In this document: positions 1 to 64,000 of the stretch, one piece after another
Numbering within the stretch: the first letter of the stretch is position 1
Layout: every line of letters begins with the position of its first letter
Source: Amycolatopsis sp. FBCC-B4732
GTDB taxonomy: Bacteria; Actinomycetota; Actinomycetes; Mycobacteriales; Pseudonocardiaceae
Assembly: GCF_023008405.1 (NCBI RefSeq)
Contig: NZ_CP095376.1
Span: forward strand, 1,202,001 to 1,266,000
Direction of reading: 5' to 3'
Length of the DNA stretch: 64,000 nucleotides
Program-made: the position numbers and the translations under genes
The notes under the pieces: model-generated
What the model saw: only the letters and a program-made list of their open reading frames with translations
Database searches by the model: none
Told to the model about the DNA's origin: nothing

Positions 1-1370
1 GCCGACGCGCGGTCGAAGTCGTTGCCCGCGCCGGCGATCAGCTGCTGCGTCTTCGCGCGGACGCGGTCGTCGACCCGGTCGAGCTCGGTGTAGCGCGGCG
101 GCAGGTCGTCGACGCGCGCGGTCACGCGCAGCTCGGCGGCCGTCGGCTCCTTCAGCGACGCGTATTCGACGTACGACGGCGGGGTTTCGCTGCGCGTGGT
201 GAACACCGTGCCGCTGACCTGGTCGTAGAGGTAGCCGTTGCCGGCACCGTCGATCACCCGCGGCGCGCCGAACACCGGCAGCCAGTTGTCGCGCCAGCTC
301 GTCGGCTCGACGTCGATCTTGCGCGCGGCGCCGGTGCCGTCGTCGCCCGGCGCGGCCGGCAGCTGCGGCCCGACCGGGACGCCCTGCTGCGAACGGCCCT
401 CGTCGTGCAGGCCCCAGCCCTTGTTCGGGTAGAAGGTGTCCAGCGTCATCGCGCGCAGCAGCCGCCGGTCGGTGCCGAGGCCGCGGACCTTGAACAGCTC
501 GCGGTTGGAGCCCTGGTCGAGCATCCCGCGCAGCTCGGTGAACGGCTGGATGCCGAAGCCGCCGGAGCCCGCGCCGGCGCCGTTCCCGCTGGCGCCGAAG
601 GGGATCCGCCCGACCGTGCCGACCCACGTGATCGCGCCGCCGAACAGGCCGAGCACGATCGCCGCGCTGACGACCGCGACCGGCGCGGACAACACGCCCT
701 GCTTGCCGCTGCGGCCGGGTGCTTCACGGGTCCGCCAGCGCCGGTGCCGGTGGTTGCCGTCGACGGCCAGCAGGCCGGCGAAGGCCGCGCCGCCGAGCAG
801 GAACGTCCACCAGGGCAGCATTTCCTCGCTCAGCGCGGCCGGCACGGCGTAGACGCAGAGCAGCACGAGCCCGGTCGCGGCCGGCGCCGCGGCGGCCACC
901 GTCAGCGTGTCGACCAGGACGGCGACCAGGCCGATCAGGATCGTCACCAGGCACAGGATCGGCTGGCTGCCCTCGACCGGCGGCAGCCCGACGCGGATCT
1001 GCTCGGCGGCGGCCGAAAGCGTCGTGCCGATCTCTTCGAACGCGTCCGGGCCGGGGATCACCTGCAGGATCCCGTTCGTGGTGAACGCGCCGGTGATGAG
1101 GAACAGCAGCACCAGCAGCTGGCCGAGGCCGACCAGCACGGTCGGCACCTGCAGCGAGCGCAGCGCCAGCCCGGTCGCGCCGATCAGCAGGACCGCGACG
1201 AAGAGGTAGCCGAACCAGGCCAGTCCGGCCACGACGCTGGTCACCGACGTCGCCGCGCAGAGCGTCGCGATGCCGGCCGCGGCCGGCGCCAGCAGGCTGC
1301 TCCGCCAGGCCGACAGCGGGTGCTGGGACGACGGGCGGTTCGCCGGGCGCGGGGGTGCGGAGGTGCTCAT
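1..1370 (-). CDS. TgpA-like transglutaminase-domain membrane protein (partial, 3' end cut by window edge)
   Basis: Last gene of the MoxR/DUF58/TgpA operon. The visible N-terminal ~450 residues start MSTSAPPRPANR and hold a series of hydrophobic segments (roughly residues 25-45, 55-75, 120-175 and 215-235). These are followed by a long extracytoplasmic region that includes the TgpA pre-transglutaminase part (residue stretch LRAMTLDTFYPNKGWGL). The Cys-His-Asp catalytic domain and C-terminal membrane helix would lie beyond position 1. The ATG overlaps the DUF58 stop as ATGA, which indicates translational coupling. Family knowledge: such proteins go with MoxR ATPases and DUF58 proteins in envelope-linked modules of unclear function. 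The catalytic Cys cannot be seen here, so activity is inferred. Confidence 0.8.
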   Translation of the reverse strand, partial: MSTSAPPRPANRPSSQHPLSAWRSSLLAPAAAGIATLCAATSVTSVVAGLAWFGYLFVAVLLIGATGLALRSLQVPTVLVGLGQLLVLLFLITGAFTTNGILQVIPGPDAFEEIGTTLSAAAEQIRVGLPPVEGSQPILCLVTILIGLVAVLVDTLTVAAAAPAATGLVLLCVYAVPAALSEEMLPWWTFLLGGAAFAGLLAVDGNHRHRRWRTREAPGRSGKQGVLSAPVAVVSAAIVLGLFGGAITWVGTVGRIPFGASGNGAGAGSGGFGIQPFTELRGMLDQGSNRELFKVRGLGTDRRLLRAMTLDTFYPNKGWGLHDEGRSQQGVPVGPQLPAAPGDDGTGAARKIDVEPTSWRDNWLPVFGAPRVIDGAGNGYLYDQVSGTVFTTRSETPPSYVEYASLKEPTAAELRVTARVDDLPPRYTELDRVDDRVRAKTQQLIAGAGNDFDRAS

Positions 1371-2641
1371 CGCTGACCGCCGATCAACGTGTGGCCGCGG
1401 GCACCGCTGCGGCTGAGCTCGGCCCACACCTGCGGCATCGGCGAGCCGGGCCCGGCGATGACCACGCCCCAGCCCGACGCGCGCAGCAGCGCGGCCGAGT
1501 CTTCGGTGGCCGCGGCCCGCTGCTCGGGCGCGCTCACCCCCGCCGACCAGGTGGGCGTGTCGAGCAGGACGGCGAGGCTGCGGATGCCGCGCGGACGGTA
1601 CTGGGTCAGTTCGTGGACGGCTTCGGTGCTGACCGTGCCGAGCACGGCGATCAGCTCCTGGCCCTCGCCGGGGTCGCCGGCCAGCGTGATGTCCCGCTGG
1701 TGTGCCGGCTGCAGCGCGGCCAGCGCGTCGAGCAGGACGTTGTCGTAGTGGTCCCCGCCTTCGCCGGGGGTGTCGGCGAGGGTGATCCCGTGCTCGCTGA
1801 CCAGCCGGACGCGGTGCCCGGACCGGCGCAGGTGCAGCGCGGCCGACGCGGTGAACGACACCGCCCACTCCAGGCTGGCGGCCGGGCCGCTGCCGTGGTG
1901 CGCGGCGGCGCGGTGGTCGAGCAGCACGGTGGTGCCGCCGCGCCACGGCCGTTCTTCGACGCGCACCATGATCTCGTCGCGGCGCGCGGTCGAGCGCCAG
2001 TGCACCTTCCGCAGGTCGTCGCCCTGGCGGTACTGGCGGACGATGACGTCGGCCTCGCCCTGCCCGGCGTGCAGCCGGACGGTGCCGTCGTCGCCGACGC
2101 CGATCCCGGCGCCGCTCGGCATGCCCCACAGCGGGACCACCCGGGGCACGACGACCAGCCGCGAGTGCCCGATCAGCTCGCGCTCGAACTCGCACAGCCC
2201 GAACGGGTCGGTGATGGTCGCGCGCAGCGGCCCGACCTGCTGGACCCCGCGCAGCACCGGCTGCAGCGGGTAGCGCAGCGCGACGCGGCGGTCGTGCGGG
2301 AGCCGCTCGACGACGAACCGCGGCCGCGAACCCAGCGCGTACGGCACGCCGTCCTCGAGCAGGATCTCGCCGGCCGGCAGCCGGCCGCTGCGCCACAGCT
2401 CCAGGTGGACTTCGCCGTTGCCGCCGACCGCGACGCGCTGCGGGTTCAGCGTGCGGGTGGCGCCGATGCGCAGCCGGGTCGCCGAGATGAACGCGGCGAC
2501 CAGCAGCGGCAGCGCCACCACGAACACCGCCACGCGCAGCAGGTCGCGTTCGTTGAGCACGAACGAGCACACCGCGGCCGCGATCCCCGCGGCCAGGAGG
2601 CAGCGGCCGCGGGTGGTCAGGCCGGACAGGGCACGCAGCAT
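1367..2641 (-). CDS. DUF58 domain-containing membrane protein
   Basis: A 424-residue protein. Two hydrophobic segments near the N-terminus (about residues 14-30 and 35-52) are followed by a soluble region with the DUF58 hallmark VRQYRQGDDLRKVHWRSTAR and a vWA-like C-terminal half. The start MLRALSGL was chosen over a much longer upstream frame because the extra residues overlap moxR and are low complexity. A purine-rich GGGGAAGAGAACGG sits just before it. It lies between MoxR and the TgpA-like gene, the usual order. Family knowledge: DUF58 proteins are probable MoxR partners, with a proposed role in protein maturation or envelope integrity. The specific substrate is unknown. Confidence 0.85.
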   Translation of the reverse strand: MLRALSGLTTRGRCLLAAGIAAAVCSFVLNERDLLRVAVFVVALPLLVAAFISATRLRIGATRTLNPQRVAVGGNGEVHLELWRSGRLPAGEILLEDGVPYALGSRPRFVVERLPHDRRVALRYPLQPVLRGVQQVGPLRATITDPFGLCEFERELIGHSRLVVVPRVVPLWGMPSGAGIGVGDDGTVRLHAGQGEADVIVRQYRQGDDLRKVHWRSTARRDEIMVRVEERPWRGGTTVLLDHRAAAHHGSGPAASLEWAVSFTASAALHLRRSGHRVRLVSEHGITLADTPGEGGDHYDNVLLDALAALQPAHQRDITLAGDPGEGQELIAVLGTVSTEAVHELTQYRPRGIRSLAVLLDTPTWSAGVSAPEQRAAATEDSAALLRASGWGVVIAGPGSPMPQVWAELSRSGARGHTLIGGQR

Positions 2642-2675
2642 GCCGTTCTCTTCCCCTTCGCGCGCTGGAACAATT

Positions 2676-2724
2676 TTTCGGGGGTTCGGGTGGCGGAGCC
2701 CCCGACCTGGGGCGAAGCCCCAGA
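2676..2724. repeat. Twin GC-rich hairpin between moxR and DUF58 gene
   Basis: Two adjacent inverted repeats. CTGGGGC-gaa-GCCCCAG occupies 2707-2723. GGGGGTTC...GGAGCCCCC occupies about 2680-2703. An A/T run lies next to them at 2673-2678. In the minus-strand transcript the hairpins follow the moxR stop but are not followed by a U-run, so this is not a textbook terminator. It may be an attenuator, a processing site or an intergenic repeat element. Confidence 0.45.
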
Positions 2725-2733
2725 TGTCACCAG

Positions 2734-3801
2734 CTAGGGACGGGAGCCCTGCGGCACCGGGACCCGGTGCAGCACCGCGCGCACGACGTCGGTCGCCGAC
2801 CGCCGCGCCGCGTGGGCCTCGGTGGTCAGCACCAGGCGGTGCGCCAGCACCGGAACCGCGACCGTGTGCAGGTCGTCCGGGACGACGTAGTCGCGGCCCG
2901 ACAGCGCCGCCTGCGCCCGCGCCGCGCGGACCAGGTGCAGCGTGGCCCGCGGGGAGGCGCCGAGGCGGATCTCCGGGACCTGCCGGGTGGCCGCGACGAC
3001 GTCGACGGCGTACCGGCGGACCTCCGGCGCCATGTGCACGTTGCGGACCGTCTCGATCAGGCGGTGCACGGTCTCGCCGTCGGACACCGGCTGCAGCTCT
3101 TCGAGGGGGTTGTGGCCGGCGTGCTCGTCGACCATGGCCAGCTCGGCCTGCTGGTCGGGGTAGCCGATGGAGACGCGCGCGGTGAAGCGGTCGCGCTGGG
3201 CCTCGGGGAGGGCGTAGGTGCCTTCCATCTCGATCGGGTTCTGGGTCGCGATGACCATGAACGGCTCTTCGAGGCGGTAGGTCGAGGTGTCGACGGTGAC
3301 CTGGTGCTCTTCCATGCACTCCAGCAGCGCCGACTGCGTCTTCGGCGAGGCGCGGTTGATCTCGTCGCCGACCACGATGTTCGCGAACACCGGGCCGGGG
3401 CGGAAGTCGAACTCGCCGGACTGGCGGTTGTAGATCGAGACGCCGGTGACGTCGCTCGGCAGCAGGTCCGGGGTGAACTGGATGCGGCTGACCGTGCAGT
3501 CGATCGACCGGGCGAGCGCCTTGGCCAGCGACGTCTTCCCGACGCCGGGGACGTCTTCGACCAGGAGGTGGCCTTCGGCGAGCAGCGTGACCAGCGCGAT
3601 CCGGATGACGTCGGGCTTGCCGACCAGCACGCGTTCGACGTTGGCGGCGATCCGGCGGGCGGTTTCGTGCAGCTCGTCCAGCGACACTCTGGCGGGCCGG
3701 CCGGCGGCCCGGCCGTTGCCCGTGGACTCCGCCGGGTAAGGCGGCCGTCCGGATGCCTGCTCGCCCGATCCGGGCGTCGCAGACTGGATTCTCGACGTCA
3801 C
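2734..3801 (-). CDS. MoxR-family AAA+ ATPase
   Basis: A 355-residue AAA+ ATPase. Walker A is VPGVGKTSLAKA, with a Walker B-type acidic region and the MoxR-specific GDEINRASPKTQSALLE segment. A typical MoxR C-terminal lid follows (SPRATLHLVRAARA). A GTG start at 3801 was preferred over the longer frame because an AGGAGGT ribosome-binding site lies 4-5 nt upstream. First gene of the minus-strand operon with DUF58 and TgpA-like genes. Family role: a chaperone-like ATPase acting with DUF58/vWA proteins. The target in this organism is unknown. Confidence 0.92.
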   Translation of the reverse strand: MTSRIQSATPGSGEQASGRPPYPAESTGNGRAAGRPARVSLDELHETARRIAANVERVLVGKPDVIRIALVTLLAEGHLLVEDVPGVGKTSLAKALARSIDCTVSRIQFTPDLLPSDVTGVSIYNRQSGEFDFRPGPVFANIVVGDEINRASPKTQSALLECMEEHQVTVDTSTYRLEEPFMVIATQNPIEMEGTYALPEAQRDRFTARVSIGYPDQQAELAMVDEHAGHNPLEELQPVSDGETVHRLIETVRNVHMAPEVRRYAVDVVAATRQVPEIRLGASPRATLHLVRAARAQAALSGRDYVVPDDLHTVAVPVLAHRLVLTTEAHAARRSATDVVRAVLHRVPVPQGSRP

Positions 3802-4107
3802 TCGACCTCCTGGTGGCGCGTGGCCGCGCGCACTGTGCGCACCGCCGGGCCGAACGGCCCCCATCGCTGCTGTCCGCGCGCAGCGACCAGCCTTCCATCC
3901 AGTGTGTCAAACCCGGGCGAACCAGGGGCCGGAACCCCGTGAACCCCGGGCAATCACGCCCGCCACGGCGGTTGATGACACTGCGCAAGCAGCGACGATA
4001 CCCCGAACGGGTGTGTTGTCACCCGATTCTGGGTGCTCCCGCTGACACCCCGCTTTGTCGTATGCTGCGTTTCGAGGTCGCCCGGCTACAGAGAGGCGTA
4101 ACCGCTC
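3802..4107. other. Divergent intergenic region (moxR / WXG-like gene)
   Basis: No convincing coding sequence in these 306 bases. It must hold promoters for the minus-strand moxR operon and the plus-strand ESX-like genes. A TATGCT at 4061-4066 could be a -10 for the rightward genes, but I see no matching -35 at 16-18 nt. A GAGAGG purine run at 4091-4096 lies 11 nt before the ATG at 4108. Confidence 0.5.
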
Positions 4108-4458
4108 ATGAGCGACGTGCGCGCGCAACCGCCGTTCGACGTGCGCGGCTTCGCGGTCGCGCCCGAGCTGGCCGCGGACGCCTACGGGAAGCTCGGTCGG
4201 CTGCAGGACGTCGTCGGCGAGATGGTCCGCGAGGCCAAGGTGCTGGGGCGGACGGTGCCGCTCGGCGGCGGGTACGCGGGGGAGCTGGGCCGGTTCATGG
4301 CCGAGTACGGCATCGGCGGCCAGGGGTCGGCCGTGCAGCAGCTGACGGCGTTCGGCAAGGAGCTCGAGACGCTCAAGCACCGGATCTCGGAGGCGCTGGC
4401 GAAGTACCAGCACGCCGACGAGCAGGCGGCGGACGGGGTGGACTGCTCGGGTGGCTGA
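4108..4458 (+). CDS. Small helical WXG100/ESX-like protein
   Basis: A 116-residue, mainly helical protein of the size class of ESX substrates and type VII-associated proteins. It has no signal peptide or membrane helix. A glycine-rich turn (residues ~50-56, LGGGYAGELG) separates two predicted helices, but no strict WXG is visible. It overlaps the next gene by 8 nt and sits beside DUF3558, PPE-like and EspG-like genes. That context, rather than a motif, is the reason for the ESX link. It could also be a DUF-type actinobacterial hypothetical. Confidence 0.6.
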   Translation: MSDVRAQPPFDVRGFAVAPELAADAYGKLGRLQDVVGEMVREAKVLGRTVPLGGGYAGELGRFMAEYGIGGQGSAVQQLTAFGKELETLKHRISEALAKYQHADEQAADGVDCSGG

Positions 4459-4987
4459 TCGGATGCGACTGCTGGGGGTCCCGGTCGCGCTGGTGGTGCT
4501 CGCCGGCTGCGCGCAGACCTCGCCGCGAACCGAGATCGGCCACACCACGTCGACCCCGGCGTCGTCGACGCCGCCCGTCGCGTGGACCGGCCTGGCCGCG
4601 ATGGACCCGTGCACCTTGCTCAGCCCCCAGGACCGCTCGAGCGCCGGGGTGAGCGTGCTCGGCAAGCCCAAGGAGATCGCGGGCGCCCGCGCGTGCGACT
4701 GGACCGTGCCCGGCGCCTTCGGCGTCACCGTGACCCTCAGCGAGACCGACGGCCTGGCCGACCTCGAAGTCGCGAAGAAGACCGCGACGAAGACGACGGT
4801 CGGCAGCCACCCGGCGCTGAAGGTGATGGACAAGAAGGCCGCCGACGGCACCTGCGCCGTGCTGCTCGGGGTCGGCGACGCGGCCAGCGTCCAGATCGAC
4901 GTCAGCAACACCGGTTTTTCGGACACCCCGCTCGCGTGCCGCCGCGCGGGCACGGTGGCCGGCCTGGTGGAACCGAAACTGCCCTGA
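4451..4987 (+). CDS. DUF3558 family lipoprotein
   Basis: A 178-residue predicted lipoprotein. A short hydrophobic signal follows a positively charged N-terminus and ends in the lipobox LAGC, with Cys at about residue 21. A Ser/Thr/Pro-rich linker leads into a DUF3558-type domain (MDPCTLLSPQDRSSAG... and GARACDWTV). The paired cysteines C54, C78, C138 and C158 could form disulfides outside the cell. The GTG at 4451 overlaps the upstream stop; an ATG at 4463 is an alternative start. DUF3558 proteins are common actinobacterial lipoproteins often found near ESX-like genes; their function is unknown. Confidence 0.8.
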   Translation: MADRMRLLGVPVALVVLAGCAQTSPRTEIGHTTSTPASSTPPVAWTGLAAMDPCTLLSPQDRSSAGVSVLGKPKEIAGARACDWTVPGAFGVTVTLSETDGLADLEVAKKTATKTTVGSHPALKVMDKKAADGTCAVLLGVGDAASVQIDVSNTGFSDTPLACRRAGTVAGLVEPKLP

Positions 4988-5003
4988 CCACGAGAGGTGC
5001 GCC

Positions 5004-5567
5004 GTGCCCGACGCCCAACCGCCCGTCCCCACCGCGCGGTACGAGTCCTACAGCCACGAGGCCATGGCCGCGGAGGTCGAGGCGGGCAACGACCCGGTCG
5101 CCGCGGGCGAGGCGGGCGCGCGCTGGGACGGGCTGGCGAAACGGCTGCAGGAGTCGACCGCCGAACTGGCCGGGCTGATCACGTCGTCGCGGGAGAACTG
5201 GCGGGGCGGCGCGGGCGACGCGGCGCGGGCGGCCCTCGGCCGGGCCGCGGACTGGCTTTCGCACTCCGCCGCCGTCTCGGCTTCGGTCGGCCGCGCGGTC
5301 GGCGCGCAGGCGGAGGCGGCGGCGCGGGCTCGGGCCGACATGCCGCCGCCGGTGGGCTACGACCCGGCGTCGATGATCCGGGACGCGGCTTCGTCGGGGA
5401 ACCTGCAGGTCCTGGCAGGACTGTCGGACGAGCTGGCGGTCCGCCGCGCCGAGGCGGAAGCCGCGCGGCAGAAGGCGATCGACGTGATGCGCACCCGCGA
5501 CGCGGCGCTGCACGGCCACGTGCCGGCCGAGACGTTCCCCGCCGCGCCGTCGCTGGGGCAGGCTTGA
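5004..5567 (+). CDS. PPE/WXG-like helical protein
   Basis: A 187-residue, alanine-rich helical protein with no signal peptide. The central ENWRGGAGDAARAAL (residues ~69-83) is a WxG turn between two long helices, the hallmark of WXG100/PPE-type ESX partners. The C-terminal half adds another helical pair. GTG start at 5004, six nt after GAGAGGT. It directly precedes and overlaps an EspG-like gene, which supports an ESX-substrate role because EspG chaperones bind PE-PPE proteins. No type VII secretion signal (YxxxD/E) is obvious at the C-terminus. Confidence 0.7.
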   Translation: MPDAQPPVPTARYESYSHEAMAAEVEAGNDPVAAGEAGARWDGLAKRLQESTAELAGLITSSRENWRGGAGDAARAALGRAADWLSHSAAVSASVGRAVGAQAEAAARARADMPPPVGYDPASMIRDAASSGNLQVLAGLSDELAVRRAEAEAARQKAIDVMRTRDAALHGHVPAETFPAAPSLGQA

Positions 5568-6319
5568 TCCGCGTCTCGGCGTCGGCGTTCGACATCCTGT
5601 GGACCGACCTCGGCCACGACCGCCCGCCGGAGCCGCTGAGCGTCCGCAGCGTCGGCGGCACCGAGGAGGAACGCGCCGAGGTCCGCAAGGCGGTGTACGA
5701 CAACCTGGCCGAGCGCGGGCTCTACGACGGTTCTGCGCTGGAGCCGGCGTTGACGGAGCGGCTCGCGCTGCTCGCCTCGGCGGAGGTCTTCGTGGCGTGC
5801 GAAGCGATGGTGGACATGACGGCGGAAGCCCCGTTCCGCGCGGTGACGGCGGTCCGCGGCCGCCGGGGCGTCCTGGCGACCCAGCCGGAGCAGACGATCG
5901 CACTGGCGGCCATCCGCGACGCCGAGCTGTGCACGGCGATCATCGACGTCCTCCCGGAGCTGACGGCCGGCCCGGGGTACGGGGTGAGCCTGCCGGCGTC
6001 GTCCTTGGCGGGCTCGGTGGAGGACCCGGTGTTCTCTTCCCGCGGCGCGGCTTCGGCGGCTTCGTCGGCTCAGCTGCGGGAGGTGCTGGCGATCCAGGCG
6101 CGCCCGGTGTACTCGGCGGGGTCGTTCAGCGTGAGCCGCCGTGGCCCGTCGGGGAGGGTGGCGCGGGTGGGCGGGCTGTCGTGGTTCGACACGGACGTGG
6201 GCGCGTATTGCGCGACGAAGACGCCGGGGCGGGGCGGGCAGGACTGGGTGAACGTGACCCCGGTGGACAGCACCCGCCTGGCGGCGCGGGTCGCGTCACT
6301 GCTCACTCCGGAGGACTGA
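5564..6319 (+). CDS. EspG-like ESX secretion chaperone
   Basis: A 251-residue protein starting MIRVSASAFDILWTDLG. It has the family features of EspG (ESX secretion-associated protein): an N-terminal Sxxx(F/L)DxLW-type segment, a central VFVACEAM region and a C-terminal half rich in beta strands. In mycobacteria EspG binds PPE proteins in the cytosol and keeps them soluble for ESX export. Here it probably serves the helical protein just upstream. The TTG start at 5564 overlaps the upstream stop by 4 nt; no better start lies nearby. No ESX core ATPase (EccC) or membrane genes are in the window, so this is a satellite group. Confidence 0.75.
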   Translation: MIRVSASAFDILWTDLGHDRPPEPLSVRSVGGTEEERAEVRKAVYDNLAERGLYDGSALEPALTERLALLASAEVFVACEAMVDMTAEAPFRAVTAVRGRRGVLATQPEQTIALAAIRDAELCTAIIDVLPELTAGPGYGVSLPASSLAGSVEDPVFSSRGAASAASSAQLREVLAIQARPVYSAGSFSVSRRGPSGRVARVGGLSWFDTDVGAYCATKTPGRGGQDWVNVTPVDSTRLAARVASLLTPED

Positions 6320-6335
6320 CCCGGCCCCGCAACGT

Positions 6336-6384
6336 CATGAACGACTCTTTCATGTCGTCAGGCGCCATGAACGACTCTTTCGTG
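6336..6384. repeat. Repeat pair CATGAACGACTCTTTCATG, copies 1-2
   Basis: Copy 1 (CATGAACGACTCTTTCATG) is at 6336-6354. Copy 2 is at 6366-6384 and has one change near its end (CGTG). The unit is partly palindromic (CATGAA...TTCATG). Two further copies lie at 7452-7500 on the other side of the intervening gene. The stop codon and last residues (HERVVHGA) of that minus-strand gene are made from this repeat. Confidence 0.85.
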
Positions 6385-7341
6385 ACGTCCGGTCAGGACC
6401 ACGGGCGGACGCGGGTGGGTTGCGGCGGCCTGGTACGCGGAGATCAGCTCGGCGACGACGGCTCGGGGGTCGTCGCGCAGGCGGCTCGGCACGGTCTGGA
6501 CCACGGCGACGCCGGCGGCCGCGTAGCGGTTGTTGCGGGCGAGGGTTGCCGCGTAACCGGGCTGCCCGAAGTGGAACTCGTAGGAGTCGATCTCCCAGGC
6601 GAGGGCGACGTCGTCGAACCAGGCGTCCGGGGTGGCGATGTAGCGGCCCCGGTCATCGCGGAGTTCGAAGTTCCAGACGGGCTCCGGCAGGCCTGTCCGG
6701 CGCCACACCGCCATGGCTTCGGCTTCCGCGGCCGAACGGGCGCCATCGGTGATCTCCCGGAGCGCTGAACGCGGCAACGCGGTTCCCCGCTTGCTGCCGG
6801 CCTCCAGCTCAGCGGCCAGCTCGGCCGGGTCGACGCCGAGCTGCTGGACCGCCTCGGCGAGCAAGGCCCGGATCGGTGCCCGCTCACGCAAACGCCGGCA
6901 CTCGTCGAGCACCGCCCGCACCGCCGGTGCGACGACGAGCCCGTCGCACCGGACCGGAACGGGCATGCGCTTGGTACGTTCGACGAGGACGTAGCCGGTG
7001 CTGGTGGTCTTCAGGTGCAGCGGCAGCAGGACGTGGATCAGCTCGCCCGGCACGGCCGGCCGGTCGAGGCCCTGCCTGCGGCACGCTTCGACACCCGTGA
7101 CCACGGCTTGGTCGCCGCAGTGGAGGAGAGCGCCTTCGACCAGCTGCCGCCGTGTGGGTTCGCCGGTGCGCAGCAGCACCACACCCGGGAGGAGCCGCCG
7201 CCAGGGCCCGCCGGGGAGGCACCGCCGGTAGCTGGTTCCCTGCGGCACGCCCAGCGCCTCCAGGTGCGCCACCGCGATCACGCCTCGTCGGCTGGCCGCG
7301 AAGAGCGCTTCCGCGTCGCGCGTCCAAGATCCTCTTGTCAC
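6358..7341 (-). CDS. AbiEi-like winged-helix / endonuclease-fold protein
   Basis: A 327-residue protein. The N-terminal ~70 residues (ALFAASRRGVIAVAHLEAL...YRRCLPGGPWRRLLPGV) match the winged-helix start of AbiEi-type antitoxin proteins. The C-terminal ~110 residues look like a DUF559/Vsr-type restriction-endonuclease fold (IATPDAWFDDVALAWEIDSYEF, with acidic D/E pairs in the expected core). This two-part layout is common in actinobacterial orphan proteins annotated as AbiEi family or DUF559. No AbiEii toxin gene lies next to it, so it is an orphan. The GTG at 7341 is the likely start; an upstream extension exists but consists of repeat-encoded residues. Confidence 0.65.
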   Translation of the reverse strand: MTRGSWTRDAEALFAASRRGVIAVAHLEALGVPQGTSYRRCLPGGPWRRLLPGVVLLRTGEPTRRQLVEGALLHCGDQAVVTGVEACRRQGLDRPAVPGELIHVLLPLHLKTTSTGYVLVERTKRMPVPVRCDGLVVAPAVRAVLDECRRLRERAPIRALLAEAVQQLGVDPAELAAELEAGSKRGTALPRSALREITDGARSAAEAEAMAVWRRTGLPEPVWNFELRDDRGRYIATPDAWFDDVALAWEIDSYEFHFGQPGYAATLARNNRYAAAGVAVVQTVPSRLRDDPRAVVAELISAYQAAATHPRPPVVLTGRHERVVHGA

Positions 7342-7451
7342 TCGCCGATCGTGACTCGTTCGGCCAGAGGGAACCAGAGCTTTGCGCGATCTGTGGACTA
7401 CTCGGGGTGACTTCGCGTGCCTGTGGACAAGTCCCGGTGTGGTCCGGACGT

Positions 7452-7500
7452 CATGAACGACTCTTTCATGGCGTCCGGCGAGGTGAACGACTCTTTCATG
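7452..7500. repeat. Repeat pair CATGAACGACTCTTTCATG, copies 3-4
   Basis: Copy 3 is an exact CATGAACGACTCTTTCATG at 7452-7470. Copy 4 is at 7482-7500 and starts GGTG instead of CATG. Each is followed by a GCGTCC or ACATCC-type tail similar to that seen after copies 1-2. The pair spacing (30 nt start to start) equals that of copies 1-2, so the duplicated unit is the pair. Confidence 0.85.
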
Positions 7501-7568
7501 ACATCCACGCGCGGCGGGGGAGGGGCGGGGTGCTCTTCGCTGGATCCAGCCGGGAGCTCCCTTCGGTC

Positions 7569-7756
7569 CCCACGCACCCCCACTGGCGTCCCGGCGCGCC
7601 CGCACCCGGGGGCTCCACGTTCCCCACCCACAGCCCCACGTGCCCTCACCCGTGTCCCCACGGGACCCCACCGAAGGCCCCACGCATCCCCACCCGGGGC
7701 CCCACGCACCCCCACCCGGGTCCCCACGGGACCCCACCCGGGGCCCTTAGGGTTCC
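7569..7756. repeat. GC-rich degenerate tandem repeat
   Basis: About 190 bp built from variants of CCCCACG-N-ACCCCACCCGGG, with words such as CCCCACGCA, CCCCACCCGGGG and GTCCCCACGGGACCCC recurring every 18-24 nt. It opens long frames on several strands, but the predicted peptides are simple Gly/Arg/Pro repeats, so I do not call a gene. Together with the repeat pairs it fills most of the 7342-7917 gap before the mraZ promoter. Confidence 0.7.
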
Positions 7757-7917
7757 TTCGCGGCCGTTATGCGGACGTCCGGGGTACAGCTGAGGTTGCT
7801 CCGGCCCCCGCCGAGGGGGATCTTGGCCACCGCCCCCCACACTGGCCCCCACCTGCCCCCACCTCGTTGACCTGCGTAAACGGACCACACGACGGAGTGA
7901 GCCGTCGGTTTCTCGCG

Positions 7918-7945
7918 TTGACTGTGGTGAAAAGTGGGGTACGGT
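7918..7945 (+). promoter_or_regulatory. Putative mraZ promoter
   Basis: TTGACT at 7918-7923 and TACGGT at 7940-7945, with a 16-nt spacer, form a plausible vegetative promoter for the dcw cluster. The MraZ boxes run through the spacer and past the -10, so MraZ binding would block polymerase. An upstream TTGACC at 7867-7872 could be the -35 of a second promoter. Confidence 0.5.
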
Positions 7946-7959
7946 GGTGGCCAGTGGGG
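7925..7959 (+). promoter_or_regulatory. Four MraZ boxes, 10-nt period
   Basis: TGGTG (7925-7929), TGGGG (7935-7939), TGGTG (7945-7949) and TGGGG (7955-7959) are each separated by exactly 5 nt. MraZ is known to bind TGGGN repeats with 5-nt spacers upstream of its own gene and repress the dcw cluster. The exact phasing makes this a confident autoregulatory operator. Confidence 0.85.
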
Positions 7960-8024
7960 CGGAAGGGAAGCCCTGGAGCCGTAGACGGTGGTTCGCCACC
8001 GGGTGCGGTAGGGAGGTGGAGGCC

Positions 8025-8456
8025 GTGTTCCTCGGCACCCACACCCCGAAGCTGGACGACAAAGGGCGGCTCGCGCTGCCCGCGAAGTTCCGCGACGCCT
8101 TGGCCGGCGGGCTGATGCTCACCAAGGGGCAGGACCACTGCCTCTTCGTCTTCCCCCGCGCCGAGTTCGAGCAGATGGCGCGCAAGGTCGCCGAGGCCCC
8201 GTTCACGAACGAGGCGGTTCGGGCCTACCAGCGCTACCTGTTCGCCGGGACGGACGAGCAACGGCCGGACGGCCAGGGGCGCATCACGATCGCGTCCGAG
8301 CTCCGCCGCTACGCGGGGCTCAGCAAGGAGTGCGTGGTGATCGGGGCGATCACCAGGCTGGAGATCTGGGACGCCCAAGCGTGGCAGGGCTACCTGGAAG
8401 AACACGAAGACAGCTACGCGAAGGCTCGAGAGGAAGTACTGCCGGGCGTCTTCTAG
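8025..8456 (+). CDS. mraZ: MraZ transcriptional regulator
   Basis: A 143-residue protein with two SpoVT/AbrB-like MraZ repeats. The first is [22 protein letters not shown] (DKGR..LP motif at ~11-20); the second is [20 protein letters not shown]. The GTG at 8025 follows GGAGGTGGAGGCC and gives the standard length; a longer upstream frame adds residues outside the domain. It is a ring-forming DNA-binding repressor of the dcw cluster that acts on the TGG(G/T)G boxes upstream. First gene of the division/cell-wall block. Confidence 0.95.
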
Positions 8457-8532
8457 ACGTGCGGACGCGGTGCACCTTCGTCGTCGGGGGACGAAGAGGT
8501 TCGCCGCCCGCGCGAAGAGGGGAAGCCCACCC

Positions 8533-8624
8533 GGATGCCGTGAGGCCTCTGTCCGCTCAACAGCCCTGGTGCACCTTCCCCGGTACCAGGTCCGCAGCGG
8601 GCGGACAGGGACCTGACGGCATCC
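8533..8624 (+). ncRNA. Long stem-loop in the mraZ-rsmH intergenic RNA
   Basis: Three nested perfect stems: GGATGCCGT (8533-8541) with ACGGCATCC (8616-8624), CTGTCCGC (8549-8556) with GCGGACAG (8601-8608), and CCTGGT (8565-8570) with ACCAGG (8585-8590). AGG/CCT pairs extend the outer stem. The whole folds into one long hairpin of about 25 pairs with no following U-run. It is a structure call only: it could be a processing site, an attenuator or a leader element controlling rsmH and downstream genes. Confidence 0.6.
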
Positions 8625-8672
8625 GCCATATTTCCCCCGGGCCGCCCAGGCGAGAAAGGGGGAGGGAACACC

Positions 8673-9626
8673 ATGGCGGCACCCGAACACGTCCCGGTAC
8701 TGCTGAGGCGCATCGTCGAGCTGTTCACCCCTGTGTTCGCCGACCGAGACGGCGTCCTCGTGGACGCGACCGTCGGGCTCGGCGGCCACTCCGACGCCCT
8801 CCTCGAAACGTTCCCGCGGCTGCGCCTCGTCGCCTTGGACCGCGACCCGGCCGCGCTGGAGAAGTCCGGGGAGCGCCTCGCGCGCCACGGTGACCGCGTC
8901 GACTTCGTGCACACGGTCTACGACGGACTGCCGGAAGCCCTCGAGGGGCTGAAGATCGACAAGGCCGACGGCATCCTGTTCGACCTCGGCGTCTCCTCGA
9001 TGCAGCTGGACCGGGCCGAGCGCGGGTTCGCCTACTCCAAGGACTCGCCGCTGGACATGCGGATGGACCCGACCACCGGGTTCACCGCCGCCGACGTGCT
9101 GAACACCTACGCGCCCGGCGAGCTGATCCGGATCCTGCGGGACTACGGCGAAGAACGCTTCGCGCAGCGGATCGTCAAGGCCGTCGTGAAAGCCCGCGAA
9201 CAGGAGCCGTTCACCACGAGCGGGCGCCTGGTCGAGCTGCTCTACGACGCCGTCCCGGCCGCCACCCGCCGCACCGGCGGGCACCCGGCCAAGCGCACCT
9301 TCCAGGCGCTGCGGATCGAGGTCAACGGCGAGCTCGAGGTGCTCCGCCGAGCCATGCCAGCGGCACTGGGCGCCCTGAAGACGGGCGGGCGGATCGTCGT
9401 CGAGTCCTACCAGTCCCTGGAAGACCGGCTCGTCAAGCAGGCGCTGGCCGAGCTCGCGAAGTCCCGCACGCCGGAAGGACTCCCGGTCGAACTGCCGGGA
9501 CACGGACCTGAGCTGAAGCTCCTCACCCGCGGGGCCGAGAAGGCCGGCGACGAGGAGATCGAACGGAACCCGCGCGCCGCCTCGGTGCGGCTGCGGGCCG
9601 CAGAGAGGATCGGAGAGCCGCGATGA
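8673..9626 (+). CDS. rsmH: 16S rRNA m4C1402 methyltransferase RsmH
   Basis: A 317-residue protein (MraW). It has the family N-terminus [13 protein letters not shown], the SAM-binding loop [15 protein letters not shown] (residues ~31-45), [18 protein letters not shown] and the C-terminal [13 protein letters not shown] signature. It N4-methylates C1402 of 16S rRNA in the P site using SAM. The ATG follows a strong GGGGGAGGG. Its stop overlaps the ftsL start as ATGA. Confidence 0.96.
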
Positions 9627-10357
9627 CCGCTCCCACGAGGTCCCGCCGCCGCACCGCGCCGGCGACGCGGGGACGCGGCGAGGCCGCCCGCACCTCGACC
9701 ACCGTCGAGCCGGACCCGCAGACCACCGAACCGGGCAAGGCGTCGCCCCGGCGCGCGTCACGAGGCCGCACGTCCGCGGCCGAACGCGCCTACGCCCGCC
9801 GTGCCCAGCGCGCCGACCTGCTCAAGGAGCGCGAGCCGCGCCCGCAGCCGAAGGCGGCCCAGCCCGGCACGCCCGCACCGAAGCTCAAGCTGAAGCTGCG
9901 GCTGCCGAAGTCGCGCGCCTCGTTCGTGCTGCTGATGATGGCGCTGCTCGCCGTCGGCGTGGCCACCACGCTGTGGCTGTCCACGCAGGCGATCGCCGAC
10001 TCTTACCGGCTCGAGCAGCTGCGCACCACCAACGCGAGCCTGGCCGAGGCGAAGGAACAGCTCCAGCGCGACGTCGCCAAGGCCGAGTCGCCCGCGTCGC
10101 TGGCCCCCGCGGCCCAGCAGCTGGGCATGGTGCCCGGCGGCGACCCGGCGCGGATCGTCGTCGGCCCGGACGGCAAGACCTCGCTCGTCGGCGAGCCCAA
10201 GAAGGCCAAGGGGGACACGCCGGCGGTGCCGGTCGCGCCGCCGGCCGCGCCCGCCGCGGGCACGCAGTCGCAGCAGGGCGCGCCGATCGAAGGTGACCAG
10301 CCCGCCGTGCCCGCGGAGGAGCAGCCGCCGCCCGCGCAGCCGGGGGCCGGTCAGTGA
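9623..10357 (+). CDS. ftsL: FtsL-like septum protein
   Basis: A 244-residue bitopic membrane protein. It has a ~90-residue basic cytoplasmic N-terminus, one membrane helix (~residues 95-113, [20 protein letters not shown]) and a short coiled-coil periplasmic part ([21 protein letters not shown], ~127-147). A Pro/Ala/Gln-rich tail ends it. Position between rsmH and ftsI plus this topology identify FtsL, which with FtsB/DivIC and FtsQ activates FtsWI at the septum. Sequence identity in this family is low, so the call rests on topology and gene order. It overlaps neighbours on both sides. Confidence 0.88.
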
Positions 10358-12282
10358 TGGCTTCGTCCAGCCGGGGACAGGTCCGCGCGCGCTCCGCCGG
10401 GAGCGCGCGCCGGACCTACTCCGCCGGGACGCGCAGCGCGGCCGCGCGCCGGGGCAACGGCGGCAACCGCACCCGGTTCTCCGCCGTGCGCCTGATCCTG
10501 GTCGCCGTGCTGCTCGTCGCCGGCGGGAAACTGGTGCAGGTGCAGTGGTTCGAGGCCGGGGCGCTGTCCGCCGCGGCCGAGCGGCAGCGCACCCAGACCA
10601 TCGACATCCCGGCCCAGCGCGGGTCCATTGTGGACCGCAGCGGCGCCAAGCTGGCGTTCAGCGTCGAGGTGCGCACGCTTTCGGTGAACCTCAAGGCGCT
10701 GCACAAGAGCATGGACGACTTCGCGACGAAGAACCCCGGCACCGCGCGGACCTTCGACAGCGAAACCGCCGCCGCCGCGAAGTACATCGCCGGCAAGCTG
10801 CCGAACGTCATCGGCGAGCAGCAGCTGCTGGACCTGTTCCACAAGCAGGCGTCCTTCACCTACCTGGTGAACAACGTCGAGCCGTCGATCGCCACCGACA
10901 TCGTCAAGCACTTCGCCTGGATCGGCGTCGAGAAGCGCGCGCTGCGCGAATACCCGGGCGGCAGCCTGGCTTCGAACATCGTCGGCGCCGCGAACTGGCG
11001 TTCCGACGACCCGGACGTCTCCAAGCACAACCTGCACGGCCTGGTCGGGCTGGAGCTGCTGCGCGACAACGACCTGGCGGGTACGCCGGGCCGGATGATG
11101 GTCAACACCAAGAACGGCAGCGACAACGTCGTCATCCCGGGCACGGAGCACGACCTCCAGGCCGCCGTCCCCGGCTCGGACCTCGAGCTGACCATCGACT
11201 CCGACCTGCAGTACGAGGTGCAGCGGCAGCTGTCGGACTACGTCCAGCAGTCGCACGCCAAGGGCGGGCAGGCGGTCGTCACGGACACCAAGACCGGCGA
11301 GGTCTACGCGCTGGCCAACGACAAGACGTTCGACCCCAACGACCAGTCGACCTGGACCAACGAGGACCTGGCCAACCCCGCGGTCACGACGCCGTTCGAA
11401 CCGGGTTCGGTGAACAAGGTCGTCACCGCCACCGGCGCGATCGACGAAGGCATCGCGACGCCGGAGTCGACGATCCAGGTGCCGGGCGCGCTGCAGGTCG
11501 CCGACAAGACCGTGCACGACGCCTGGACCCACGGCACGCAGACGTTCACCACCGCCGGCATCTTCGCCAAGTCGTCCAACATCGGCACGCTGCTGCTCGC
11601 CCAGAAGATCGGCGAGGAGCACTACTCGGAGCTGCTCAAGCGGTTCGGCCTCGGGCAGCGCACCGGCGTCGGCCTCCCCGGCGAGAGCGCGGGCGTGGTG
11701 CCCGCGCGCAGCCAGTGGTCGGCGACGACGTTCGGCAACCTGCCGATCGGGCAGGGCCTGTCGATGACCGTCCTGCAGATGGCGGGGATGTACCAGGCGA
11801 TCGCGAACGACGGCCTGCGCGTGGAACCCCGGATCGTCAAGGCGAAGGTCAACCCGGACGGGACGACGGTGCCCGAGCCGGCGCCGAAGAGCGTCCAGGT
11901 GGTCAGCCCGCAGACGGCGAAGACGGTGCGCGACATGATGCGCGCGGTCGCCCAGAACGGCAAGGGCGTGCAGAAGGGCACCGCGCCGACGGCGGCGGTC
12001 GAGGGCTACCAGATCTCCGGCAAGACGGGCACCGGCCAGCAGGTCGACCCGCGGACGAAGGCCTACAGCGACCACCTGTACAACATCACCTTCGCCGGCA
12101 TCCTGCCCGCCGACCACCCGCGGTTCGTGGTGGGCATCCGGCTGGACGCGCCGGACACGACGCTGCCGGTCGGGCACTCCGCGGCGCCGCTGTTCCACAG
12201 CATCGCGTCGTACCTGACGCAGCGGTACCAGATCCCGCTGTCGGACGGCCCTTCGCCGGAAGTCCCGCTCATCGTCCAGTAA
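10354..12282 (+). CDS. ftsI: Septal peptidoglycan transpeptidase FtsI (class B PBP)
   Basis: A 642-residue class B penicillin-binding protein. One membrane anchor (~45-62) and the dimerisation domain (PAQRGSIVDRSG, ~87-97) precede the transpeptidase domain with SVNK (Ser352-Lys355), SSN (407-409) and KTG (557-559). It cross-links septal peptidoglycan together with FtsW. GTG/ATG tandem starts at 10354 and 10357 overlap the ftsL stop. In this organism its native donor stem can end in D-Lac once VanHAX is induced. A strong hairpin follows the stop. Confidence 0.95.
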   Translation: MMASSSRGQVRARSAGSARRTYSAGTRSAAARRGNGGNRTRFSAVRLILVAVLLVAGGKLVQVQWFEAGALSAAAERQRTQTIDIPAQRGSIVDRSGAKLAFSVEVRTLSVNLKALHKSMDDFATKNPGTARTFDSETAAAAKYIAGKLPNVIGEQQLLDLFHKQASFTYLVNNVEPSIATDIVKHFAWIGVEKRALREYPGGSLASNIVGAANWRSDDPDVSKHNLHGLVGLELLRDNDLAGTPGRMMVNTKNGSDNVVIPGTEHDLQAAVPGSDLELTIDSDLQYEVQRQLSDYVQQSHAKGGQAVVTDTKTGEVYALANDKTFDPNDQSTWTNEDLANPAVTTPFEPGSVNKVVTATGAIDEGIATPESTIQVPGALQVADKTVHDAWTHGTQTFTTAGIFAKSSNIGTLLLAQKIGEEHYSELLKRFGLGQRTGVGLPGESAGVVPARSQWSATTFGNLPIGQGLSMTVLQMAGMYQAIANDGLRVEPRIVKAKVNPDGTTVPEPAPKSVQVVSPQTAKTVRDMMRAVAQNGKGVQKGTAPTAAVEGYQISGKTGTGQQVDPRTKAYSDHLYNITFAGILPADHPRFVVGIRLDAPDTTLPVGHSAAPLFHSIASYLTQRYQIPLSDGPSPEVPLIVQ

Positions 12283-12289
12283 GCACTGT

Positions 12290-12330
12290 GCGTCAAAGGC
12301 CCCTCACTCCGGTGGGGGGCCTTTGACGCG
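12290..12330 (+). terminator. Hairpin terminator after ftsI
   Basis: GCGTCAAAGGCCCC pairs with GGGGCCTTTGACGC around a ~10-nt loop, starting 7 nt after the ftsI stop. The stem is about 14 bp with no long U-run, typical of high-GC actinobacterial terminators. It divides the dcw cluster into mraZ-ftsI and murE-ftsQ units. Confidence 0.75.
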
Positions 12331-12463
12331 CCCATCGTCCACATCGGTCCGGAGCGCGGGGGAAGTCCTTGCGGTGCAACAAGGTCCGGGACGTCGCTTA
12401 GCACATCTGCCTCAGCCGCGCGCAATCGCCGTACCGCGTGCGGGCGCCCGAACCGGCCGCCGG

Positions 12464-12469
12464 TAGCCT
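12464..12469 (+). promoter_or_regulatory. -10 element for leaderless murE transcript
   Basis: TAGCCT ends 7 nt before the GTG at 12477, the spacing expected when transcription starts at the start codon. There is no Shine-Dalgarno before this GTG. The -35 region is not recognisable. Placement just after a terminator supports a promoter here. Confidence 0.5.
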
Positions 12470-12476
12470 CTTGGCC

Positions 12477-14063
12477 GTGTCCGTGTCCTCGTCCAGTTCC
12501 CAGGTGCCGGAAAGCCCGGTGAAAGCGGTCCCCGCGCCGCCCCGCCCGGCGCGCATCGACCCGGTCCCGCTGGCGACGCTGCTCGCCAGGGCGGACGCCC
12601 GGCTGATCGCCGACTCGCCCGACGCCGCCGACCTCACCGTCACCGGCACCACCCTGCGGGCCCAGCACGTGCTGCCCGGCGACCTCTTCGCCGCCCTCCC
12701 GGGGGCCAGGGCCCACGGCGCCGACTTCAGCGACCAGGCGGTCGCCGCCGGTGCCGTCGCGGTGCTCACCGACGCCGCGGGTGCCGAGCGGCCCGCCCTG
12801 CGCGACGCCGGTGTCCCGATCCTCGTGCACACCGACCCGCGCGCCGCCCTCGGCGAGATCGCCGCCTGGATCTACGGCGAGCCCTCCCTGCGGCTGGCCG
12901 TCCTCGGCGTCACCGGCACGTCCGGCAAGACCACGACGTCGTACCTGGTCGACGCCGGGCTGCAGGCCGCGGGCCTGACCACCGGCCTGATCGGCACGGT
13001 CGAGACGCGGATCGCGGGCGAACGCCTGGTCAGCGGCTTCACGACGCCCGAGGCGCCGGACCTGCAGGCGCTGCTCGCGGTGATGCTCGAGCGCGGCGTC
13101 ACGCACGTGCCGATGGAGGTCTCCAGCCACGCGCTCGCGCTGGGCCGCGCCAACGGCACCCGGTTCGCGGTCGGCGCGTTCACCAACCTCTCCCAGGACC
13201 ACCTGGACTTCCACAAGGACATGCAGGAGTACTTCGCCGCGAAGTCGCTGCTGTTCGACGGCCGCTCGACCAGCGAGGTCGTCGTGGTCGACAGCGCGTG
13301 GGGCCAGGCGCTGCTCACGCCGCAGACGATCACCGTGACCACCGACCCGGGCACCGAAGCGGCGTGGAAGGCCACCGACCTGGAGGCCACCCCGCACGGT
13401 GAGCAGACGTTCACCCTGCACGGCCCGGACGGCGCCAGCGCCGCGGCGAAGATCCCGCTGCCCGGCGAGTTCAACGTCGCCAACGCCGTGCTCGCGGCCG
13501 CGATCCTGAGCACCGCCGGGGTGGGCCTGGAGCACATCGTCGCCGGGCTCGCGCAGGTGCAGGTGCCTGGGCGGATGGAGCGTGTTTACGTCGGCCAGGA
13601 GTTCACCGCCGTCGTCGACTACGCCCACAAGCCGGCCGCGGTCGCCCAGGGCCTGGACGCGCTGCGGGCCCGCACCGAGGGCCGGATCATCACCGTGCTC
13701 GGCTGCGGCGGCGACCGGGACACCGCCAAGCGCCCGATGATGGGCGAGGCGGCGGCCCGCCGCAGCGAGTTCCTGATCGTCACCGACGACAACCCGCGTT
13801 CCGAAGACCCCGCGGCGATCCGCGCGGCGATGCTGGCCGGCGCCCGCGCGGTCGGACCCGCCGAGGGCGGCGAGGTCATCGAAATCGGCGACCGCCGCGA
13901 AGCCATCGAGCACGCGGTCGCGCTCGCGCGGCCGGGCGACATCGTCTTCCTCGCCGGCAAGGGGCACGAGTCCGGCCAGGAGGCCGGCGGCGTCGTGCAC
14001 CCGTTCTCCGACCGCGACGAGCTGGCCGCGGCCATCCGCAACAAACTCGAGGTGAATGTGTGA
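12477..14063 (+). CDS. murE: UDP-MurNAc-tripeptide synthetase MurE (mDAP-adding)
   Basis: A 528-residue Mur ligase. The N-terminal UDP-binding domain is followed by the ATP loop GVTGTSGKTTTSYL, the central domain motif HxxxxLDFH (LSQDHLDFHKD), and the C-terminal DNPRSEDP motif. That DNPR box is the family signature for meso-diaminopimelate specificity. It adds the third residue to UDP-MurNAc-L-Ala-D-Glu. The GTG at 12477 was preferred because it lies one leaderless spacing after TAGCCT; a 13-residue upstream extension is possible. Its stop overlaps murF. Confidence 0.94.
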   Translation: MSVSSSSSQVPESPVKAVPAPPRPARIDPVPLATLLARADARLIADSPDAADLTVTGTTLRAQHVLPGDLFAALPGARAHGADFSDQAVAAGAVAVLTDAAGAERPALRDAGVPILVHTDPRAALGEIAAWIYGEPSLRLAVLGVTGTSGKTTTSYLVDAGLQAAGLTTGLIGTVETRIAGERLVSGFTTPEAPDLQALLAVMLERGVTHVPMEVSSHALALGRANGTRFAVGAFTNLSQDHLDFHKDMQEYFAAKSLLFDGRSTSEVVVVDSAWGQALLTPQTITVTTDPGTEAAWKATDLEATPHGEQTFTLHGPDGASAAAKIPLPGEFNVANAVLAAAILSTAGVGLEHIVAGLAQVQVPGRMERVYVGQEFTAVVDYAHKPAAVAQGLDALRARTEGRIITVLGCGGDRDTAKRPMMGEAAARRSEFLIVTDDNPRSEDPAAIRAAMLAGARAVGPAEGGEVIEIGDRREAIEHAVALARPGDIVFLAGKGHESGQEAGGVVHPFSDRDELAAAIRNKLEVNV

Positions 14064-15562
14064 TCGTGCTCAGCCTGGCCGAGATCGCCGACGTCGTCGG
14101 CGGCCGGCTGCACCGCGCCGAACCGGGCGTGCGGGTGACCGGCAGCGTGGAGTTCGACACCCGGCAGCTCACCCCCGGTGGCCTGTTCGTCGCCCTGCCG
14201 GGCGAGAAGGTCGACGGCCACGACTTCGCCGCGCAGGCCGTCGAGGCCGGCGCCGTCGCCGTGCTGGCCGCCCGCGAGGTCGACGCGCCCGCGATCGTCG
14301 TGCCCCCATTGGGGGAGGGGGAGGCCCACGAGCGGTCGGTCGCGCTGACCGGCGACAAGGACGGCTCCGGCGCCGCGGTGCTGGGCGCGCTGGCCAAGCT
14401 CGCCCGGTACGTCGTGCAGCGGCTGGCCGAGGGCGAGCTGACCGTCGTCGGCGTCACCGGCTCGTCCGGCAAGACGTCGACGAAGGACGTCATCGCGCAG
14501 CTGCTCGAGCCGCTCGGCCCGACGGTCGCGCCGCCCGGGTCGTTCAACAACGAGCTCGGTCACCCCTGGACGGCCCTGCGGGCCGACGCGAGCACCCGCC
14601 ACCTCGTGCTGGAGCTGTCCGCGCGCGGCCCCGGGCACATCGCCCACCTCGCCGAGATCGCGCCGCCGAAGATCGGCGTCGTGCTCAACGTCGGCACCGC
14701 GCACGTCGGCGAGTTCGGCTCGCGCGAAGGCATCGCGAAGACCAAGGGCGAGCTGGTCGAGGCCCTGCCCGCCGACGGCGTCGCGATCCTCAACGCCGAC
14801 GACCCGCTGGTCAGCGCCATGGCGAGCCGCACGAAGGCCCGGGTCGTGTTCGTCGGCGAGAGCCCGTCCGCGCAGGTCCGCGCCGAGGGCATCACCCTCG
14901 ACGACGAGGCCCGCGCGTCCTTCCGGCTGGTCACCCCGGCCGGCGAGGCCGACGTCAAGCTGCCATTGCACGGCGAGCACCACGTCGGCAACGCGCTTTC
15001 GGCCGCGGCGGTCGCCCTGGAGCTGGGCGCGACCCCGGCGGAGGTCGCCACGCGGCTCTCGGGCCTCGAACGGCGGTCCGCGCGCCGCATGGAGGTCGTG
15101 ACGCGCGAAGACGGCGTCACGATCCTCAACGACTCCTTCAACGCCAACCCCGAGTCGATGCGGGCCGGCCTCAAGGCGCTCGCGGCGATGACGCGGGAGA
15201 GCGGCCGCCGGTCCTGGGCCGTGCTCGGCGTGATGGGCGAGCTCGGCGCGGACGCGATCACCGCGCACGATGAGATCGGCCGCCTGGTCGTCCGGCTCAA
15301 CATCGCCAAGCTCGTCGTGATCGGCCCGGAAGCGGCCGCCATGCACCAGGGGGCGCACCAGGAGGGTTCCTGGGGCGAGGAATCGACCCTGGTACCCGAC
15401 GTACGCGCCGCCATCGCCCTGCTGCATGATCAGCTCCGCCCCGGGGACGTGGTGCTGGTGAAGGCCTCCAAGGCCGCCGGCCTCTGGCGGGTCGCCGAAG
15501 CACTGCTCGAACCCCGGGAAACCGACAACTCCGAGAATCGCTCGAACGGTGGTGACGCGTGA
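14060..15562 (+). CDS. murF: UDP-MurNAc-pentapeptide synthetase MurF
   Basis: A 500-residue Mur ligase with ATP loop [14 protein letters not shown] (~133-146), the central NNELGHPWT and [12 protein letters not shown] motifs, and the C-terminal [11 protein letters not shown] box typical of MurF. It adds the terminal dipeptide (D-Ala-D-Ala, or D-Ala-D-Lac when VanHAX is active) to the UDP-MurNAc-tripeptide. The GTG start overlaps the murE stop and its stop overlaps mraY, so it is coupled on both sides. Acceptance of the depsipeptide is inferred from the resistance locus in the same window. Confidence 0.95.
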
Positions 15563-16641
15563 TCAGCATCCTGATCGCGGCCGCGGCGGGCCTGCTGGTC
15601 TCCATCATGCTGACGCCCTACCTGATCCGGGTCTTCTCCCGGCAGGGCTTCGGCCAGGAGATCCGCGAGGAAGGCCCCCAGGGACACAAGTCCAAGCGCG
15701 GTACCCCGACCATGGGCGGTGTCGCGATCATCATCGCGATGGTCGTCGGGTACTTCGCCGCGCACTTGATCAACTGGATGTTCAACTCCCGCAGCGGCGC
15801 GCCGACGGCCTCCGGGCTGCTCGTGCTGATGCTGGCGGTGGGCCTGGGGATCGTCGGGTTCCTCGACGACTTCATCAAGATCCGCAAGCAGCGCAACCTG
15901 GGGCTGAACAAGACCGCGAAACTGGTCGGCCAGCTCGTGGTCACCATCGCGTTCGCGGTGCTGGCGCTGAACTTCGCGGACGCCCGCGGCATCACGCCGG
16001 CGTCGGAGAGCCTCTCCTACGTCCGCGACCTCGCGCTGATCACGTTCCCGGCGGTGATCTTCGTGATCTTCTGCTACGTCGTGATCTCCGGCTGGTCGAA
16101 CGCGGTGAACTTCACCGACGGGCTCGACGGCCTGGCCGGCGGCTCGGCGGCGATGGTGCTGGCCACCTACGTCGTCATCGCGTTCTGGCAGGAGCGGCTG
16201 AACTGCGCCAACGGCCCGGCGCCCGCCTGCTACGACGTCCGCGACCCGCTCGACCTGGCGGTGGTCGCCGCCGCGGCCACCGGCGCCTGCGTCGGGTTCC
16301 TCTGGTGGAACGCGGCCCCGGCGAAGATCTTCATGGGCGACACCGGCTCACTGGCCCTCGGCGGCCTGGTCGCCGGCCTGTCCATGACCACCCGCACCGA
16401 GCTGCTCGCCATCGTCATCGGCGGCCTGTTCATGGTCGAGATGATCTCGGTGGTCGCGCAGATCGCGGTGTTCCGGACGACCCGGCGAAGGCTCTTCCGG
16501 ATGGCACCGTTCCACCACCACTTCGAGCTCGCCGGGTGGGCGGAAACCACGGTCATCATCCGGTTCTGGCTGCTCTCGGCGATCTGCTGCATGTTCGGGC
16601 TCGGCCTGTTCTACAGCGAGCAGCTCGGCTTCGGCGGCTGA
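15559..16641 (+). CDS. mraY: Phospho-MurNAc-pentapeptide translocase MraY
   Basis: A 360-residue, ten-helix membrane enzyme. Hallmarks are [11 protein letters not shown], the FLDDFIK aspartates, [12 protein letters not shown] and the APFHHHFEL histidine motif near the C-terminus. It moves phospho-MurNAc-pentapeptide from UDP to undecaprenyl phosphate, giving lipid I on the inner face of the membrane. The GTG start overlaps the murF stop. It is followed one base later by murD. Confidence 0.97.
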
Positions 16642-16642
16642 C

Positions 16643-18049
16643 GTGGAGATCTCCGGTCGTCACGTTCTCGTCGCCGGTGCGGGGGTCACCGGGAAGTCGA
16701 TCGTGCCCGTGCTCACCGAGCTGGGCGCGCGCGTCACCGTCACCGACGGCAACGCCGAGCGCCTGGCCGAGCTGGACGGCCTGGGCGCCGAGCTGGTGCC
16801 CGGGCTGACCGAACCGCCCGAAGACGTCGTCCTCGTCGTCACCAGTCCCGGCTGGCGGCCGACGTCGCCGCTGCTGGTCGCCGCCGCCGAGGCGGGCGTC
16901 GAGGTGATCGGCGACGTCGAGCTGGCCTGGCGGGTCGGGCAGCTGCGCGAGCACCCGCCGGCGTGGCTCGTGGTGACCGGGACCAACGGCAAGACGACCA
17001 CCGTCGGCATGCTCGAGTCGATCCTCAAGTCGGCCGGCGCCAACGCCGTGGCCTGCGGGAACATCGGCTACGCGGCACTCGACGCGGTCCGCGCGGGCTA
17101 CGACGTCCTCGCCGTGGAGCTGTCGAGCTTCCAGCTGCACTGGTCCTCGACGCTGGCCCCGGACGCGGCCGTGGTGCTGAACCTGGCCGAGGACCACATC
17201 GACTGGCACGGCTCCATGGACGAGTACGCGGCCGCGAAGGGCCGGGTCTACACCCGCGCCAAGGTCGCCGTGCACAACGCCGACGACGACTGGTCCACCC
17301 GGATCGCCGGCGCGCACGCGCCCGAGAGTGCCCGCCGCGTCGGCTTCCGGCTCGACACCCCGCGGGTCGGCGAGCTCGGCCTGGTCGAAGACCTGCTGGT
17401 CGACCGCGCGTTCGTCGCCGACCCGGCGACCAGCGCCGAGGAACTGGCCACCCTCGCCGACGTCCGCCCGGCGGGCCCGCACAACGTCTCGAACGCCCTC
17501 GCGGCGGCCGCGCTGGCCCGCGCGCACGGCGTCTCCCCGGAGGCCGTGCTGAAGGGCCTGCGCGAGTACCAGCCCGCGCCGCACCGGGCCGTCGAGGTGG
17601 CCGAGGTCGCCGGCGTCCGGTACGTCAACGACTCGAAGGCGACCAACCCGCACGCGGCGGCCGGGTCGCTGCGCGCGCACCAGAGCATCGTGTGGATCGC
17701 CGGGGGCCAGCTCAAGGGCGCTTCGGTCGACGAATTGGTGAGCAGCATCGCGGGCCGCCTGCGCGGAGTTGTGCTACTCGGTGTCGATTCACCCGTGATC
17801 GCCGCCGCGGTCGCGCGACACGCGCCGGATGTCCCGGTGAACAGCCTCCGTCCGGGTGACCATGAACCCATGACTGCGGCGGTGAGTGCGGCCAGCGAGA
17901 TGGCCCGGCCAGGTGATGTGGTGCTGCTGGCACCCGCCGCGGCGTCGTTGGACATGTTCCCGAACTACGGCGCGCGCGGCGACGCGTTCGCCGCGGCGGT
18001 GCACGTCCTCCGCGACGACGCAGCGGGGGAGCCGAGTGACGGCCACTGA
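16643..18049 (+). CDS. murD: UDP-MurNAc-L-Ala:D-Glu ligase MurD
   Basis: A 468-residue Mur ligase. It has an N-terminal Rossmann-type start (VLVAGAGVTGKSIVPVL), ATP loop VTGTNGKTTTVGML (~111-124), LNLAEDHIDWH and the C-terminal NDSKATNPHAA box. It adds D-Glu to UDP-MurNAc-L-Ala. GTG start. The end overlaps ftsW by 14 nt. Confidence 0.95.
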   Translation: MEISGRHVLVAGAGVTGKSIVPVLTELGARVTVTDGNAERLAELDGLGAELVPGLTEPPEDVVLVVTSPGWRPTSPLLVAAAEAGVEVIGDVELAWRVGQLREHPPAWLVVTGTNGKTTTVGMLESILKSAGANAVACGNIGYAALDAVRAGYDVLAVELSSFQLHWSSTLAPDAAVVLNLAEDHIDWHGSMDEYAAAKGRVYTRAKVAVHNADDDWSTRIAGAHAPESARRVGFRLDTPRVGELGLVEDLLVDRAFVADPATSAEELATLADVRPAGPHNVSNALAAAALARAHGVSPEAVLKGLREYQPAPHRAVEVAEVAGVRYVNDSKATNPHAAAGSLRAHQSIVWIAGGQLKGASVDELVSSIAGRLRGVVLLGVDSPVIAAAVARHAPDVPVNSLRPGDHEPMTAAVSAASEMARPGDVVLLAPAAASLDMFPNYGARGDAFAAAVHVLRDDAAGEPSDGH

Positions 18050-19556
18050 GCCCAAGACACCCAAGCCCCGGGAAGCGCCGAAGCGGCCGCGCCGCGAGCG
18101 CAAGGAGAGCGGCTTCGTCGCCTTCCGGACCGCGCTGACCGCGTGGCTCTCGCGCCCGCTGGCGTCGTTCCACCTCGTGCTGGCCCTCACCGGCGTGCTC
18201 ACCGTGATCGGCGCCGTCATGGTGCTGTCGGCGTCGTCGGTCGAGTCCTACAACCCGAAGACCGGCAGCGGGGTGTACTCGCTGTTCATCAAGCACCTGG
18301 TGTTCGTCGCCATCGGCTCGGTCGTGTTCTGGCTGGGCCTGCGGGTCAAGCTGGAGCGGATCCGTGCGATGTCGGCCACTGCGACGGTCGTCTGCCTCGG
18401 CCTGCTGGTCCTGGTCCTGACGCCGCTGGGCTCGACGGTGAACGGCTCGCAGGGCTGGTTCCGGATCGGTGACTTCACCTTCCAGCCGGTCGAGGCCGCG
18501 AAGGTCGCGCTGGCGTTCTGGGGCGCGCACATCCTGGTGATCAAGTACAACGTGATCCACCAGTGGCGGCACCTGCTGGTGCCGGTGGTGCCGATCGCGC
18601 TGCTGATGTTCGCCCTGGTCATGCTGCAACCCGACCTCGGCGGCACGGTCACCCTGGCCGTCGTGCTCCTGGCGCTCCTGTGGTTCGCCGGCGCCCCGAA
18701 ACGGCTGTTCGGCGTGATCCTCGCGGGCGGCCTGGCCGGCGTGCTCGTGCTCGCCCTCATCGCGCCCTACCGGCTCGCCCGCGTCATGTCGTTCCTCTCG
18801 CCGGACGCCGACACCAGCGCCGAGGGGTTCCAGGCCAACCAGGCCAAGCTGGCGCTCGCCGACGGCGGGCTGTTCGGCAAGGGCCTCGGCCAGGGCGCGG
18901 CCAGCTGGAGCTACCTGCCGAACGTGCAGAACGACTTCATCTTCGCCCTGATCGGCGAAGAGCTCGGCTTCATCGGCTGCATCGTGGTGCTGAGCCTGTT
19001 CGCCGGCGTCGCCGTGGTGGGCCTGCGGATCGCCACCCGCAACATCGACCCGTGGATCCGGATCGTCTCCGGCACGCTGACGGTGTTCCTGGTGGCGCAG
19101 GCCGGCATCAACATCGGCTACGTCGTCGGCCTGCTGCCGGTCACCGGCGTGACGCTGCCGCTGATCTCCTACGGCGGGACGTCGCTGGTGATCACCATGC
19201 TCATCATGGGCGTGCTCGCCAACGCGGCCCGGCACGAACCGGAGGCGGTGGCCGCGCTGCGCACACAGGGGCCGGGTAAATTCGGACGCCTGCTGCGGCT
19301 GCCCGCGCCCGATCCGTACCGCCCGCCCGCCACCCGCAAGGGTGCGGCGCGCGCCGGGGCGAAGGCGGCCAGGCCCGCGCCCCGTGCGGCGCGGGCCGCC
19401 CCGGCGCAGGAACGGCGCAGGTCGGTCCGCGAGCCGGTGCGCCGCAGCGCGGCACGGACGAGCACGACCCGCACGAGCACCGCTCGCGGCGGGGCCGCGC
19501 GGACAACAGCGAGCCGTGGTACCCGGAGTACCGCGAACCGGAGAGGTCATTGGTGA
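18036..19556 (+). CDS. ftsW: Septal peptidoglycan glycosyltransferase FtsW
   Basis: A 506-residue SEDS protein. About ten membrane helices lie between ~45 and 405, with family motifs [35 protein letters not shown] and the C-terminal [10 protein letters not shown]. It polymerises septal lipid II as partner of FtsI. The GTG start at 18036 sits after GGGGGAG inside the murD end. The C-terminal ~95 residues are a low-complexity Ala/Arg/Thr tail likely to face the cytoplasm; such basic tails vary among actinobacteria. Confidence 0.95.
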
Positions 19557-20677
19557 GTAAGCCCGTCAAGGGAACCGAGCGATCAGCCGCAGGCAGAGGG
19601 CCTGTGGTCGTGGTCGCCGGAGGTGGCACCGCAGGACACATCGAACCCGCTCTCGCACTGGCCGACGCCGTCATGCGGCTGCGCCCGGACGCGACCGTGA
19701 TCGCCCTCGGGACCGAGCGCGGCCTGGAGAACAAGCTGGTCCCGGCCCGCGGTTACGACCTTGAGCTGATCCCGCCGGTGCCGCTGCCGCGCAAGCCGAC
19801 ACCGGAGCTGCTGCGGCTGCCGCTGAAGGTCCGCGACTCGGTGCGCAAGACCCGCGCGGTGCTCGACCGGGTCGGCGCGGACGTCGTCGTCGGCTTCGGC
19901 GGCTACGTCGCCCTGCCGGCCTACCTGGCCGCGCGCGGGCGCGTCCCGATCGTCGTGCACGAGGCCAACAAGTCGGCCGGCCTGGCGAACAAGGTCGGCG
20001 CGCGGTTCGCCGAGCGCGTCGCCGTCGCCGTCCCGGGAACCCCGCTGCCGAAGGCCGAGGTCGTCGGGATCCCGCTGCGGCGGTCGATCACCTCGCTGGA
20101 CCGCGCCGCGCTGCGCGCCGAGGCCCGCGCCCACTTCGGGCTGGACCCGGACGCGCCGACGCTGCTGGTGTTCGGCGGTTCGCAGGGTGCGGCGTCGATC
20201 AACAACGCGCTGTCCGGCGCGGCGAAGGACCTGGCCGACGCGGGCGTCGGCGTGCTGCACGCGCACGGCCCGAAGAACACGCTGGTCGTGCAGGAGTTCC
20301 CGGGCAAGCCGGCCTACGTGCCGGTGCCGTACCTGGAGCGGATGGACCTGGCCTACGCCGCGGCCGACGTCGCCGTGTGCCGGTCGGGCGCGATGACCGT
20401 GGCCGAGGTGACCGCGGTCGGGCTGCCCGCCGTGTTCGTCCCGCTGCCGCACGGCAACGGCGAGCAGGCTTCGAACGGCCGTCCCGCGGTCGACGCCGGC
20501 GCCGCGCTGATGGTCGACGACGCCGAGCTCACCCCGGCCAAGGTCGCCGAGCTGGTCGTGCCGCTGGTCACCGACCCCGACCGCGTCGCGAAGATGAGCG
20601 CGGCCGCCGTCGGCATGGGTCACCGCGAGGCCGACGAGACCCTCGCTCGCATCGTCTTGGAGGCCGCCGGTGCCTGA
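19553..20677 (+). CDS. murG: Lipid II synthase MurG
   Basis: A 374-residue GT28 glycosyltransferase. The donor loop is [16 protein letters not shown] (~22-37), the central [14 protein letters not shown] and the C-terminal [11 protein letters not shown] and [11 protein letters not shown] motifs. It adds GlcNAc to lipid I at the membrane inner face. The GTG at 19553 overlaps the ftsW stop. A second copy (murG2, 25174-26328) lies in the vanHAX operon. Confidence 0.95.
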
Positions 20678-22067
20678 ACTGCCTGAAGAGCTGCGCCGGG
20701 CGCACCTGATCGGGATCGGCGGTGCCGGCATGTCCGGCATCGCGCGGATCCTGCTGGCCCGGGGCGCTTTCGTGTCGGGCTCGGACGCCAAGGAGTCGCG
20801 CGCGCTGCTGTCGCTGCGGGCCCAGGGTGCCGAGCTGTTCATCGGCCAGCGCGCCGAGAACATCTCCGCGCTGCCCGAGCCGCCGTCCGCGGTCGTCGTC
20901 TCGACGGCGATCAAGGAGACCAACCCCGAGCTGGCCGCGGCCCGCGAGGCCGGCATCCCGGTGCTGCACCGGGCGCAGGCGCTGGCCGGGCTGATGGAGG
21001 GACACCGCGTCGCCTGCATCGCGGGCACGCACGGCAAGACGTCGACGACGTCGATGCTCACCGTGGCGCTGCAGCACTGCCGGCTCGACCCGTCGTTCGC
21101 CATCGGCGGCGACCTCAACGAGTCCGGCGCCAACGCCCACCACGGCGAAGGCGGCATCTTCGTCGCCGAGGCCGACGAGAGCGACGGCTCGTTCCTGACC
21201 TACTCGCCGTCGGTCGCGGTCGTGACGAACGTCGAGCCCGACCACCTGGACCACCACGGCACCGCCGAGGCTTACACGAAGGTGTTCACCGAATTCGTGG
21301 GCCGGATCGTGCCGGGCGGGCTGCTGATCGTCTGCGGTGACGACGCCGCGGCCGACGAGCTCGGCAAGCAGGCGGCGGAGCTGGGTGTCCGGGTGCGCCG
21401 CTACGGCCGCACGGTCACCGGCCCGGACGACGCGCGCGTGCTCGACTACGCGCCGGCCCCCGACGGCGGCGTCGTGCGGCTCCTGCTGGACGGCTCCGAG
21501 CTGTCGGTGCGGGTCGCCGTGCCGGGTGAGCACATGGCGCTCAACGCGGTCGCGGCGCTGCTGGCCGGGATCGAGCTGGGCGCGCCGGCCGCCGGGCTGG
21601 CCGAGGGGCTGGCCGCGTTCGGCGGGGTCCGGCGCCGCTTCGAGTTCAAGGGCCGCTCCGGCGACGTCCGCGTCTACGACGACTACGCCCACCACCCGAC
21701 CGAGGTGGACGCGCAACTGCGCGCGGTCCGGACCGCGGCCGGGGACGGCCGGGTGGTCGTCGTGTTCCAGCCGCACCTGTTCTCGCGGACCAAGCTGTTC
21801 TCGAAGGAGTTCGCCGCGGCGCTGTCGCTGGCGGACGAGGTCGTCGTGCTGGACGTCTACGGGGCTCGCGAGGAACCGGAGCCGGGTGTCACGGGTGCGC
21901 TGATCGCCGATGGCGTGACCGTGCCGGTGCACTACGAGCCCGCGTTCGACGTCGCCGCCGGCCTGGTGGCCGGGCTCGTGCGCGGCAACGACCTCGTCGT
22001 CACCATGGGCGCCGGGGACGTGACGCAGCTGGGCCCGGAGATCCTCGCCGAGCTGGACAAGCGCTGA
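20670..22067 (+). CDS. murC: UDP-MurNAc:L-Ala ligase MurC
   Basis: A 465-residue Mur ligase with N-terminal [14 protein letters not shown] (~13-26), ATP loop [14 protein letters not shown] (~113-126), [10 protein letters not shown] and the C-terminal [10 protein letters not shown] box characteristic of MurC. It adds the first residue, L-Ala, to UDP-MurNAc. The GTG start overlaps the murG stop by 8 nt. Confidence 0.96.
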
Positions 22068-22071
22068 CACC

Positions 22072-22914
22072 ATGAGTCCGACCAGGGAACGCCGCCGTCC
22101 GTCCGAAACCGGCGATCGGGATCGTGCTGCCCTGGCGCGGGAACGGCGCGGGCGGCGCTCCGACGAGGAGCGCCGCCGCACCCGCGCCGCGCGCGCGAAG
22201 ACGGCGCCGCGCACCCGGCCCCACCGGCCCAACCGGCAGGTGGAGATCCGCCGCCGGTGGGTCGCGCTGCTGACCGTGGTGACCGTCGTCGCGGGCGTGT
22301 ACCTGCTGTTCTTCAGCTCGATGCTGGGCGTCAAGGACGTCGCGGTGGCGGGCGCGCGCACGGTGAGCGCGGACCAGATCCGCGCGGCGGCGGCGGTGCC
22401 GGCCGGGAAACCGTTGCTGCGCCTGGACGCCGACGAGATCCGCGACCGGGTGGCGGGCATGCCGGGTATCGCGACGGTCGAGGTGTCCCGCTCCTGGCCG
22501 AGCACGATCGAGATCACGGTGACCGAGCGAACGGCCATCGCGTTCTTCGACAGCGGCCCGGGCGGCGACGGCGTCCACCTGGTCGACGGCGGCGGCGTGG
22601 TCTTCAAGACGGTTCCGGCCCGCCCAGCCGGCCTGCCGGAACTGAAGCTCCCCAAGGTGTCGGCGGACGACCCGGTGACCCGAGCGGTGACGGCGGTCCT
22701 CGGCGTGATCCCGGAGCAGTTGCTGAAGCAGGTGACGACGGCGACGGCGAAGACACCGGCGAGCGTGGAGTTCACGTTGTCGAGCGGGAAGATCGTCCGC
22801 TGGGGGACGGCGGAGCAGACGGACCGCAAGGCGAAGGTCCTGGCGGCCCTGCTGACGCAGGAGGGCAAGGTCTACGACGTGGCGGCCCCGGAACTGCCGA
22901 CGATCACGTCCTGA
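22072..22914 (+). CDS. ftsQ: FtsQ/DivIB cell-division protein
   Basis: A 280-residue bitopic membrane protein. A very basic cytoplasmic tail of ~60 residues precedes one membrane helix (~63-81), a POTRA domain (LGVKDVAVAGARTVSADQIRAAA) and the FtsQ domain. It links FtsL/FtsB to the divisome. Position after murC is standard. Its 3' end overlaps the convergent vanY end by 11 nt, and ftsZ, the usual next gene, is missing. Confidence 0.93.
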   Translation: MSPTRERRRPSETGDRDRAALARERRGRRSDEERRRTRAARAKTAPRTRPHRPNRQVEIRRRWVALLTVVTVVAGVYLLFFSSMLGVKDVAVAGARTVSADQIRAAAAVPAGKPLLRLDADEIRDRVAGMPGIATVEVSRSWPSTIEITVTERTAIAFFDSGPGGDGVHLVDGGGVVFKTVPARPAGLPELKLPKVSADDPVTRAVTAVLGVIPEQLLKQVTTATAKTPASVEFTLSSGKIVRWGTAEQTDRKAKVLAALLTQEGKVYDVAAPELPTITS

Positions 22915-23368
22915 CCCTCGTCCGCGGGTCGTGACTCGGGTCGGGGTACATCGGCGGGCAGCCGTGCTCGACAGCTTCGGGGCGCAGCTCGAAGTGCCAC
23001 GGTTCGTTGCGGTAGATCTGGCACAGCCCGTACCCCGCACCGTGCTCGGACAGCCACCGCCGGGCCGCCGCGGGGCCGACGTCGACGGCGTTGCCCGACA
23101 CGTGCGCCGAGGTGCCGGGCGGGGCCACCCAGCGGCGGGCTTCCCGTTCCGAGCCGTACTCGGCGACCGCCCGGCGGAACAGCTCTTCCTGGTACTCGGG
23201 CGACCGCCAGCCACCGTTGACGAGGATCGGGATCCCGGCGTCGGCCGCGGCCCGGCGCAGGGCGGCGAGCAGCTGCGGATCGAGGTTGGCGACCGCCGGG
23301 GTCTCGTCGTCGAAGACGCTCACCGGGTGGGGGACGGCGCCGCGGACGACCAGTTCGCGAGGAGTCAT
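22904..23368 (-). CDS. vanY: VanY-type D,D-carboxypeptidase
   Basis: A 154-residue zinc peptidase of the VanY/VanX superfamily. The SAHVSGNAVD metal motif gives His89 and Asp96, and EPWHFE gives catalytic Glu122 and zinc-binding His125. It would cut the terminal D-Ala from residual pentapeptides, removing vancomycin targets. No signal peptide or membrane anchor is present, unlike VanY of enterococcal type A, so it may act on cytoplasmic precursors or leave by another route. It diverges from vanR, and its upstream region carries the same element as vanH, so induction by VanR is likely. Confidence 0.87.
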   Translation of the reverse strand: MTPRELVVRGAVPHPVSVFDDETPAVANLDPQLLAALRRAAADAGIPILVNGGWRSPEYQEELFRRAVAEYGSEREARRWVAPPGTSAHVSGNAVDVGPAAARRWLSEHGAGYGLCQIYRNEPWHFELRPEAVEHGCPPMYPDPSHDPRTRVRT

Positions 23369-23399
23369 GCGCCCAGTCAAGGCAGGGCCGCGATGCCGG

Positions 23400-23430
23400 C
23401 CCGTATCCGGTTTTCGATACGCCGCCGATA
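23400..23430 (-). promoter_or_regulatory. Putative VanR operator upstream of vanY/vanR
   Basis: A 31-bp element that matches the one before vanH at 25 or more positions. On the minus strand its core is GTATC-GAAAACCG-GATAC, a perfect inverted repeat. It starts 32 nt upstream of the vanY ATG; the vanH copy starts 33 nt upstream of its ATG. It also lies 26 nt from the vanR GTG, so one site could serve both genes. Confidence 0.65.
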
Positions 23431-23442
23431 GGAGCCGGCTCG

Positions 23443-23448
23443 TACGAT
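23443..23448 (+). promoter_or_regulatory. -10 element for leaderless vanR transcript
   Basis: TACGAT ends 7 nt before the vanR GTG at 23456, the same geometry as at murE and the MFS gene. No Shine-Dalgarno precedes the GTG. The -35 zone overlaps the end of the putative VanR operator. Confidence 0.5.
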
Positions 23449-23455
23449 CGGGAGC

Positions 23456-24130
23456 GTGCGTGTGCTGGTCGTCGAGGACGAACCCTATCTGGCCGAAGGC
23501 ATCCGGGACGGGCTGCGCCTGGCGGCGATCGCGGCCGACATCGCCGGCGACGGGGACACCGCGCTGGAGCTGCTGAGCGTCACCACCTACGACATCGCCG
23601 TGCTCGACCGCGACATCCCCGGGCCGTCCGGCGACGAGGTCGCGCGGCACATCGTCGCCTCCGGCAGCGGCACCCCGATCCTCATGCTCACCGCCGCCGA
23701 CCGGATCGACGACAAGGCCACCGGGTTCGAGCTCGGTGCCGACGACTACCTCACCAAGCCGTTCGCGCTGCGGGAGCTCGTGCTGCGGCTGCGGGCGCTC
23801 GACCGGCGGCGCGCCCACAACCGGCCGCCCGTGCGGGAGATCGCCGGCCTGCGGCTGGACCCGTTCCGCCGCGAGGTCTACCGCGACGGCCGTTACGTCG
23901 CCCTGACCCGGAAGCAGTTCGCCGTGCTGGAGGTCCTCGTCGCCGCCGAAGGGGGTGTCGTCAGCGCCGAGGACCTCCTGGAACGGGCTTGGGACGAGAA
24001 CGCCGACCCGTTCACCAACGCCGTCCGCATCACGGTGTCGGCGTTGCGCAAACGGCTCGGGGAACCCGGGATCATCGCCACCGTGCCCGGCGCCGGCTAC
24101 CGCATCGAGCCGGGAGCCGGCCGTGGATAG
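23456..24130 (+). CDS. vanR: VanR response regulator (OmpR family)
   Basis: A 224-residue regulator. The receiver domain has the phospho-acceptor Asp51 (IAVLDRDIPG), acidic pair E7/D8 and Lys101 (DDYLTKPF). A winged-helix OmpR-type domain follows (ALTRKQFAVLEVLVAAEGG ... RITVSALRKRLG). It is the activator of the van genes; targets are the matching elements in front of vanY and vanH. The adjacent kinase overlaps its end. Identification as VanR rests on context (vanS, vanHAX, vanY) plus family features. Confidence 0.9.
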   Translation: MRVLVVEDEPYLAEGIRDGLRLAAIAADIAGDGDTALELLSVTTYDIAVLDRDIPGPSGDEVARHIVASGSGTPILMLTAADRIDDKATGFELGADDYLTKPFALRELVLRLRALDRRRAHNRPPVREIAGLRLDPFRREVYRDGRYVALTRKQFAVLEVLVAAEGGVVSAEDLLERAWDENADPFTNAVRITVSALRKRLGEPGIIATVPGAGYRIEPGAGRG

Positions 24131-25211
24131 GGTGCCCGGCCTGAGCGTCCGCCTCAAACTGACCCTCAGCTACGCCGGTTTCGTCATGCTCACGGGCACG
24201 CTGCTGCTCGCCGCCATCGGCCTGTTCCTGCTGTACTACCAGCAGCTCGGCATGGAGCTCATGCCGGTGGTGATGGCCCCGCCGGGCCGCGTCCTCATCC
24301 GGGCCTTCGCACCGTCCGCGGCGGCTTGCCTGATCTTCCTGCTGGTGTTCGGGCTGACGGGCGGGTGGTTCCTCGCCGGGCGGATGCTCGCCCCGCTGAC
24401 CCGCATCACCGACGCCACCCGCACGGCCGCGGACGGCCTGCTCTCGCACCGGATCCGGCTGCCGGGCCGGCGCGACGAGTTCCGCGAGCTCGCCGACGCC
24501 TTCGACACCATGCTCGCCCGGCTCGAAGCCCAAGTCGCCGAACAGCGGCGGTTCGCCGCCAACGCGTCCCACGAACTGCGCACGCCGCTGGCGATCACGC
24601 GGACGCTCCTCGAGGTCGCCCGTCACGACGGCGACCGTGACGTCGACGAGCTCGTCGGCCGGCTCGACGCCGTCAACACCCGGGCGATCGACCTCGCCGA
24701 AGCGCTGCTCCTGCTCAGCCGCGCCGACCAGCGGTCGTTCACGCCGGAGCCCGTCGACCTGTCGCTGGTCGCGGAAGAGGCCGCCGAGACGCTCCTCCCG
24801 TTCGCGGAGAAGCGCGGCGTCGGGCTTTCGGTGTCCGGCGAGCCGGCCGCCGCCACCGGCTCGGCCGCGTTGCTGCTGCAGCTGACGACGAACCTCGTGC
24901 ACAACGCGATCGTCCACAACCTGCCGGTGGCGGGCACGGTGTGGGTCGAGACGAGCGTCCACGCCGGGAGCGTCGAGCTCACCGTCGAGAACACCGGCGA
25001 GCCGCTCCCGCCGGAGCTGGTGGCGACGCTCGCCGAGCCGTTCCGGCGCGGTACCGAACGCGTGAAGAGCGACCAGGCGGGCGTCGGCCTCGGCCTGGCC
25101 ATCGTCAGCAGCATCGCCCGCGCGCACGACGGAACGCTCACCCTGACGCCCCGGCTCGACGGCGGCCTCCGCGTCACCGTGCGCGTGCCCGCCGCTCCTC
25201 GAGCGCGGTGA
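24123..25211 (+). CDS. vanS: VanS sensor histidine kinase
   Basis: A 362-residue kinase. Two membrane helices (~17-38 and 64-83) flank a short extracytoplasmic loop of about 25 residues. HAMP (~84-137), H-box with His150 (FAANASHELRTPLA), N-box and G-box (GVGLGLAIVSSIARAH) follow. The short sensor loop resembles actinobacterial VanS proteins that respond to the glycopeptide itself. GTG start inside the vanR end. The 3' end overlaps the convergent murG2 end by 38 nt. Confidence 0.9.
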   Translation: MDRVPGLSVRLKLTLSYAGFVMLTGTLLLAAIGLFLLYYQQLGMELMPVVMAPPGRVLIRAFAPSAAACLIFLLVFGLTGGWFLAGRMLAPLTRITDATRTAADGLLSHRIRLPGRRDEFRELADAFDTMLARLEAQVAEQRRFAANASHELRTPLAITRTLLEVARHDGDRDVDELVGRLDAVNTRAIDLAEALLLLSRADQRSFTPEPVDLSLVAEEAAETLLPFAEKRGVGLSVSGEPAAATGSAALLLQLTTNLVHNAIVHNLPVAGTVWVETSVHAGSVELTVENTGEPLPPELVATLAEPFRRGTERVKSDQAGVGLGLAIVSSIARAHDGTLTLTPRLDGGLRVTVRVPAAPRAR

Positions 25212-26328
25212 GCACGTGCCGGGCCAGGACGACGTCCGCGTCGGGCGCACTGGTCGCCCTCGCACGCGCCGACATCGCCGCGATCCGCGCCGGATCGGTG
25301 AGCACCGGGACGAGGGTGGTCTCGATCCAGGCCGCGTCGAGGTCTTCGTCGTCGACGAGCAGGGCCGCGCCGGCCGAGACGGCGGGCTCGGCGTTCAGCC
25401 GCTGTTCGCCACCGCGGTCGGGGAGCGGGACGTACGCCGCCGGCAGCCCGACGGCGGCCAGTTCGGCGCAGGTCATCGCCCCCGAGCGGCAGAGCACGAA
25501 GTCGGCGGCGGCGTAGGCGTAGCGCATCTCGTCGACGTAGGGGACGACGACGTAGGACGGGTCGCCGTCAGCAAGCTGTGGCGCGTCGGCGGGCCGCGGC
25601 CCGGTGGCCGCCCGCAGTGCCGCCGTCGTGTCGGCCACGTGCCGCGGTCCCGTGATGTGCAGGACCTGCACCCCGGCCGCCCGCAACGCCGCCGCCGCGC
25701 CGGTCACCGCGGCGTTGATCGTCCGCGCACCCTGCGAACCACCGGTGACCACCAGCACCGGCCCGGAGGAGCGCAAGCCGGACCGCCGCCGGGCGGCATC
25801 GCGCAGTGCGGGCCGGTCGAGGCCGGTGATCGCCGGTCGCAGCGGGATCCCGATGGCGGTCGCGTGCGGCAGCCGGACCCCCGGTGCGGCCGTGAACACG
25901 TGCGGCGTCAGGCGGGCGGCCAGCCGGTTCGCCACCCCGGGCCGCGCGTTCGCCTCGTGCACGACGATCGGCAGGCCCCGCCGCCGGGCGGCGAGGTAGG
26001 CGGGCCCGGCCACATAACCGCCGAAACCCACCACGACCTCGGCGCGCACGCGGTCGAGCACCGCCGCGGCCGCCCGCACCGAGTCCAGCAGCCGCGCCGG
26101 TGCCCGCACCAGGGCCGGGTCCGCGCCACGCGGCAGCGGCGCCGGCGGGATGAGTTCGAGCCGGTAGCCGCGGGCCGGGACGAGCGTGGTGTCCAGGCCG
26201 CGGACGGTCCCCAGCGCGGTGACTTCCGCGGTGGGTGCCAGGCGGCGCAACGCGTCGGCGAAGTTCAACATGGGTTCGATGTGCCCGGCCGAATGACCCC
26301 CGGCGACGACGACGCGCGGCGCCGTCAC
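25174..26328 (-). CDS. Second MurG-like glycosyltransferase in the vanHAX operon
   Basis: A 384-residue GT28 enzyme, clearly a MurG paralogue: donor loop VAGGHSAGHIEPMLNFA, GFGGYVAGPAYLAA, TGGSQGARTIN and CRSGAMTCAEL. Compared with the dcw MurG the first loop has Ser in place of Thr. It starts within the vanX stop (GTGA overlap), so it is co-translated with vanX and co-induced with resistance. A sensible role is adding GlcNAc to lipid I that ends in D-Ala-D-Lac, or raising flux during induction; this is inference. A dedicated MurG is not part of classical enterococcal van operons. Confidence 0.87.
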   Translation of the reverse strand: MTAPRVVVAGGHSAGHIEPMLNFADALRRLAPTAEVTALGTVRGLDTTLVPARGYRLELIPPAPLPRGADPALVRAPARLLDSVRAAAAVLDRVRAEVVVGFGGYVAGPAYLAARRRGLPIVVHEANARPGVANRLAARLTPHVFTAAPGVRLPHATAIGIPLRPAITGLDRPALRDAARRRSGLRSSGPVLVVTGGSQGARTINAAVTGAAAALRAAGVQVLHITGPRHVADTTAALRAATGPRPADAPQLADGDPSYVVVPYVDEMRYAYAAADFVLCRSGAMTCAELAAVGLPAAYVPLPDRGGEQRLNAEPAVSAGAALLVDDEDLDAAWIETTLVPVLTDPARIAAMSARARATSAPDADVVLARHVLTALEERRARAR

Positions 26329-26942
26329 GATCGCCACGGCACGGGGAAGTCGAAGTAGGTGTCCGGGTAGGGCTCGCCGTTCAGCGTGTAGTGCCACCAT
26401 TCGCGGTCGTACCGGCGGAACCCGCAGGACTCCATGATGGCGCAGAGGTGCCGCCGGTTCTCCGCCTCGGCCGGCGTGATCCCGGCCGCCCCGTGGTGCG
26501 AGACCGCGTCCATCAGGTCGTGGCCACCACCCATCGCGGCGAGCTCGCCGGTGTCCAGGTGGTAGAGCGTCAGGTCGACGGTGCTGCCCCGGCTGTGTCC
26601 CGACTTCGTGGCCACGTAACCCTTTTCGACCATCGCGGCCCGCTCGATGTTCGGGTAGTGCCGCGGCTTGGTCCGGCCGTCCTCGGGTTTCCGCGACCAG
26701 CGCAAGAAGCACTCGACGGCCCGCTGCGGGCGGTAGCCGTCCCACAGGAGCAGCCCGAACCCGAGGGTTTCGGCCTTTTCCCGGGCCCGTTCCAAAGCCG
26801 CGCACAACGCCCGGGTGCCGACGACCCGGTTGGCGAGGTAGCCGTCCACGGGCCTGCCGGTGAAGTTGTCCCAGGTGGCGTACTTGGCGTCCCAGCGGAT
26901 CCCGGGCACGAACTCGTCCACGAAGACGAAGCCGTCCTTCAC
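26325..26942 (-). CDS. vanX: VanX D-Ala-D-Ala dipeptidase
   Basis: A 205-residue zinc dipeptidase, the standard length. His116 and Asp123 (GHSRGSTVDL), Glu181 and His184 (EWWHYT) and Arg71 (GYRPQRA) match the VanX zinc site and catalytic residues. It hydrolyses cytoplasmic D-Ala-D-Ala so that only D-Ala-D-Lac is used by MurF. GTG start overlapping the vanA end by 4 nt; its stop overlaps murG2. Confidence 0.95.
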   Translation of the reverse strand: MKDGFVFVDEFVPGIRWDAKYATWDNFTGRPVDGYLANRVVGTRALCAALERAREKAETLGFGLLLWDGYRPQRAVECFLRWSRKPEDGRTKPRHYPNIERAAMVEKGYVATKSGHSRGSTVDLTLYHLDTGELAAMGGGHDLMDAVSHHGAAGITPAEAENRRHLCAIMESCGFRRYDREWWHYTLNGEPYPDTYFDFPVPWRS

Positions 26943-27943
26943 CGCGTTTTCTCCTTCAGCGCCAGCGAAATCAGCCGGTCGAGGACGTCCCCGAGCGGCA
27001 GTCCCGCGGCGGCCATCATCCTCGGGTAGCGGCTGTAGGAGGTCAGGCCGGGCAGGGTGTTGACCTCGTTGAGCACGACGGTCCCGTCCTCCTTGAGGAA
27101 CACGTCGACCCGCGCCAGCCCCCGGCACCGCAGGGCGCGGTAGACGGCCTTCGCCGTCTCCAGGACGAGCGCACGCGCCGCCGCCGGGATGTCCGCGGGC
27201 ACGATGAACGCGGAGTTCTCGGACCCGCTTTCCGGGTTCTCCTCCTGGTGGATCTTGAAGAACCCGTGGCTGAGCGCGACCCGGTCCAGCTCGCCCGTGA
27301 TCAGGTCGGAACCATCGCCCAGCAGGGAACACCCGATCTCGCTGCCGACGACGGCTTCCTCGACCAGCACCTTCTCGTCGTACTGCCGTGCGGCTTCCAC
27401 CGCGTCCGGCAGGTCTTCCGCGCGGAGCACTTTGCTGACCCCGAAGGAAGAACCCGACCGCGCGGGCTTGACGAAGACGGGATAGGTGAACTCGCCGGGG
27501 TTTTCGTCCGCGTCCCAGTGCTTCGGCGTGGCGATGCCCGCGCTCGCGACGACGAGGTAGGTGAGGGACTTGTCCATGCACAGCGCGGAACCGGTGACGT
27601 CACAGCCGGCGTACGGAACGCCGGCCAGTTCGAGTAAACCCTGCACCGCGCCGTCCTCGCCGAACCGGCCGTGCAGCACCGGCAGCACGACGTCCAGCCG
27701 GATCACCTCGTACTTCCCGTCGGAAAGCACGAGCAACCCGTCCGGCGACAGCACGACCGGGCTGCCGTGCTCCGCGCCGGGACCGTCGCAGAGTTCCCAG
27801 TCACCGTCCTGGGAGATCCGGATCCAGACCGGCTCGTACTTTCCGGCGTCGAGGTGCCCGGCGACCTCGCGCGCGGACTTGACGGAGACGGGGTGTTCCT
27901 CGGACGGGCCCCCGAAGAGGATCCCGACTTTCAGCTTAACCAC
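26939..27943 (-). CDS. vanA: D-Ala-D-Lac ligase (VanA type)
   Basis: A 334-residue ATP-grasp ligase. The N-terminal EEHPVSVKSA and omega-loop FFKIHQEENPESGSENS match VanA-type D-Ala-D-Lac ligases; the key His232 in KIHQE is the residue that separates them from Ddl D-Ala-D-Ala ligases. ATP-grasp motifs VKPARSGSSFGVSKV and LARVDVFL...LNEVNTLPG are intact. It makes the depsipeptide that lowers glycopeptide affinity. The GTG start overlaps the vanH stop. Called VanA by motif; the actinobacterial clade is sometimes named DdlN or VanA(sc). Confidence 0.94.
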   Translation of the reverse strand: MVKLKVGILFGGPSEEHPVSVKSAREVAGHLDAGKYEPVWIRISQDGDWELCDGPGAEHGSPVVLSPDGLLVLSDGKYEVIRLDVVLPVLHGRFGEDGAVQGLLELAGVPYAGCDVTGSALCMDKSLTYLVVASAGIATPKHWDADENPGEFTYPVFVKPARSGSSFGVSKVLRAEDLPDAVEAARQYDEKVLVEEAVVGSEIGCSLLGDGSDLITGELDRVALSHGFFKIHQEENPESGSENSAFIVPADIPAAARALVLETAKAVYRALRCRGLARVDVFLKEDGTVVLNEVNTLPGLTSYSRYPRMMAAAGLPLGDVLDRLISLALKEKTR

Positions 27944-28943
27944 GGTGGTTCCCGCTTTCGAAGCTCAGGCAGTTGACGAGGCTGTTTTCGACGGTGTCGC
28001 TCAGGGCGTGGTCGGTGTAGTAGGCGGTGTGCGGGCTGATCACGACGTTGGGCAGTTTCTGCAGCCGCACCAGCACTTCGGTTTCGATGGCCTTCCCCCG
28101 GCAGTCGGCGTAGAAAACGCCTTCCTCGCCTTCGAGGACGTCCAGCGCGGCGCCGCCCAGCCGCCCGCTTTCCAGCCCACGCAGGAGAGCGTCGGTGTCG
28201 AGGAGCGGCCCGCGCCCGGTGTTGACGACGAAGGCACCCCGCTTCAGCCGCGCGATCCGCCGCCGGTCGAGCAGGTGGTGCGTGTCCGGCGTCAACGGCG
28301 TGTGGAGCGTGACGATGTCGCTGACCTGCAGGAGTTCGTCGAGCGGAACGTAGTCGGCGGAGTTCCGTGGCAGGCTGTCGTGCGCCAGGATGCGGCACCC
28401 GAACCCCCGCAGCCGATCCATGACGGCGACCCCGATGCGCCCGGTGCCGACCACCCCGACGGTCAGGTCCCGCAGTTCCTTCCCGCGGACGTCGTTCAAC
28501 CGGAAGTCGTGGACTTCCGCGCGCCGCAAGGTGGTCTTCGCGTCCCGGAGCACCATCAGCATGAGCAGCAAGGTGTAGTCGGCCACGCTGTCGGGCGAGT
28601 AGGCGACGTTTTCCACGGTGATGCCGACGGACTTCGCGTAGCCGACGTCGATGTGGTCGTAGCCGACGCTCCGGGTGGAGACGTACTCCACGCCGATCCG
28701 GCTCAGCGCGAGCAGGGTGGCCGCGGTGACCCGCGTCTTGTGCCCGACGCTGACGCACCGCATGCCGGTGGCCAGCCCGGCGTTGGCCGCGGAGACGGCG
28801 GCCTCGGTGATGGCGGGCGTGACCCCGCAGTGCACCGCCAGCTCCCGGAAGAGAGCGGCCTCGTCGGCCCCGCACCCGTAGACGGCGACCCCGGTGGTCA
28901 CGGACCCCGGCCCCCGGGCCGGCGCTTGCTGGCTGTCGGTCAT
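27936..28943 (-). CDS. vanH: VanH D-lactate dehydrogenase
   Basis: A 335-residue D-2-hydroxyacid dehydrogenase. The NAD loop is VGVVGTGRIGVAVMDRL (~153-169), with the catalytic Arg (NTGRGPL), Glu and His (SPHTAYYTDHAL) in the usual order. It reduces pyruvate to D-lactate for the ligase encoded just downstream. First gene of the vanHAX-murG2 operon. The ATG lies 33 nt from the 31-bp putative VanR operator; only a weak GGGG precedes the start. Confidence 0.94.
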   Translation of the reverse strand: MTDSQQAPARGPGSVTTGVAVYGCGADEAALFRELAVHCGVTPAITEAAVSAANAGLATGMRCVSVGHKTRVTAATLLALSRIGVEYVSTRSVGYDHIDVGYAKSVGITVENVAYSPDSVADYTLLLMLMVLRDAKTTLRRAEVHDFRLNDVRGKELRDLTVGVVGTGRIGVAVMDRLRGFGCRILAHDSLPRNSADYVPLDELLQVSDIVTLHTPLTPDTHHLLDRRRIARLKRGAFVVNTGRGPLLDTDALLRGLESGRLGGAALDVLEGEEGVFYADCRGKAIETEVLVRLQKLPNVVISPHTAYYTDHALSDTVENSLVNCLSFESGNHRG

Positions 28944-28975
28944 GCGCCCCAGTCAAGAGCGGCCGCCGTTGCCGT

Positions 28976-29006
28976 CCCGTATGCGGATTTCGATACACCG
29001 GCGATA
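28976..29006 (-). promoter_or_regulatory. Putative VanR operator upstream of vanH
   Basis: A 31-bp element highly similar to 23400-23430. On the minus strand the core is GTATC-GAAATCCG-CATAC, one base away from the perfect inverted repeat seen at vanY. The similarity continues through the 5' leader to the start codon (CTTGACTGGG...CGCATGAC), so the whole promoter region appears duplicated. Confidence 0.65.
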
Positions 29007-29186
29007 TCCCGGGGCGCCGAGGCCGGCATCGACCGGCCGGAAGGCCTCCGCCGGCCGCGGTCACCCGGACCGCGTCACGACTCGATGCGACGACCGGCCG
29101 CGCTCGGTACCTGCTCGGGCCGCGGGAGCCAGACCGGCTGGTCGGCGCCGCGGGGCGACAGCACGTTCATGTAGTGGTGCGGGGTC

Positions 29187-29523
29187 CGTCGCGCGCGCCC
29201 AGGCCGAGCCGGGCGACGACATGCTCGGCCTTGGCACGCTGGCCCTGCTGCGCCACCCCGACCAGCCGGCGCTGGTGCGCGACGACCCGGCCGCGGTCGA
29301 GCCCGAGGTGGCGGAACTGCTTCGCCGGCTCTCGATCGTCCACGTCGGCGTCCCCCGCAAGACGACCACCGAGGTGGAGATCGCCGGGCACAAGACCCCC
29401 GCCGGTGAGCAGCTGGTGCCGGCCCGGCCTGCGGCGAACCGGGACTCGCCGCTCACCGAGTGCGTCGAGTTCCGCGCGTTCCACGTCGTCGACGGACTGC
29501 ACGCCCTGCCCATCACCTGGTGA
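29187..29523 (+). pseudogene. Decayed cytochrome P450 (internal deletion)
   Basis: The frame reads a P450 fragment: I-helix and J-helix region GDDMLGLGTLALLRHPDQ, the K-helix ExxR-type segment VAELLRRLSIVHVGVPR, and the strand EVEIAGHKTPAGE...PAANRD. This is joined directly to the typical P450 C-terminal end GLHALPITW. About 100 residues with the haem-cysteine loop are missing, and so is everything before the I-helix. The fragment therefore cannot bind haem. It is a remnant, next to another decayed gene. Confidence 0.8.
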
Positions 29524-29539
29524 GTCAACGTACGGGCAT

Positions 29540-29870
29540 GGCGTCAGCGTGCGGACGGCGCCTCCGGGGCGACGCGGTGCGCAACCACGAGCGCATCGTC
29601 GCGGCGGCGGGCCAGGCCTTCGAGGAAGACGGCCCCGGGGTGACACGTCGAGGACGTCGTTCAGCGCGCGGGCGACGGTGTACCGGCGCGTCCGCAAACC
29701 GCGACCTGGCCGCGGTGGTCGTGATGACGCCGGCCACCGCCCACCCCGGTGATCCCGCGGGCGCCGACCGCAAGGGTACCTCGCGCTCCTCATCGACGGG
29801 CCGCGCCCGGTGTCGACCACCGCCTCCGTCCACATCGGACCGCCAGGCGTCCGGTTCGCCTTGAGCTCGG
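29540..29870 (+). pseudogene. Decayed TetR-family regulator (frameshifted)
   Basis: Pieces of a TetR regulator appear in different frames. RGDAVRNHERIVAAAGQAFEEDG is the N-terminal helix. VEDVVQRAG then TVYRRVR is the HTH, split by one-base shifts. NRDLAAVV follows. Near the end GYLALLIDGPRP resembles the C-terminal helix of TetR proteins. No single frame joins them, so the gene is broken. It fills the space between the P450 remnant and the STAS gene. Confidence 0.65.
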
Positions 29871-30242
29871 TCAGCAGACCTCGATCGCTTCCCTGAAGCG
29901 CAGCGGGAAGAGGCCGATGGTGCGGAGGATCGGGCTGCCGGCGGAAACCCTGACGGTGCAAAGGATCTGGTGCTGACACGCCCGGAGGTAGCCGTGTTCG
30001 AGGACGGAGAGCCCGGCGGCACTGAGGAAGCCGACCTCGGTGAGGTCGATCACGAGCCGCCGCAGGGTGCTGTTGGCGCGGGCCTCGAGCAGCTCGGCCA
30101 GCCGCGGCGCACCGGCGGCGTCGAGATCACCGCCGACTTCGACGACGGCGGTGCCGCTCTCCGGCCGGTGGGTCCGCACCCACAGGTCGGTCGGCAGGGT
30201 GATGGCGGGCTGGACCGTGGTGCGGTCGAGTTCGATGGTCAT
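29871..30242 (-). CDS. STAS-domain anti-sigma factor antagonist-like protein
   Basis: A 123-residue protein with a single STAS domain. VVEVGGDLDAAGAPRLAELL and the phospho-site region VIDLTEVGFLSAAGLSVLEHG (target Ser ~77) match anti-anti-sigma factors. It would bind an RsbW-type anti-sigma kinase and free a stress sigma factor. No anti-sigma gene is adjacent, so it is an orphan. ATG at 30242 with AGCAGG upstream. It faces the decayed TetR gene. Confidence 0.8.
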   Translation of the reverse strand: MTIELDRTTVQPAITLPTDLWVRTHRPESGTAVVEVGGDLDAAGAPRLAELLEARANSTLRRLVIDLTEVGFLSAAGLSVLEHGYLRACQHQILCTVRVSAGSPILRTIGLFPLRFREAIEVC

Positions 30243-30468
30243 GGTGGCCTGCTTTCGTAGGACACACCCTAGGTACAACGCTGAAGTGTGATCGCGGTGA
30301 GAAGGCCGCGCGACAACTGATGCCCCGAGCGCGGGGTACAGGTTTGCGGCCGTTGTCTCGACCGGTTCACCACCCACGGTAGAACAAGTAGCCGGTCGGG
30401 GCCACTTTCGGGTGACGTCGGCGCGGCGGGCAGCACCACGGCGGCGGCCGACCTGGGCACCGTCGCGC

Positions 30469-30681
30469 CTACCGGTCGAGCGGCCGGAAAGTCCGCTCGC
30501 TTTCGATCCCGCCGTCGCGGTCGTGGACGACGTGCGCGACGTGTCGCTTCTTCGCGGTCTGCCGTCCGGCGACGACGGCGTCCACCCGGTGCCGCGAGGT
30601 GTTGGAAGCGCGGACGCCGCCCTCGATGCGGTTTTTCCACTGGCTGTCTTCGAAGTAGGTGTGCACGTCGCCGTCGGCCAT
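30469..30681 (-). CDS. DUF2188-like small protein
   Basis: A 70-residue protein starting MADGDVHTYFED. It has the DUF2188 layout: a Trp and basic residues in the first half (SQWKNRIEGG), a central helix (DAVVAGRQTAKKRHVAH) and a terminal HDRDGGIESERTF. AAGGGG lies 6 nt before the ATG. Function unknown; such proteins are scattered in actinobacteria. A second frame on the other strand here has no family features. Confidence 0.65.
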   Translation of the reverse strand: MADGDVHTYFEDSQWKNRIEGGVRASNTSRHRVDAVVAGRQTAKKRHVAHVVHDRDGGIESERTFRPLDR

Positions 30682-30955
30682 GGGGAACCCCTTCGCTCGG
30701 GTGCTCGGCAGCGCAGGCGGGACGGCCGCGCGAGCGGTGGCCGTCGCGGCGCCCGAGCTGGGGTTGAACCCGAGACCACTTCCGAGGGCGGACCGTGGGG
30801 ATCCGGCGTCGGTCGGTGGCTGCGTGCCTTGACGTCGAGCGGATACCCGGACGAGCGCGATCGAACCCTCAGGTGTGTTCGCGGGAAAACCGGGAAGCCC
30901 GCTATCCGTGCCGGAAGGCGGCACGTCTCTGATGCGGTTCCACGAAGGGAAAGCC

Positions 30956-31423
30956 ATGTCGGCAACCAGTCCTGCTCGCACGCGGACACCGGTGCAGCTC
31001 ACCGCGATGGTCGTGTCGGTCGTGTTCCTGCTGGTCGGCGTACTCGGGTTCGTCCCCGGCGTCACCACGGACTACGACCAGCTGAGCTTCGCCGGCCACG
31101 ACTCGATGGCCATGCTGCTGGGCGTGTTCATGGTCTCGGTCCTGCACAACGTCGTGCACCTGCTGTTCGGCGTCGTCGGCCTCGCTTCGGCCCGCACCGC
31201 ACGAGGCGCGCGGACGTTCCTGATCGGCGGCGGGGCCGTCTACCTCGTTCTCTGGCTGTACGGGCTGGTCATCGACCACGGCAGCGACGCCAACTTCGTC
31301 CCGGTCAACACCGCGGACAACTGGCTGCACCTGGGCCTGGGCGTCGCCATGATCGCGCTGGGCCTGCTCACCGCCCGAGCCGGCGCGAACTCCCGCGCGG
31401 CCCGCGGTCCGGGTCTCGGCTAG
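30956..31423 (+). CDS. DUF4383 four-helix membrane protein
   Basis: A 155-residue membrane protein with four predicted helices (~17-35, 55-85, 90-110 and 123-143) and the conserved DUF4383 segments HNVVHLLFGVVGL and NTADNWLHLGLGVAM. Start ATG 7 nt after AAGGGA. No enzymatic role is known for the family. It stands alone between a DUF2188 gene and a convergent small membrane protein. Confidence 0.82.
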   Translation: MSATSPARTRTPVQLTAMVVSVVFLLVGVLGFVPGVTTDYDQLSFAGHDSMAMLLGVFMVSVLHNVVHLLFGVVGLASARTARGARTFLIGGGAVYLVLWLYGLVIDHGSDANFVPVNTADNWLHLGLGVAMIALGLLTARAGANSRAARGPGLG

Positions 31424-31451
31424 TCCGGCGTCACGGTCGCCGCGAGACCGA

Positions 31452-31754
31452 TCAGCCCGGGGAGCTCGACGGGGCTGTCTCACCCGGGGTCGGCCTGCCG
31501 CTCAGGGCGCCGCGCGCGCTGATCAGCGTGATCACGCTGATCAGGACCCAGACGAAGTTCGCGGCGACCCCGGGCCAGGCACCGCTGGCGGCGGCCGAGA
31601 CGGCGAGCAGGGCGGCGCCCGACAGGTTGAGCGACTGGAACGTGGCCGAGCCCGATTCGACCACCCGGCCGGAGACCAGGCCGTACGCCGTTGCGGTTCC
31701 GAGTGCTCCCAGCCAGCCGGCCGTGGTGGCGGCCAGTGACAACATTTCCTCCAT
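31452..31754 (-). CDS. CBU_0592-like small membrane protein
   Basis: A 100-residue protein with three hydrophobic segments (TTAGWLGALGTATAYGLV, LNLSGAALLAVSAAASG and GVAANFVWVLISVITLI), matching the CBU_0592-like family of short membrane proteins. The start MEEMLS was chosen; a GGAGG lies within the first codons, so translation could begin at the fourth residue. It diverges from the LysR gene at 31827, which may control it. Confidence 0.65.
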   Translation of the reverse strand: MEEMLSLAATTAGWLGALGTATAYGLVSGRVVESGSATFQSLNLSGAALLAVSAAASGAWPGVAANFVWVLISVITLISARGALSGRPTPGETAPSSSPG

Positions 31755-31826
31755 GGCGCCATCGTGACGGGCCGCGGGGGTACAACGCAATCGAAGTTAT
31801 CTGCTCCGGGGGTTAAGCTCTGCTGA

Positions 31827-32768
31827 ATGCAGATCGATCCGCGCCGGCTCGCCGTCCTGCTCGCCGTGCACCGCGCAGGCGGCGTGCTCGCCGCCGGTGA
31901 TCTCCTGCACCTGACGCCCTCGGCGGTGTCCCAGCAGATCGCCCGTCTCGAGGAGTCGACCGGCACGGCGGTGCTCGACCGCCAGCCCACCGGCGCCGTC
32001 CTGACCCCGGCCGGGCGGGTCCTGGCCGAGGCGGCCGAGCACATCGAGGCCGAACTCATCGACGCGCGCAAAGCCCTGGCCGCCCTTGCCGAAGACGTCA
32101 CCGGCACGGTCGTCATCGCCGGGTTCCAGTCCGTCATCCGCTCGCTGCTGATCCCGCTCGTGCACCAGTTGCGGGAGCAGTTCCCCGCGCTGGAAGTGGT
32201 GATCCGCGAGATGGAGACCGGCAAGGCGCTGCAATCACTGCGTTCGGGCACGGTCGATCTGCTCATCCTCGAGGACCGAAGCCTTTCAGGCGAGGGAAAA
32301 CCGGCGCGCGGCACCCGCGACGTCCCGATCCTGGAAGAACCGTGGCTGGTCGTCCTGCCCACCGGAACTCCGGACCCGGCCAGCACGGCCGACTTGGAGC
32401 ACCTGACCTGGCTGGGCGTCGACTCCGAAACGGCAGCGCACACGGCCACCGAGCACGCCCGCCGCGCATTTCCGCCCGCCCCGGCGCCCGGCCACAGCTA
32501 CTACGACTACAACGTCGCCCTGTCGATGGTGGCGGGCGGCCTGGGCATCGCGCTCGTGCCCGCGCTCGCGGTGCGGGAAGCGGTCCCGGACGGTGCGAAG
32601 GCGGTGTCGTTGCCCGGCCTCGGAACCCGCACCCTCGTCGCGCGGCACCGCACCACCCGCTCGGAGCCACGCAAGGAGGTGGTGACGGTCCTCAACGCGA
32701 TCGTCGCCCTCGCCGCCGGTCTCGACGCCGACATGCCGCGGACCGAAAACCCGGCAGATCCGTCCTGA
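31827..32768 (+). CDS. LysR-family transcriptional regulator
   Basis: A 313-residue LysR regulator with an N-terminal winged helix (RRLAVLLAVHRAGGVLAAGDLLHLTPSAVSQQI in two parts, ~6-38) and a periplasmic-binding-like effector domain. The first turn reads GGVLAAGDLL rather than the usual GSxxxAA, but SAVSQQIxRLE is intact. It diverges from the CBU_0592-like gene, the classical arrangement for a LysR regulator and its target. The effector is unknown. Confidence 0.87.
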   Translation: MQIDPRRLAVLLAVHRAGGVLAAGDLLHLTPSAVSQQIARLEESTGTAVLDRQPTGAVLTPAGRVLAEAAEHIEAELIDARKALAALAEDVTGTVVIAGFQSVIRSLLIPLVHQLREQFPALEVVIREMETGKALQSLRSGTVDLLILEDRSLSGEGKPARGTRDVPILEEPWLVVLPTGTPDPASTADLEHLTWLGVDSETAAHTATEHARRAFPPAPAPGHSYYDYNVALSMVAGGLGIALVPALAVREAVPDGAKAVSLPGLGTRTLVARHRTTRSEPRKEVVTVLNAIVALAAGLDADMPRTENPADPS

Positions 32769-32787
32769 CGCGTCGGTGCCACGCTTG

Positions 32788-33357
32788 TCATGGCCGGCAG
32801 CGCAACCCGTCCAGCACGAGGGTGATGACACCGTCGGCCTCGGCCCGCCAGCCCGGTCGGTCGTGGGCCGCGCCGATGCCGTGCAGCGCCATCATCACGG
32901 CACCGGCGTCCACGTCGTCACGGACGGCGCCGTCCCGCACGGCGGCGGCCACCAGGTCGGCGACCGCCTGCTCCAGCGCCCGGCTGCCTTCGGCGAGGTC
33001 GCCGGCCCGATCGGCCATGAGCGTGGCCAGCGTCCGGGCCAGGCCCTCGTGGGCCGCGATGTGGTCGACCATGCCGCGCAGGAAGGTCGCCAAGGCCTCC
33101 GCCGGGGGCAACGTGGCCTGCAGCCGGCGGGCGCGGTCGCACAGGGCGGCGACTTCCCCGCGGTAGACCGCTTCGGCCAGCGACTCCCGGGTGGGGAAGT
33201 GGCGGTACAACGTGCCGGTGCCCACCCCGGCCAACCGGGCGAAGTCGTCGAAGCGCAGGTCGAAGAAGCCGCCGGCGTCGAAGACCTCCCGGGCCTTGGC
33301 GAGCAGGGCATCGCGCTTGCGCTGGGCATCGGCCCGCAGCGGCTTCTCTGCGGTCAC
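32788..33357 (-). CDS. TetR-family repressor
   Basis: A 189-residue repressor. The HTH is FDDFARLAGVGTGTLYRHFPTR (~36-57), followed by an all-helical ligand domain with MADRAGD and ALHGIGAAHDRPG segments seen in the SCO1402-like TetR group. The GTG at 33357 follows GGGAGGG by 7 nt and was preferred to an upstream TTG. It diverges from a ketopantoate-reductase-like gene. Two palindromes in the shared promoter are its likely operators. Confidence 0.9.
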   Translation of the reverse strand: MTAEKPLRADAQRKRDALLAKAREVFDAGGFFDLRFDDFARLAGVGTGTLYRHFPTRESLAEAVYRGEVAALCDRARRLQATLPPAEALATFLRGMVDHIAAHEGLARTLATLMADRAGDLAEGSRALEQAVADLVAAAVRDGAVRDDVDAGAVMMALHGIGAAHDRPGWRAEADGVITLVLDGLRCRP

Positions 33358-33371
33358 GAACCACCCTCCCG

Positions 33372-33400
33372 TTGACAAATGGAGATGATCTCCATATTTT
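33372..33400 (+). promoter_or_regulatory. Consensus-like promoter for the ketopantoate-reductase-like gene
   Basis: TTGACA at 33372-33377 and TATTTT at 33395-33400 with a 17-nt spacer. This is the best vegetative promoter in the window. The palindrome TGGAGATGATCTCCA fills the spacer, so TetR binding would block it directly. Confidence 0.75.
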
Positions 33401-33421
33401 CAGAAGTGGAGATGACCTCCA
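33380..33421. promoter_or_regulatory. Two TetR operator palindromes
   Basis: TGGAGATGATCTCCA (33380-33394, perfect palindrome around the central G) and TGGAGATGACCTCCA (33407-33421, one mismatch), 27 nt apart start to start. One lies inside the -35/-10 spacer of the rightward promoter and the other at its transcription start. The TetR gene begins 23 nt to the left, so both directions would be controlled. Confidence 0.8.
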
Positions 33422-33449
33422 GATCGAGAGAATACCCCACGAGGTGCGC

Positions 33450-34397
33450 GTGAAGATCCTGATGTTCGGCCGAGGCGTGATCGCCACCGTTTACGGCTGG
33501 GCCCTCCAACGGGCGGGGCACGACGTCGAGTTCTACGTCCGGCCAGGCCGCGCGGCGACGTACGGGGACACGGTGGAGCTCGACCTGAGCGACCTGCGGC
33601 GCCGGGTGTGGGGGCAGCGCGTCACCGAGAAGTGGCCGGTGCGCTACCGCGAGGCCCTGGAGCCCGGCCACGACTTCGACCTGATCGTGCTCAGCGTGCC
33701 GCACCACCGCCTCGAGGAGGCAACGGCCTTCCTGGCCCCGCGCCTCGGCCAGGCCACGGTTCTGGTCTTCGGCAACATCTGGACGGAGCCCCCGGCCGCG
33801 ATCGGCGCACTTCCGGCCGACCGCATCGCATGGGGCTTCCCTCAGGCCGGCGGCGGCTTCGACGCGGGAGGAGTGCTCCGTGGAATGCTGATGCGTTCGG
33901 TCGTCTTCGGCACGCTCGGCGAACCCCCGACCGACCGAGAACTGGCGGCGCGCCAGGCATTCCGCGAGGCCGGACTCCGCATCAAGGAACGCCCCGACTT
34001 CCGCGGCTGGCTGTGGGTCCACTTCGCGTCGGACGCGGGCCTGCTCTCACAGGGGCTGCGAGTGGGGTCTCTGTCCAAACTGGCCGGGTCGAGGAGAGAC
34101 TTGCGCGAGGGACTGCTGGCGGCCCGCGAGCTGCTGCCACTCCTCGAGGCACGCGGCGTCGACTTACGCCGTCACCGGGGCGGGGTGCTGCTGTTCCGGG
34201 CACCCACCTGGCTGACAGCTCCGGTGCTCGCCTGGCTCACCGCTCACGTCGAGCCGGCGCGCGTGAGTATGGCGGCGCACTCCGACCCCGAGGCCGAGGA
34301 GCCACGCGAGGTCTGCCGGGACACACTGACCGAAGCACGACGGTTGGGCATTCCGGTACCACGGCTGGAAGCGGCGGAACCGAACTTCGCCCGGTAG
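33450..34397 (+). CDS. Ketopantoate reductase (ApbA/PanE)-like protein
   Basis: A 315-residue NAD(P)-binding protein. The N-terminal Rossmann segment is KILMFGRGVIATVYGWALQ, with GRG in place of the usual GAG. The central region resembles ApbA/PanE reductases, including a VSVPHHRLEEA segment and a C-terminal helical domain. True PanE makes pantoate; many homologues have other substrates, so function is open. The GTG at 33450 follows GAGG. Under TetR control by context. Confidence 0.75.
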   Translation: MKILMFGRGVIATVYGWALQRAGHDVEFYVRPGRAATYGDTVELDLSDLRRRVWGQRVTEKWPVRYREALEPGHDFDLIVLSVPHHRLEEATAFLAPRLGQATVLVFGNIWTEPPAAIGALPADRIAWGFPQAGGGFDAGGVLRGMLMRSVVFGTLGEPPTDRELAARQAFREAGLRIKERPDFRGWLWVHFASDAGLLSQGLRVGSLSKLAGSRRDLREGLLAARELLPLLEARGVDLRRHRGGVLLFRAPTWLTAPVLAWLTAHVEPARVSMAAHSDPEAEEPREVCRDTLTEARRLGIPVPRLEAAEPNFAR

Positions 34398-34587
34398 CAG
34401 AGCCCGGAACCGCAGGCGTACTCGTCCACGTTCGGCCGACGTCCACTGTGGTCAGCCGGCCTACTGGTTCTCGGCACCAGCCAGACGTTGAGCGCGGCCA
34501 ACCCGGCGCCGCCGCCCAGCCGCCCCGCGGGCGACCGTGGATGTGCGACCTGCGGCCGGCTGACGCAGATGTGGCAACATCCCCGCC

Positions 34588-34902
34588 ATGTCTCTGGTGA
34601 CCTGGGAGTTCGATGGCGGCTTGTACTGCGCTGCGACCATCGAGACCGGCGTAGGCGAGGATCGGACCACGTATTTCGAGCTCAGTGAGGCGCGCACGGT
34701 TCCGGCCTCAGCTGCTATGCCTGCTTCACCGGCTCCAGGACCGACCGCCGTGACGGTGGTGGTCTACGCGCCCGAAGAAGAGAAGCCGGCGGACGTCTTC
34801 TTCGACGGGGAGCAGACGCTGCCGTTCGTCGTCTTGCAGCACTTCGTCGAGATCGTCGCTTCACAGGCTGGCGAGCACGGAATCCTGGGGCTGCCGTCCT
34901 GA
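34588..34902 (+). CDS. Hypothetical protein, 104 aa
   Basis: Not recognised. ATG at 34588 with no strong ribosome-binding site. The sequence has a central Ala/Pro-rich linker (~40-52) between two parts with ordinary amino-acid use, and no signal peptide or membrane helix. It ends just before a strong terminator, which supports it as a real transcribed gene. The preceding 34398-34587 stretch holds no gene I can support. Confidence 0.5.
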   Translation: MSLVTWEFDGGLYCAATIETGVGEDRTTYFELSEARTVPASAAMPASPAPGPTAVTVVVYAPEEEKPADVFFDGEQTLPFVVLQHFVEIVASQAGEHGILGLPS

Positions 34903-34933
34903 CTGCCCCGGACGCAGCTGGATCAGACAAGTG

Positions 34934-34972
34934 CGGCCCCTGCCCAGGTTCTGCCTGGTCAGGGGCCGTTTT
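34934..34972 (+). terminator. Rho-independent terminator
   Basis: GGCCCCTG-c-CCAGG pairs with CCTGG-t-CAGGGGCC around a 5-nt loop and is followed by GTTTTC. A 13-bp stem with one mismatch plus a T-run makes it the clearest intrinsic terminator in the window. It lies about 30 nt after the 104-aa gene. Confidence 0.88.
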
Positions 34973-35371
34973 CTGCTGGTGCTCGCGAGTCCCCCGGTGA
35001 GATTCCGGCGGCAATCACACCAATCGTCCTGCCCGATGGCCTGCTGATCCGCGTTGACGTACGGCTGGTGATGGAGCGTCGGTCGCGGGGGAGCGCGCGG
35101 TGAACGTGATGCGCAGTTCGAGGCGATGAGGAGGCGGTTGCGGTCTACTCCGCCGACGCGGCGGCCGCGGCTACGCCCCGGCGAGCGTCACGACTGTCCT
35201 GGTCGGCACCGATTCGCTCAGCGTCAGCCGGACTCGTCGGCGAGCGGGGGCACCGGTATCCGGTTCGTACCAGCAACGCGATCCAGTCCGCTTAGGTTGA
35301 CAGCTCGGCTTCACGCCGGGCAGCCTTGAGAAGGACGAAGAAAAGCACGTAGGGTGAGCAGGGGAGTTCAG
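34973..35371. other. Non-coding stretch before the AurF-like gene
   Basis: About 400 bases after the terminator with no supportable gene. A TTGACA at 35297-35302 could be a -35 for the next gene, but no good -10 lies 16-18 nt downstream. GGGGAG at 35361-35366 is the ribosome-binding site of the AurF-like gene. Base composition here is less GC-rich than in the dcw cluster. Confidence 0.45.
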
Positions 35372-36253
35372 GTGAACCAAGAGCAGACCGCCCGGCGGTT
35401 GCTCAGGTCGTCGGCCGATCGATCGTATGATCCGCAGGTGGATATCGATTGGCGCGCGCCAATTGACGAAGACAAGCTCTTCTTCCCGACGCATCGTTTA
35501 CCTCTGTACGGCACCCCATTGTGGGACTCACTCTCTCCCGAGCAGCGGATCGAGCTGGCGCGGCAGGAAGCGATCACCTTGTCGTCCGTGGTCATCCACG
35601 CCGAGCTCAGTCTCATGCGGTCACTGCTTCGTGCAGTGCAGGAGGGTGCTCCGGCGTCGGATCCGGCGTTGTACGCCCTGACCGAAGTCGCCGACGAGTG
35701 CCGGCATTCGACCATGTTCGCGAAAGCGACAACGTGGCTCGGCGGTTCGGTCGTGCCGCAGTCGAGGCTCGTCACCAAGTTGGTGAACGTCGTTTCGGCG
35801 ATTATCCCGCAAGGTCCGTTCTTCTGGGCCAGCGCGCTCTTCTTCGAGGAACCGGTCGATCGCCTGCAGCGTGAGGCGATGAACGACGAGAGCATTCAAC
35901 CATTGCTGCGAATGGTTTACCGGATCCACGTTCTGGAGGAGAGCCGGCACGTGACCTACGCGCGTGAGGCCGCGCTGCGCACGATGACGGAAGCCGGGCC
36001 GCTTTCACGCCGGCTGAACCGAATCGGCGTGGCGTTGCTGGGGTGGTCGCTGGGACGCACGCTGCTCCGGCCGGCGACCTACCGGCGAGCCGGATTGAGT
36101 TCGCGGGCCGCCTACCGGGCTGCCCTCGCCAATCCGCGTTACCACGAGTCCTTGCGCTGGATGTCCGAACGGCTGGTGGCCTTCTGCAAGGACGCCGGCT
36201 TCATTGAAGGTTGGTTGACCTCGGCCATCTGGCGACGATCGCACCTGCTCTGA
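35372..36253 (+). CDS. AurF-like diiron oxygenase
   Basis: A 293-residue helical protein of the AurF/CmlI type (p-aminobenzoate N-oxygenase family). Diiron ligand helices are visible: EAITLSSVVIHAE, the ADECRHSTMFA motif and EESRHVTYARE, the paired ExxxH signatures of the family. Family members oxidise aryl amines to nitro groups or carry out hydroxylations using O2. The GTG at 35372 is 5 nt after GGGGAG; a GTG 18 nt upstream lacks one. It is convergent with a methyltransferase gene next to the SARP. It could tailor the neighbouring cluster's product, but distance leaves this open. Confidence 0.82.
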   Translation: MNQEQTARRLLRSSADRSYDPQVDIDWRAPIDEDKLFFPTHRLPLYGTPLWDSLSPEQRIELARQEAITLSSVVIHAELSLMRSLLRAVQEGAPASDPALYALTEVADECRHSTMFAKATTWLGGSVVPQSRLVTKLVNVVSAIIPQGPFFWASALFFEEPVDRLQREAMNDESIQPLLRMVYRIHVLEESRHVTYAREAALRTMTEAGPLSRRLNRIGVALLGWSLGRTLLRPATYRRAGLSSRAAYRAALANPRYHESLRWMSERLVAFCKDAGFIEGWLTSAIWRRSHLL

Positions 36254-36260
36254 GCAAGAC

Positions 36261-37148
36261 TCAGTGACGTGACCGGGGCACCTGGGCATGGACGAAGCCG
36301 CCGAAAAACCAGATCGGTCCTTGGACCGACCCGTCGGGACGTGTCAAGTATCGGCGTTGGGCCGCGGCGGCTTCCAGGTCTTCGACCAGGTGCAGCCGGT
36401 GCGCGGCGAGCAGTTCTTCGGCGCGGCCTCGCCGGATGCCCCAGCGCCACGGCTCGCCGCGCGCGGCTACCTGCCGGAGGATGGCCTGAGCCTCGGGGAT
36501 GACGGCCGTGCCGTCCAGGATTTCCTGCCAGCAGTAGTCGAAGACCAGAGAACTTCCGGGCGCCAGCCGCGCGAACCAGCGCAATGTTGTTTCGACGCTC
36601 TCCGCCCGCAGGTACGGCGTCACGCCTGACCACAGCACGACGGTCCTGAGGGTCTGGTCGAAGCCGGCCGATTGCAGAACTCCGTCCAGATCTTCTTTCT
36701 CGAGATCGACGGTCACGTACCGGACGCCGTGCTCGGGCAGGGTGCGGACGCACTCCTGCTTGCGCGCGGACATGTGCGGCTGATCCACCTCGAAGACCGA
36801 CGCAGTCCCGAGCGCCTTCCGCAGGCGGTGGACGCGGCTGTCGAAGCCGGCACCGAGGAGGACGACCTGAGACGCGCCGGCCGCTGTCGAGGCGGACAAC
36901 ACGTCGTCCATGTATTTCGTCCGAATCACCTCGTACCACATCCCCGCGGCGTGCTTCTTCCGGATGGCCCGGCTGATCAGCAAACGTATCCCGGGAACCT
37001 TGATCAAAGCAGGCAGAGGTGGCCACCACGGCAGGACCCGGGATGCGAGCAAGTCGGGATTGCGCAGTTCCCGCTCCGGCTGAAGGGCCCCTGCTGCCCG
37101 CAGCAGCGTGACCGATTCCGCTGTCGATATCGTGGGCATCTCGTTCAC
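36261..37148 (-). CDS. SAM-dependent O-methyltransferase, leucine carboxyl methyltransferase-like
   Basis: A 295-residue methyltransferase of the PPM1/LCM-like family (TIGR00027 type). The VVLLGAGFDSRVHRL SAM loop (~95-109), the FEVDQPHMSARKQE acidic strand and VTPYLRAESVETTL are typical. Members of this family methylate carboxylates or hydroxyls in actinobacterial secondary metabolism. The start lies inside the end of the SARP gene on the same strand (4-nt overlap), so both are one transcript. Confidence 0.82.
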   Translation of the reverse strand: MNEMPTISTAESVTLLRAAGALQPERELRNPDLLASRVLPWWPPLPALIKVPGIRLLISRAIRKKHAAGMWYEVIRTKYMDDVLSASTAAGASQVVLLGAGFDSRVHRLRKALGTASVFEVDQPHMSARKQECVRTLPEHGVRYVTVDLEKEDLDGVLQSAGFDQTLRTVVLWSGVTPYLRAESVETTLRWFARLAPGSSLVFDYCWQEILDGTAVIPEAQAILRQVAARGEPWRWGIRRGRAEELLAAHRLHLVEDLEAAAAQRRYLTRPDGSVQGPIWFFGGFVHAQVPRSRH

Positions 37149-40012
37149 CTCACAGGGCTGTGGTGGGCATCCAGGCGTTCTCGTACTCGATCGATCTCGG
37201 GGACGCCCAGCTGGCCGTAGAGTTCCAACGCCTGTTGCCAGTGAACGGTTGCCGAACGTGCATCAGCGTACTCGATGCGGGCGTCGCCGACCCCCTCGTG
37301 TGCGCGTGCTTCTTCGTAGCGGTTTCCGGTCTCTTTCGCGAGGTGAAGAGCTTCTTCGTACCTCTGGCAGGATTTCTCGGGTTCGCCAAGGCGGCGATGG
37401 ATCTCACCGAGCGTGCGAAGCGCTCGGTTTTCGATGTTTCTGTTCCTGGTCCGGCGCGCCAACTCCAACGCTCGCACGCAATGCTTGAAGGCCTTGCGGT
37501 GCTCGTTGATGTTGGAAAAGATTTCGCCGAGAGCGCGGAGTGCGTAGCCCTCGATCGTTTCGTTTCCCGCTCGTCGCGCGACCGACACGGCTTCCTCGTA
37601 GCTGGTGATGGCGTCCGCGTACTCGCTGCGATTGAAGTAGATTTCGCCGAGACCTCGCAGCGCATATCCCTCGAGGTCGTGATCGCCGGTTTCCCGGCCG
37701 GCGGCGAGGGTGCGAAGCAGGACGTCTGCGGCTTCTTCGTTCGAACCGAGTCTCGTGTGGACCAGGCCCAGTGCGTGCAGTGCGCGGCCCTCGAGACTGC
37801 GGTCACCCTCGTCGGCCGCGATGCGAACGGCCGCTTGGCAGTCGGCGAGTGCTTGTTGATATTGACCGAGGAACCAGCGGATGTATCCGCGGCTGGCCAG
37901 TGCGTCCGCTTCGAAGAGGACGTTGCCGAGAGACAACGCCGCGGCGAGTGCGTTCGTGTGCACGACCAGAGCCTCGTCGTGGTTGCCGGAGATGTGAAAA
38001 TACCGCCACACGGTCGACGAAAGCAGGGATGCGTGAGCCGGCCAGCCGTGCGAGGCGGAGAATTCCGACATCGCGACCAGATTCGAGCGTTCGGCGTTGA
38101 GCCAGCCGAGCGCACGGTCGTAGTCCGAGACGTCTGCAGTCGCGGCTGCGCGTTCGGGGAGTGTCGGACGGTGTGCCCCGTCGGTCGGCGCGACCGAGTC
38201 CATCGCCTTCGACGCTGTGGAAAGGTAGTAGTCGAACAATCGAGTGAGGGCCGCGCGGCGGCCCGCTTCACTGTCGGCGGCAGCCGACAGCTTGGCCGCG
38301 TGCGCCCGGATCAGATCGTGGAACCGGTACCGGGCCGGGATTGTCTGCTGAAGGAGGTGCGCGTCGACGAGGTTCTCGAGCTTCCTCTCCGCCTCCTCCG
38401 GGGCGCAACCGGTCAGCGCGGCCACCGCGTGCGGTTCGACGTCGGCACCGGGAGCCACTCCGGCCATGCGAAAGGCATGCTTCTCGTCGTCGGGAAGTTG
38501 CTCGTAGGACAGCGAAAAGGCGGCCGCGACACTGAGGTCGCCGGTTTCGAGTTCCTCGAGCCGCCGGTGGTCGTCGCGCAGCCGCGCAGCCATGAAAGAA
38601 GTGGTCCACGCCGTTCGATGGCGTAGCCGGGCTCCGGCGATCCGGATCGCCAGAGGAAGGCAACCGCACAGCCTCAGTACCTCTTCGGTGGCGCCGGGAT
38701 CGGCGAGTGGCCGGTCGTCGCCGACGACCTTCACGAACAGTTCACGCGCATCGGCGAGGGGCATCACGTCGAGCGAGACGAGGTTGGCGTCGAGATTGGT
38801 GAGCCGATGCCTGCTGGTGACCAGGGCCAGGCTCTGCGTCGATCCCGGGAGCAGGGGCTTGATCTGGGCGGTGTCGGCCGCGTTGTCCAGGACGACGAGG
38901 ACGCGCCGGCGGGCCAGCTGGGCCCGCCAAAGCGCCGACCGGTCTTCGAGTTCGGGTGGGATGACCTCGGTGCCCAACCCGAGCGCCCGCAACAACTTCT
39001 CCAGGGCCGCTGACGGCGACATGGGCGTCCGGCCGGGGGTGTGCGCGTTCAGGTCCACGAAGAGCTGAGCGTCGGGGAACCTCCCGGCGAGCCGGTGTGC
39101 CACGTGCACCGCGAGTGTTGTCTTGCCGACGCCGGCCATCCCGTCGATCGCGGAGATCACCACGGTACCGCCCGCGGTTCTCGCGGAGACCGACAGGATT
39201 CGTTCGAGCGCGGGCCGCCGGCCGGTGAAGTAGCTGATGTCGCGAGGCAGGTCGTTGCGAGGCGTCCATTGTTCGGCGGCAGGTGCGGAAGGCGTGTTGG
39301 TGACCTGTTCTCGCAGGCGTTTCAGCTCGGGGCCTGGAGCGATTCCGAGCTGCTCACCCAGCGCGTTCTCGATGCGCTTGTAGGCGAGCAGGGCCTGGGC
39401 GGGTGTACCCGACCGGTGCCACGCGACCATCAATTGAGCGGCGAGCCGTTCCCGGAGCGGATGCTCTTCCGCCCACCGTGTCAGCTCGTCCGTGAGCTGA
39501 CGGTGCCGGCCCAGCTCCAGCTCGAGCGCCACGCACTCTTCGTAGGCGGCAAGCCGTTGTTCCTGGAGCCCGGTGATCTGCGGAGCCAGGGCCGGGCACT
39601 CGAGCCCGGCCAGCACGGCGCCCCGCCACATGCCCAACGCGCTACGAAATTCGTCGACTGCGTCCGCCATTCGCGATGTTTTTCGCATTTCCCGTGCCAG
39701 TTGGAGGCGGCTTGTGAAGTCGATTGCGTCCAGTGTGCCGGCGGCCAGGACGTAACCCCTCGACGCGTATTCGATGACGTGCCCGTTGCCCCCAAGGGCT
39801 CCCCGAAGGTTTGAAACGGCGTTGCGGACCTGCTTCTCGGCGCTGGGAGGAGGTTCGGACTCCCACACCACGTCGACGAGGGTTTCGATCGGAACGACGT
39901 GGCCATGGGCCAACAGGAGAGCAGCGAGGACTTTCTGCTGCTTCGGCCCGCCGAGCGGCAGTCGCCGGTCACCATCTGTCACCTCCAGAGGTCCCAGCAC
40001 GCCAAATCGCAC
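37145..40012 (-). CDS. SARP-family regulator with NB-ARC and TPR domains (AfsR-like)
   Basis: A 955-residue regulator. An OmpR-type DNA-binding domain (~1-90) and a BTAD domain (~97-240) form the SARP part. Next is an NB-ARC ATPase with P-loop GMAGVGKTT (291-299) and VVLDNAAD, then at least six TPR-like repeats at ~690-945 (ALRGLGEIYFNRSEYADAI and ALRALGEIFSNINEHRKAF are obvious units). AfsR-type SARPs activate antibiotic clusters in Streptomyces by recruiting RNA polymerase at spaced direct repeats. It is a likely activator of the nearby cluster. GTG start after GGGAGGGG. Confidence 0.9.
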   Translation of the reverse strand: MRFGVLGPLEVTDGDRRLPLGGPKQQKVLAALLLAHGHVVPIETLVDVVWESEPPPSAEKQVRNAVSNLRGALGGNGHVIEYASRGYVLAAGTLDAIDFTSRLQLAREMRKTSRMADAVDEFRSALGMWRGAVLAGLECPALAPQITGLQEQRLAAYEECVALELELGRHRQLTDELTRWAEEHPLRERLAAQLMVAWHRSGTPAQALLAYKRIENALGEQLGIAPGPELKRLREQVTNTPSAPAAEQWTPRNDLPRDISYFTGRRPALERILSVSARTAGGTVVISAIDGMAGVGKTTLAVHVAHRLAGRFPDAQLFVDLNAHTPGRTPMSPSAALEKLLRALGLGTEVIPPELEDRSALWRAQLARRRVLVVLDNAADTAQIKPLLPGSTQSLALVTSRHRLTNLDANLVSLDVMPLADARELFVKVVGDDRPLADPGATEEVLRLCGCLPLAIRIAGARLRHRTAWTTSFMAARLRDDHRRLEELETGDLSVAAAFSLSYEQLPDDEKHAFRMAGVAPGADVEPHAVAALTGCAPEEAERKLENLVDAHLLQQTIPARYRFHDLIRAHAAKLSAAADSEAGRRAALTRLFDYYLSTASKAMDSVAPTDGAHRPTLPERAAATADVSDYDRALGWLNAERSNLVAMSEFSASHGWPAHASLLSSTVWRYFHISGNHDEALVVHTNALAAALSLGNVLFEADALASRGYIRWFLGQYQQALADCQAAVRIAADEGDRSLEGRALHALGLVHTRLGSNEEAADVLLRTLAAGRETGDHDLEGYALRGLGEIYFNRSEYADAITSYEEAVSVARRAGNETIEGYALRALGEIFSNINEHRKAFKHCVRALELARRTRNRNIENRALRTLGEIHRRLGEPEKSCQRYEEALHLAKETGNRYEEARAHEGVGDARIEYADARSATVHWQQALELYGQLGVPEIDRVRERLDAHHSPVR

Positions 40013-40422
40013 AGCGTCCCCTCCCTTGGACGTACCTGATCATGACAACAATACCAAGATTCGCAAAGGGAGCGAGGACAGAACGAGGACGGCCTGAGGC
40101 AGCATCTCTCACCGTCGGCCGTGGCGCCGAATGCTCGACGGTGAGCCGAAAGGGGCAGTGTTGCGGCACAGAAGTCGTCGTCAGGACACGGAAAAGCGAG
40201 CAACACGGCCGGGCCGGAGAGCCGGAAAAGGCCGCGGCCGGGCGCGATTCGCGGCCTGGATGACCGGGGCCGGCCCACGTCAACTCGCTGCGCGCCTTTT
40301 TGCGGCACCTTGGAAGCAATGGTCTCCTCGGGAACCCTGTCGTCGCCGTGCGTGCTCGCCCGCGTCGAGCCGTCGTAGCCGCACGCCCGGTGGACAGGTA
40401 CGAAATCGAGGGGATCGCAACG
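40013..40422. other. Intergenic region upstream of the SARP gene
   Basis: No supportable gene in ~410 bases. It contains a perfect 10-bp inverted repeat, CTCACCGTCG (40108-40117) and CGACGGTGAG (40136-40145), separated by 18 nt. This could be an operator for the leftward SARP gene or an RNA hairpin. A weak leftward promoter may lie near 40040-40070. Confidence 0.45.
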
Positions 40423-40668
40423 ATGATCATCAGCCGCGCGGACATGACTGCCCACATCGAAGCAGGTCGGGCCCGGCCCTGGACCCGGGCACTCGGGTCG
40501 GAAAACATGGTTCCCGCGGTCGCGCAACTGAATGGCGAGTGGTTCGTCGTCGTGGCCGGAACCGACGGGTACCAGCGAGCACCGGAACCGTTGGCCTGGC
40601 TGCTCACGGCTGCGCAGCTGGTGCTGGGAGCCGGCGACGAGGAGACGTCAGCGGGCAATGTCACCTGA
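40423..40668 (+). CDS. Hypothetical protein, 81 aa
   Basis: Not recognised. A small protein starting MIISRADMTAHIEAG with a clear GAGGGG ribosome-binding site 7-8 nt before ATG. It has ordinary composition, a likely beta hairpin (VPAVAQLNGEWFVVVAGTDG) and a C-terminal helix, with no signal peptide or metal motif. It faces the EspR-like gene. Confidence 0.6.
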   Translation: MIISRADMTAHIEAGRARPWTRALGSENMVPAVAQLNGEWFVVVAGTDGYQRAPEPLAWLLTAAQLVLGAGDEETSAGNVT

Positions 40669-40882
40669 ATCGGTGCCGGTGCACGGCGGTGGCTGCCGGG
40701 ACCGGGTGGTTCCGCTCATCGGGACCGGGGAACATCGCCTTTTCGCACCGCCGCTCACCGGCGATGGCGAGCAGTCACGCAGCTGCGGCCGTGAATGCGT
40801 GGTGGCCGTGCCCGGCGCGGTGCCGGTCCGCATTCGATGCGCCGGCTCAGCGAGCCCGCGAACCGGCACCGGCGGCGGAGCG

Positions 40883-41677
40883 CTACCCCTCGGTCGCCGG
40901 CTTCGCCCCGCCGTCGCGCTTCGCCGTCTCGACCTGGAGGAAGGCCTGAACCATCTGGGCCATCGCCTCGCGGCCGGCGAAGGTCTTGACCTTGGCCAGT
41001 TCCAGCGCGAGCTGAAGCACGCCGGCCTCCCGCAAGTCGCGCAGCACGGCCAGTCGCGGGTTGACGCGCTCGGCGGCCGTGCCGTCGACGAGGTAGGAGA
41101 CCGTGACGCCGAACAACGCGGCCAGCTTTCGCAACGAACGGATGCCGATGTCGACGTCGGCACCCGCACGCAGGCCTTGGAGGTCCTCCGGAGCGCAGTC
41201 GATGGCCTCGGCGACCTCGACGTCGGTGTACTCCTGGTCGCCGCCGCCGGGGCGCACCGCATCGAAACAGGCGTTGAGCCGGTCGGCCAGGGTCTGGTCG
41301 CCCTGGCCGGCGTGGGTCGCGGCCACCCGCTGGTCGACCTCGGCCACCGGGTCCGTGTCGTCCTCGGCCAGGTAGGAGACTGGGACCCCGAACACCGTCG
41401 CCAGCTTTCGCAGCACCTTGATGGTGGGGTTGTCCTTCTCCCCCCGGCGCAGGTAGCCGATGTACTCCGGCGTGCTGCCGACCGCGGTGGCCACCTCAGC
41501 GTAGGTCCACGGCCGCAGCGCTCGCTCGATCGTGTGGTCGCCGCCGGCGGCGGCGACGGCCCGAGCGTGCTCCTTGTCCGTGACTTCGCGCAAAACCGTG
41601 GTGAACAGGTAGTCGAGCTTGGCCGCGAGGGTGGGGTGCCGGCTCGAGCTGGTCCCGGCCTTCGACGGAGCGGACAT
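40883..41677 (-). CDS. Tandem EspR-like XRE-family regulator
   Basis: A 264-residue protein built from two similar halves. Each starts with (T/Q)LA(A/D)(K/R)L(D/N)xxF and ends in an HTH followed by (I)xxLRKLAxxFGVxVSYL (~80-100 and ~175-195). That layout is the one of mycobacterial EspR (132 aa), here duplicated in one chain; the C-terminal ~60 residues add an EspR-like dimerisation helix region. EspR is a nucleoid-associated regulator of ESX genes. Start ATG after AAGGGGACTGA. It diverges from the next gene across a 402-nt region. Confidence 0.8.
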   Translation of the reverse strand: MSAPSKAGTSSSRHPTLAAKLDYLFTTVLREVTDKEHARAVAAAGGDHTIERALRPWTYAEVATAVGSTPEYIGYLRRGEKDNPTIKVLRKLATVFGVPVSYLAEDDTDPVAEVDQRVAATHAGQGDQTLADRLNACFDAVRPGGGDQEYTDVEVAEAIDCAPEDLQGLRAGADVDIGIRSLRKLAALFGVTVSYLVDGTAAERVNPRLAVLRDLREAGVLQLALELAKVKTFAGREAMAQMVQAFLQVETAKRDGGAKPATEG

Positions 41678-42079
41678 GGCTCAGTCCCCTTGCATCTCCT
41701 GCGGCTGCCTTCGACAACTCTAACCGATGTGGGGCGGCGTGACGCGGGCGCTTGCCATCGCAGTTAGCCCGACTGGCTCGTTGCCGGCTACCGACCGTCG
41801 CAACGTTGGTCTGATGGGGGTAGATCGAATCGCGTGGTGGCCGGAAGTCGCCAAACTGACTTAGAGTCGTATCGCGGATGGTCTTGAAATGAGTTAGGTC
41901 AGACACCGTGTGGGCGCCATGAGGGGTGGGCGCGGTCCACGAGAACGACGTTCGGGGCTTCAGACGCCAGTGCCGTCAGCCGGCGCGCTGTGCGAACCCG
42001 GCTCGGGTCGGCGCTGGGTGGGCGTGCTCGGACACCTTCAGGCTGAGGCCGGGCGCTCAAGGCGAGGGGAGGATTACGC
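41678..42079. other. Divergent intergenic region between EspR-like and unknown gene
   Basis: No supportable gene. Reading leftward, TAGAGT near 41722-41717 is a possible -10 of the EspR-like gene. GGGGAGG at 42065-42071 is the ribosome-binding site for the rightward gene. Nothing else stands out. Confidence 0.4.
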
Positions 42080-42889
42080 ATGGGTACTGCCCGTGAAGAC
42101 GACACTGTGGTCGTGATGTGGTCGAATCCCGACAAGAGCCATCGGGATCCCGGCACCTACGAGTCGGCGCATCTCTTTCCAGGACAGCAGATGTGCTTCG
42201 GCATCTCGAGCCGGTCCGGGGCTTTCGACCCGCGCCCGGCACGCAGTGTCGGGGCCTTCGAAATCGTGTCGGGCAACTTGCACATCTCGAACTTCACCTC
42301 CACCACGACCTTCGCGATCGAGAATCTCGAGGGGGGCGCCGAACTCGTCAAAGTCACTTCGCGACGCCGCCGGATGGTGATCCCGTTCGAGATGTCGCGC
42401 GTTCTCATCCCGTCGTGGGCCGGGCTGATCGCGGTCACGGTCTTCGGCAGGCCGCCGGAAGTGGTTCACGAAGCGGGGGTCGTCGACCTGCCCGAGTCAT
42501 CGCCGTTCCAGCTGGACGAGACCAGCAAGTACTTCCTGGTGCTGGTCGCGCTCTGTGAACCGCGGCTGCGCGGTTCCTCCATGGCAGCGGTGCCCTCCGT
42601 CCAGGAGGTCGTCGATCGGCTCCGGCAGAACGACCGCTTCAAGGAGGCGAACCGCAGCAGCGTGAACTACCACATCGACTACCTCCGCGAACGGAAGCTG
42701 CGGGTCGAGCAGTGGGCGATGTACTCCGCCAACGGGCGCATGCACTCGAAGCGTGAGGCGCTTGTTTCCTTCGCATTGCGCTACGACCTCGTGCGAGAGG
42801 AACACCTCAGCCTCCTTTCGCCGCCCGTCACACCGGTGGCGTCTCGAGACGACGTGGTCGTCCCGAGAGTGGGAATCCACACTGCTTGA
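42080..42889 (+). CDS. Unknown protein with FHA-like N-terminus and winged-helix-like C-terminus
   Basis: A 269-residue protein without a signal peptide. Residues ~30-105 look all-beta and loosely FHA-like (RSVGAFEIVSGNLHISNFTS, then IENLEGGAELVKV). Residues ~175-215 resemble a winged helix (VQEVVDRLRQNDRFKEANRSSVNYHIDYLRERK in two pieces). FHA plus HTH would suggest a phosphothreonine-sensing regulator, but the fit to FHA is weak. A strong GGGGAGG precedes the ATG. It diverges from the EspR-like gene and converges on the next one. Confidence 0.5.
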   Translation: MGTAREDDTVVVMWSNPDKSHRDPGTYESAHLFPGQQMCFGISSRSGAFDPRPARSVGAFEIVSGNLHISNFTSTTTFAIENLEGGAELVKVTSRRRRMVIPFEMSRVLIPSWAGLIAVTVFGRPPEVVHEAGVVDLPESSPFQLDETSKYFLVLVALCEPRLRGSSMAAVPSVQEVVDRLRQNDRFKEANRSSVNYHIDYLRERKLRVEQWAMYSANGRMHSKREALVSFALRYDLVREEHLSLLSPPVTPVASRDDVVVPRVGIHTA

Positions 42890-42965
42890 GGACGGAACCC
42901 CAGGTCGGCCGCTGGTACCGGTGTCACACCGGGATCGAGGTCACAGCAGCGTCGGCCGGCACAGT

Positions 42966-43604
42966 TCACCCGTTCTCCACGTGCGGGGACTCGATGGTCA
43001 ACGGTGGCACGGCGTCGCCGGTGAGTTGGTTCAGGTGGGTGACCGTGCGGTCCAGGTGCTCGGCGAGGCGGGGGATGGTGCTCGGTGGCAGGTAGGAATC
43101 GGCGCCGGCGTTGAGCAGGCGGCGAACCGGACCCTGGTAGCTCACGCCGAGTTCACTGTCTTCGATCTCCGTGATGATCACCCGGGCTTTCGGGAACATG
43201 GCCCGGAAGCTTCCGATCAGCTGGGGGCTGATCGGCGGCACCAACAGTACGTCGACGCTCTTCGGGGCCGACTTCATGTCCAGCACGATGTAGTCGGGCC
43301 CGAGCTTGTCCGACAACGACGACCGGGCCGACTCCGACAGCTTCATCGCGGTAGCCACCACAGTCACGTCTTCGCCGGCCGGCGAGCCTTCGGCCGTCGA
43401 GTGGTGCCGGCCGAGGGTGTCGGCGGTCTCGGCGCCGAACGCGCCGCGCGCGCTGGAAATGGTCGCGATCGGTTCCCCGTTTCGGGTGATGAGCAGATCT
43501 TCGCCGGAGCCGAGGGCATCAATGAGCGCGACGAGGCCTTCGGGCAGAAGAGCGGCGTCGATTCGCCCCGCGGGCTGTTCACTCACTGTCAGTCCGGAAG
43601 ACAC
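42966..43604 (-). CDS. Unknown two-part protein (antitoxin-like N-terminus, receiver-like C-terminus)
   Basis: A 212-residue protein. Residues ~23-50 (GLVALIDALGSGEDLLITRNG then EPIATI) resemble the Phd/prevent-host-death type antitoxin strand-helix-strand. Residues ~85-200 have the alternating hydrophobic strand and helix pattern of a receiver-like fold, including ARVIITEIED and RRLLNAGADSYLPPSTIPRL. No phospho-acceptor Asp with the expected surroundings is obvious. Function unknown. It is the last leftward gene before the biosynthetic cluster. Confidence 0.5.
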   Translation of the reverse strand: MSSGLTVSEQPAGRIDAALLPEGLVALIDALGSGEDLLITRNGEPIATISSARGAFGAETADTLGRHHSTAEGSPAGEDVTVVATAMKLSESARSSLSDKLGPDYIVLDMKSAPKSVDVLLVPPISPQLIGSFRAMFPKARVIITEIEDSELGVSYQGPVRRLLNAGADSYLPPSTIPRLAEHLDRTVTHLNQLTGDAVPPLTIESPHVENG

Positions 43605-43719
43605 GGGAAACCGCGACGGCGTGGGTGCTTGGCGAGGACGTCACGACGATTGATTGTTCCACACCTGATCGGGCTTCGGCCAATCGGCGCCAGCTGCCCC
43701 CTCGGTCGGCGCGCCGCTC

Positions 43720-43738
43720 CTGACCGGTGTCAGTACGG
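43720..43738. promoter_or_regulatory. CTGAC-N4-GTCAG-TACGG element, copy 1
   Basis: CTGAC-CGGT-GTCAG followed by TACGG. A 14-bp palindrome plus a conserved pentamer, 80 nt before the start of the first NRPS gene. Copies 2 and 3 precede other cluster operons. Confidence 0.65.
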
Positions 43739-43818
43739 TCCGCCGCGTGGATCGACAATCCTGCTGAAGCCGGTCAATCCCACCGGACGATGTCGTCGAA
43801 GTCGAGCGGAAGGCGGCC

Positions 43819-46218
43819 ATGGCCAACTCGCCCGAAACCGCGTGGAATACGTACGAGGTGCCGATACCGGCGGGGATCCTTCGCGCGGTTCCGGCCGTCG
43901 GCGATCAGCTCGACCTGCTGGTAGCCGCGTACGCCAAGGTGACCTCGGTCCTCACGGGGGAGCGGGCGGTGTCCGCGGGGTTCCGGTCGGCGGCGCATGA
44001 ACGGGCACGGCTGCTTCGATTGACCGTCGAGGACGGCTCCTGGCTCGATCTGCTGAAGCTGTCGCACGAGGCCAGACAGCGCCCGGCCGATCGCCTTCCG
44101 GCGGGTACCCTGCCGGGCGAAACCGGTGCGGGATACGAAACGGCGTTGGACCTCTCCGGCTGGACAGGCCCTTCGGGGCCGGACATCGACCACTCCGGAC
44201 TGGTCTCGCTGTGGAGTCTCGTCGAGGTCGGCGGCGCGCCGGCACTCCGGATGAAGTACCGCCCGGACTGCTGCAGCGAAGTGAGCGCCGTGCGTCGCGG
44301 AGGCTATTTCTGCCGTGCGCTCGAAGCCATCGTCCACGATGTCGCTGCGGATCACGGCGACCACGTCCTCGTTTCGCCGGAAGAACTCGAACTGCAGATG
44401 CGGGAGCTCTCCGGACCGGCGGCCGATCTCCCTCCGGAGCCGTTCCACCGCGCGTTTTCGGCGCAGTGCGCAAAGACTCCGGACGCACCGGCCGTCAAGG
44501 ACGGTGACCGGGCATGCTCCTACCTGGAGCTCGACCGGCTGGCGAACCGGATCGCGCACTCTCTGCTGCGGCACGGTCTCAGTGCCGAAGGCGTCGTCGC
44601 GGTAAGCCTGCCGAGGTCTGTCGAGTGGGTCGCGGCCATCATCGGGGTGCTGCGGGCAGGCGGTGCCTACCTCCCGGTGGATCCCGGTTGGCCGGCAGAG
44701 CGGGCGAAAGTCGTTCTGGAGCAGGCCGAAGCGCAGATCCTGCTGACTGGCGAGCCTGCCGAGGACGGCGGGGGCGGGACCGGCGAACCGGCCTTCAGCG
44801 CCGCACGAGTGCTGAACATCCGCACGGCGCTGCAGGAATCGAACGAGGGCACCCCGGACGTCGATGTGGTGGCGTCGCAGTTGGCGTACATCTACTTCAC
44901 CTCCGGCTCCACCGGCGCGCCGAAGGGAGCGATGTGCGAGCACGCCGGGGTGATGAACCACCTCGTGGCGAAGCTGGAACACCTCGACATCACCGCCGAG
45001 GACCTCCTGGTGCAGAGTGCGCCGGCCACGTTCGACATCTCGTTGTGGCAAGCGATCGCCCCGCTGCTCGTCGGCGCGGCGACGATGATCGTCCCCGCCG
45101 GGCAGGTCCGGGACATCGATGCCTTCATCACCGAAGCCGGGAAGGCGGGGGCGACGGTGCTGCAGGTCGTCCCGTCCTACCTGGAACTGCTCACGACGCG
45201 ACTGGCAGAGCTGGAGCCGGCACACCGGCTGCCTACCGTGCGGCACGTGGTGGTCACGGGGGAAGTCCTGAAGAAGGAGCTCGTGGAGCGGTGGTTCGCG
45301 CTGTGTTCCATCCCGTTGACGAACGCGTACGGGGCGACCGAGGCGTCGGACGACACCACGCACCACACGATGGTGGAGCCCCCCGCCTCGACGTCGGTGC
45401 CGGTCGGCAAGCCCGTGCGCAACGTGCGTGTGCTGATCATCGACGACCGTGCCCAGGTACTGCCTCTGGGGGCGCCGGGAGAAATCGCCTTTGCCGGTGT
45501 GTGCGTCGGCCGGGGCTACGTCAACGACGAAAAGCGCACGGCAAGGGCCTTCTCGTACAGCCGGACCGATCCACCGGTGCGGATCTACCGGACCGGCGAC
45601 TACGGGCGGTGGTGCCCGGACGGGGTGCTCGAATTCCTCGGCCGCCGCGACGAGCAGATCAAGATCCGCGGTATGCGCGTGGAGCTCGGTGAAATCGAGA
45701 ACGCGATGCTCCGCGTCAGTGGCGTGCGCGACGCCGCGGTGGTCGTCAAGCGCGGCGCAGATCCCGACACGGGATTGGTCGGGTACTACACGGCAGCGCA
45801 CCCCGTCGCGGCCGCGGATCTTCGATCAGCCCTGGCCGGGACGCTGCCCGGGTACATGATTCCCGCGCACCTGCGCCGCCTGCCGGTCATGCCGTTGACC
45901 GACAACTCGAAGATCGACAAAGCCGCCCTGGTGGACCAGGCGGATGTCGCCGGCCCGGCCAGGGAGGAGGGTGCGGCACCGCGAACAGAATCCGAGCTGA
46001 TGCTGGCACAGCTCTGGGCGGAGCTCCTCGGCCTGCCGCTGTCGAACATCGGCCGCAACGACGACTTCTTCCGCAGAGGAGGCAGCTCCCTGTCGGCCAT
46101 CCAGCTCGTCGTCAGACTGGGCAAACGGGTGTCGCTGCTCGACGTCGTGAGCAATCCGGTCCTGGCCGACCTCGCCGCCGCTGTCGACGGAAGTCGCCAC
46201 CCGGGAGGCGAGCCGTGA
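43819..46218 (+). CDS. NRPS module A-T with N-terminal half condensation-like domain
   Basis: A 799-residue protein. Residues ~1-190 resemble only the C-terminal half of a condensation domain and lack HHxxxDG. The adenylation domain spans ~205-705: A3 YFTSGSTGAPKG (359-370), A4 FDISLWQ (405-411), A5 NAYGATEAS (502-510), A7 YRTGDYGR, A8 GRRDEQIKIRGMRVELGEIE, A10 Lys698. The carrier domain has Ser757 in GGSSL. All core motifs are intact. Pocket residues read from A4-A5 are D-I-W-Q-V-T-A-D-D; the paired Asp at the end would suit a basic amine side chain (inference). The next gene overlaps its stop. Confidence 0.9.
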   Translation: MANSPETAWNTYEVPIPAGILRAVPAVGDQLDLLVAAYAKVTSVLTGERAVSAGFRSAAHERARLLRLTVEDGSWLDLLKLSHEARQRPADRLPAGTLPGETGAGYETALDLSGWTGPSGPDIDHSGLVSLWSLVEVGGAPALRMKYRPDCCSEVSAVRRGGYFCRALEAIVHDVAADHGDHVLVSPEELELQMRELSGPAADLPPEPFHRAFSAQCAKTPDAPAVKDGDRACSYLELDRLANRIAHSLLRHGLSAEGVVAVSLPRSVEWVAAIIGVLRAGGAYLPVDPGWPAERAKVVLEQAEAQILLTGEPAEDGGGGTGEPAFSAARVLNIRTALQESNEGTPDVDVVASQLAYIYFTSGSTGAPKGAMCEHAGVMNHLVAKLEHLDITAEDLLVQSAPATFDISLWQAIAPLLVGAATMIVPAGQVRDIDAFITEAGKAGATVLQVVPSYLELLTTRLAELEPAHRLPTVRHVVVTGEVLKKELVERWFALCSIPLTNAYGATEASDDTTHHTMVEPPASTSVPVGKPVRNVRVLIIDDRAQVLPLGAPGEIAFAGVCVGRGYVNDEKRTARAFSYSRTDPPVRIYRTGDYGRWCPDGVLEFLGRRDEQIKIRGMRVELGEIENAMLRVSGVRDAAVVVKRGADPDTGLVGYYTAAHPVAAADLRSALAGTLPGYMIPAHLRRLPVMPLTDNSKIDKAALVDQADVAGPAREEGAAPRTESELMLAQLWAELLGLPLSNIGRNDDFFRRGGSSLSAIQLVVRLGKRVSLLDVVSNPVLADLAAAVDGSRHPGGEP

Positions 46219-46952
46219 TGCAGGACGGTGATCACCGGGCGAAGCTGCTGCGGGCTCTGGAGTACCGTCGATCGTTCGACGCCCGGCTCGAACGGATGGA
46301 CCGGGAGACGCCATTCGATCGGGTTCACGGCGTGGACACCGGGACGCCGGTCGAGCTCTGGGAGCTACCCGAAGCGGACCTGATGCCGATCGGGCGGAAC
46401 GCCCGGTACGCGCCGGCGCCCGTTCGCACGGTGCGGAACGTGCTCGCTTCCTGTGGTCTCGTGCACGAAGAAGTCACGTTCGTCGACGTCGGGTGCGGCA
46501 AGGGACGGGTCCTGCTGCTGGCCGCGGAATTCCCCTTCCGCCGGATCGTCGGAGTCGAGGCGTCGGAGACGCTGTGCGACATCGCGCGGGACAACGTGCA
46601 CACCATGTCACATGTCCACGGCGGGTACGACCGGATCGAAGTGGTGAACGCCGATGCCGCGCAGTTCGACGTCCCCGGCGACGCAGGGTTTTTCTTCTTC
46701 TACGAACCCTTCTCCGCCGAGGTGTCATCGACCGTTCTCGAGCGCATCGAGAGTTCGATCCGGCAGTGCCCCCGCGACGTCCTCCTGTGCTTCACAGGCC
46801 GGGGACAACCGGAAGACGAGGACGGTGAAGCCCAGTCGCGGCCGGTGGCGGCCGCGGCCGCGGAGGCGCGAGCCGGCTGGCGGGCGGCCGGAACCGTAGC
46901 GTCACCGGACGCGAAATTCTACGACTCGTTCCTGTTCGAGTACCTGGGGTGA
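46215..46952 (+). CDS. Class I SAM-dependent methyltransferase-like protein
   Basis: A 245-residue protein. SAM-binding motif I is TFVDVGCGKGRVLLLAAEF (~88-106), with the acidic end of strand 2 in IVGVEASE and a VVNADAAQFDVPG strand. After motif IV it has an unusual FFFFYEPF instead of the common (D/N)PP(Y/F). Likely acts on a carrier-bound or free intermediate of the cluster. GTG/ATG tandem start after GGAGG, overlapping the NRPS stop. Confidence 0.78.
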   Translation: MMQDGDHRAKLLRALEYRRSFDARLERMDRETPFDRVHGVDTGTPVELWELPEADLMPIGRNARYAPAPVRTVRNVLASCGLVHEEVTFVDVGCGKGRVLLLAAEFPFRRIVGVEASETLCDIARDNVHTMSHVHGGYDRIEVVNADAAQFDVPGDAGFFFFYEPFSAEVSSTVLERIESSIRQCPRDVLLCFTGRGQPEDEDGEAQSRPVAAAAAEARAGWRAAGTVASPDAKFYDSFLFEYLG

Positions 46953-47002
46953 GAACTGCTGTCGCAGCGCTGTACCCAACCGATGGGGAAGGAAGCCCGA
47001 AG

Positions 47003-47854
47003 ATGACCGCTCAGTTCGAATCGATCAGGACCTTGCAGGACCGCGTCCCCGAACAGGAGAAGGACCAGATTCGCGAGATCTACGACGACATCGCGGCGGA
47101 GTACGACCGGCGGATCCCGGGCGAGGGGCCCACGGACCACATCTTCACCGAGTCCGAGTCCGAATTCCTGCTGTCGAAGACGCACGCGGGTGATGAAGTC
47201 CTCGATCTGGGCTGCGGGACCGGACGGTTCACCATTCCCCTGGCCGAATCCGGCGCGGTCGTGACCGGGTTGGACCTGTCGCCCGGCATGCTCGCGGTGG
47301 CCCGCGCCAAGCTGGGGGAGCGGGGGCTGCGGGCGGACCTGCGGGAAGGGGACATGGCCGACCTGCCGTTCCCCGACGCCTGCTTCGACGTCGTGACCAG
47401 CATGCTGGCCCTGATGCACATCCCGATCCCGGACCGGCCGAGGGTGTTCCGCGAGGTGCACCGGGTCTTGAAGCCGGGTGGCCGCATGGTGCTGTGTGTG
47501 AAGAATGCGGTTTTCGAGCGAATGTTCACCGGCGACCGGTTCGCCTCGGTGGACATCACGGACGTGCAGGACAAGAAACTGATCTTCACCGGTACCGGTA
47601 ACGGCACCGAGCACACCGCGTCGTGGTACAGCTTCGCGCCGCACGACTTGGCCGCGCTCTTCGCCGGGGCAGGGATGGCGGTGACGCACCTGAAAGGCAA
47701 CAGCCCGGTCAGCGCGTGGCTGGCGGACGAAGTCCTCGCCGACGTCCGGGTACGGGGATTCGTCCGGACGCTGGAACGGGCGCTGTCCGACGTGCCGCCC
47801 TTCAACCACCTCGGCTACTACCTGCTGGCCGAAGCGGTCAAACCAGTCGCTTGA
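47003..47854 (+). CDS. Class I SAM-dependent methyltransferase (UbiE/MT11 type)
   Basis: A 283-residue methyltransferase. Motif I is VLDLGCGTGRFTIPLA (~67-82), motif II TGLDLSPGMLAVAR, then EGDMADLPFPDACFDVV and the post-motif RVLKPGGRMVL. A textbook methyltransferase-11 domain with an N-terminal cap starting QIREIYDDIAAEYDRR. Substrate unknown. ATG at 47003, 50 nt after the previous gene, same strand, so part of the first NRPS operon. Confidence 0.88.
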   Translation: MTAQFESIRTLQDRVPEQEKDQIREIYDDIAAEYDRRIPGEGPTDHIFTESESEFLLSKTHAGDEVLDLGCGTGRFTIPLAESGAVVTGLDLSPGMLAVARAKLGERGLRADLREGDMADLPFPDACFDVVTSMLALMHIPIPDRPRVFREVHRVLKPGGRMVLCVKNAVFERMFTGDRFASVDITDVQDKKLIFTGTGNGTEHTASWYSFAPHDLAALFAGAGMAVTHLKGNSPVSAWLADEVLADVRVRGFVRTLERALSDVPPFNHLGYYLLAEAVKPVA

Positions 47855-47935
47855 CCGCTTCTCCGGCGCCGCCGGCCGGCTCCTGCGGGAGCGAGGACCG
47901 GTGGCGCCGGAGCGGAGCGGGGACGGAGGCAAGTC

Positions 47936-48295
47936 ATGACCAGCGTGATTCTCACGGTGACGATCGACTGCGTGGACGCCGAATCATTGTCCGAATTCTG
48001 GTGCCGGGTACTCGGCTACGCGAAGATCAGGCGGTTCACCGACGCCAAGGGCGTCGAATACATCGAGGTCGGCGGCGACCGGGAGCCGGTGCTGCTCTTC
48101 CAGCCTGTGCCCGACGCCAAATCGGGGAAGAACCGGCTGCACCTCGACATGGCGCCGGCCGAGGGCAGCCTGGCCGACGAAGTCCGCCGCCTGGTCGGCC
48201 TCGGCGCCCGCCTGCTGGTGGACGACCCGGAGTGCCCGTGGACCGTCCTGGCCGATCCCGAAGGCAACGAGTTCTGCGTCCTGCCCCGGGCATGA
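47936..48295 (+). CDS. VOC/glyoxalase-like domain protein
   Basis: A 119-residue protein of the glyoxalase-like VOC group. Paired beta-alpha-beta-beta-beta units start at SVILTVTIDCVDAESLSEFWCRVLG and NRLHLDMAPAEG and end with the typical ADPEGNEFCVL. Metal ligands expected in VOC proteins (H/E) are partly present (His at ~70, Glu at ~113). In antibiotic clusters such proteins are either resistance binders or enzymes. It follows the methyltransferase by 81 nt. Confidence 0.82.
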   Translation: MTSVILTVTIDCVDAESLSEFWCRVLGYAKIRRFTDAKGVEYIEVGGDREPVLLFQPVPDAKSGKNRLHLDMAPAEGSLADEVRRLVGLGARLLVDDPECPWTVLADPEGNEFCVLPRA

Positions 48296-48337
48296 CCGCA
48301 GCTCCTCTCGTGCCCGCTGCCGTCCCCGGCATCCGTC

Positions 48338-49915
48338 TCAGCCGCGGCGGACCGCCGTGCGCGGCGTGACGAAGCTGCCATTGATCACGTAGCCGTCCAA
48401 GCCGTGCTTCTCGCCGTAGGCGATGAGGTCGCTGGTGCGGTTGATGAAGCCTCGTCCGTTGTTGTTCAGCGAGGTGTTGCACAGGACGCTGAAGCCGGTG
48501 CGGTCGCGGAAGGCCTCGAGCAGGTCCGCGATGCCGGGGTTTTGCTCACGCGTGACCGTCTGGGTCCGCGCGGTGCCGTCGACGTGGGTGACCGCCTTGA
48601 GCCGGTCGGACGTGACGTGGTTGAAGTAGAGCATGTACGGGTCCACGACCGATCCGGCGAACCACCGGGGCGCATCGGACTCCAGCACGATCGGGGCGAT
48701 CGGACGGTATCCTTCGCGGCGCTTGATCCGGTTGAGCCGGACCGTGGTGTCCTCCGTGAAGGGTGCGGCCAAGATGGACCGGTTGCCCAGCGCACGGGGC
48801 CCCATTTCGTAGCGACCGCGGGCCCAGCCGATGATGTGGCCGCGTTCGAGGTGTTCGGCGACGTCCGCGGCGACCAGCGGACGCACGGCGTAGGCCGACG
48901 GGTCAGGCTGGACGTCTTCGACGAATTCCTCGCCCGCGTAGACCGTCCAGTCGATCGTGGCCTGACCGGTGTAGAACCATTGGGCGTCGATGGCGGTGCC
49001 AAGAGCGGAGCCGCTGTCGTTCGGGCACGGCGGGACGAACACCGATTCGAACAGGTCGCTCTCCCGCCACATCCGGTTCCAGTCGCAGTTGAGCCCGCAG
49101 CCGCCGGAGACCAGCAGCGGCAGACCTTCGGTGAGGTTCTTCTCGGCGTAGTCGTGGAAAGCGGAAAAGATCGCATCGGAGTGCCGCTTGGCGAGGTTCC
49201 GGTACTCCTGCGACTCGACACCCTTGTCATGTACGGGAGACCACGACATGGCTTCCTTGGGCAGCGACGAAAAGACCCGGTTCTGGGCCAGGATGAACTC
49301 GATCGTCTTCAGCTCTCGCCCGGTGAGCGGCACGTCTTCGGCGAAGCCGGTCAGCGCCATCTGCTTGCCGGCGTCGCCGAAGCGGAAGACAGCACCGCCG
49401 GGGTGCGCCGGATCGGCGAGCGCGAACAGGAACGCGTACTTGCTGCCCGGGTCGCTCATCACCTCCTTGAGGTGGGTGGCTTCGCCCTTGGCGTCCACGC
49501 GGTAGAACGATCCGATGTGGCCTTCCCAGACCAGCGCGTAGTACTCCTTGCCAGGAGCCGCCGGTGCCATCCCGAGAGAGGCGTAGATGTGCGACCGTTC
49601 GTGGGTCGAGGAGAAGTGCCGGATCTGCTTGCCGAAGATCCGGCCCGCCGCATCGGAGGTCGAGCCTTCGCCGACTCCGAAGTATCCCGTCCGTGACGGC
49701 GGATCGGCCAAGGAGAAGCCTTTCATCCACCCGCCGAGCGCTACGACGTCCGGAACCCGGTCCAGTGCGCCGACGGCTCGGGTGACCACGTCGGCGGTCA
49801 GCCGGTCGTACCGCGGGAAGTTGTCCTTCTCCGCCTCGAGCGAGAACAGCAGCTTGCCGTCCTCGATCGCGGCGACGCCGCCGTCGTGCCCTTCCTTCAT
49901 GGCCAAGATCAACAT
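48338..49915 (-). CDS. Carbamoyltransferase (NodU/CmcH family)
   Basis: A 525-residue enzyme. The N-terminal Kae1-like domain starts LILAMKEGHDGGVAAIEDGKL and includes THERSHIYASLGMAP and SGGCGLNCDWNRMW. A C-terminal YrdC-like domain has GYRPIAPIVLE and NTSLNNNGRGFI. This family (NodU, CmcH, TobZ, VioL) uses carbamoyl phosphate and ATP to carbamoylate hydroxyl or amine groups of natural products. So the product or an intermediate likely carries a carbamate or ureido group. Its ATG overlaps the end of the PEP-mutase-fold gene by 7 nt. Confidence 0.92.
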   Translation of the reverse strand: MLILAMKEGHDGGVAAIEDGKLLFSLEAEKDNFPRYDRLTADVVTRAVGALDRVPDVVALGGWMKGFSLADPPSRTGYFGVGEGSTSDAAGRIFGKQIRHFSSTHERSHIYASLGMAPAAPGKEYYALVWEGHIGSFYRVDAKGEATHLKEVMSDPGSKYAFLFALADPAHPGGAVFRFGDAGKQMALTGFAEDVPLTGRELKTIEFILAQNRVFSSLPKEAMSWSPVHDKGVESQEYRNLAKRHSDAIFSAFHDYAEKNLTEGLPLLVSGGCGLNCDWNRMWRESDLFESVFVPPCPNDSGSALGTAIDAQWFYTGQATIDWTVYAGEEFVEDVQPDPSAYAVRPLVAADVAEHLERGHIIGWARGRYEMGPRALGNRSILAAPFTEDTTVRLNRIKRREGYRPIAPIVLESDAPRWFAGSVVDPYMLYFNHVTSDRLKAVTHVDGTARTQTVTREQNPGIADLLEAFRDRTGFSVLCNTSLNNNGRGFINRTSDLIAYGEKHGLDGYVINGSFVTPRTAVRRG

Positions 49916-50772
49916 GTCGGCCTTTCTCCGTTCGCCGGTTCCGCGGGAAGAAGGGAGTTCATCGCGTCGAATGCCAGCCCTTCGGCGACGCGGTCGAAGG
50001 TGCCCCGCTGCAGGGCGTCGCTCGCCGTGGCCATGGTGACCGCCATCGCGGTCTGCGCGAGCCAGCTGCCGAGGCTGATCCTCCGTACGCCGGCGCCAGC
50101 CAGCTCGGCGACCGTGGGGCCGCCCGGCATGATCCCGGCGTTGACCGGCAGGGGCGTGGTCGTACTGATCCTCTTCAACGTGTCCAGGTCGAACAGCCAC
50201 GGGACGAAGAGCCCGTCTGCGCCCGCGTCGGCGTAGGCCTCGGCCCGGCACAGCACCTCGTCCAGCCGCCCGGCCGGATCGCCGATCGCGAACAGGTATC
50301 CGTCGGTGCGTGCGTTGACGAAGAGCTCCGGGCAGCCCGCTGCTGCCGCCGCGTCTTTCGCCGCCCTGATGCGGGCACACTGCGCTGCGACGTCGAAGAG
50401 CGGTCCACCGGGCCGCCGTGAGTCCTCCAGGTTGACGCCCACCGCGCCGGCGTGGATGATCGCCGTCACGGTCGCGGCCACGTCGGCCGGATCGGGACCG
50501 TAACCGGCTTCGATGTCGGCGGTCACCGGCAGGTCGACGACCCGCGTGATCCGCCGAACGGCAGCCGCCATCTCGGCGGCCGGTATCCGCTCGCCGTCGC
50601 GGTAACCCTGGCTCCACGCCACGCCGGCGCTGCTGGTCGCGATGGCCTTCGCGCCGGTGGCGGCCACGACGACCGCACTGGCCGCGTCCCAGGCGTTCGC
50701 CAGGAGCAACGGCTTGCCGTCGTGTGCCGCGCGAAACAGCTTCGCCTTGGCTGACCAGGAACCGTTGCTCAC
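49909..50772 (-). CDS. Isocitrate lyase/PEP mutase family protein
   Basis: A 287-residue (beta/alpha)8 enzyme of the ICL/PEPM superfamily. Recognisable parts are LLLANAWDAASAVV, PVTADIEAGYG, the loop GVNLEDSRRPGGPL and FVNARTDGYLFA. The ICL catalytic KKCGH and the PEP mutase EDK...KxNS loop are both absent, so it is neither enzyme strictly; C-C or P-C lyase, mutase or hydrolase activity all remain possible. The GTG at 50772 is the only start that keeps the domain compact. Together with the carbamoyltransferase it forms a leftward operon. Confidence 0.8.
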   Translation of the reverse strand: MSNGSWSAKAKLFRAAHDGKPLLLANAWDAASAVVVAATGAKAIATSSAGVAWSQGYRDGERIPAAEMAAAVRRITRVVDLPVTADIEAGYGPDPADVAATVTAIIHAGAVGVNLEDSRRPGGPLFDVAAQCARIRAAKDAAAAAGCPELFVNARTDGYLFAIGDPAGRLDEVLCRAEAYADAGADGLFVPWLFDLDTLKRISTTTPLPVNAGIMPGGPTVAELAGAGVRRISLGSWLAQTAMAVTMATASDALQRGTFDRVAEGLAFDAMNSLLPAEPANGERPTC

Positions 50773-50856
50773 GATGACAACATTCCTTCCCCCGATCGTA
50801 AAGGTGGCCGCGGCTGCGACACACAGGACTTTTCCAGCCAGGGCCGCGCGCTGCTC

Positions 50857-50875
50857 CTGACTGATGTCAGTACGG
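50857..50875. promoter_or_regulatory. CTGAC-N4-GTCAG-TACGG element, copy 2
   Basis: CTGAC-TGAT-GTCAG then TACGG: a perfect 14-bp palindrome plus pentamer in the 151-bp divergent region between the PEP-mutase-fold gene and the aminotransferase-like gene. It lies 48 nt before the rightward ATG and 85 nt from the leftward GTG. Confidence 0.65.
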
Positions 50876-50923
50876 GCGGGGTGCGTTGCCGGATAGCGTC
50901 CTGTTTGACGGGGAGGAGAACGC

Positions 50924-51967
50924 ATGGTGCCGTGTGTTCCGGATGCATCGGCCGGGGACGGACCTTCCGCACGGCAACGCCGAGTCGCTCTCGGAAGCGT
51001 TTCCCCGCTCGGCATTCCCGAGTTGCGCGAGGCGATCGTCGGTCGGGAACGAGCGGTGTCGAAGAGCGCCTTCGTCGGCAAAGCGAACGTGGCGGTCACC
51101 GAGGGAAGCGCGAACGCGGTCGGCGCCGCCTTGCGTCATTGTTCCGCCCGCGGCTACCGGAAGGCCGTCTGCGGGGCTCCGGTGCCGCTCCGGATCCGGA
51201 AATCGATGGCTTCCGCGGGATTCGCCGTGAAGGCGCTGCCACTGGCGTACGAGGAAGATGACTGGTTCGTCCTGCACCGCGCCTGCGGGGACCGGGCGGT
51301 GATCTACCTGAGCTTGCCCGATGACCCCACCGGAGCGGTGGCCACGGCCGGCTACCTGTCGATGCTCGCAGGGTTCGCCGCTTCGCATGACGTGGTTCTC
51401 GTGTACGACGCCAGGTTGGACGCGTTCCGGTTCACGGCGGACAGCTGCCCGACGCCGGTCGATCTCGCCGTTTCGGCCTCGAACGTCGTCGTCGTCAACT
51501 CGCTGGCGGAGAACTACGGCGGGACAGGCGACCGTGTCGGGTGGATCGTCGCACACGAGGCGGTCGTCGACGGCCTGGCACACCAGCCCGGGTGGGCCGC
51601 GAACCGGGTGAGTCTCAGTGACCAGCTGGCGGCGGTGCGCGTCCTGGGCGAGGGCAACGACGCGGTGACAGCCGAGGTCCGGAACGGCCGCGCCGCGTAC
51701 CAGGCCCGCGTGGCGGGGCACCGGATCTTGGACGTGCCCCTCCCGGGGGGTGGCAGCCGGCTGTGGCTGGATCTCGGCGTCCGCGACGTCGACTCGCTGG
51801 CCAAGTACGCGCGGATCGAGCACCAGCTCGTGCTCACGACCTCGTCCGGCTACGCACCGCCGGAGCCGGGACACATCCTCTTCCCCACCGGGGTTCCGGT
51901 CCACCGCCTGTGCGAAGGCGTGGACAAGCTCGAACGGGTGCTCGCCGGATGGGGAGACGGGCCTTGA
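50924..51967 (+). CDS. Aminotransferase-fold protein lacking the PLP lysine
   Basis: A 347-residue fold-type I (class I/II aminotransferase) homologue. Visible landmarks: the PLP-ring region TEGSANAV, LPDDPTG (the NPxxPTG equivalent), VLVYDARLDAFRF (the D-x-x-Y strand, without the Tyr) and NSLAENYGGTGDRVGW, which aligns with the normal SxSKxxGxPGxRxGW. Glu196 occupies the Schiff-base lysine position; the phosphate-binding Arg204 is kept. The substrate-carboxylate Arg near the C-terminus is not visible either. Good GGAGGAG before the ATG. First gene of the six-gene rightward operon. Probably not an aminotransferase in the usual sense. Confidence 0.75.
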   Translation: MVPCVPDASAGDGPSARQRRVALGSVSPLGIPELREAIVGRERAVSKSAFVGKANVAVTEGSANAVGAALRHCSARGYRKAVCGAPVPLRIRKSMASAGFAVKALPLAYEEDDWFVLHRACGDRAVIYLSLPDDPTGAVATAGYLSMLAGFAASHDVVLVYDARLDAFRFTADSCPTPVDLAVSASNVVVVNSLAENYGGTGDRVGWIVAHEAVVDGLAHQPGWAANRVSLSDQLAAVRVLGEGNDAVTAEVRNGRAAYQARVAGHRILDVPLPGGGSRLWLDLGVRDVDSLAKYARIEHQLVLTTSSGYAPPEPGHILFPTGVPVHRLCEGVDKLERVLAGWGDGP

Positions 51968-52025
51968 CACCTGAGCCACCACGCTGCCCGAAGCTGACCC
52001 TGCGCCGAGGAAGGTACCCGTTCCG

Positions 52026-52331
52026 ATGCCCCGAAGTCCCCACGCTGCGGACCACGTCGCCGCCTTGACCACCATCTGGCGAGAGGTCCTGCGCAACGAC
52101 CACCTCGACGCGACCGCCGATCTGTTCGAGAACGGCGGTACGTCGCTCCACGTGCTGCAGATCGTCGGCCGGATCTACGACACGCTGGGTGTGGAAGTCC
52201 GGCCCCGGCACGTCTTCCTGCACGCCTCACCGCAGGACCTCACGGCGTTCCTGGTCGAAGATCCGGCTAGTGAGCGGCCGGCCGGCCGGCGGTCGGACGA
52301 CGATCGAACCCACTCGCGACCCCGGAGGTAG
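52026..52331 (+). CDS. Free-standing peptidyl carrier protein
   Basis: A 101-residue carrier protein. The phosphopantetheine site is DLFENGGTSLHVLQIV with Ser at ~40; helices before and after fit a T domain, followed by a short charged tail. It would carry an aminoacyl or peptidyl thioester between the separate A and C proteins of this cluster. It sits directly before a free C domain (3 nt gap). Confidence 0.9.
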   Translation: MPRSPHAADHVAALTTIWREVLRNDHLDATADLFENGGTSLHVLQIVGRIYDTLGVEVRPRHVFLHASPQDLTAFLVEDPASERPAGRRSDDDRTHSRPRR

Positions 52332-52334
52332 ACG

Positions 52335-53597
52335 ATGGCGACCCGCCGGGCGGGGTATTCCTCAGGTCCGACGTCGCTCCACGAAGAGGAGCGCCTGTCG
52401 GGAGAGTACGCGGACTGGAGCAACCTGGTCCTGGGAACGGCGTGGCTCACCGGTGAGCTGGACATCGCCGCGGTCCGCGAAGCATGGCGACGGGTCTGCC
52501 TGCGGCACGACGTCATGCGGCGGACCTACGCCGGCGTAGACGAAGCGCGGACCTACGCAGACCCGCTGAGCGACGTCGAATTCCACGTCCGCGAGACCGA
52601 CGCGGAGGCCATCGAACTGATGCGGGCGACTCTCGGCGTTCCGTTTTCCCTGTTCGGCATGGGGTTCTCCCGTATCGCGATCGTGCGGACGGGGGAACAC
52701 CGCCACCTCGTGGGAATCGCATTCGACCACATCATCACGGACGAGCTTTCGTGGAGCCTCCTGATGACCGACTTCACCGAGTTCTACCGCCGGGCCCGGG
52801 AAGCCGGCGTCGGCGCCGTCGCCCAAGCCAGGTCTTACCACGATTTCGCAGTCCTGCAACGGCGGGAGCTCGGCGGCGAATGGGGTCGGCGACGCAGGGA
52901 GTTCTGGCGGTCGTACACGACCGAGTTCGGCACCTCTCCACCGGGCTTTTCGACGCGGGCGAGTTCCGTGGCCCCGCCCGTGAAAAAGGTGCTGCGCCAG
53001 GACCTGCCGGCCGACACGAAGGAGAGGGTGGCGGATTTCGCCCGGCGGGCGCGGGTGACGCCGTTCGCGGTGACGGCCTCGAGCGTTCTCGCGGCGATGC
53101 GGGAATTGGCCGGCGACACGTCGGTGGGGCTTTTCACCGGCTGGTCGAGCCGCACACTTCCCGGCACGTCACGGACCGTCGGGCTGCTGGTCCACAACGC
53201 CCCGCTGCACCTCAGCAGGCGGACGGCAGATCCCCTGGAGGTGGTGCGGGAGGTTTTTCGCCGCAGCATCGACCTCTCGGAATACGGCCTGCCGCTCGTG
53301 GGGGCCGGCAGGCTGTGGGGAGAGGAACTGATGTCGCCGGGCGCAAAGGCGGGCGTACACCTGTTCTTCTACGACGGCACGGCGGTTCCGAAGGTCCGTG
53401 CTCTCGCCGGGACGTCCACCGAGCCTGTCCTGTTGGAAGTCCCGGGCAGTCCCCGCATCTGGGAGGACACGATCAGCGTCGACTGCCAGGTCGGCGAGAA
53501 GGATCCGCGGATGGTCGCCGTGTACAACGAGAATCTCTTCCCCGGTGACCTCGTCGAACAGCTGCTGCGGGTGGCCGCGAGGTTCGTCCTGTCGTGA
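52335..53597 (+). CDS. Free-standing condensation domain protein
   Basis: A 420-residue C-domain protein. The active-site motif reads FDHIITDELSW (131-137 = D-H-I-I-T-D-E), so the catalytic second His (132) and Asp (136) are kept while the first His is Asp and the Gly is Glu. The C-terminal lobe (TPFAVTASSVLAAMRELAG, LFTGWSSRTLPGTSRTVGLLV) is complete. It should join donor and acceptor thioesters, possibly with the carrier protein just upstream. The other free C domain (57856-59064) has the same D-H-xxx-D-E variant. Confidence 0.88.
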   Translation: MATRRAGYSSGPTSLHEEERLSGEYADWSNLVLGTAWLTGELDIAAVREAWRRVCLRHDVMRRTYAGVDEARTYADPLSDVEFHVRETDAEAIELMRATLGVPFSLFGMGFSRIAIVRTGEHRHLVGIAFDHIITDELSWSLLMTDFTEFYRRAREAGVGAVAQARSYHDFAVLQRRELGGEWGRRRREFWRSYTTEFGTSPPGFSTRASSVAPPVKKVLRQDLPADTKERVADFARRARVTPFAVTASSVLAAMRELAGDTSVGLFTGWSSRTLPGTSRTVGLLVHNAPLHLSRRTADPLEVVREVFRRSIDLSEYGLPLVGAGRLWGEELMSPGAKAGVHLFFYDGTAVPKVRALAGTSTEPVLLEVPGSPRIWEDTISVDCQVGEKDPRMVAVYNENLFPGDLVEQLLRVAARFVLS

Positions 53598-53644
53598 TGG
53601 GACCGAGCCTGTGTTCAGGACACGGAAAGAGGAGTGATTCAGGA

Positions 53645-54376
53645 ATGCCGCGAGTTTCCGCCCGGCCGACGTTGCCGGAGATCGATCACCAGCTGCACTC
53701 GGCCGGGGAGCGGGGTGCGGACGCGCTCTTCCGGCGGGGCGAGGAGGTGGTCCGCCGCCTCACCGATCCGGCCGAACTGAGGTCGCTAGTCGAGCAGGTG
53801 CTGGCAGACGAGACCCGTCTCGCGCGGATCGCCGCGCGTTCGTACTACCACGCGAACAACTTCCTGAAGGTGGTCCTGATGGGAGGAGCCGGGGACACCT
53901 GGAAGCTCCGCCTGCACGTGTGGCACCCGCAGCCGGCGGGTGCCACGTTGAAACAGGAGGACGTGCACTCGCACCGGTGGGACTTCACCACCGCCATCGT
54001 GCTCGGGAAGTACCACGCCCGCGAGTTCGGCATCGCGCCCGGTGAGGAGTACCACCACTACAACTACCTCCCGGTCGGCGACTCGCGATCGTTCTCCTTG
54101 GTCTCGCGTGGCCCCGAACAGCTCCGCACGGTGTTCGACGCCACTTTGCCCATGGGGACCGTGTACCACCTCGACCACCGGGTTCTCCACAGCATTTCCC
54201 AGGCCGACACCGAGCCGGTGGCGTCGGTCGTCATGCAGGGCGTGCCGGTCCGCGACGCGACAGACGTCTACCGCACGACACGGATCGGCGACGAGCCCAC
54301 CACCGAAAACGCGGTCCACCGGCCGTCGTCCGCACTGCTGGCGAAGGAGCTGGTGCAGTTCCTGTCCTGGATCTGA
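53645..54376 (+). CDS. Cupin-fold protein
   Basis: A 243-residue protein. An N-terminal helical ~90 residues precede a cupin core with DVHSHRWDFTTAIVLG (His pair and Asp, a likely metal site) and the second-motif equivalent MGTVYHLDHRVLHSIS. Two-histidine metal sites of this type occur in cupin oxygenases and isomerases. No closer family recognised. ATG with AGGA just before it; 47 nt after the C-domain gene on the same strand. Confidence 0.7.
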   Translation: MPRVSARPTLPEIDHQLHSAGERGADALFRRGEEVVRRLTDPAELRSLVEQVLADETRLARIAARSYYHANNFLKVVLMGGAGDTWKLRLHVWHPQPAGATLKQEDVHSHRWDFTTAIVLGKYHAREFGIAPGEEYHHYNYLPVGDSRSFSLVSRGPEQLRTVFDATLPMGTVYHLDHRVLHSISQADTEPVASVVMQGVPVRDATDVYRTTRIGDEPTTENAVHRPSSALLAKELVQFLSWI

Positions 54377-54388
54377 GCGGAGGGCACC

Positions 54389-54757
54389 ATGACCCGATAT
54401 CGGCACACCGCCCGGGACGCGGCGCGGTTCTCCAAACACGGGATCGACCTCACGGTCTACGGTCAGACTTCGTCCTTGGTCACCGTCGCGCGGGTGTATG
54501 TCGAGAAAGGACACTTCGAGGAGTTCTTCGATCTGCGGAGCACCTACCTCTACTACATCGTGAGTGGCCGGGGAACGTTTGTCCTCGACGATGAAGCGGT
54601 GGTCGCCGAAGAGACCGACCTGGTGGTCGTTCCACCGAACACGCGCATCTACTACTTCGGGACGATGGAGATCCTCCTGACTGTGTCTCCTTCGTTCGAC
54701 GAGCGCAACGAGCGGCACGTGCGGTTCGTGGCCGACAGCGAGAGTCCCTACCGATGA
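54389..54757 (+). CDS. Small single-domain cupin
   Basis: A 122-residue cupin. LYYIVSGRGTFVLDDEAV and ETDLVVVPPNTRIYYFGTMEILLTVSP give the two cupin motifs, but the expected metal-binding His residues are replaced by Tyr and others, so it may bind ligand without metal. GGAGGG before the ATG. Its stop overlaps the start of the EEP gene as ATGA. Confidence 0.75.
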   Translation: MTRYRHTARDAARFSKHGIDLTVYGQTSSLVTVARVYVEKGHFEEFFDLRSTYLYYIVSGRGTFVLDDEAVVAEETDLVVVPPNTRIYYFGTMEILLTVSPSFDERNERHVRFVADSESPYR

Positions 54758-55527
54758 CGGCGGGAGCCGGTTCGGTGAAGCTCGCCACCTGGAACATCGG
54801 GGGTGGCGTCCTGGGGCCGTCCCACCAGAGCGGCGGCGAGCCGTCGCTCGGCTACCACGCGTCGATCCTGGCGGCGCACTCACCCGACGTGGTCTGCCTG
54901 CAGGAGGCGCACGACTACCGGGGACGCGGGGAGAGCCAGCCGGACCGCCTGGCCCGCGAGCTGGGCTACCCGTACGTGGCGTCCTTCCCGGTTTGCGAGT
55001 CGCACCTGGACGAGAACGCCGCATTGGCACTGGCGATCCTGTCGCGTTTCCCGGTGCTGGACGTCGTCGGCACGAAGCTGCCCAACCCCGGGCTGACCTG
55101 GACCGGCCCGGACGGTACTCCGTGGACACTGGCCGACAAGGGCTATGTCACGGCGGTCGTCGACTTGGGCGACCGGGAGATCGGCATCCTCAACGGGCAC
55201 TGCTTTCCCCTGCACTACTTCGGGGCGAGCCCGCTCGAGGCCCGGTTCGCGCCGGGGTGGGAGGCACTCGGGGCGGACCTGATGGCGATGAAGGCGGAAC
55301 GGTCCGCATTCGCCGCCCTCGACCTCAACCACGAGCCGGTGCACAGCGTGCTGCGGGATGTCCTCGGCGCGGATGGCTACGCCACCGCGTTCGAGAACAC
55401 ACCCACGACGCCCAAAGGTGTGCAGCAGGACTACATCCTCTACGATTCCGCGGTGCGGATGCTCACGTCCACCGTGGCCGGCACGCGCGCCGACCACTTC
55501 TACTGCGAGGCCGGTTTCCTCGTGTGA
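54754..55527 (+). CDS. Endonuclease/exonuclease/phosphatase (EEP) family protein
   Basis: A 257-residue EEP-fold hydrolase. LATWNIGGG (Asn), DVVCLQEAHDY (Glu), LDLNHEP (the GDxN equivalent), QDYILY and terminal ADHFYCEAGF (the SDH equivalent) keep the metal and catalytic residues. Family members cleave phosphodiesters or phosphomonoesters in nucleic acids, sugars or lipids. In a peptide cluster it might remove a phosphate or nucleotidyl group from a pro-drug or intermediate; this is inference. Last gene of the rightward operon; its end overlaps the convergent TauD-like gene by 28 nt. Confidence 0.82.
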   Translation: MTAGAGSVKLATWNIGGGVLGPSHQSGGEPSLGYHASILAAHSPDVVCLQEAHDYRGRGESQPDRLARELGYPYVASFPVCESHLDENAALALAILSRFPVLDVVGTKLPNPGLTWTGPDGTPWTLADKGYVTAVVDLGDREIGILNGHCFPLHYFGASPLEARFAPGWEALGADLMAMKAERSAFAALDLNHEPVHSVLRDVLGADGYATAFENTPTTPKGVQQDYILYDSAVRMLTSTVAGTRADHFYCEAGFLV

Positions 55528-56531
55528 GCCGGGCCTGCCCCGGTCGTCCCGGGCCTACGCGGAAAGCCGGTGGCGAAGGTGACCAGGAATTCGGGAGAGC
55601 CCTCGTAGGCCGAGCGGCCCTGCGCCGTGGCGATGTTGTCGACGAGCAGCAGATCTCCCCGGTGCCATGGGACCTCCGACGTGACGGCGTCCCAGGCGCG
55701 CTGCACGGCGGCGACGTCTTCCACCGACAGCGGCGAGCCGTCGCCGAACGAAGTGTCCATGGGCATGTCCCTTCCGAAGGCCTTGGTCATGACCGTGCGT
55801 TCGGCTGGGTCCAGGCTGTGGGCGTTGAGGAAAGAGATCTGGTTGAACCAGCACTCCTGCCCGGTTGCCGGGTGCGCTATGACCCCGGGCCGGTGCCGGA
55901 TCGTGCGCAGCACGCCCTCGGAGAGTTGCTGGTGGCCGATTCCTCCGGCTTCGAAGACCTCTTCGAGCGCGGCCCGGTCCGGGACGGAAAAAGCTTCCTC
56001 CGGCGACAGGCCGAACCCGTCGTGGAAGACCCGGGTCATGATCCAGCCGTCCGCCCGCACCCGGCTGGCCAGGCGGGTGGGCAGGTGGCCGGCAATCCGT
56101 CGGGCATCGGCGAGGCGGGCCCGCCCGGTGCCCGCCGGCGGGGTGAGGCACGCGGTGAGCACCACCGACGGGAACGTCATGCTGAAAGCGCTCTCCTGGA
56201 ACGGGCACACCGCACGATCCTGCGGCCAGTCGATCGGTGAGACGACTCCCCGGCTGAATTCGCCTCTTCGGGTGAACGCCTCGACGGGCCGCTGGACGGT
56301 GAGACCCAGGGCCTCCCTCGCGTCGGCGAGGGCATCGGGTCCGTCGAGGGGAAGGCCCTGGACGAGCACCGCGCCGTAGCGCAGCAGATGTTCACCGACG
56401 GCCTCCGCCGTCTCGCGCAGCCACGAGAACGGGTCCTCCGCCGGGGCGCCGAAGCTGGGGATCCAGGTCTCGACGGACGCCCCGGCGGTGGGGAACCTCG
56501 CGGCACAGAGAGAAGGGGTGGCTTCGCTCAC
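55500..56531 (-). CDS. TauD/SyrP-fold protein lacking iron-binding histidines
   Basis: A 343-residue homologue of Fe(II)/2-oxoglutarate oxygenases of the SyrP/TfdA type. The fold landmarks are clear (YGAVLVQGLPLDG, the CPFQESAFSMTFP region, WFNQISFLNAHSLDPAER, GDLLLVDNIATAQGRSAYEG). The first ligand motif HxE reads F111-Q-E113, and the distal HGR reads Q304-G-R306. Both iron histidines are therefore gone while the 2-oxoglutarate Arg306 and Glu113 remain. GTG start 9 nt after GGAGGA. It may be a non-catalytic or re-purposed member. Confidence 0.78.
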   Translation of the reverse strand: MSEATPSLCAARFPTAGASVETWIPSFGAPAEDPFSWLRETAEAVGEHLLRYGAVLVQGLPLDGPDALADAREALGLTVQRPVEAFTRRGEFSRGVVSPIDWPQDRAVCPFQESAFSMTFPSVVLTACLTPPAGTGRARLADARRIAGHLPTRLASRVRADGWIMTRVFHDGFGLSPEEAFSVPDRAALEEVFEAGGIGHQQLSEGVLRTIRHRPGVIAHPATGQECWFNQISFLNAHSLDPAERTVMTKAFGRDMPMDTSFGDGSPLSVEDVAAVQRAWDAVTSEVPWHRGDLLLVDNIATAQGRSAYEGSPEFLVTFATGFPRRPGTTGAGPAHTRKPASQ

Positions 56532-56563
56532 CGGGTCCTCCTTGTGAACGGCGGGCCGCCGGG

Positions 56564-57844
56564 TCAGTGACGGGCTGCGGCGGCGAGGTCGGCGGCGGTC
56601 GCGACCGCCTCGATGATCTCCGTCGTTTGCTCGGAGGTGAGTGGCAGCGGCGGGGCGATCCGGATCACGCCGCGTTCGTGACGTGTCAGCACGCCGGCCT
56701 GGGCCGTGGCGGTCGCGATGGCCTCGCCGGATTCCGGGCCATCGGTTTCGAGAGCGACCATCAGCCCGAGCCCCCGGACGTCGGCGATCAACGGGTTCGG
56801 CTCGAGCTTCCGCAGGCCGGCCAGGAGCTCGCCGCCCTGGGCGGCCGCGTTTTCGACCAGCTTCTCCTCGGCCATGACGTCGAGCACGGTGTTGGCGACC
56901 GCGCTGGCGACGGCGTGCCCGCCCGTGGTGTGCCCGTAGCGGAGTCCTTGGGCGATCGGCTCTCGCCGGAACGAGTCTTTGATCGGCGTCGTGACCGTCA
57001 CTGCGGCCAGCGGAACGTAGCCGCTGCTGATCCCCTTGCTCATGGTGACGATGTCCGGCGTGATGCCGTCGTGGTCGAAGCCGAACATCCGGCCCGTGCG
57101 GCCGAACCCGCACAAGACCTCGTCGATCACGAGGAGCGTTCCGTGCCGGTCGCAGAGCTGCCTGAGCCGGGTGAGGAAACCGGCGGGGAGCACGACGCAG
57201 CCGCCGAGGCCGAGCAGCGGCTCCACCATGACCGCTGCCGCCGGGGTGCCGTTTTCCAGCGCGTCGGAGAACCTCGCGATCAGCGCGTCGCACGCTTCTT
57301 CGGTTCGCGCATCGCGGGGGGAGGTGGGCACGGTCACGTGGTCGACCGGAAACGGCCGGTCCCACTCGCTCATGGTGAAGGGGAGCCCCGACAACTGCTG
57401 GGCGAGGAACGTGGAACCGTGGTACCCCGTTTCGAAGGTGATGACCCGGTTGCGGTTCTCGCCGATGTTGCGCCAGTACTGCAGGGCGATCCTGATCGCC
57501 GCTTCGGTCGCCTCCGAGCCGCTGTTGAGCAGGCAGGTTTCGTTCAGCTCGCCCGGCAGGATCCCGGCGAGCCGCGCCGTAAGCGTCTCGGCGGGGTCGT
57601 GGCTCGACACCATGAGGTCGTAGTGGACGAGCTGCCGGAGCTGCCGGGTCGCGGCCTCGATCAGCGCGGGGTGCCCGTGGCCGCACGAGGCGTTGAGGAC
57701 GCCGGAAATGCCGTCGAGGTACCAGTTGCCCTCCGCGTCGCGGACGCGGTTGCCCTGCGCCTCGACGATCCGCATGGCGCCGGCTTGCTGGGCGATAGGC
57801 GTCCACGGACGCCACAGTTTGCTCGTCGGGTGGGAATTCGGCAT
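56564..57844 (-). CDS. Class III aminotransferase
   Basis: A 426-residue PLP enzyme, fully formed. NSGSEATEAAIRIALQYW, ITFETGYHGST, VIDEVLCGFGRTGRMFGFDH and the lysine motif IVTMSKGISSGYVPL are intact, as is RYGHTTGGHAVASA. It is of the omega/class III type that acts on terminal amines or aldehydes (for example ornithine, 2,4-diaminobutyrate or beta-amino acids). It can supply or remove an amine in the precursor. ATG at 57844 with AAAGG upstream, 11 nt after the preceding gene. Middle gene of the leftward three-gene operon. Confidence 0.92.
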   Translation of the reverse strand: MPNSHPTSKLWRPWTPIAQQAGAMRIVEAQGNRVRDAEGNWYLDGISGVLNASCGHGHPALIEAATRQLRQLVHYDLMVSSHDPAETLTARLAGILPGELNETCLLNSGSEATEAAIRIALQYWRNIGENRNRVITFETGYHGSTFLAQQLSGLPFTMSEWDRPFPVDHVTVPTSPRDARTEEACDALIARFSDALENGTPAAAVMVEPLLGLGGCVVLPAGFLTRLRQLCDRHGTLLVIDEVLCGFGRTGRMFGFDHDGITPDIVTMSKGISSGYVPLAAVTVTTPIKDSFRREPIAQGLRYGHTTGGHAVASAVANTVLDVMAEEKLVENAAAQGGELLAGLRKLEPNPLIADVRGLGLMVALETDGPESGEAIATATAQAGVLTRHERGVIRIAPPLPLTSEQTTEIIEAVATAADLAAAARH

Positions 57845-57855
57845 GGTCACACCTT

Positions 57856-59064
57856 TCATGGGGACGTGGGTGGTGAGGATTTCGCTTCGGTGAGGGTCGA
57901 GATCGCCGCGGCAAGCCAGTGGTGCCAGCGGCTGCCGAATTCGCGTGCTCCGTAGCCGGTGATGCGCTCGTCGAGGCTGAGCCGGAGGTGGAGTGCGTCG
58001 CCGGAGACGACAGCAGCCGCCTGGAAGGCGCAGGTCGGTGGGGTGCGCACGTGGGTCTGCGGCACCCTGACGGCCGGGACACCGGCGACGGGCACGGCGA
58101 GGTCCGCCACGTGGGTGTAGTCGAGGTAAGCCGCGACGGCTCCGTGGAATACGGGGCCGAGCGCCGCGACCGCGGTGTACGGCACGTCGGCGTGCTCGAT
58201 TTCGTCGTGCCACTGCGCGACGAAGTCTTCCGGCTTCCGGGCCGGCCCGCCCGGAGCGATGGACAGCACGGTGTTCATGAAGCACCCGACGACGTCGGAG
58301 TGCGAGGGAGGCCGGTTGGCCCAGGGGTAGCCGATGACGGTCGGCCCGGGCCCCCCGACGTCCTGCAAGGCGCGGTGGAGCGAGTAGAGGACGTAGGGGA
58401 AGGGGGAACCGCGGAAGCCGGCGGGGACGGCGACGCTCGGGAGTTTTCGGACCGGGACGAACCGCGCGGTCTCCTCGTGCGGTTTCGGAAAGCTGCCACC
58501 GGCGGTTTCGAGGCGGTCCGCCCAGAACTCGATCCCGGGCCCGCCGGCGGCCGCGGCTTCGGCCGCGATCTGCTGCTCGACCGCTTCTCGGTATCGCGTC
58601 GGCCGGCACCTGTCCGGCTCGGCGGGGGCAGCCAGCTGCCGCTTGACGAGCTCGAGCGACTGTTCGTCGACGAAGGCGTGGTCGAGAACGAGGACCAGCT
58701 CGTCACATTCGGGCGACCGGATGAGGCGCGCCGAGATGGGGGGACCTTCCGTTGCGGATTCCGATTCCTCGATCGCTTCGAGCACCCGTTGCGAACGGGA
58801 TTCGCTGTTCGGCGCGCGCAGTTCGGCGAACTCGCATTCAGCGGGGTACCACTCCTGGTGGACGGAGCCTTGGGAGAACACGATCCGGTGAGACAACGCC
58901 GGGTTCCGCAACACCAGCGATCGCAGGACGGCGCGCACGGAGCCGGTCGCGAGCCGAGCCGGCGGTGTGCGGAACCTCAAGGCGATGACGGCTTTCCGGT
59001 CCGAGCGCTGCGTGTACATCGCGAAGGCCAGCTGGGCGCTGAGCAGGGGAAGCCGTTCCGTCAT
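57856..59064 (-). CDS. Second free-standing condensation domain-like protein
   Basis: A 402-residue condensation-fold protein. The active-site motif is LDHAFVDEQSL (128-134 = D-H-A-F-V-D-E): catalytic His129 and Asp133 kept, Gly replaced by Glu, as in the first C protein. The C-terminal lobe keeps the IGYPWANRPPSHSDVVGCFMNT latch-type segment. It should catalyse amide or ester formation in trans. First gene of the leftward operon, divergent from the MFS exporter; ribosome-binding site AAAGGAGAAG. Confidence 0.85.
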   Translation of the reverse strand: MTERLPLLSAQLAFAMYTQRSDRKAVIALRFRTPPARLATGSVRAVLRSLVLRNPALSHRIVFSQGSVHQEWYPAECEFAELRAPNSESRSQRVLEAIEESESATEGPPISARLIRSPECDELVLVLDHAFVDEQSLELVKRQLAAPAEPDRCRPTRYREAVEQQIAAEAAAAGGPGIEFWADRLETAGGSFPKPHEETARFVPVRKLPSVAVPAGFRGSPFPYVLYSLHRALQDVGGPGPTVIGYPWANRPPSHSDVVGCFMNTVLSIAPGGPARKPEDFVAQWHDEIEHADVPYTAVAALGPVFHGAVAAYLDYTHVADLAVPVAGVPAVRVPQTHVRTPPTCAFQAAAVVSGDALHLRLSLDERITGYGAREFGSRWHHWLAAAISTLTEAKSSPPTSP

Positions 59065-59223
59065 ACGACTTCTCCTTTCGGCTTCCGGTGCCCCTCCGAG
59101 CTTCGTGGAATCCTGCTCCCGGAAGTCCTGGCATCTGACAGGAACAGGGTGCCCGCGTGCTGTTCGCCGTGGTCGGAAAGCGGCGGGTCGCGCGGACCCG
59201 GCGGTTCCCGGAATCGGGCGTGC

Positions 59224-59229
59224 TAGGTT
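59224..59229 (+). promoter_or_regulatory. -10 element for leaderless MFS transcript
   Basis: TAGGTT ends 7 nt before the ATG at 59237, leaderless geometry. No Shine-Dalgarno precedes the ATG and the -35 is unclear. Confidence 0.45.
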
Positions 59230-59236
59230 GCCTCAG

Positions 59237-60529
59237 ATGACGGATGAATCGACGGATCCGCAGCCTGCCGGGTCCAGGTCCGGTAGTCCGGCGCTGTGGC
59301 GTCACCGGGATTTCATGTTGCTTTGGAGCGGGCAGACGATCAGCGAGATGGGGTCCGCAGTCACCCAGATCGCCCTGCCGTTGGTCGCCGTACTCCTGCT
59401 CGACGCCAGCACGTTCGAGGTCGGGTTGCTGGCGGCGGCGGGTACGGCGGCGTTCGTGCTGATCGCGCTGCCCGCCGGGTCGATCGTGGACAGCCGGCCC
59501 AAACGCTCGGTCATGATCGTCTGCAACGTTCTCCGCCTGGTGGTCGTCGGGTCGGTCCCGGCGGCCGCCGCGTTCGGCGTGCTGACGATGGCGCAGCTGT
59601 ACGCGGTCGCGTTGGCGGCCGGGGTGTGCACGGTGTTCTTCGACGTCGCCTACCAGAGTTACGTGCCGTCCCTGATCGCCGCCGACGACCTGATGGACGC
59701 CAACGGCAAGCTGGGAACCACCCAGGCGTTCGCGCAGCTGGGTGGGCCAAGCCTGGGCGGGGGACTGGTCGGCCTGTTCGGCGCCGCGGGCGCGATGGTG
59801 GCCGATGCGCTCTCCTACGTGGTCTCCGTCCTGTCGATCCTCGGGATCGCGAAACGCGAGGAGCCTCCGGCGCGGCCGGTGGACGAGCCGCTGCGGCGCC
59901 GGATCACCGGGGGCCTGAGGTTCGTCCTCGGTCACCCCGTGCTGCGCCAGGTCGTCGCGTGCACGGGCACCGCGAACCTGTTCTCCGGTATGAGCTGGTC
60001 GCTGGCGATCGTGTTCCTCGTCCGCGAGCTGCACGTGAAGCCCGCCCTGACCGGGCTGGTGATGGCGGCCGCCGCGGTCGGCGGGATAGCCGGGGGAGCG
60101 CTGGCCGGGCGCCTCGCGAAGAAGATCGGTTCGGCGCGGATCATCTGGGTGTCGACCCTCGTTTTCGGGGCGCCGCAGACCATCGTGGCGGCTGCCTGGC
60201 CGGGCTGGGGAGTGCTGCTGGCCCCGCTGGGCTGGGCCATCGGCTATTTCGCCTCGATGGTTTACAACATCGCGCAGCTCAGCTACCGCCAGTCGGTGAC
60301 ACCGCCGGAGCTGATGGGCCGGATGAACGCGGCCGTCCGCTGGGTGGTGTGGGGCACGCTCCCGCTCGGCGGCGTTCTCGGTGGCCTGCTGGGCACACTG
60401 ATCGGCGTGCGGGCGACGTTGTGGCTCGCGTTCGGCGGCGCTTGGGCGGCCGGCTGGTTCGTTTTCTTTTCTCCGCTTCGCCGACTCCGTGACGTTCCGC
60501 AGTCCGTGCCGGAGTCCGCCTCACGCTGA
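59237..60529 (+). CDS. MFS transporter (drug efflux type)
   Basis: A 430-residue major facilitator with about 12 helices. It begins ALWRHRDFMLLWSGQTISEMGSAVTQIALPL, the usual start of actinobacterial MFS exporters of the enterobactin-exporter (EntS-like) group. The loop 2-3 motif reads GSIVDSRPKRSVM. It likely exports the cluster product and gives self-protection. Divergent from the condensation-protein operon. Confidence 0.9.
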   Translation: MTDESTDPQPAGSRSGSPALWRHRDFMLLWSGQTISEMGSAVTQIALPLVAVLLLDASTFEVGLLAAAGTAAFVLIALPAGSIVDSRPKRSVMIVCNVLRLVVVGSVPAAAAFGVLTMAQLYAVALAAGVCTVFFDVAYQSYVPSLIAADDLMDANGKLGTTQAFAQLGGPSLGGGLVGLFGAAGAMVADALSYVVSVLSILGIAKREEPPARPVDEPLRRRITGGLRFVLGHPVLRQVVACTGTANLFSGMSWSLAIVFLVRELHVKPALTGLVMAAAAVGGIAGGALAGRLAKKIGSARIIWVSTLVFGAPQTIVAAAWPGWGVLLAPLGWAIGYFASMVYNIAQLSYRQSVTPPELMGRMNAAVRWVVWGTLPLGGVLGGLLGTLIGVRATLWLAFGGAWAAGWFVFFSPLRRLRDVPQSVPESASR

Positions 60530-60533
60530 GGCA

Positions 60534-60558
60534 GTCCGACGCCCCGAGATCGTCGGAG
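60534..60558 (+). terminator. Possible terminator after the MFS gene
   Basis: TCCGACG (60535-60541) pairs with CGTCGGA (60551-60557) across a 9-nt loop just after the MFS stop. There is no U-run, so this is tentative. Confidence 0.35.
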
Positions 60559-60560
60559 TC

Positions 60561-60579
60561 CTATCCGATGTCAGTACGG
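60561..60579. promoter_or_regulatory. CTGAC-N4-GTCAG-TACGG element, copy 3
   Basis: CTATC-CGAT-GTCAG then TACGG. The right half and pentamer are identical to copies 1 and 2; the left half has two changes. It lies 99 nt before the start of the second NRPS gene. Confidence 0.6.
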
Positions 60580-60678
60580 ACCGGTGTCGCAAGCGCATTA
60601 GCGTCTTCGTCGTCGCATCGCCCCACTACGAACGCCTAGCTCTTGAGCTGGCGGCTTGTCGCAGGGAAAGGCTGGTCC

Positions 60679-63219
60679 GTGACGGAGCAAGTCGAGGCAG
60701 TTCGTGATCGGACGGCGCTCGGAGCGGGCCCGGTGCGGCCGCTCCCGGATCGCCGCGTTCACGAGCTCTTCGCGGAGTGCGCGCGCAACACGCCGTCAGG
60801 AGTCGCGGCCGTGCACCGCGGCGTCCGCCGGACCTACGCCGAACTCGACGAGGCTGCCGATCGGGTGGCCGGGACGCTGCTGGCAGCCGGGCTTCCCGCC
60901 GAGGGCGTCGTCGCGGTGATCAGTCAGCGTTCGCTCGACTGGCTCGCGGCGATCCTGGGCGTTTTCAAAGCGGGCGGGGTCTACCTGCCGATCGATCCCG
61001 CGTTCTCCGACGACCGCATCGCAGAACTGCTGCGCCGCAGTGGTTGCCGGTTCTCGCTGGTCGAGGGGGAAGCGGCGGTGGGCCGGGTCGAGGCGGCGGC
61101 GGTGCGCGCGCTGCCGCTGGTGCCGGAGGGAAACCCCGGAGGACGGGCTGAGTGCGTTCCGGCCGGAGCACCGGCCTACCTCTTCTTCACCTTCCGGTCC
61201 ACAGGCGAGGCGAAGGGCGCTGTCTGCGAACACGCCGGCTTCCTCAACCACCTGCTGGCCAAGGTGGAGGTCTTCGAACTGAGGCCGGGCGCAGTCGTCG
61301 CCCAGACCGCGTCCCAGTGCTTCGACATCTCGCTGTGGCAGGCGCTGGCGCCGCTCGTCGTCGGCGGTACCACCGTGGTCGTGGACCCCGAAACGATGCT
61401 GGACGTGCCCGAGCTGTTGCGGCTGCTGGCCGCCGAGGAGGTCGACGTCCTGCAGCTGGTCCCGAACTACCTTTCCCTGCTGGTCACCCGGCTGGAACAG
61501 GGACACCGGATGCCCGATTCCCTCAGGATGCTGGGCATCACCGGCGAAGCCGTGAGCTCTCGGCTGCTCGCCCGGTGGTTCGCCAGTTGCCCGGCGGTCC
61601 CGGTGGTCAACGGTTACGGCGCGACGGAGGCGTCGGACGACACCACTCACGAGGTCATTCGCACCACGGCGGACGGCGGGCAGGTGAACGTGGGCGCGCC
61701 GATCGCGAACGTCTTCGTCGACGTCGTCGGCGCGGACGGGCTACCGGTCGGCGGGATCGGCGAAATCGGCGAGGTCACCTTCTCCGGCGTCTGCGTCGGC
61801 CGGGGTTACGTCGACGACCCCAAGCACACGGCGGAGGTGTTCGGTGCCGATCCGCTCCGGCCCGGACTGCGCCGCTACTTGACCGGAGACTGCGGGCGCT
61901 GGCTGCCCGGTGGCCGGCTCAAGCTGGTCGGGCGGCGGGACGAGCAGTTGACGATCGATGGCGTCCAGGTGGAGGCCGGTGCGGTCGAGGCCACCCTCCA
62001 AGGGGTGCCGGGGGTCCGGTCGGCGTGTGTGATCGTCGTCCCCGACGGGCCGGCCAAACGCCTGGCCGGTTTCTACACCGCGGCGTCGCCGATGGCCGAT
62101 ATCGGTGACCTGCTGGCCGGGCTGGTGCCCCGGCAGCAGGTGCCGTCCACGCTGCGCTGGCTACCGGAGCTCCCGCTCACCGGTAACGGGAAGGTCGACC
62201 GGCGTGGGCTGGCCGACCTCGAGACGAGCATGGCGAACGGCAACACCATCCTGCCCCCGCGGACAGCCACTGAGCGGGTGATCGCCACGGCCTGGGCAGA
62301 GGTGCTCGGCCTGCCGCTCGGGGAAGTCGGCCGGACCGACGACTTCTTCGTGCGCGGTGGCGGCTCACTGGCCGGCGTCCGGCTCGTGGTGCAGCTTCGC
62401 GGCCTCGTGTCCCTCGTGGACCTCATGGCGAACCCGGTGCTCGCTGACCTGGCGGCGGTCGCGGACGGTGTCCGACCGCGTGGCTCTTCGCTTCTCCAAG
62501 AGCTCTCGGTGCCGGAGAACGCAGTCGCGGCCTTGGTCTGCGTGCCGTACGAGGCGGGCAACGCGCTCAACTTCGAGTCGATGGCCCGGGCGCTGGCGCC
62601 GGCGGCCGTGGCGGTGTACGCGGTGGAACTGCCGGGCCACGATGCCGCCCGCCCGGACGAAGAGCTGGCCGGCCTCGACCGGCTGGCCGGCCGCTTGACC
62701 CGGGAGATCGTCGACCGGATCGGGCACCCCGTGGCGCTGTGGGGCCACGGGACCGGCGCGGCGCTCGCGATGGAAACCGGCCGATCACTGCTGGCCGCCG
62801 GGATGCCGCCTCGGCACCTGTTCGTCGCGGCGGCGACCCGGCAGGAGCCACGCGACAGTGCTGCGGCAGCCGTGGAAGCCGGCGCGTGGTTACGCGATTC
62901 TGGAGCGCTGACCGATGTGGACCACTGGCGCACCGCGCGCGGCGAGCTGATCGAGCGCGCCTACCGGCACGACATCGATGTGGCGGAGCGATATTTCGCC
63001 ACTTGCGGAGAGCCCATCGACATTCCCGCGACCATTGTCGTGGTCCCGCGGGCGCCCGGGGAGAGCGGCGCCGCGGCTCGGTGCACGGCCGTCCTTCCCG
63101 CGGTACGGACAACGTGGTTCGAGGACCCGGATCGGTATTTCGTCCGCAACGATCCCCGCACGGCGGCGCACCTCGTCGCTGCGACGATCGCGGCCGCGGA
63201 GGAAGGCGGTTCCCGGTGA
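60679..63219 (+). CDS. NRPS A-T-TE with degenerate A3 loop and thioesterase triad
   Basis: An 846-residue protein: adenylation (~25-515), carrier (Ser563 in GGGSL) and C-terminal thioesterase (~600-846). A4 FDISLWQ and A5 NGYGATEAS are intact, but A3 reads FTFRSTGEAKG instead of xTSGSTGxPKG, and A8 reads EQLTIDGVQVEAG instead of the usual KIRG. A10 Lys505 is present. Pocket residues read D-I-W-Q-G-T-G-D-D, close to the first NRPS. The thioesterase has GHGTG (689-693) where GxSxG is expected, so the nucleophile is Gly691; the end PDRYFV replaces the usual GxHFF. The GTG at 60679 was chosen after GGGAAAGG. Confidence 0.85.
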   Translation: MTEQVEAVRDRTALGAGPVRPLPDRRVHELFAECARNTPSGVAAVHRGVRRTYAELDEAADRVAGTLLAAGLPAEGVVAVISQRSLDWLAAILGVFKAGGVYLPIDPAFSDDRIAELLRRSGCRFSLVEGEAAVGRVEAAAVRALPLVPEGNPGGRAECVPAGAPAYLFFTFRSTGEAKGAVCEHAGFLNHLLAKVEVFELRPGAVVAQTASQCFDISLWQALAPLVVGGTTVVVDPETMLDVPELLRLLAAEEVDVLQLVPNYLSLLVTRLEQGHRMPDSLRMLGITGEAVSSRLLARWFASCPAVPVVNGYGATEASDDTTHEVIRTTADGGQVNVGAPIANVFVDVVGADGLPVGGIGEIGEVTFSGVCVGRGYVDDPKHTAEVFGADPLRPGLRRYLTGDCGRWLPGGRLKLVGRRDEQLTIDGVQVEAGAVEATLQGVPGVRSACVIVVPDGPAKRLAGFYTAASPMADIGDLLAGLVPRQQVPSTLRWLPELPLTGNGKVDRRGLADLETSMANGNTILPPRTATERVIATAWAEVLGLPLGEVGRTDDFFVRGGGSLAGVRLVVQLRGLVSLVDLMANPVLADLAAVADGVRPRGSSLLQELSVPENAVAALVCVPYEAGNALNFESMARALAPAAVAVYAVELPGHDAARPDEELAGLDRLAGRLTREIVDRIGHPVALWGHGTGAALAMETGRSLLAAGMPPRHLFVAAATRQEPRDSAAAAVEAGAWLRDSGALTDVDHWRTARGELIERAYRHDIDVAERYFATCGEPIDIPATIVVVPRAPGESGAAARCTAVLPAVRTTWFEDPDRYFVRNDPRTAAHLVAATIAAAEEGGSR

Positions 63220-64000
63220 CGCTGACCGGCAGGCTTGCGGAGACGCCGCACGACTTCATCCGGCAGGAATTCCTCGAACCACAGTTCCGGCACGAGGTCG
63301 CTCACCTTTTGCGCTGGTACGTGCTGATCGAGAAAGCGCTCCTAACCGAGTACCGCCGCCTTGGCCTCCTGTCCGCCCGGCAGGTCGGTCAGATCGCGGC
63401 GGCGCTCGACGGACTGACTCCCGAGGAACTCACCGTCACTGCCGGAGCGGCTCTCTCGGACATCGCCCTGGCGATGGAGACGCGGGTCACCGAGGCGCTG
63501 CCGGAGCCGGCACCGACCTGGCACGTCGACCGGAGCCGCAACGACCTGCAAGCCTGCGCACAACTGCTGCACGGACGTGAGCGGCTCGGTGAGGTCGCCG
63601 CCATGCTCGCCCAGCTGGCCGAAGTGGCGCACGAACGCGCGGGCCACGACGTGAGCTCGCCGATGCCCGGGTACACGCAGTTGCAGTCGGCGCAGGTCAT
63701 CACCCCCGGTTTCTACCTCAGCGCCGTGGTGGAGCACGTGCTGCGAGTGTCGTCCCGATTGCTCGGTACCTACGACCGGATCAACTTCTCCCCGCTCGGC
63801 GCCGGGCCGATGGCAGGCCAGGAACTGGCTTGGGACCGGGACCGCCTGGCGCGGGCCGTCGGCTGCGCCGGTCCGGTCCCCCACGCGCTGACCGCCGTGG
63901 CGTCGCGGGACTGGCTGCTCGATATCGCCGCAGACATCGCCTCCGCGGGGGTGGGGTTCAGCCGCTTCCTGACCGACCTCATGGCCTGGTCGTCGAGTGC
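63216..64000 (+). CDS. Argininosuccinate lyase-like protein (partial, 3' end cut by window edge)
   Basis: The first ~261 residues of an ASL/fumarase-superfamily protein. WHVDRSRNDLQ matches the HTGRSRND motif, and SPMPGYTQLQSAQ matches PGYTHLQRAQ with the catalytic His replaced by Gln155. PLGAGPMAGQELAWDRDRLA follows as in ASL. The GSSxMPxKxNP loop with the catalytic serine lies beyond the window. True ASL makes arginine; homologues in natural-product clusters cleave C-N bonds. GTG overlapping the NRPS stop, so translationally coupled to it. Confidence 0.85.
   Translation, partial: MTLTGRLAETPHDFIRQEFLEPQFRHEVAHLLRWYVLIEKALLTEYRRLGLLSARQVGQIAAALDGLTPEELTVTAGAALSDIALAMETRVTEALPEPAPTWHVDRSRNDLQACAQLLHGRERLGEVAAMLAQLAEVAHERAGHDVSSPMPGYTQLQSAQVITPGFYLSAVVEHVLRVSSRLLGTYDRINFSPLGAGPMAGQELAWDRDRLARAVGCAGPVPHALTAVASRDWLLDIAADIASAGVGFSRFLTDLMAWSSS

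Follow-up and report, generated by a model that had tools for sequence, protein, structure and literature searches.

A gene cluster of about 40 kb in Amycolatopsis sp. FBCC-B4732, extending from ~42.1 to ~81.9 kb, very probably directs synthesis of a uridyl peptide antibiotic of a variant type. Its gene and motif content indicates that the product is most likely related to pacidamycin and mureidomycin and made by an altered enzyme set. Positions refer to the window, the whole 64,000-nucleotide stretch analyzed; the genes inside it form the left half of the cluster and the right part lies beyond 64,000. Uridyl peptide antibiotics, namely pacidamycin, mureidomycin, and sansanmycin, block bacterial cell-wall synthesis. 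Placement with this class follows from a Pac13 orthologue, a shared gene set, phenylalanine 3-hydroxylase residues, and a shared operator-like site, hence a modified uridine is to be expected in the product. These same features overturn the statement in the initial annotation that the locus was matched to no described cluster, and its right limit of 64 kb was too narrow, C domains occurring at ~69.1 and ~73.4 kb. The proposal of a short peptide assembled from dissociated nonribosomal peptide synthetase (NRPS) parts was retained, probably with a diamino acid and a ureido link; the modified uridine had not been proposed. Domains and families were assigned by Pfam and NCBIfam scans, which confirmed the A-T, T, C, A-T-TE, carbamoyltransferase, class III aminotransferase, exporter, EEP, and argininosuccinate-lyase-like (ASL-like) proteins, two methyltransferases, and one of the two cupins listed previously. 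Most Pac letters are matched by gene order; Pac13 alone was compared by sequence.

The 122-residue cupin at 54389..54757 (+) is a Pac13/PacM-type uridine-5'-aldehyde dehydratase for 3'-deoxyuridine, matching the whole chain of Pac13 (PDB 5njn; 176 bits, 63% identity, residues 1-121 of 121) with His42 kept. According to PMC5656905, uridyl peptide antibiotics owe their 3'-deoxyuridine to the dehydratase Pac13. Homologues occurred in 2 of 397 genomes of the host's order, this one and Micromonospora sp. ALFpr18c (G175), and in 6 of 392 genomes sampled from the genus of Streptomyces viridochromogenes. Up to 17 cluster genes have orthologues in Streptomyces clusters sharing the dehydratase (40-83% identity across relatives), S. 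viridochromogenes NRRL 3413 sharing 17 at 52-83% and other relatives fewer. The neighboring cupin-like protein (53645..54376, +; start estimated from homologues in a frame open from 53594) gave nothing above cut-off in the Pfam scan of 53594-54376, has homologues of 49-53% in eight relatives' stretches, and keeps an HSH motif in all six aligned sequences, its own included. The EEP nuclease/phosphatase-like protein (54754..55527, +), assigned by domain scan and present at 53-62% in eight relatives' stretches, is possibly of the SSGG-02980 kind, to which it is likened by description only (PMC10714638). A class III aminotransferase (~56564..57850, -; domain scans), the candidate 5'-aminotransferase in the PacE role, has homologues of 76-80% beside Pac13 in S. 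viridochromogenes, S. fuscichromogenes, S. canus 299MFChir4.1, and G789; none was found in the stretches of S. wedmorensis NRRL 3426 and G739.

The clusters of these six close relatives all encode a 443-residue FAD_binding_4 protein, the putative PacK. Unlike them, the 102 kb read here held no PacK-type FAD oxidase when that protein was the query, and the best match genome-wide reached 37% over part of its length. A protein that matches F420-dependent PPOX oxidoreductases below the cut-off (64.2 bits against 79.05), encoded in five of the six, was likewise not found in the 102 kb. Since ssaK deletion still left traces of sansanmycin A (PMC10643210), the uridine-5'-aldehyde could be supplied from elsewhere. 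A TauD-like protein on the minus strand (~55500..56531; domain scan), which had not been listed before, was considered as a TauD/LipL-type Fe(II) dioxygenase and rejected: in an alignment of six sequences, all six read [FV]QE in place of HxE and have Gln or Leu as the distal residue, so that both His of the facial triad HxD/E...H are lost. Without iron ligands it cannot replace PacK as an iron oxygenase.

The NRPS is dissociated and includes free-standing T and C proteins, two C-A-T proteins being the exceptions. The A-T protein at 43819..46218 (+; Pfam and NCBIfam) carries intact A motifs behind an N-terminal stretch of ~200 residues without a Pfam match, and has an orthologue in S. fuscichromogenes (64-68%). 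None of 62 near-invariant A-domain columns, which this sequence itself helped to choose, is changed, and we propose that the protein loads 2,3-diaminobutyrate, also in trans. The free-standing T domain (52026..52331, +) has homologues in nine of ten relatives' stretches that hold the first free C protein, G506's being the one without it. That C protein, C1 (52335..53597, +), is supported by Pfam (E 3e-25) and by homologues of 46-53%. C2 (57856..59064, -) drew no Pfam match even at E 0.5 and is a probable C protein by its motif and its homologues (40-57%), which lie beside C1, so that one of the two free C proteins claimed initially is confirmed and the other probable. As DHxxxD, the HHxxxDG motif retains its catalytic second His in 9/9 and 7/7 sequences of C1 and C2, respectively, and by this motif test the idea that they are dead enzymes was ruled out. 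In the first C-A-T, a PacN-like C domain is fused to A-T; this C domain grouped (100/100, highest identity 37%) with C domains that four relatives encode next to Pac13, inferred from position to be PacN. The extra C-A-T carries HQxxxDG. Cluster-wide, A3 is intact or nearly so in four A domains (the first C-A-T has PKP in place of PKG), and there are four C domains, which would be the number needed for a pseudo-tetrapeptide plus release.

To the right of the window end, a Phe-hydroxylase-type enzyme combines a Cys and a Thr at a distance of 15, matching C187/T202, the residues and spacing of a phenylalanine 3-hydroxylase for meta-tyrosine. The ASL-like gene (63216..64712, +, crossing 64,000) is followed in a row by GHMP kinase and SbnA-like genes, a set that we take to be assigned to 2,3-diaminobutyrate. 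A methyltransferase at 46215..46952 (+; domain scan), with 66-67% homologues in S. viridochromogenes, S. fuscichromogenes, and G789, is a candidate N-methyltransferase of diaminobutyrate; the second, UbiE-like one (46949..47854, +) was matched only weakly (32-34%) among the relatives read. Also encoded are a glyoxalase-like protein not previously listed (47936..48295, +; PF18029, 6e-27), an MFS exporter (59237..60529, +; start estimated from homologues, 64-73% in S. viridochromogenes, S. fuscichromogenes, and G789), a threonine-aldolase-type enzyme within the operon at 67923 (GntG family, 429.8 bits), an acyl-CoA dehydrogenase, a PP-loop protein, and an LLM oxidoreductase (78304, F420-type). 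The NodU/TobZ-type carbamoyltransferase (48338..49915, -; start provisionally placed at the ATG preceding LILAMKEGHDGG in an open frame of 48338-50824) has a whole C-terminal domain, its N-terminal Pfam domain over the last 44 positions, HERSH, and a NodU profile match over 110-535 of 556; such enzymes presumably combine N- and C-terminal domains with an HxxxH-type metal motif. Its one counterpart in the relatives' stretches, in S. fuscichromogenes, is 32% identical, and a carbamoyl step is a possibility raised by the gene itself.

Across the 10.19-Mb genome, an 18-bp operator-like site occurred three times, each time within this cluster; the reversed control gave 0. One (CCTGACCGGTGTCAGTAC, 43719..43736) lies 83 bp upstream of the A-T gene and another (CCTGACTGATGTCAGTAC, 50856..50873) 51 bp 5' of 50924; the carbamoyltransferase sits between the two gene groups starting with such sites. 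A weaker site with two mismatches (60560..60577) precedes the A-T-TE gene, at which S. wedmorensis, S. viridochromogenes, and S. fuscichromogenes have exact sites. Seven of 10 clusters held 17 exact sites in total, each upstream of cluster genes and none inside a matched gene, and relatives have the site ahead of several genes that also carry it here; among close relatives 5/6 clusters had them, with none in G739's stretch. The core CTGACANNTGTCAG, which we take to be that of the SsaA binding consensus, had no perfect match in 94 loci. The 269-residue protein at 42080..42889 (+) drew no Pfam or NCBIfam match and is a candidate SsaA/PacA-type pathway regulator, by an HTH read from its sequence and by conservation: homologues of 56-62% are present in seven of nine relatives' clusters (S. 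viridochromogenes, S. fuscichromogenes, S. canus, Micromonospora, G409, G506, and G789), with none in the S. wedmorensis or G739 stretches or two extra S. canus contigs. SsaA orthologues combine FHA and LuxR-type HTH domains, according to PMC4572928.

Several plus-strand genes have overlapping starts, as the initial annotation stated for its coherent operons; four genes (carbamoyltransferase, TauD-like, class III aminotransferase, and C2) are on the minus strand. It was right that no frame is broken, all assigned frames being open from 42 to 82 kb, and that at least four proteins lack family residues. The proteins and domains concerned are the product of 50924, the TauD-like protein, the TE and A domains of the A-T-TE protein, and the ASL-like protein. 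Except where reference sequences were aligned, losses were called against motifs that we take to be canonical. The gene at 50924..51967 (+), also new to the list, encodes a class I/II-like pseudo-aminotransferase related to beta-methylarginine aminotransferase (TIGR04544, MrsB; 281.6 bits, from profile position 53), in which, on comparison with four class I enzymes encoded elsewhere in this genome, the PLP Lys is Glu; the score below the cut-off of 350 and the missing lysine exclude a true beta-methylarginine aminotransferase. No orthologue was found in relatives' stretches. In the A-T-TE protein (60643..63219, +) T is intact, the TE nucleophile Ser is replaced in 5/5 sequences (Gly here), and the A domain has lost 7 of 62 near-invariant columns (A3/A8), losses shared only with S. 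fuscichromogenes. This A domain is degenerate in 2/2 clusters with a second A-T gene and intact in 3/3 without. The ASL-like His is lost (GYTH to GYTQ) and kept in its three orthologues. The TE and TauD-like losses are common to all orthologues examined, hence ancient, and either tolerated or beneficial.

From the homology, residues, operator-like sites, and gene sharing observed here, we infer all reactions and the product. The Pac13-type cupin would dehydrate the uridine-5'-aldehyde formed by oxidation of uridine, and transamination by the class III enzyme would then give 3'-deoxy-4',5'-enamino-uridine. Threonine would yield 2,3-diaminobutyrate via the ASL-like, kinase, and SbnA-like enzymes, to be N-methylated by a methyltransferase and loaded by the 43819 A domain, also onto the T domain of A-T-TE, whose own A and TE lack key residues. 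The phenylalanine 3-hydroxylase would supply meta-tyrosine, and the free C proteins would join the parts, one (PacI role) releasing the chain onto aminouridine instead of a TE. The PacN-like C domain would form the ureido link, and the second C-A-T, acyl-CoA dehydrogenase, and carbamoyltransferase would alter the ureido arm; the product would inhibit MraY. A fuller version is tentative: a new arm and a new route, with the 5'-aldehyde formed without PacK (perhaps by LLM oxidoreductase 78304), the ureido arm extended and desaturated by C-A-T, acyl-CoA dehydrogenase, and C-A-T, a carbamoyl group added, non-catalytic TE and TauD folds serving as carriers or scaffolds, and A-domain duty passed to a paralogue in trans.

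The absence of PacK, with the GntG-type aldolase in the operon and sister clusters that pair Pac13 homologues with an SHMT-like protein and lack a class III aminotransferase match, would also suit a uridine product other than enamino-uridine, for example one in which aldolase 67923 adds glycine to the dehydrated 5'-aldehyde. We consider this unlikely, as four relatives retain the class III aminotransferase (76-80%) and the same aldolase occurs in three Streptomyces clusters that have the FAD oxidase, beside ASL, kinase, and SbnA-like genes. The inactive A, TE, ASL-like, and aminotransferase-like parts could instead mark early loss in a decaying cluster making nothing or a truncated product. 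The ASL-like His-to-Gln change and missing PacK, not seen in the orthologues examined, point that way, as do A3/A8 losses shared with one species, the PLP Lys change in a protein without orthologues, and the weaker site before A-T-TE. Decay is nevertheless improbable, given open frames throughout, three intact operator-like sites, TE and TauD-like losses common to all orthologues, and an ASL-like protein as well conserved toward three Streptomyces (78-81%) as the kinase (80-82%) and PALP/ATP-grasp protein (76-79%). In the genome-wide search of relatives, C1 and A-T-TE matches showed no frameshifts or premature stops, the sign of a dead cluster named initially. A nucleoside-free carbamoylated peptide belonging to no described class could explain the carbamoyltransferase between two operator-led gene groups, but the Pac13 orthologue, the shared gene set, and the single 32% counterpart make it highly improbable.

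MraY, the target of uridyl peptide antibiotics, is not used in the clinic. For the variant uridyl peptide reading, the same nucleoside logic with a different peptide arm points to unseen class members, and the operator-like site, regulator, and accessory enzymes are handles to find and activate such clusters. Three questions can be put to the test with the relatives: what maintains a nucleophile-free TE and a TauD fold lacking iron ligands in all orthologues examined, whether a single A domain is able to serve both T domains once the other A has decayed, and how the 5'-aldehyde forms without PacK.

The sister clusters of Micromonospora sp. ALFpr18c, G409, and G506 share Pac13, C1, C2, the first cupin, EEP, Phe hydroxylase, and regulator and encode the SHMT-like protein; their stretches read hold no class III aminotransferase, TauD, ASL, or kinase match, and in G409 just the ATP-grasp half drew a partial match, at 32%. 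The cluster described here differs from those of known products in having no PacK-type FAD oxidase, an A-T joined to a PacN-like C, a further C-A-T with HQxxxDG, an acyl-CoA dehydrogenase, PP-loop protein, LLM oxidoreductase, carbamoyltransferase, and pseudo-aminotransferase, and a second A-T gene alongside an A-T-TE whose A domain is degenerate. To our knowledge, the pacidamycin, sansanmycin, and mureidomycin clusters lack these differing features. With the pacidamycin, sansanmycin, and mureidomycin (napsamycin) systems, whose pathways are described in PMC10643210, PMC4858918, and PMC4572928, it has in common the Pac13-type dehydratase, T and C proteins in dissociated form, the residues of a Phe 3-hydroxylase, an EEP protein, ASL/kinase/SbnA-like candidate genes for diaminobutyrate, and an SsaA-like candidate regulator.

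Gene scans of the window (1202001-1266000 of a single 10.19-Mb contig) bore out the gene list of the initial annotation, which had described discrete nonribosomal peptide synthetase proteins in coherent operons, and placed further cluster genes beyond its right edge, where positions above 64000 equal the position in flanking record L001 plus 62000. The ASL-like gene (63216-64712) is followed by genes encoding a GHMP kinase (about 64709-65641), a fused SbnA-like PLP enzyme and ATP-grasp ligase (PALP/ATP-grasp, 65638-67926), a GntG-type aldolase (67923-68975), the C-A-T protein CAT1 (69120-72197), an acyl-CoA dehydrogenase (ending at 73345), a second C-A-T protein, CAT2 (73437-76436), a 511-aa protein with a PP-loop-like GGGKDS motif read by eye (76491-78026; L001:14491-16026), an LLM oxidoreductase (78304-79350, minus strand), a free A domain (possible start 79497, ending at 81050), and a biopterin-dependent aromatic hydroxylase (ending at 81915). 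Near 78.06 kb, small proteins of two relatives matched a small stretch called MbtH-like, a name guessed from length and place. Third-position GC of called genes was mostly 0.80-0.90 at about 33-81 kb versus mostly 0.89-0.97 on both sides, for which DNA acquisition is one explanation.

The 122-aa cupin encoded at 54389 matched Pac13 (PDB 5njn) with 176 bits over residues 1-121 and kept His42. Pac13 catalyzes uridine-5'-aldehyde dehydration in pacidamycin synthesis and requires H42, according to PMC5656905. We then compared 38 window and flank frames with relatives by tblastn. Streptomyces viridochromogenes NRRL 3413 has 17 genes in common with the cluster: the regulator (58%), exporter (73%), probable free C protein C2 (57%), class III aminotransferase (79%), TauD-like protein (61%), cupin-like protein at 53645-54376 (52%), EEP hydrolase (62%), T protein (57%), free C protein C1 (52%), Pac13 (64%), A-T-TE (72%), ASL (83%), kinase (79%), PALP/ATP-grasp (79%), aldolase (80%), free A domain (73%), and methyltransferase 1 (66%). 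Streptomyces fuscichromogenes shares 16 of these 17, EEP being missing from its 60 kb, and a 33-kb contig of S. wedmorensis carries nine plus the hydroxylase (68%). The block from A-T-TE to the aldolase was missing from the stretches read of S. canus contig 24 and of G739, and whole-genome searches found no close A-T-TE in S. canus (best 50%) or G739 (none); the G789 A-T-TE gene lies 9.5 kb past the stretch read. The order in S. viridochromogenes begins with exporter, C, aminotransferase, TauD, cupin and, further on, T, C, a small protein, and an FAD oxidase, then continues with A-T, Pac13, C, A, A-T-TE, ASL, kinase, PALP, aldolase, A, and T-methyltransferase. This order fits pac letters C to V. 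Roles of PacE, PacI, PacK, PacM, and PacN follow PMC10643210, and the other letters are putative, matched by gene order.

A search with three aligned Pac13-type proteins matched 2 of 397 genomes in the order, the present one counted, and 6 of 392 sampled from the genus to which S. viridochromogenes NRRL 3413 belongs. A pattern scan of an 84,980-species collection returned 22 loci, four in Streptomyces, one in Micromonospora, and 17 in metagenome bins, where the cupins show 40-61% identity and the hosts include CPR2, Levybacteria, Amesbacteria, Kerfeldbacteria, Doudnabacteria, Saccharibacteria, and Bacillota; at E 1e-8, no further cluster genes were found in the seven metagenome loci tested. 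Micromonospora sp. ALFpr18c, G409, G506, and one S. canus contig hold, together with a Pac13 homolog, an SHMT-like protein at 78-92% to that of G409, and the stretches read of these clusters hold no match to the class III aminotransferase of the window. This combination suggests a different 3'-deoxyuridine core, with an amino acid added to the aldehyde. Streptomyces canus 299MFChir4.1 appears to carry two Pac13-type clusters, one per kind.

The search for an operator-like site began from a presumed SsaA consensus. Its exact core had no match in 94 loci, and near-matches in the window, which lay 5' of genes, were at chance level (3 vs. 1.5 expected). The pattern CCTGAC-NNN-TGTCAGTAC was then seen in the window and relatives; because refinement came only after both had been inspected, the whole-genome count is the fairest test. 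With up to one mismatch, CCTGANNNNTGTCAGTAC occurred three times in 10.19 Mb, each time mismatch-free and within the cluster, against none for the reversed control. The tighter pattern with up to two mismatches gave three matches in the window, two of them exact, where 0.06 were expected. Among ten clusters scanned, seven held 17 exact places, all outside genes matched by the frames used, and G739, G409, and G506 held none. These places lie 5' of T-C1 in six clusters (counting the group of the window led by the aminotransferase-like gene at 50924), of the free A domain (three), of A-T-TE (three, the window's own A-T-TE site having two mismatches), of the 43819-type A-T or T gene (two), of EEP (one), and of two others. 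In the window, the sites stand 83 and 51 bp ahead of the gene starts; for the free A domain the distance would be 87 bp, assuming a start at 79497. Left of the cluster, and possibly part of it, an AurF-type N-oxygenase frame (35354-36253) adjoins an LCM-type methyltransferase and a BTAD/NB-ARC regulator; its region holds none of the three sites of the genome.

Losses of active-site residues, already remarked on in the initial annotation, were confirmed in the TE, the TauD-like protein, the A domain of A-T-TE, the ASL-like protein, and the 50924 protein. In A-T-TE (60643-63219), GHSxG of the TE has become GHG[TA]G in all five orthologs, the present cluster counted; G789 also encodes, away from its cluster, a distant A-T-TE protein in which GHSSG is intact. 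Aligned with PDB 1y0z, six TauD-like sequences (55500-56531, minus strand, in the window) have Phe or Val for the first His of HxE and Gln (five) or Leu (one) for the distal His. The TE and TauD-like losses are old and retained. A LipL-like role of the TauD-like protein as source of uridine-5'-aldehyde was rejected, the iron ligands being gone in all six sequences. For the TauD-like and PP-loop proteins, predicted structures were of low quality (mean pLDDT 37.6 and 57.5) and were left unused.

Among 62 near-invariant columns defined on 12 other A domains, the A-T-TE A domain is altered at seven here and at five in S. fuscichromogenes, one of the five reflecting a truncated start of the gene call; S. 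viridochromogenes, S. wedmorensis, and both 43819-type proteins show no change, zeros that are partly built in because these four sat among the 12. A3, A5, and A8 are intact in G789 A-T-TE. A degenerate copy was seen in two genomes, and these are also the two whose clusters contain a 43819-type A-T gene; of that gene, S. viridochromogenes and G789 match the T domain only, and S. wedmorensis has no match. Elsewhere, the genomes of S. fuscichromogenes (49%) and G789 (45%) each encode an additional related protein. In this small sample, the pattern fits one A domain taking over from the degenerate one. The 43819 code, read by eye at what we take to be the code positions, is D-I-W-S-V-T-A-D-D-K, which would be compatible with a diamino acid substrate and is given no weight beyond that agreement. 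The ASL-like protein has GYTQ versus GYTH in three orthologs, and in the GSSxMPQKKN loop all four sequences keep the first serine and have Ala for the second. Catalytic His is retained in C1 (52335-53597) and C2 (57856-59064, minus strand).

In the 50924 protein, Glu replaces the PLP lysine. An arginine-derived product, proposed from its MrsB-type match, was rejected on that loss and a score below cut-off. None of 199 other genomes in the order held a homolog at E 1e-20 or a TIGR04544 match at 1e-40; in a TIGR04544 control, one of 14 genomes gave a match, below cut-off. Plasmid matches to C1 were weak in 14 records, none covering at least 80% of the query. The 511-aa PP-loop-like protein had no Pfam or NCBIfam match; FCNxCN and TESDC are conserved. 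Of 199 further genomes in the order, three encode it, two of them next to an ATP-grasp-like gene. One plasmid record, from Methylobacter, carries a relative (44%) close to genes for B12 binding and asparagine synthetase A.

Phe 3-hydroxylases have Cys187 and Thr202 in place of Phe and Gly (PMC7027792). Where Phe 4-hydroxylase (PDB 1phz) reads TVEFG and YGAGL, the hydroxylase near 81 kb reads TLECG and YGATL, with the 3-hydroxylase-type Cys and Thr spaced 15 residues apart; S. wedmorensis and G409 share both, and in S. canus the pair is Cys and Ser. As to a possible ureido arm, a tree was built from 34 C domains, in which the CAT1 domain clustered with Pac13-adjacent C domains of four relatives (100/100, identity at most 37%), and that of CAT2, with HQIVFDG versus canonical HHxxxDG, sat on a long branch in no sure position; the program warned of long branches for the C1 and C2 groups likewise.

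A 443-aa FAD_binding_4 protein occurs in all six close relatives (83-86% to the S. viridochromogenes copy) and was not found in 102 kb here. Since producers without ssaK still make trace sansanmycin, as PMC10643210 states, this lack is not fatal to the reading. A PPOX-type protein of five relatives, perhaps of the type responsible for uracil reduction in mureidomycins (PMC10714638), was also not found in 102 kb here. The LLM oxidoreductase may take one of these two jobs.

The observation of the initial annotation thus stands, and its carbamoylated peptide matching no described cluster gives way to what is most likely a variant uridyl peptide antibiotic cluster, whose product we infer from its genes. 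The literature searched names no cluster of such make-up, which does not prove its absence. Known producers are placed in Streptomyces by the literature; the host genome, which we take to lie outside that genus, belongs to the same order as Micromonospora. We class this cluster as a variant among uridyl peptide antibiotic clusters, and not as a plain member, because PacK was looked for and not found in the 102 kb read and the peptide arm differs.
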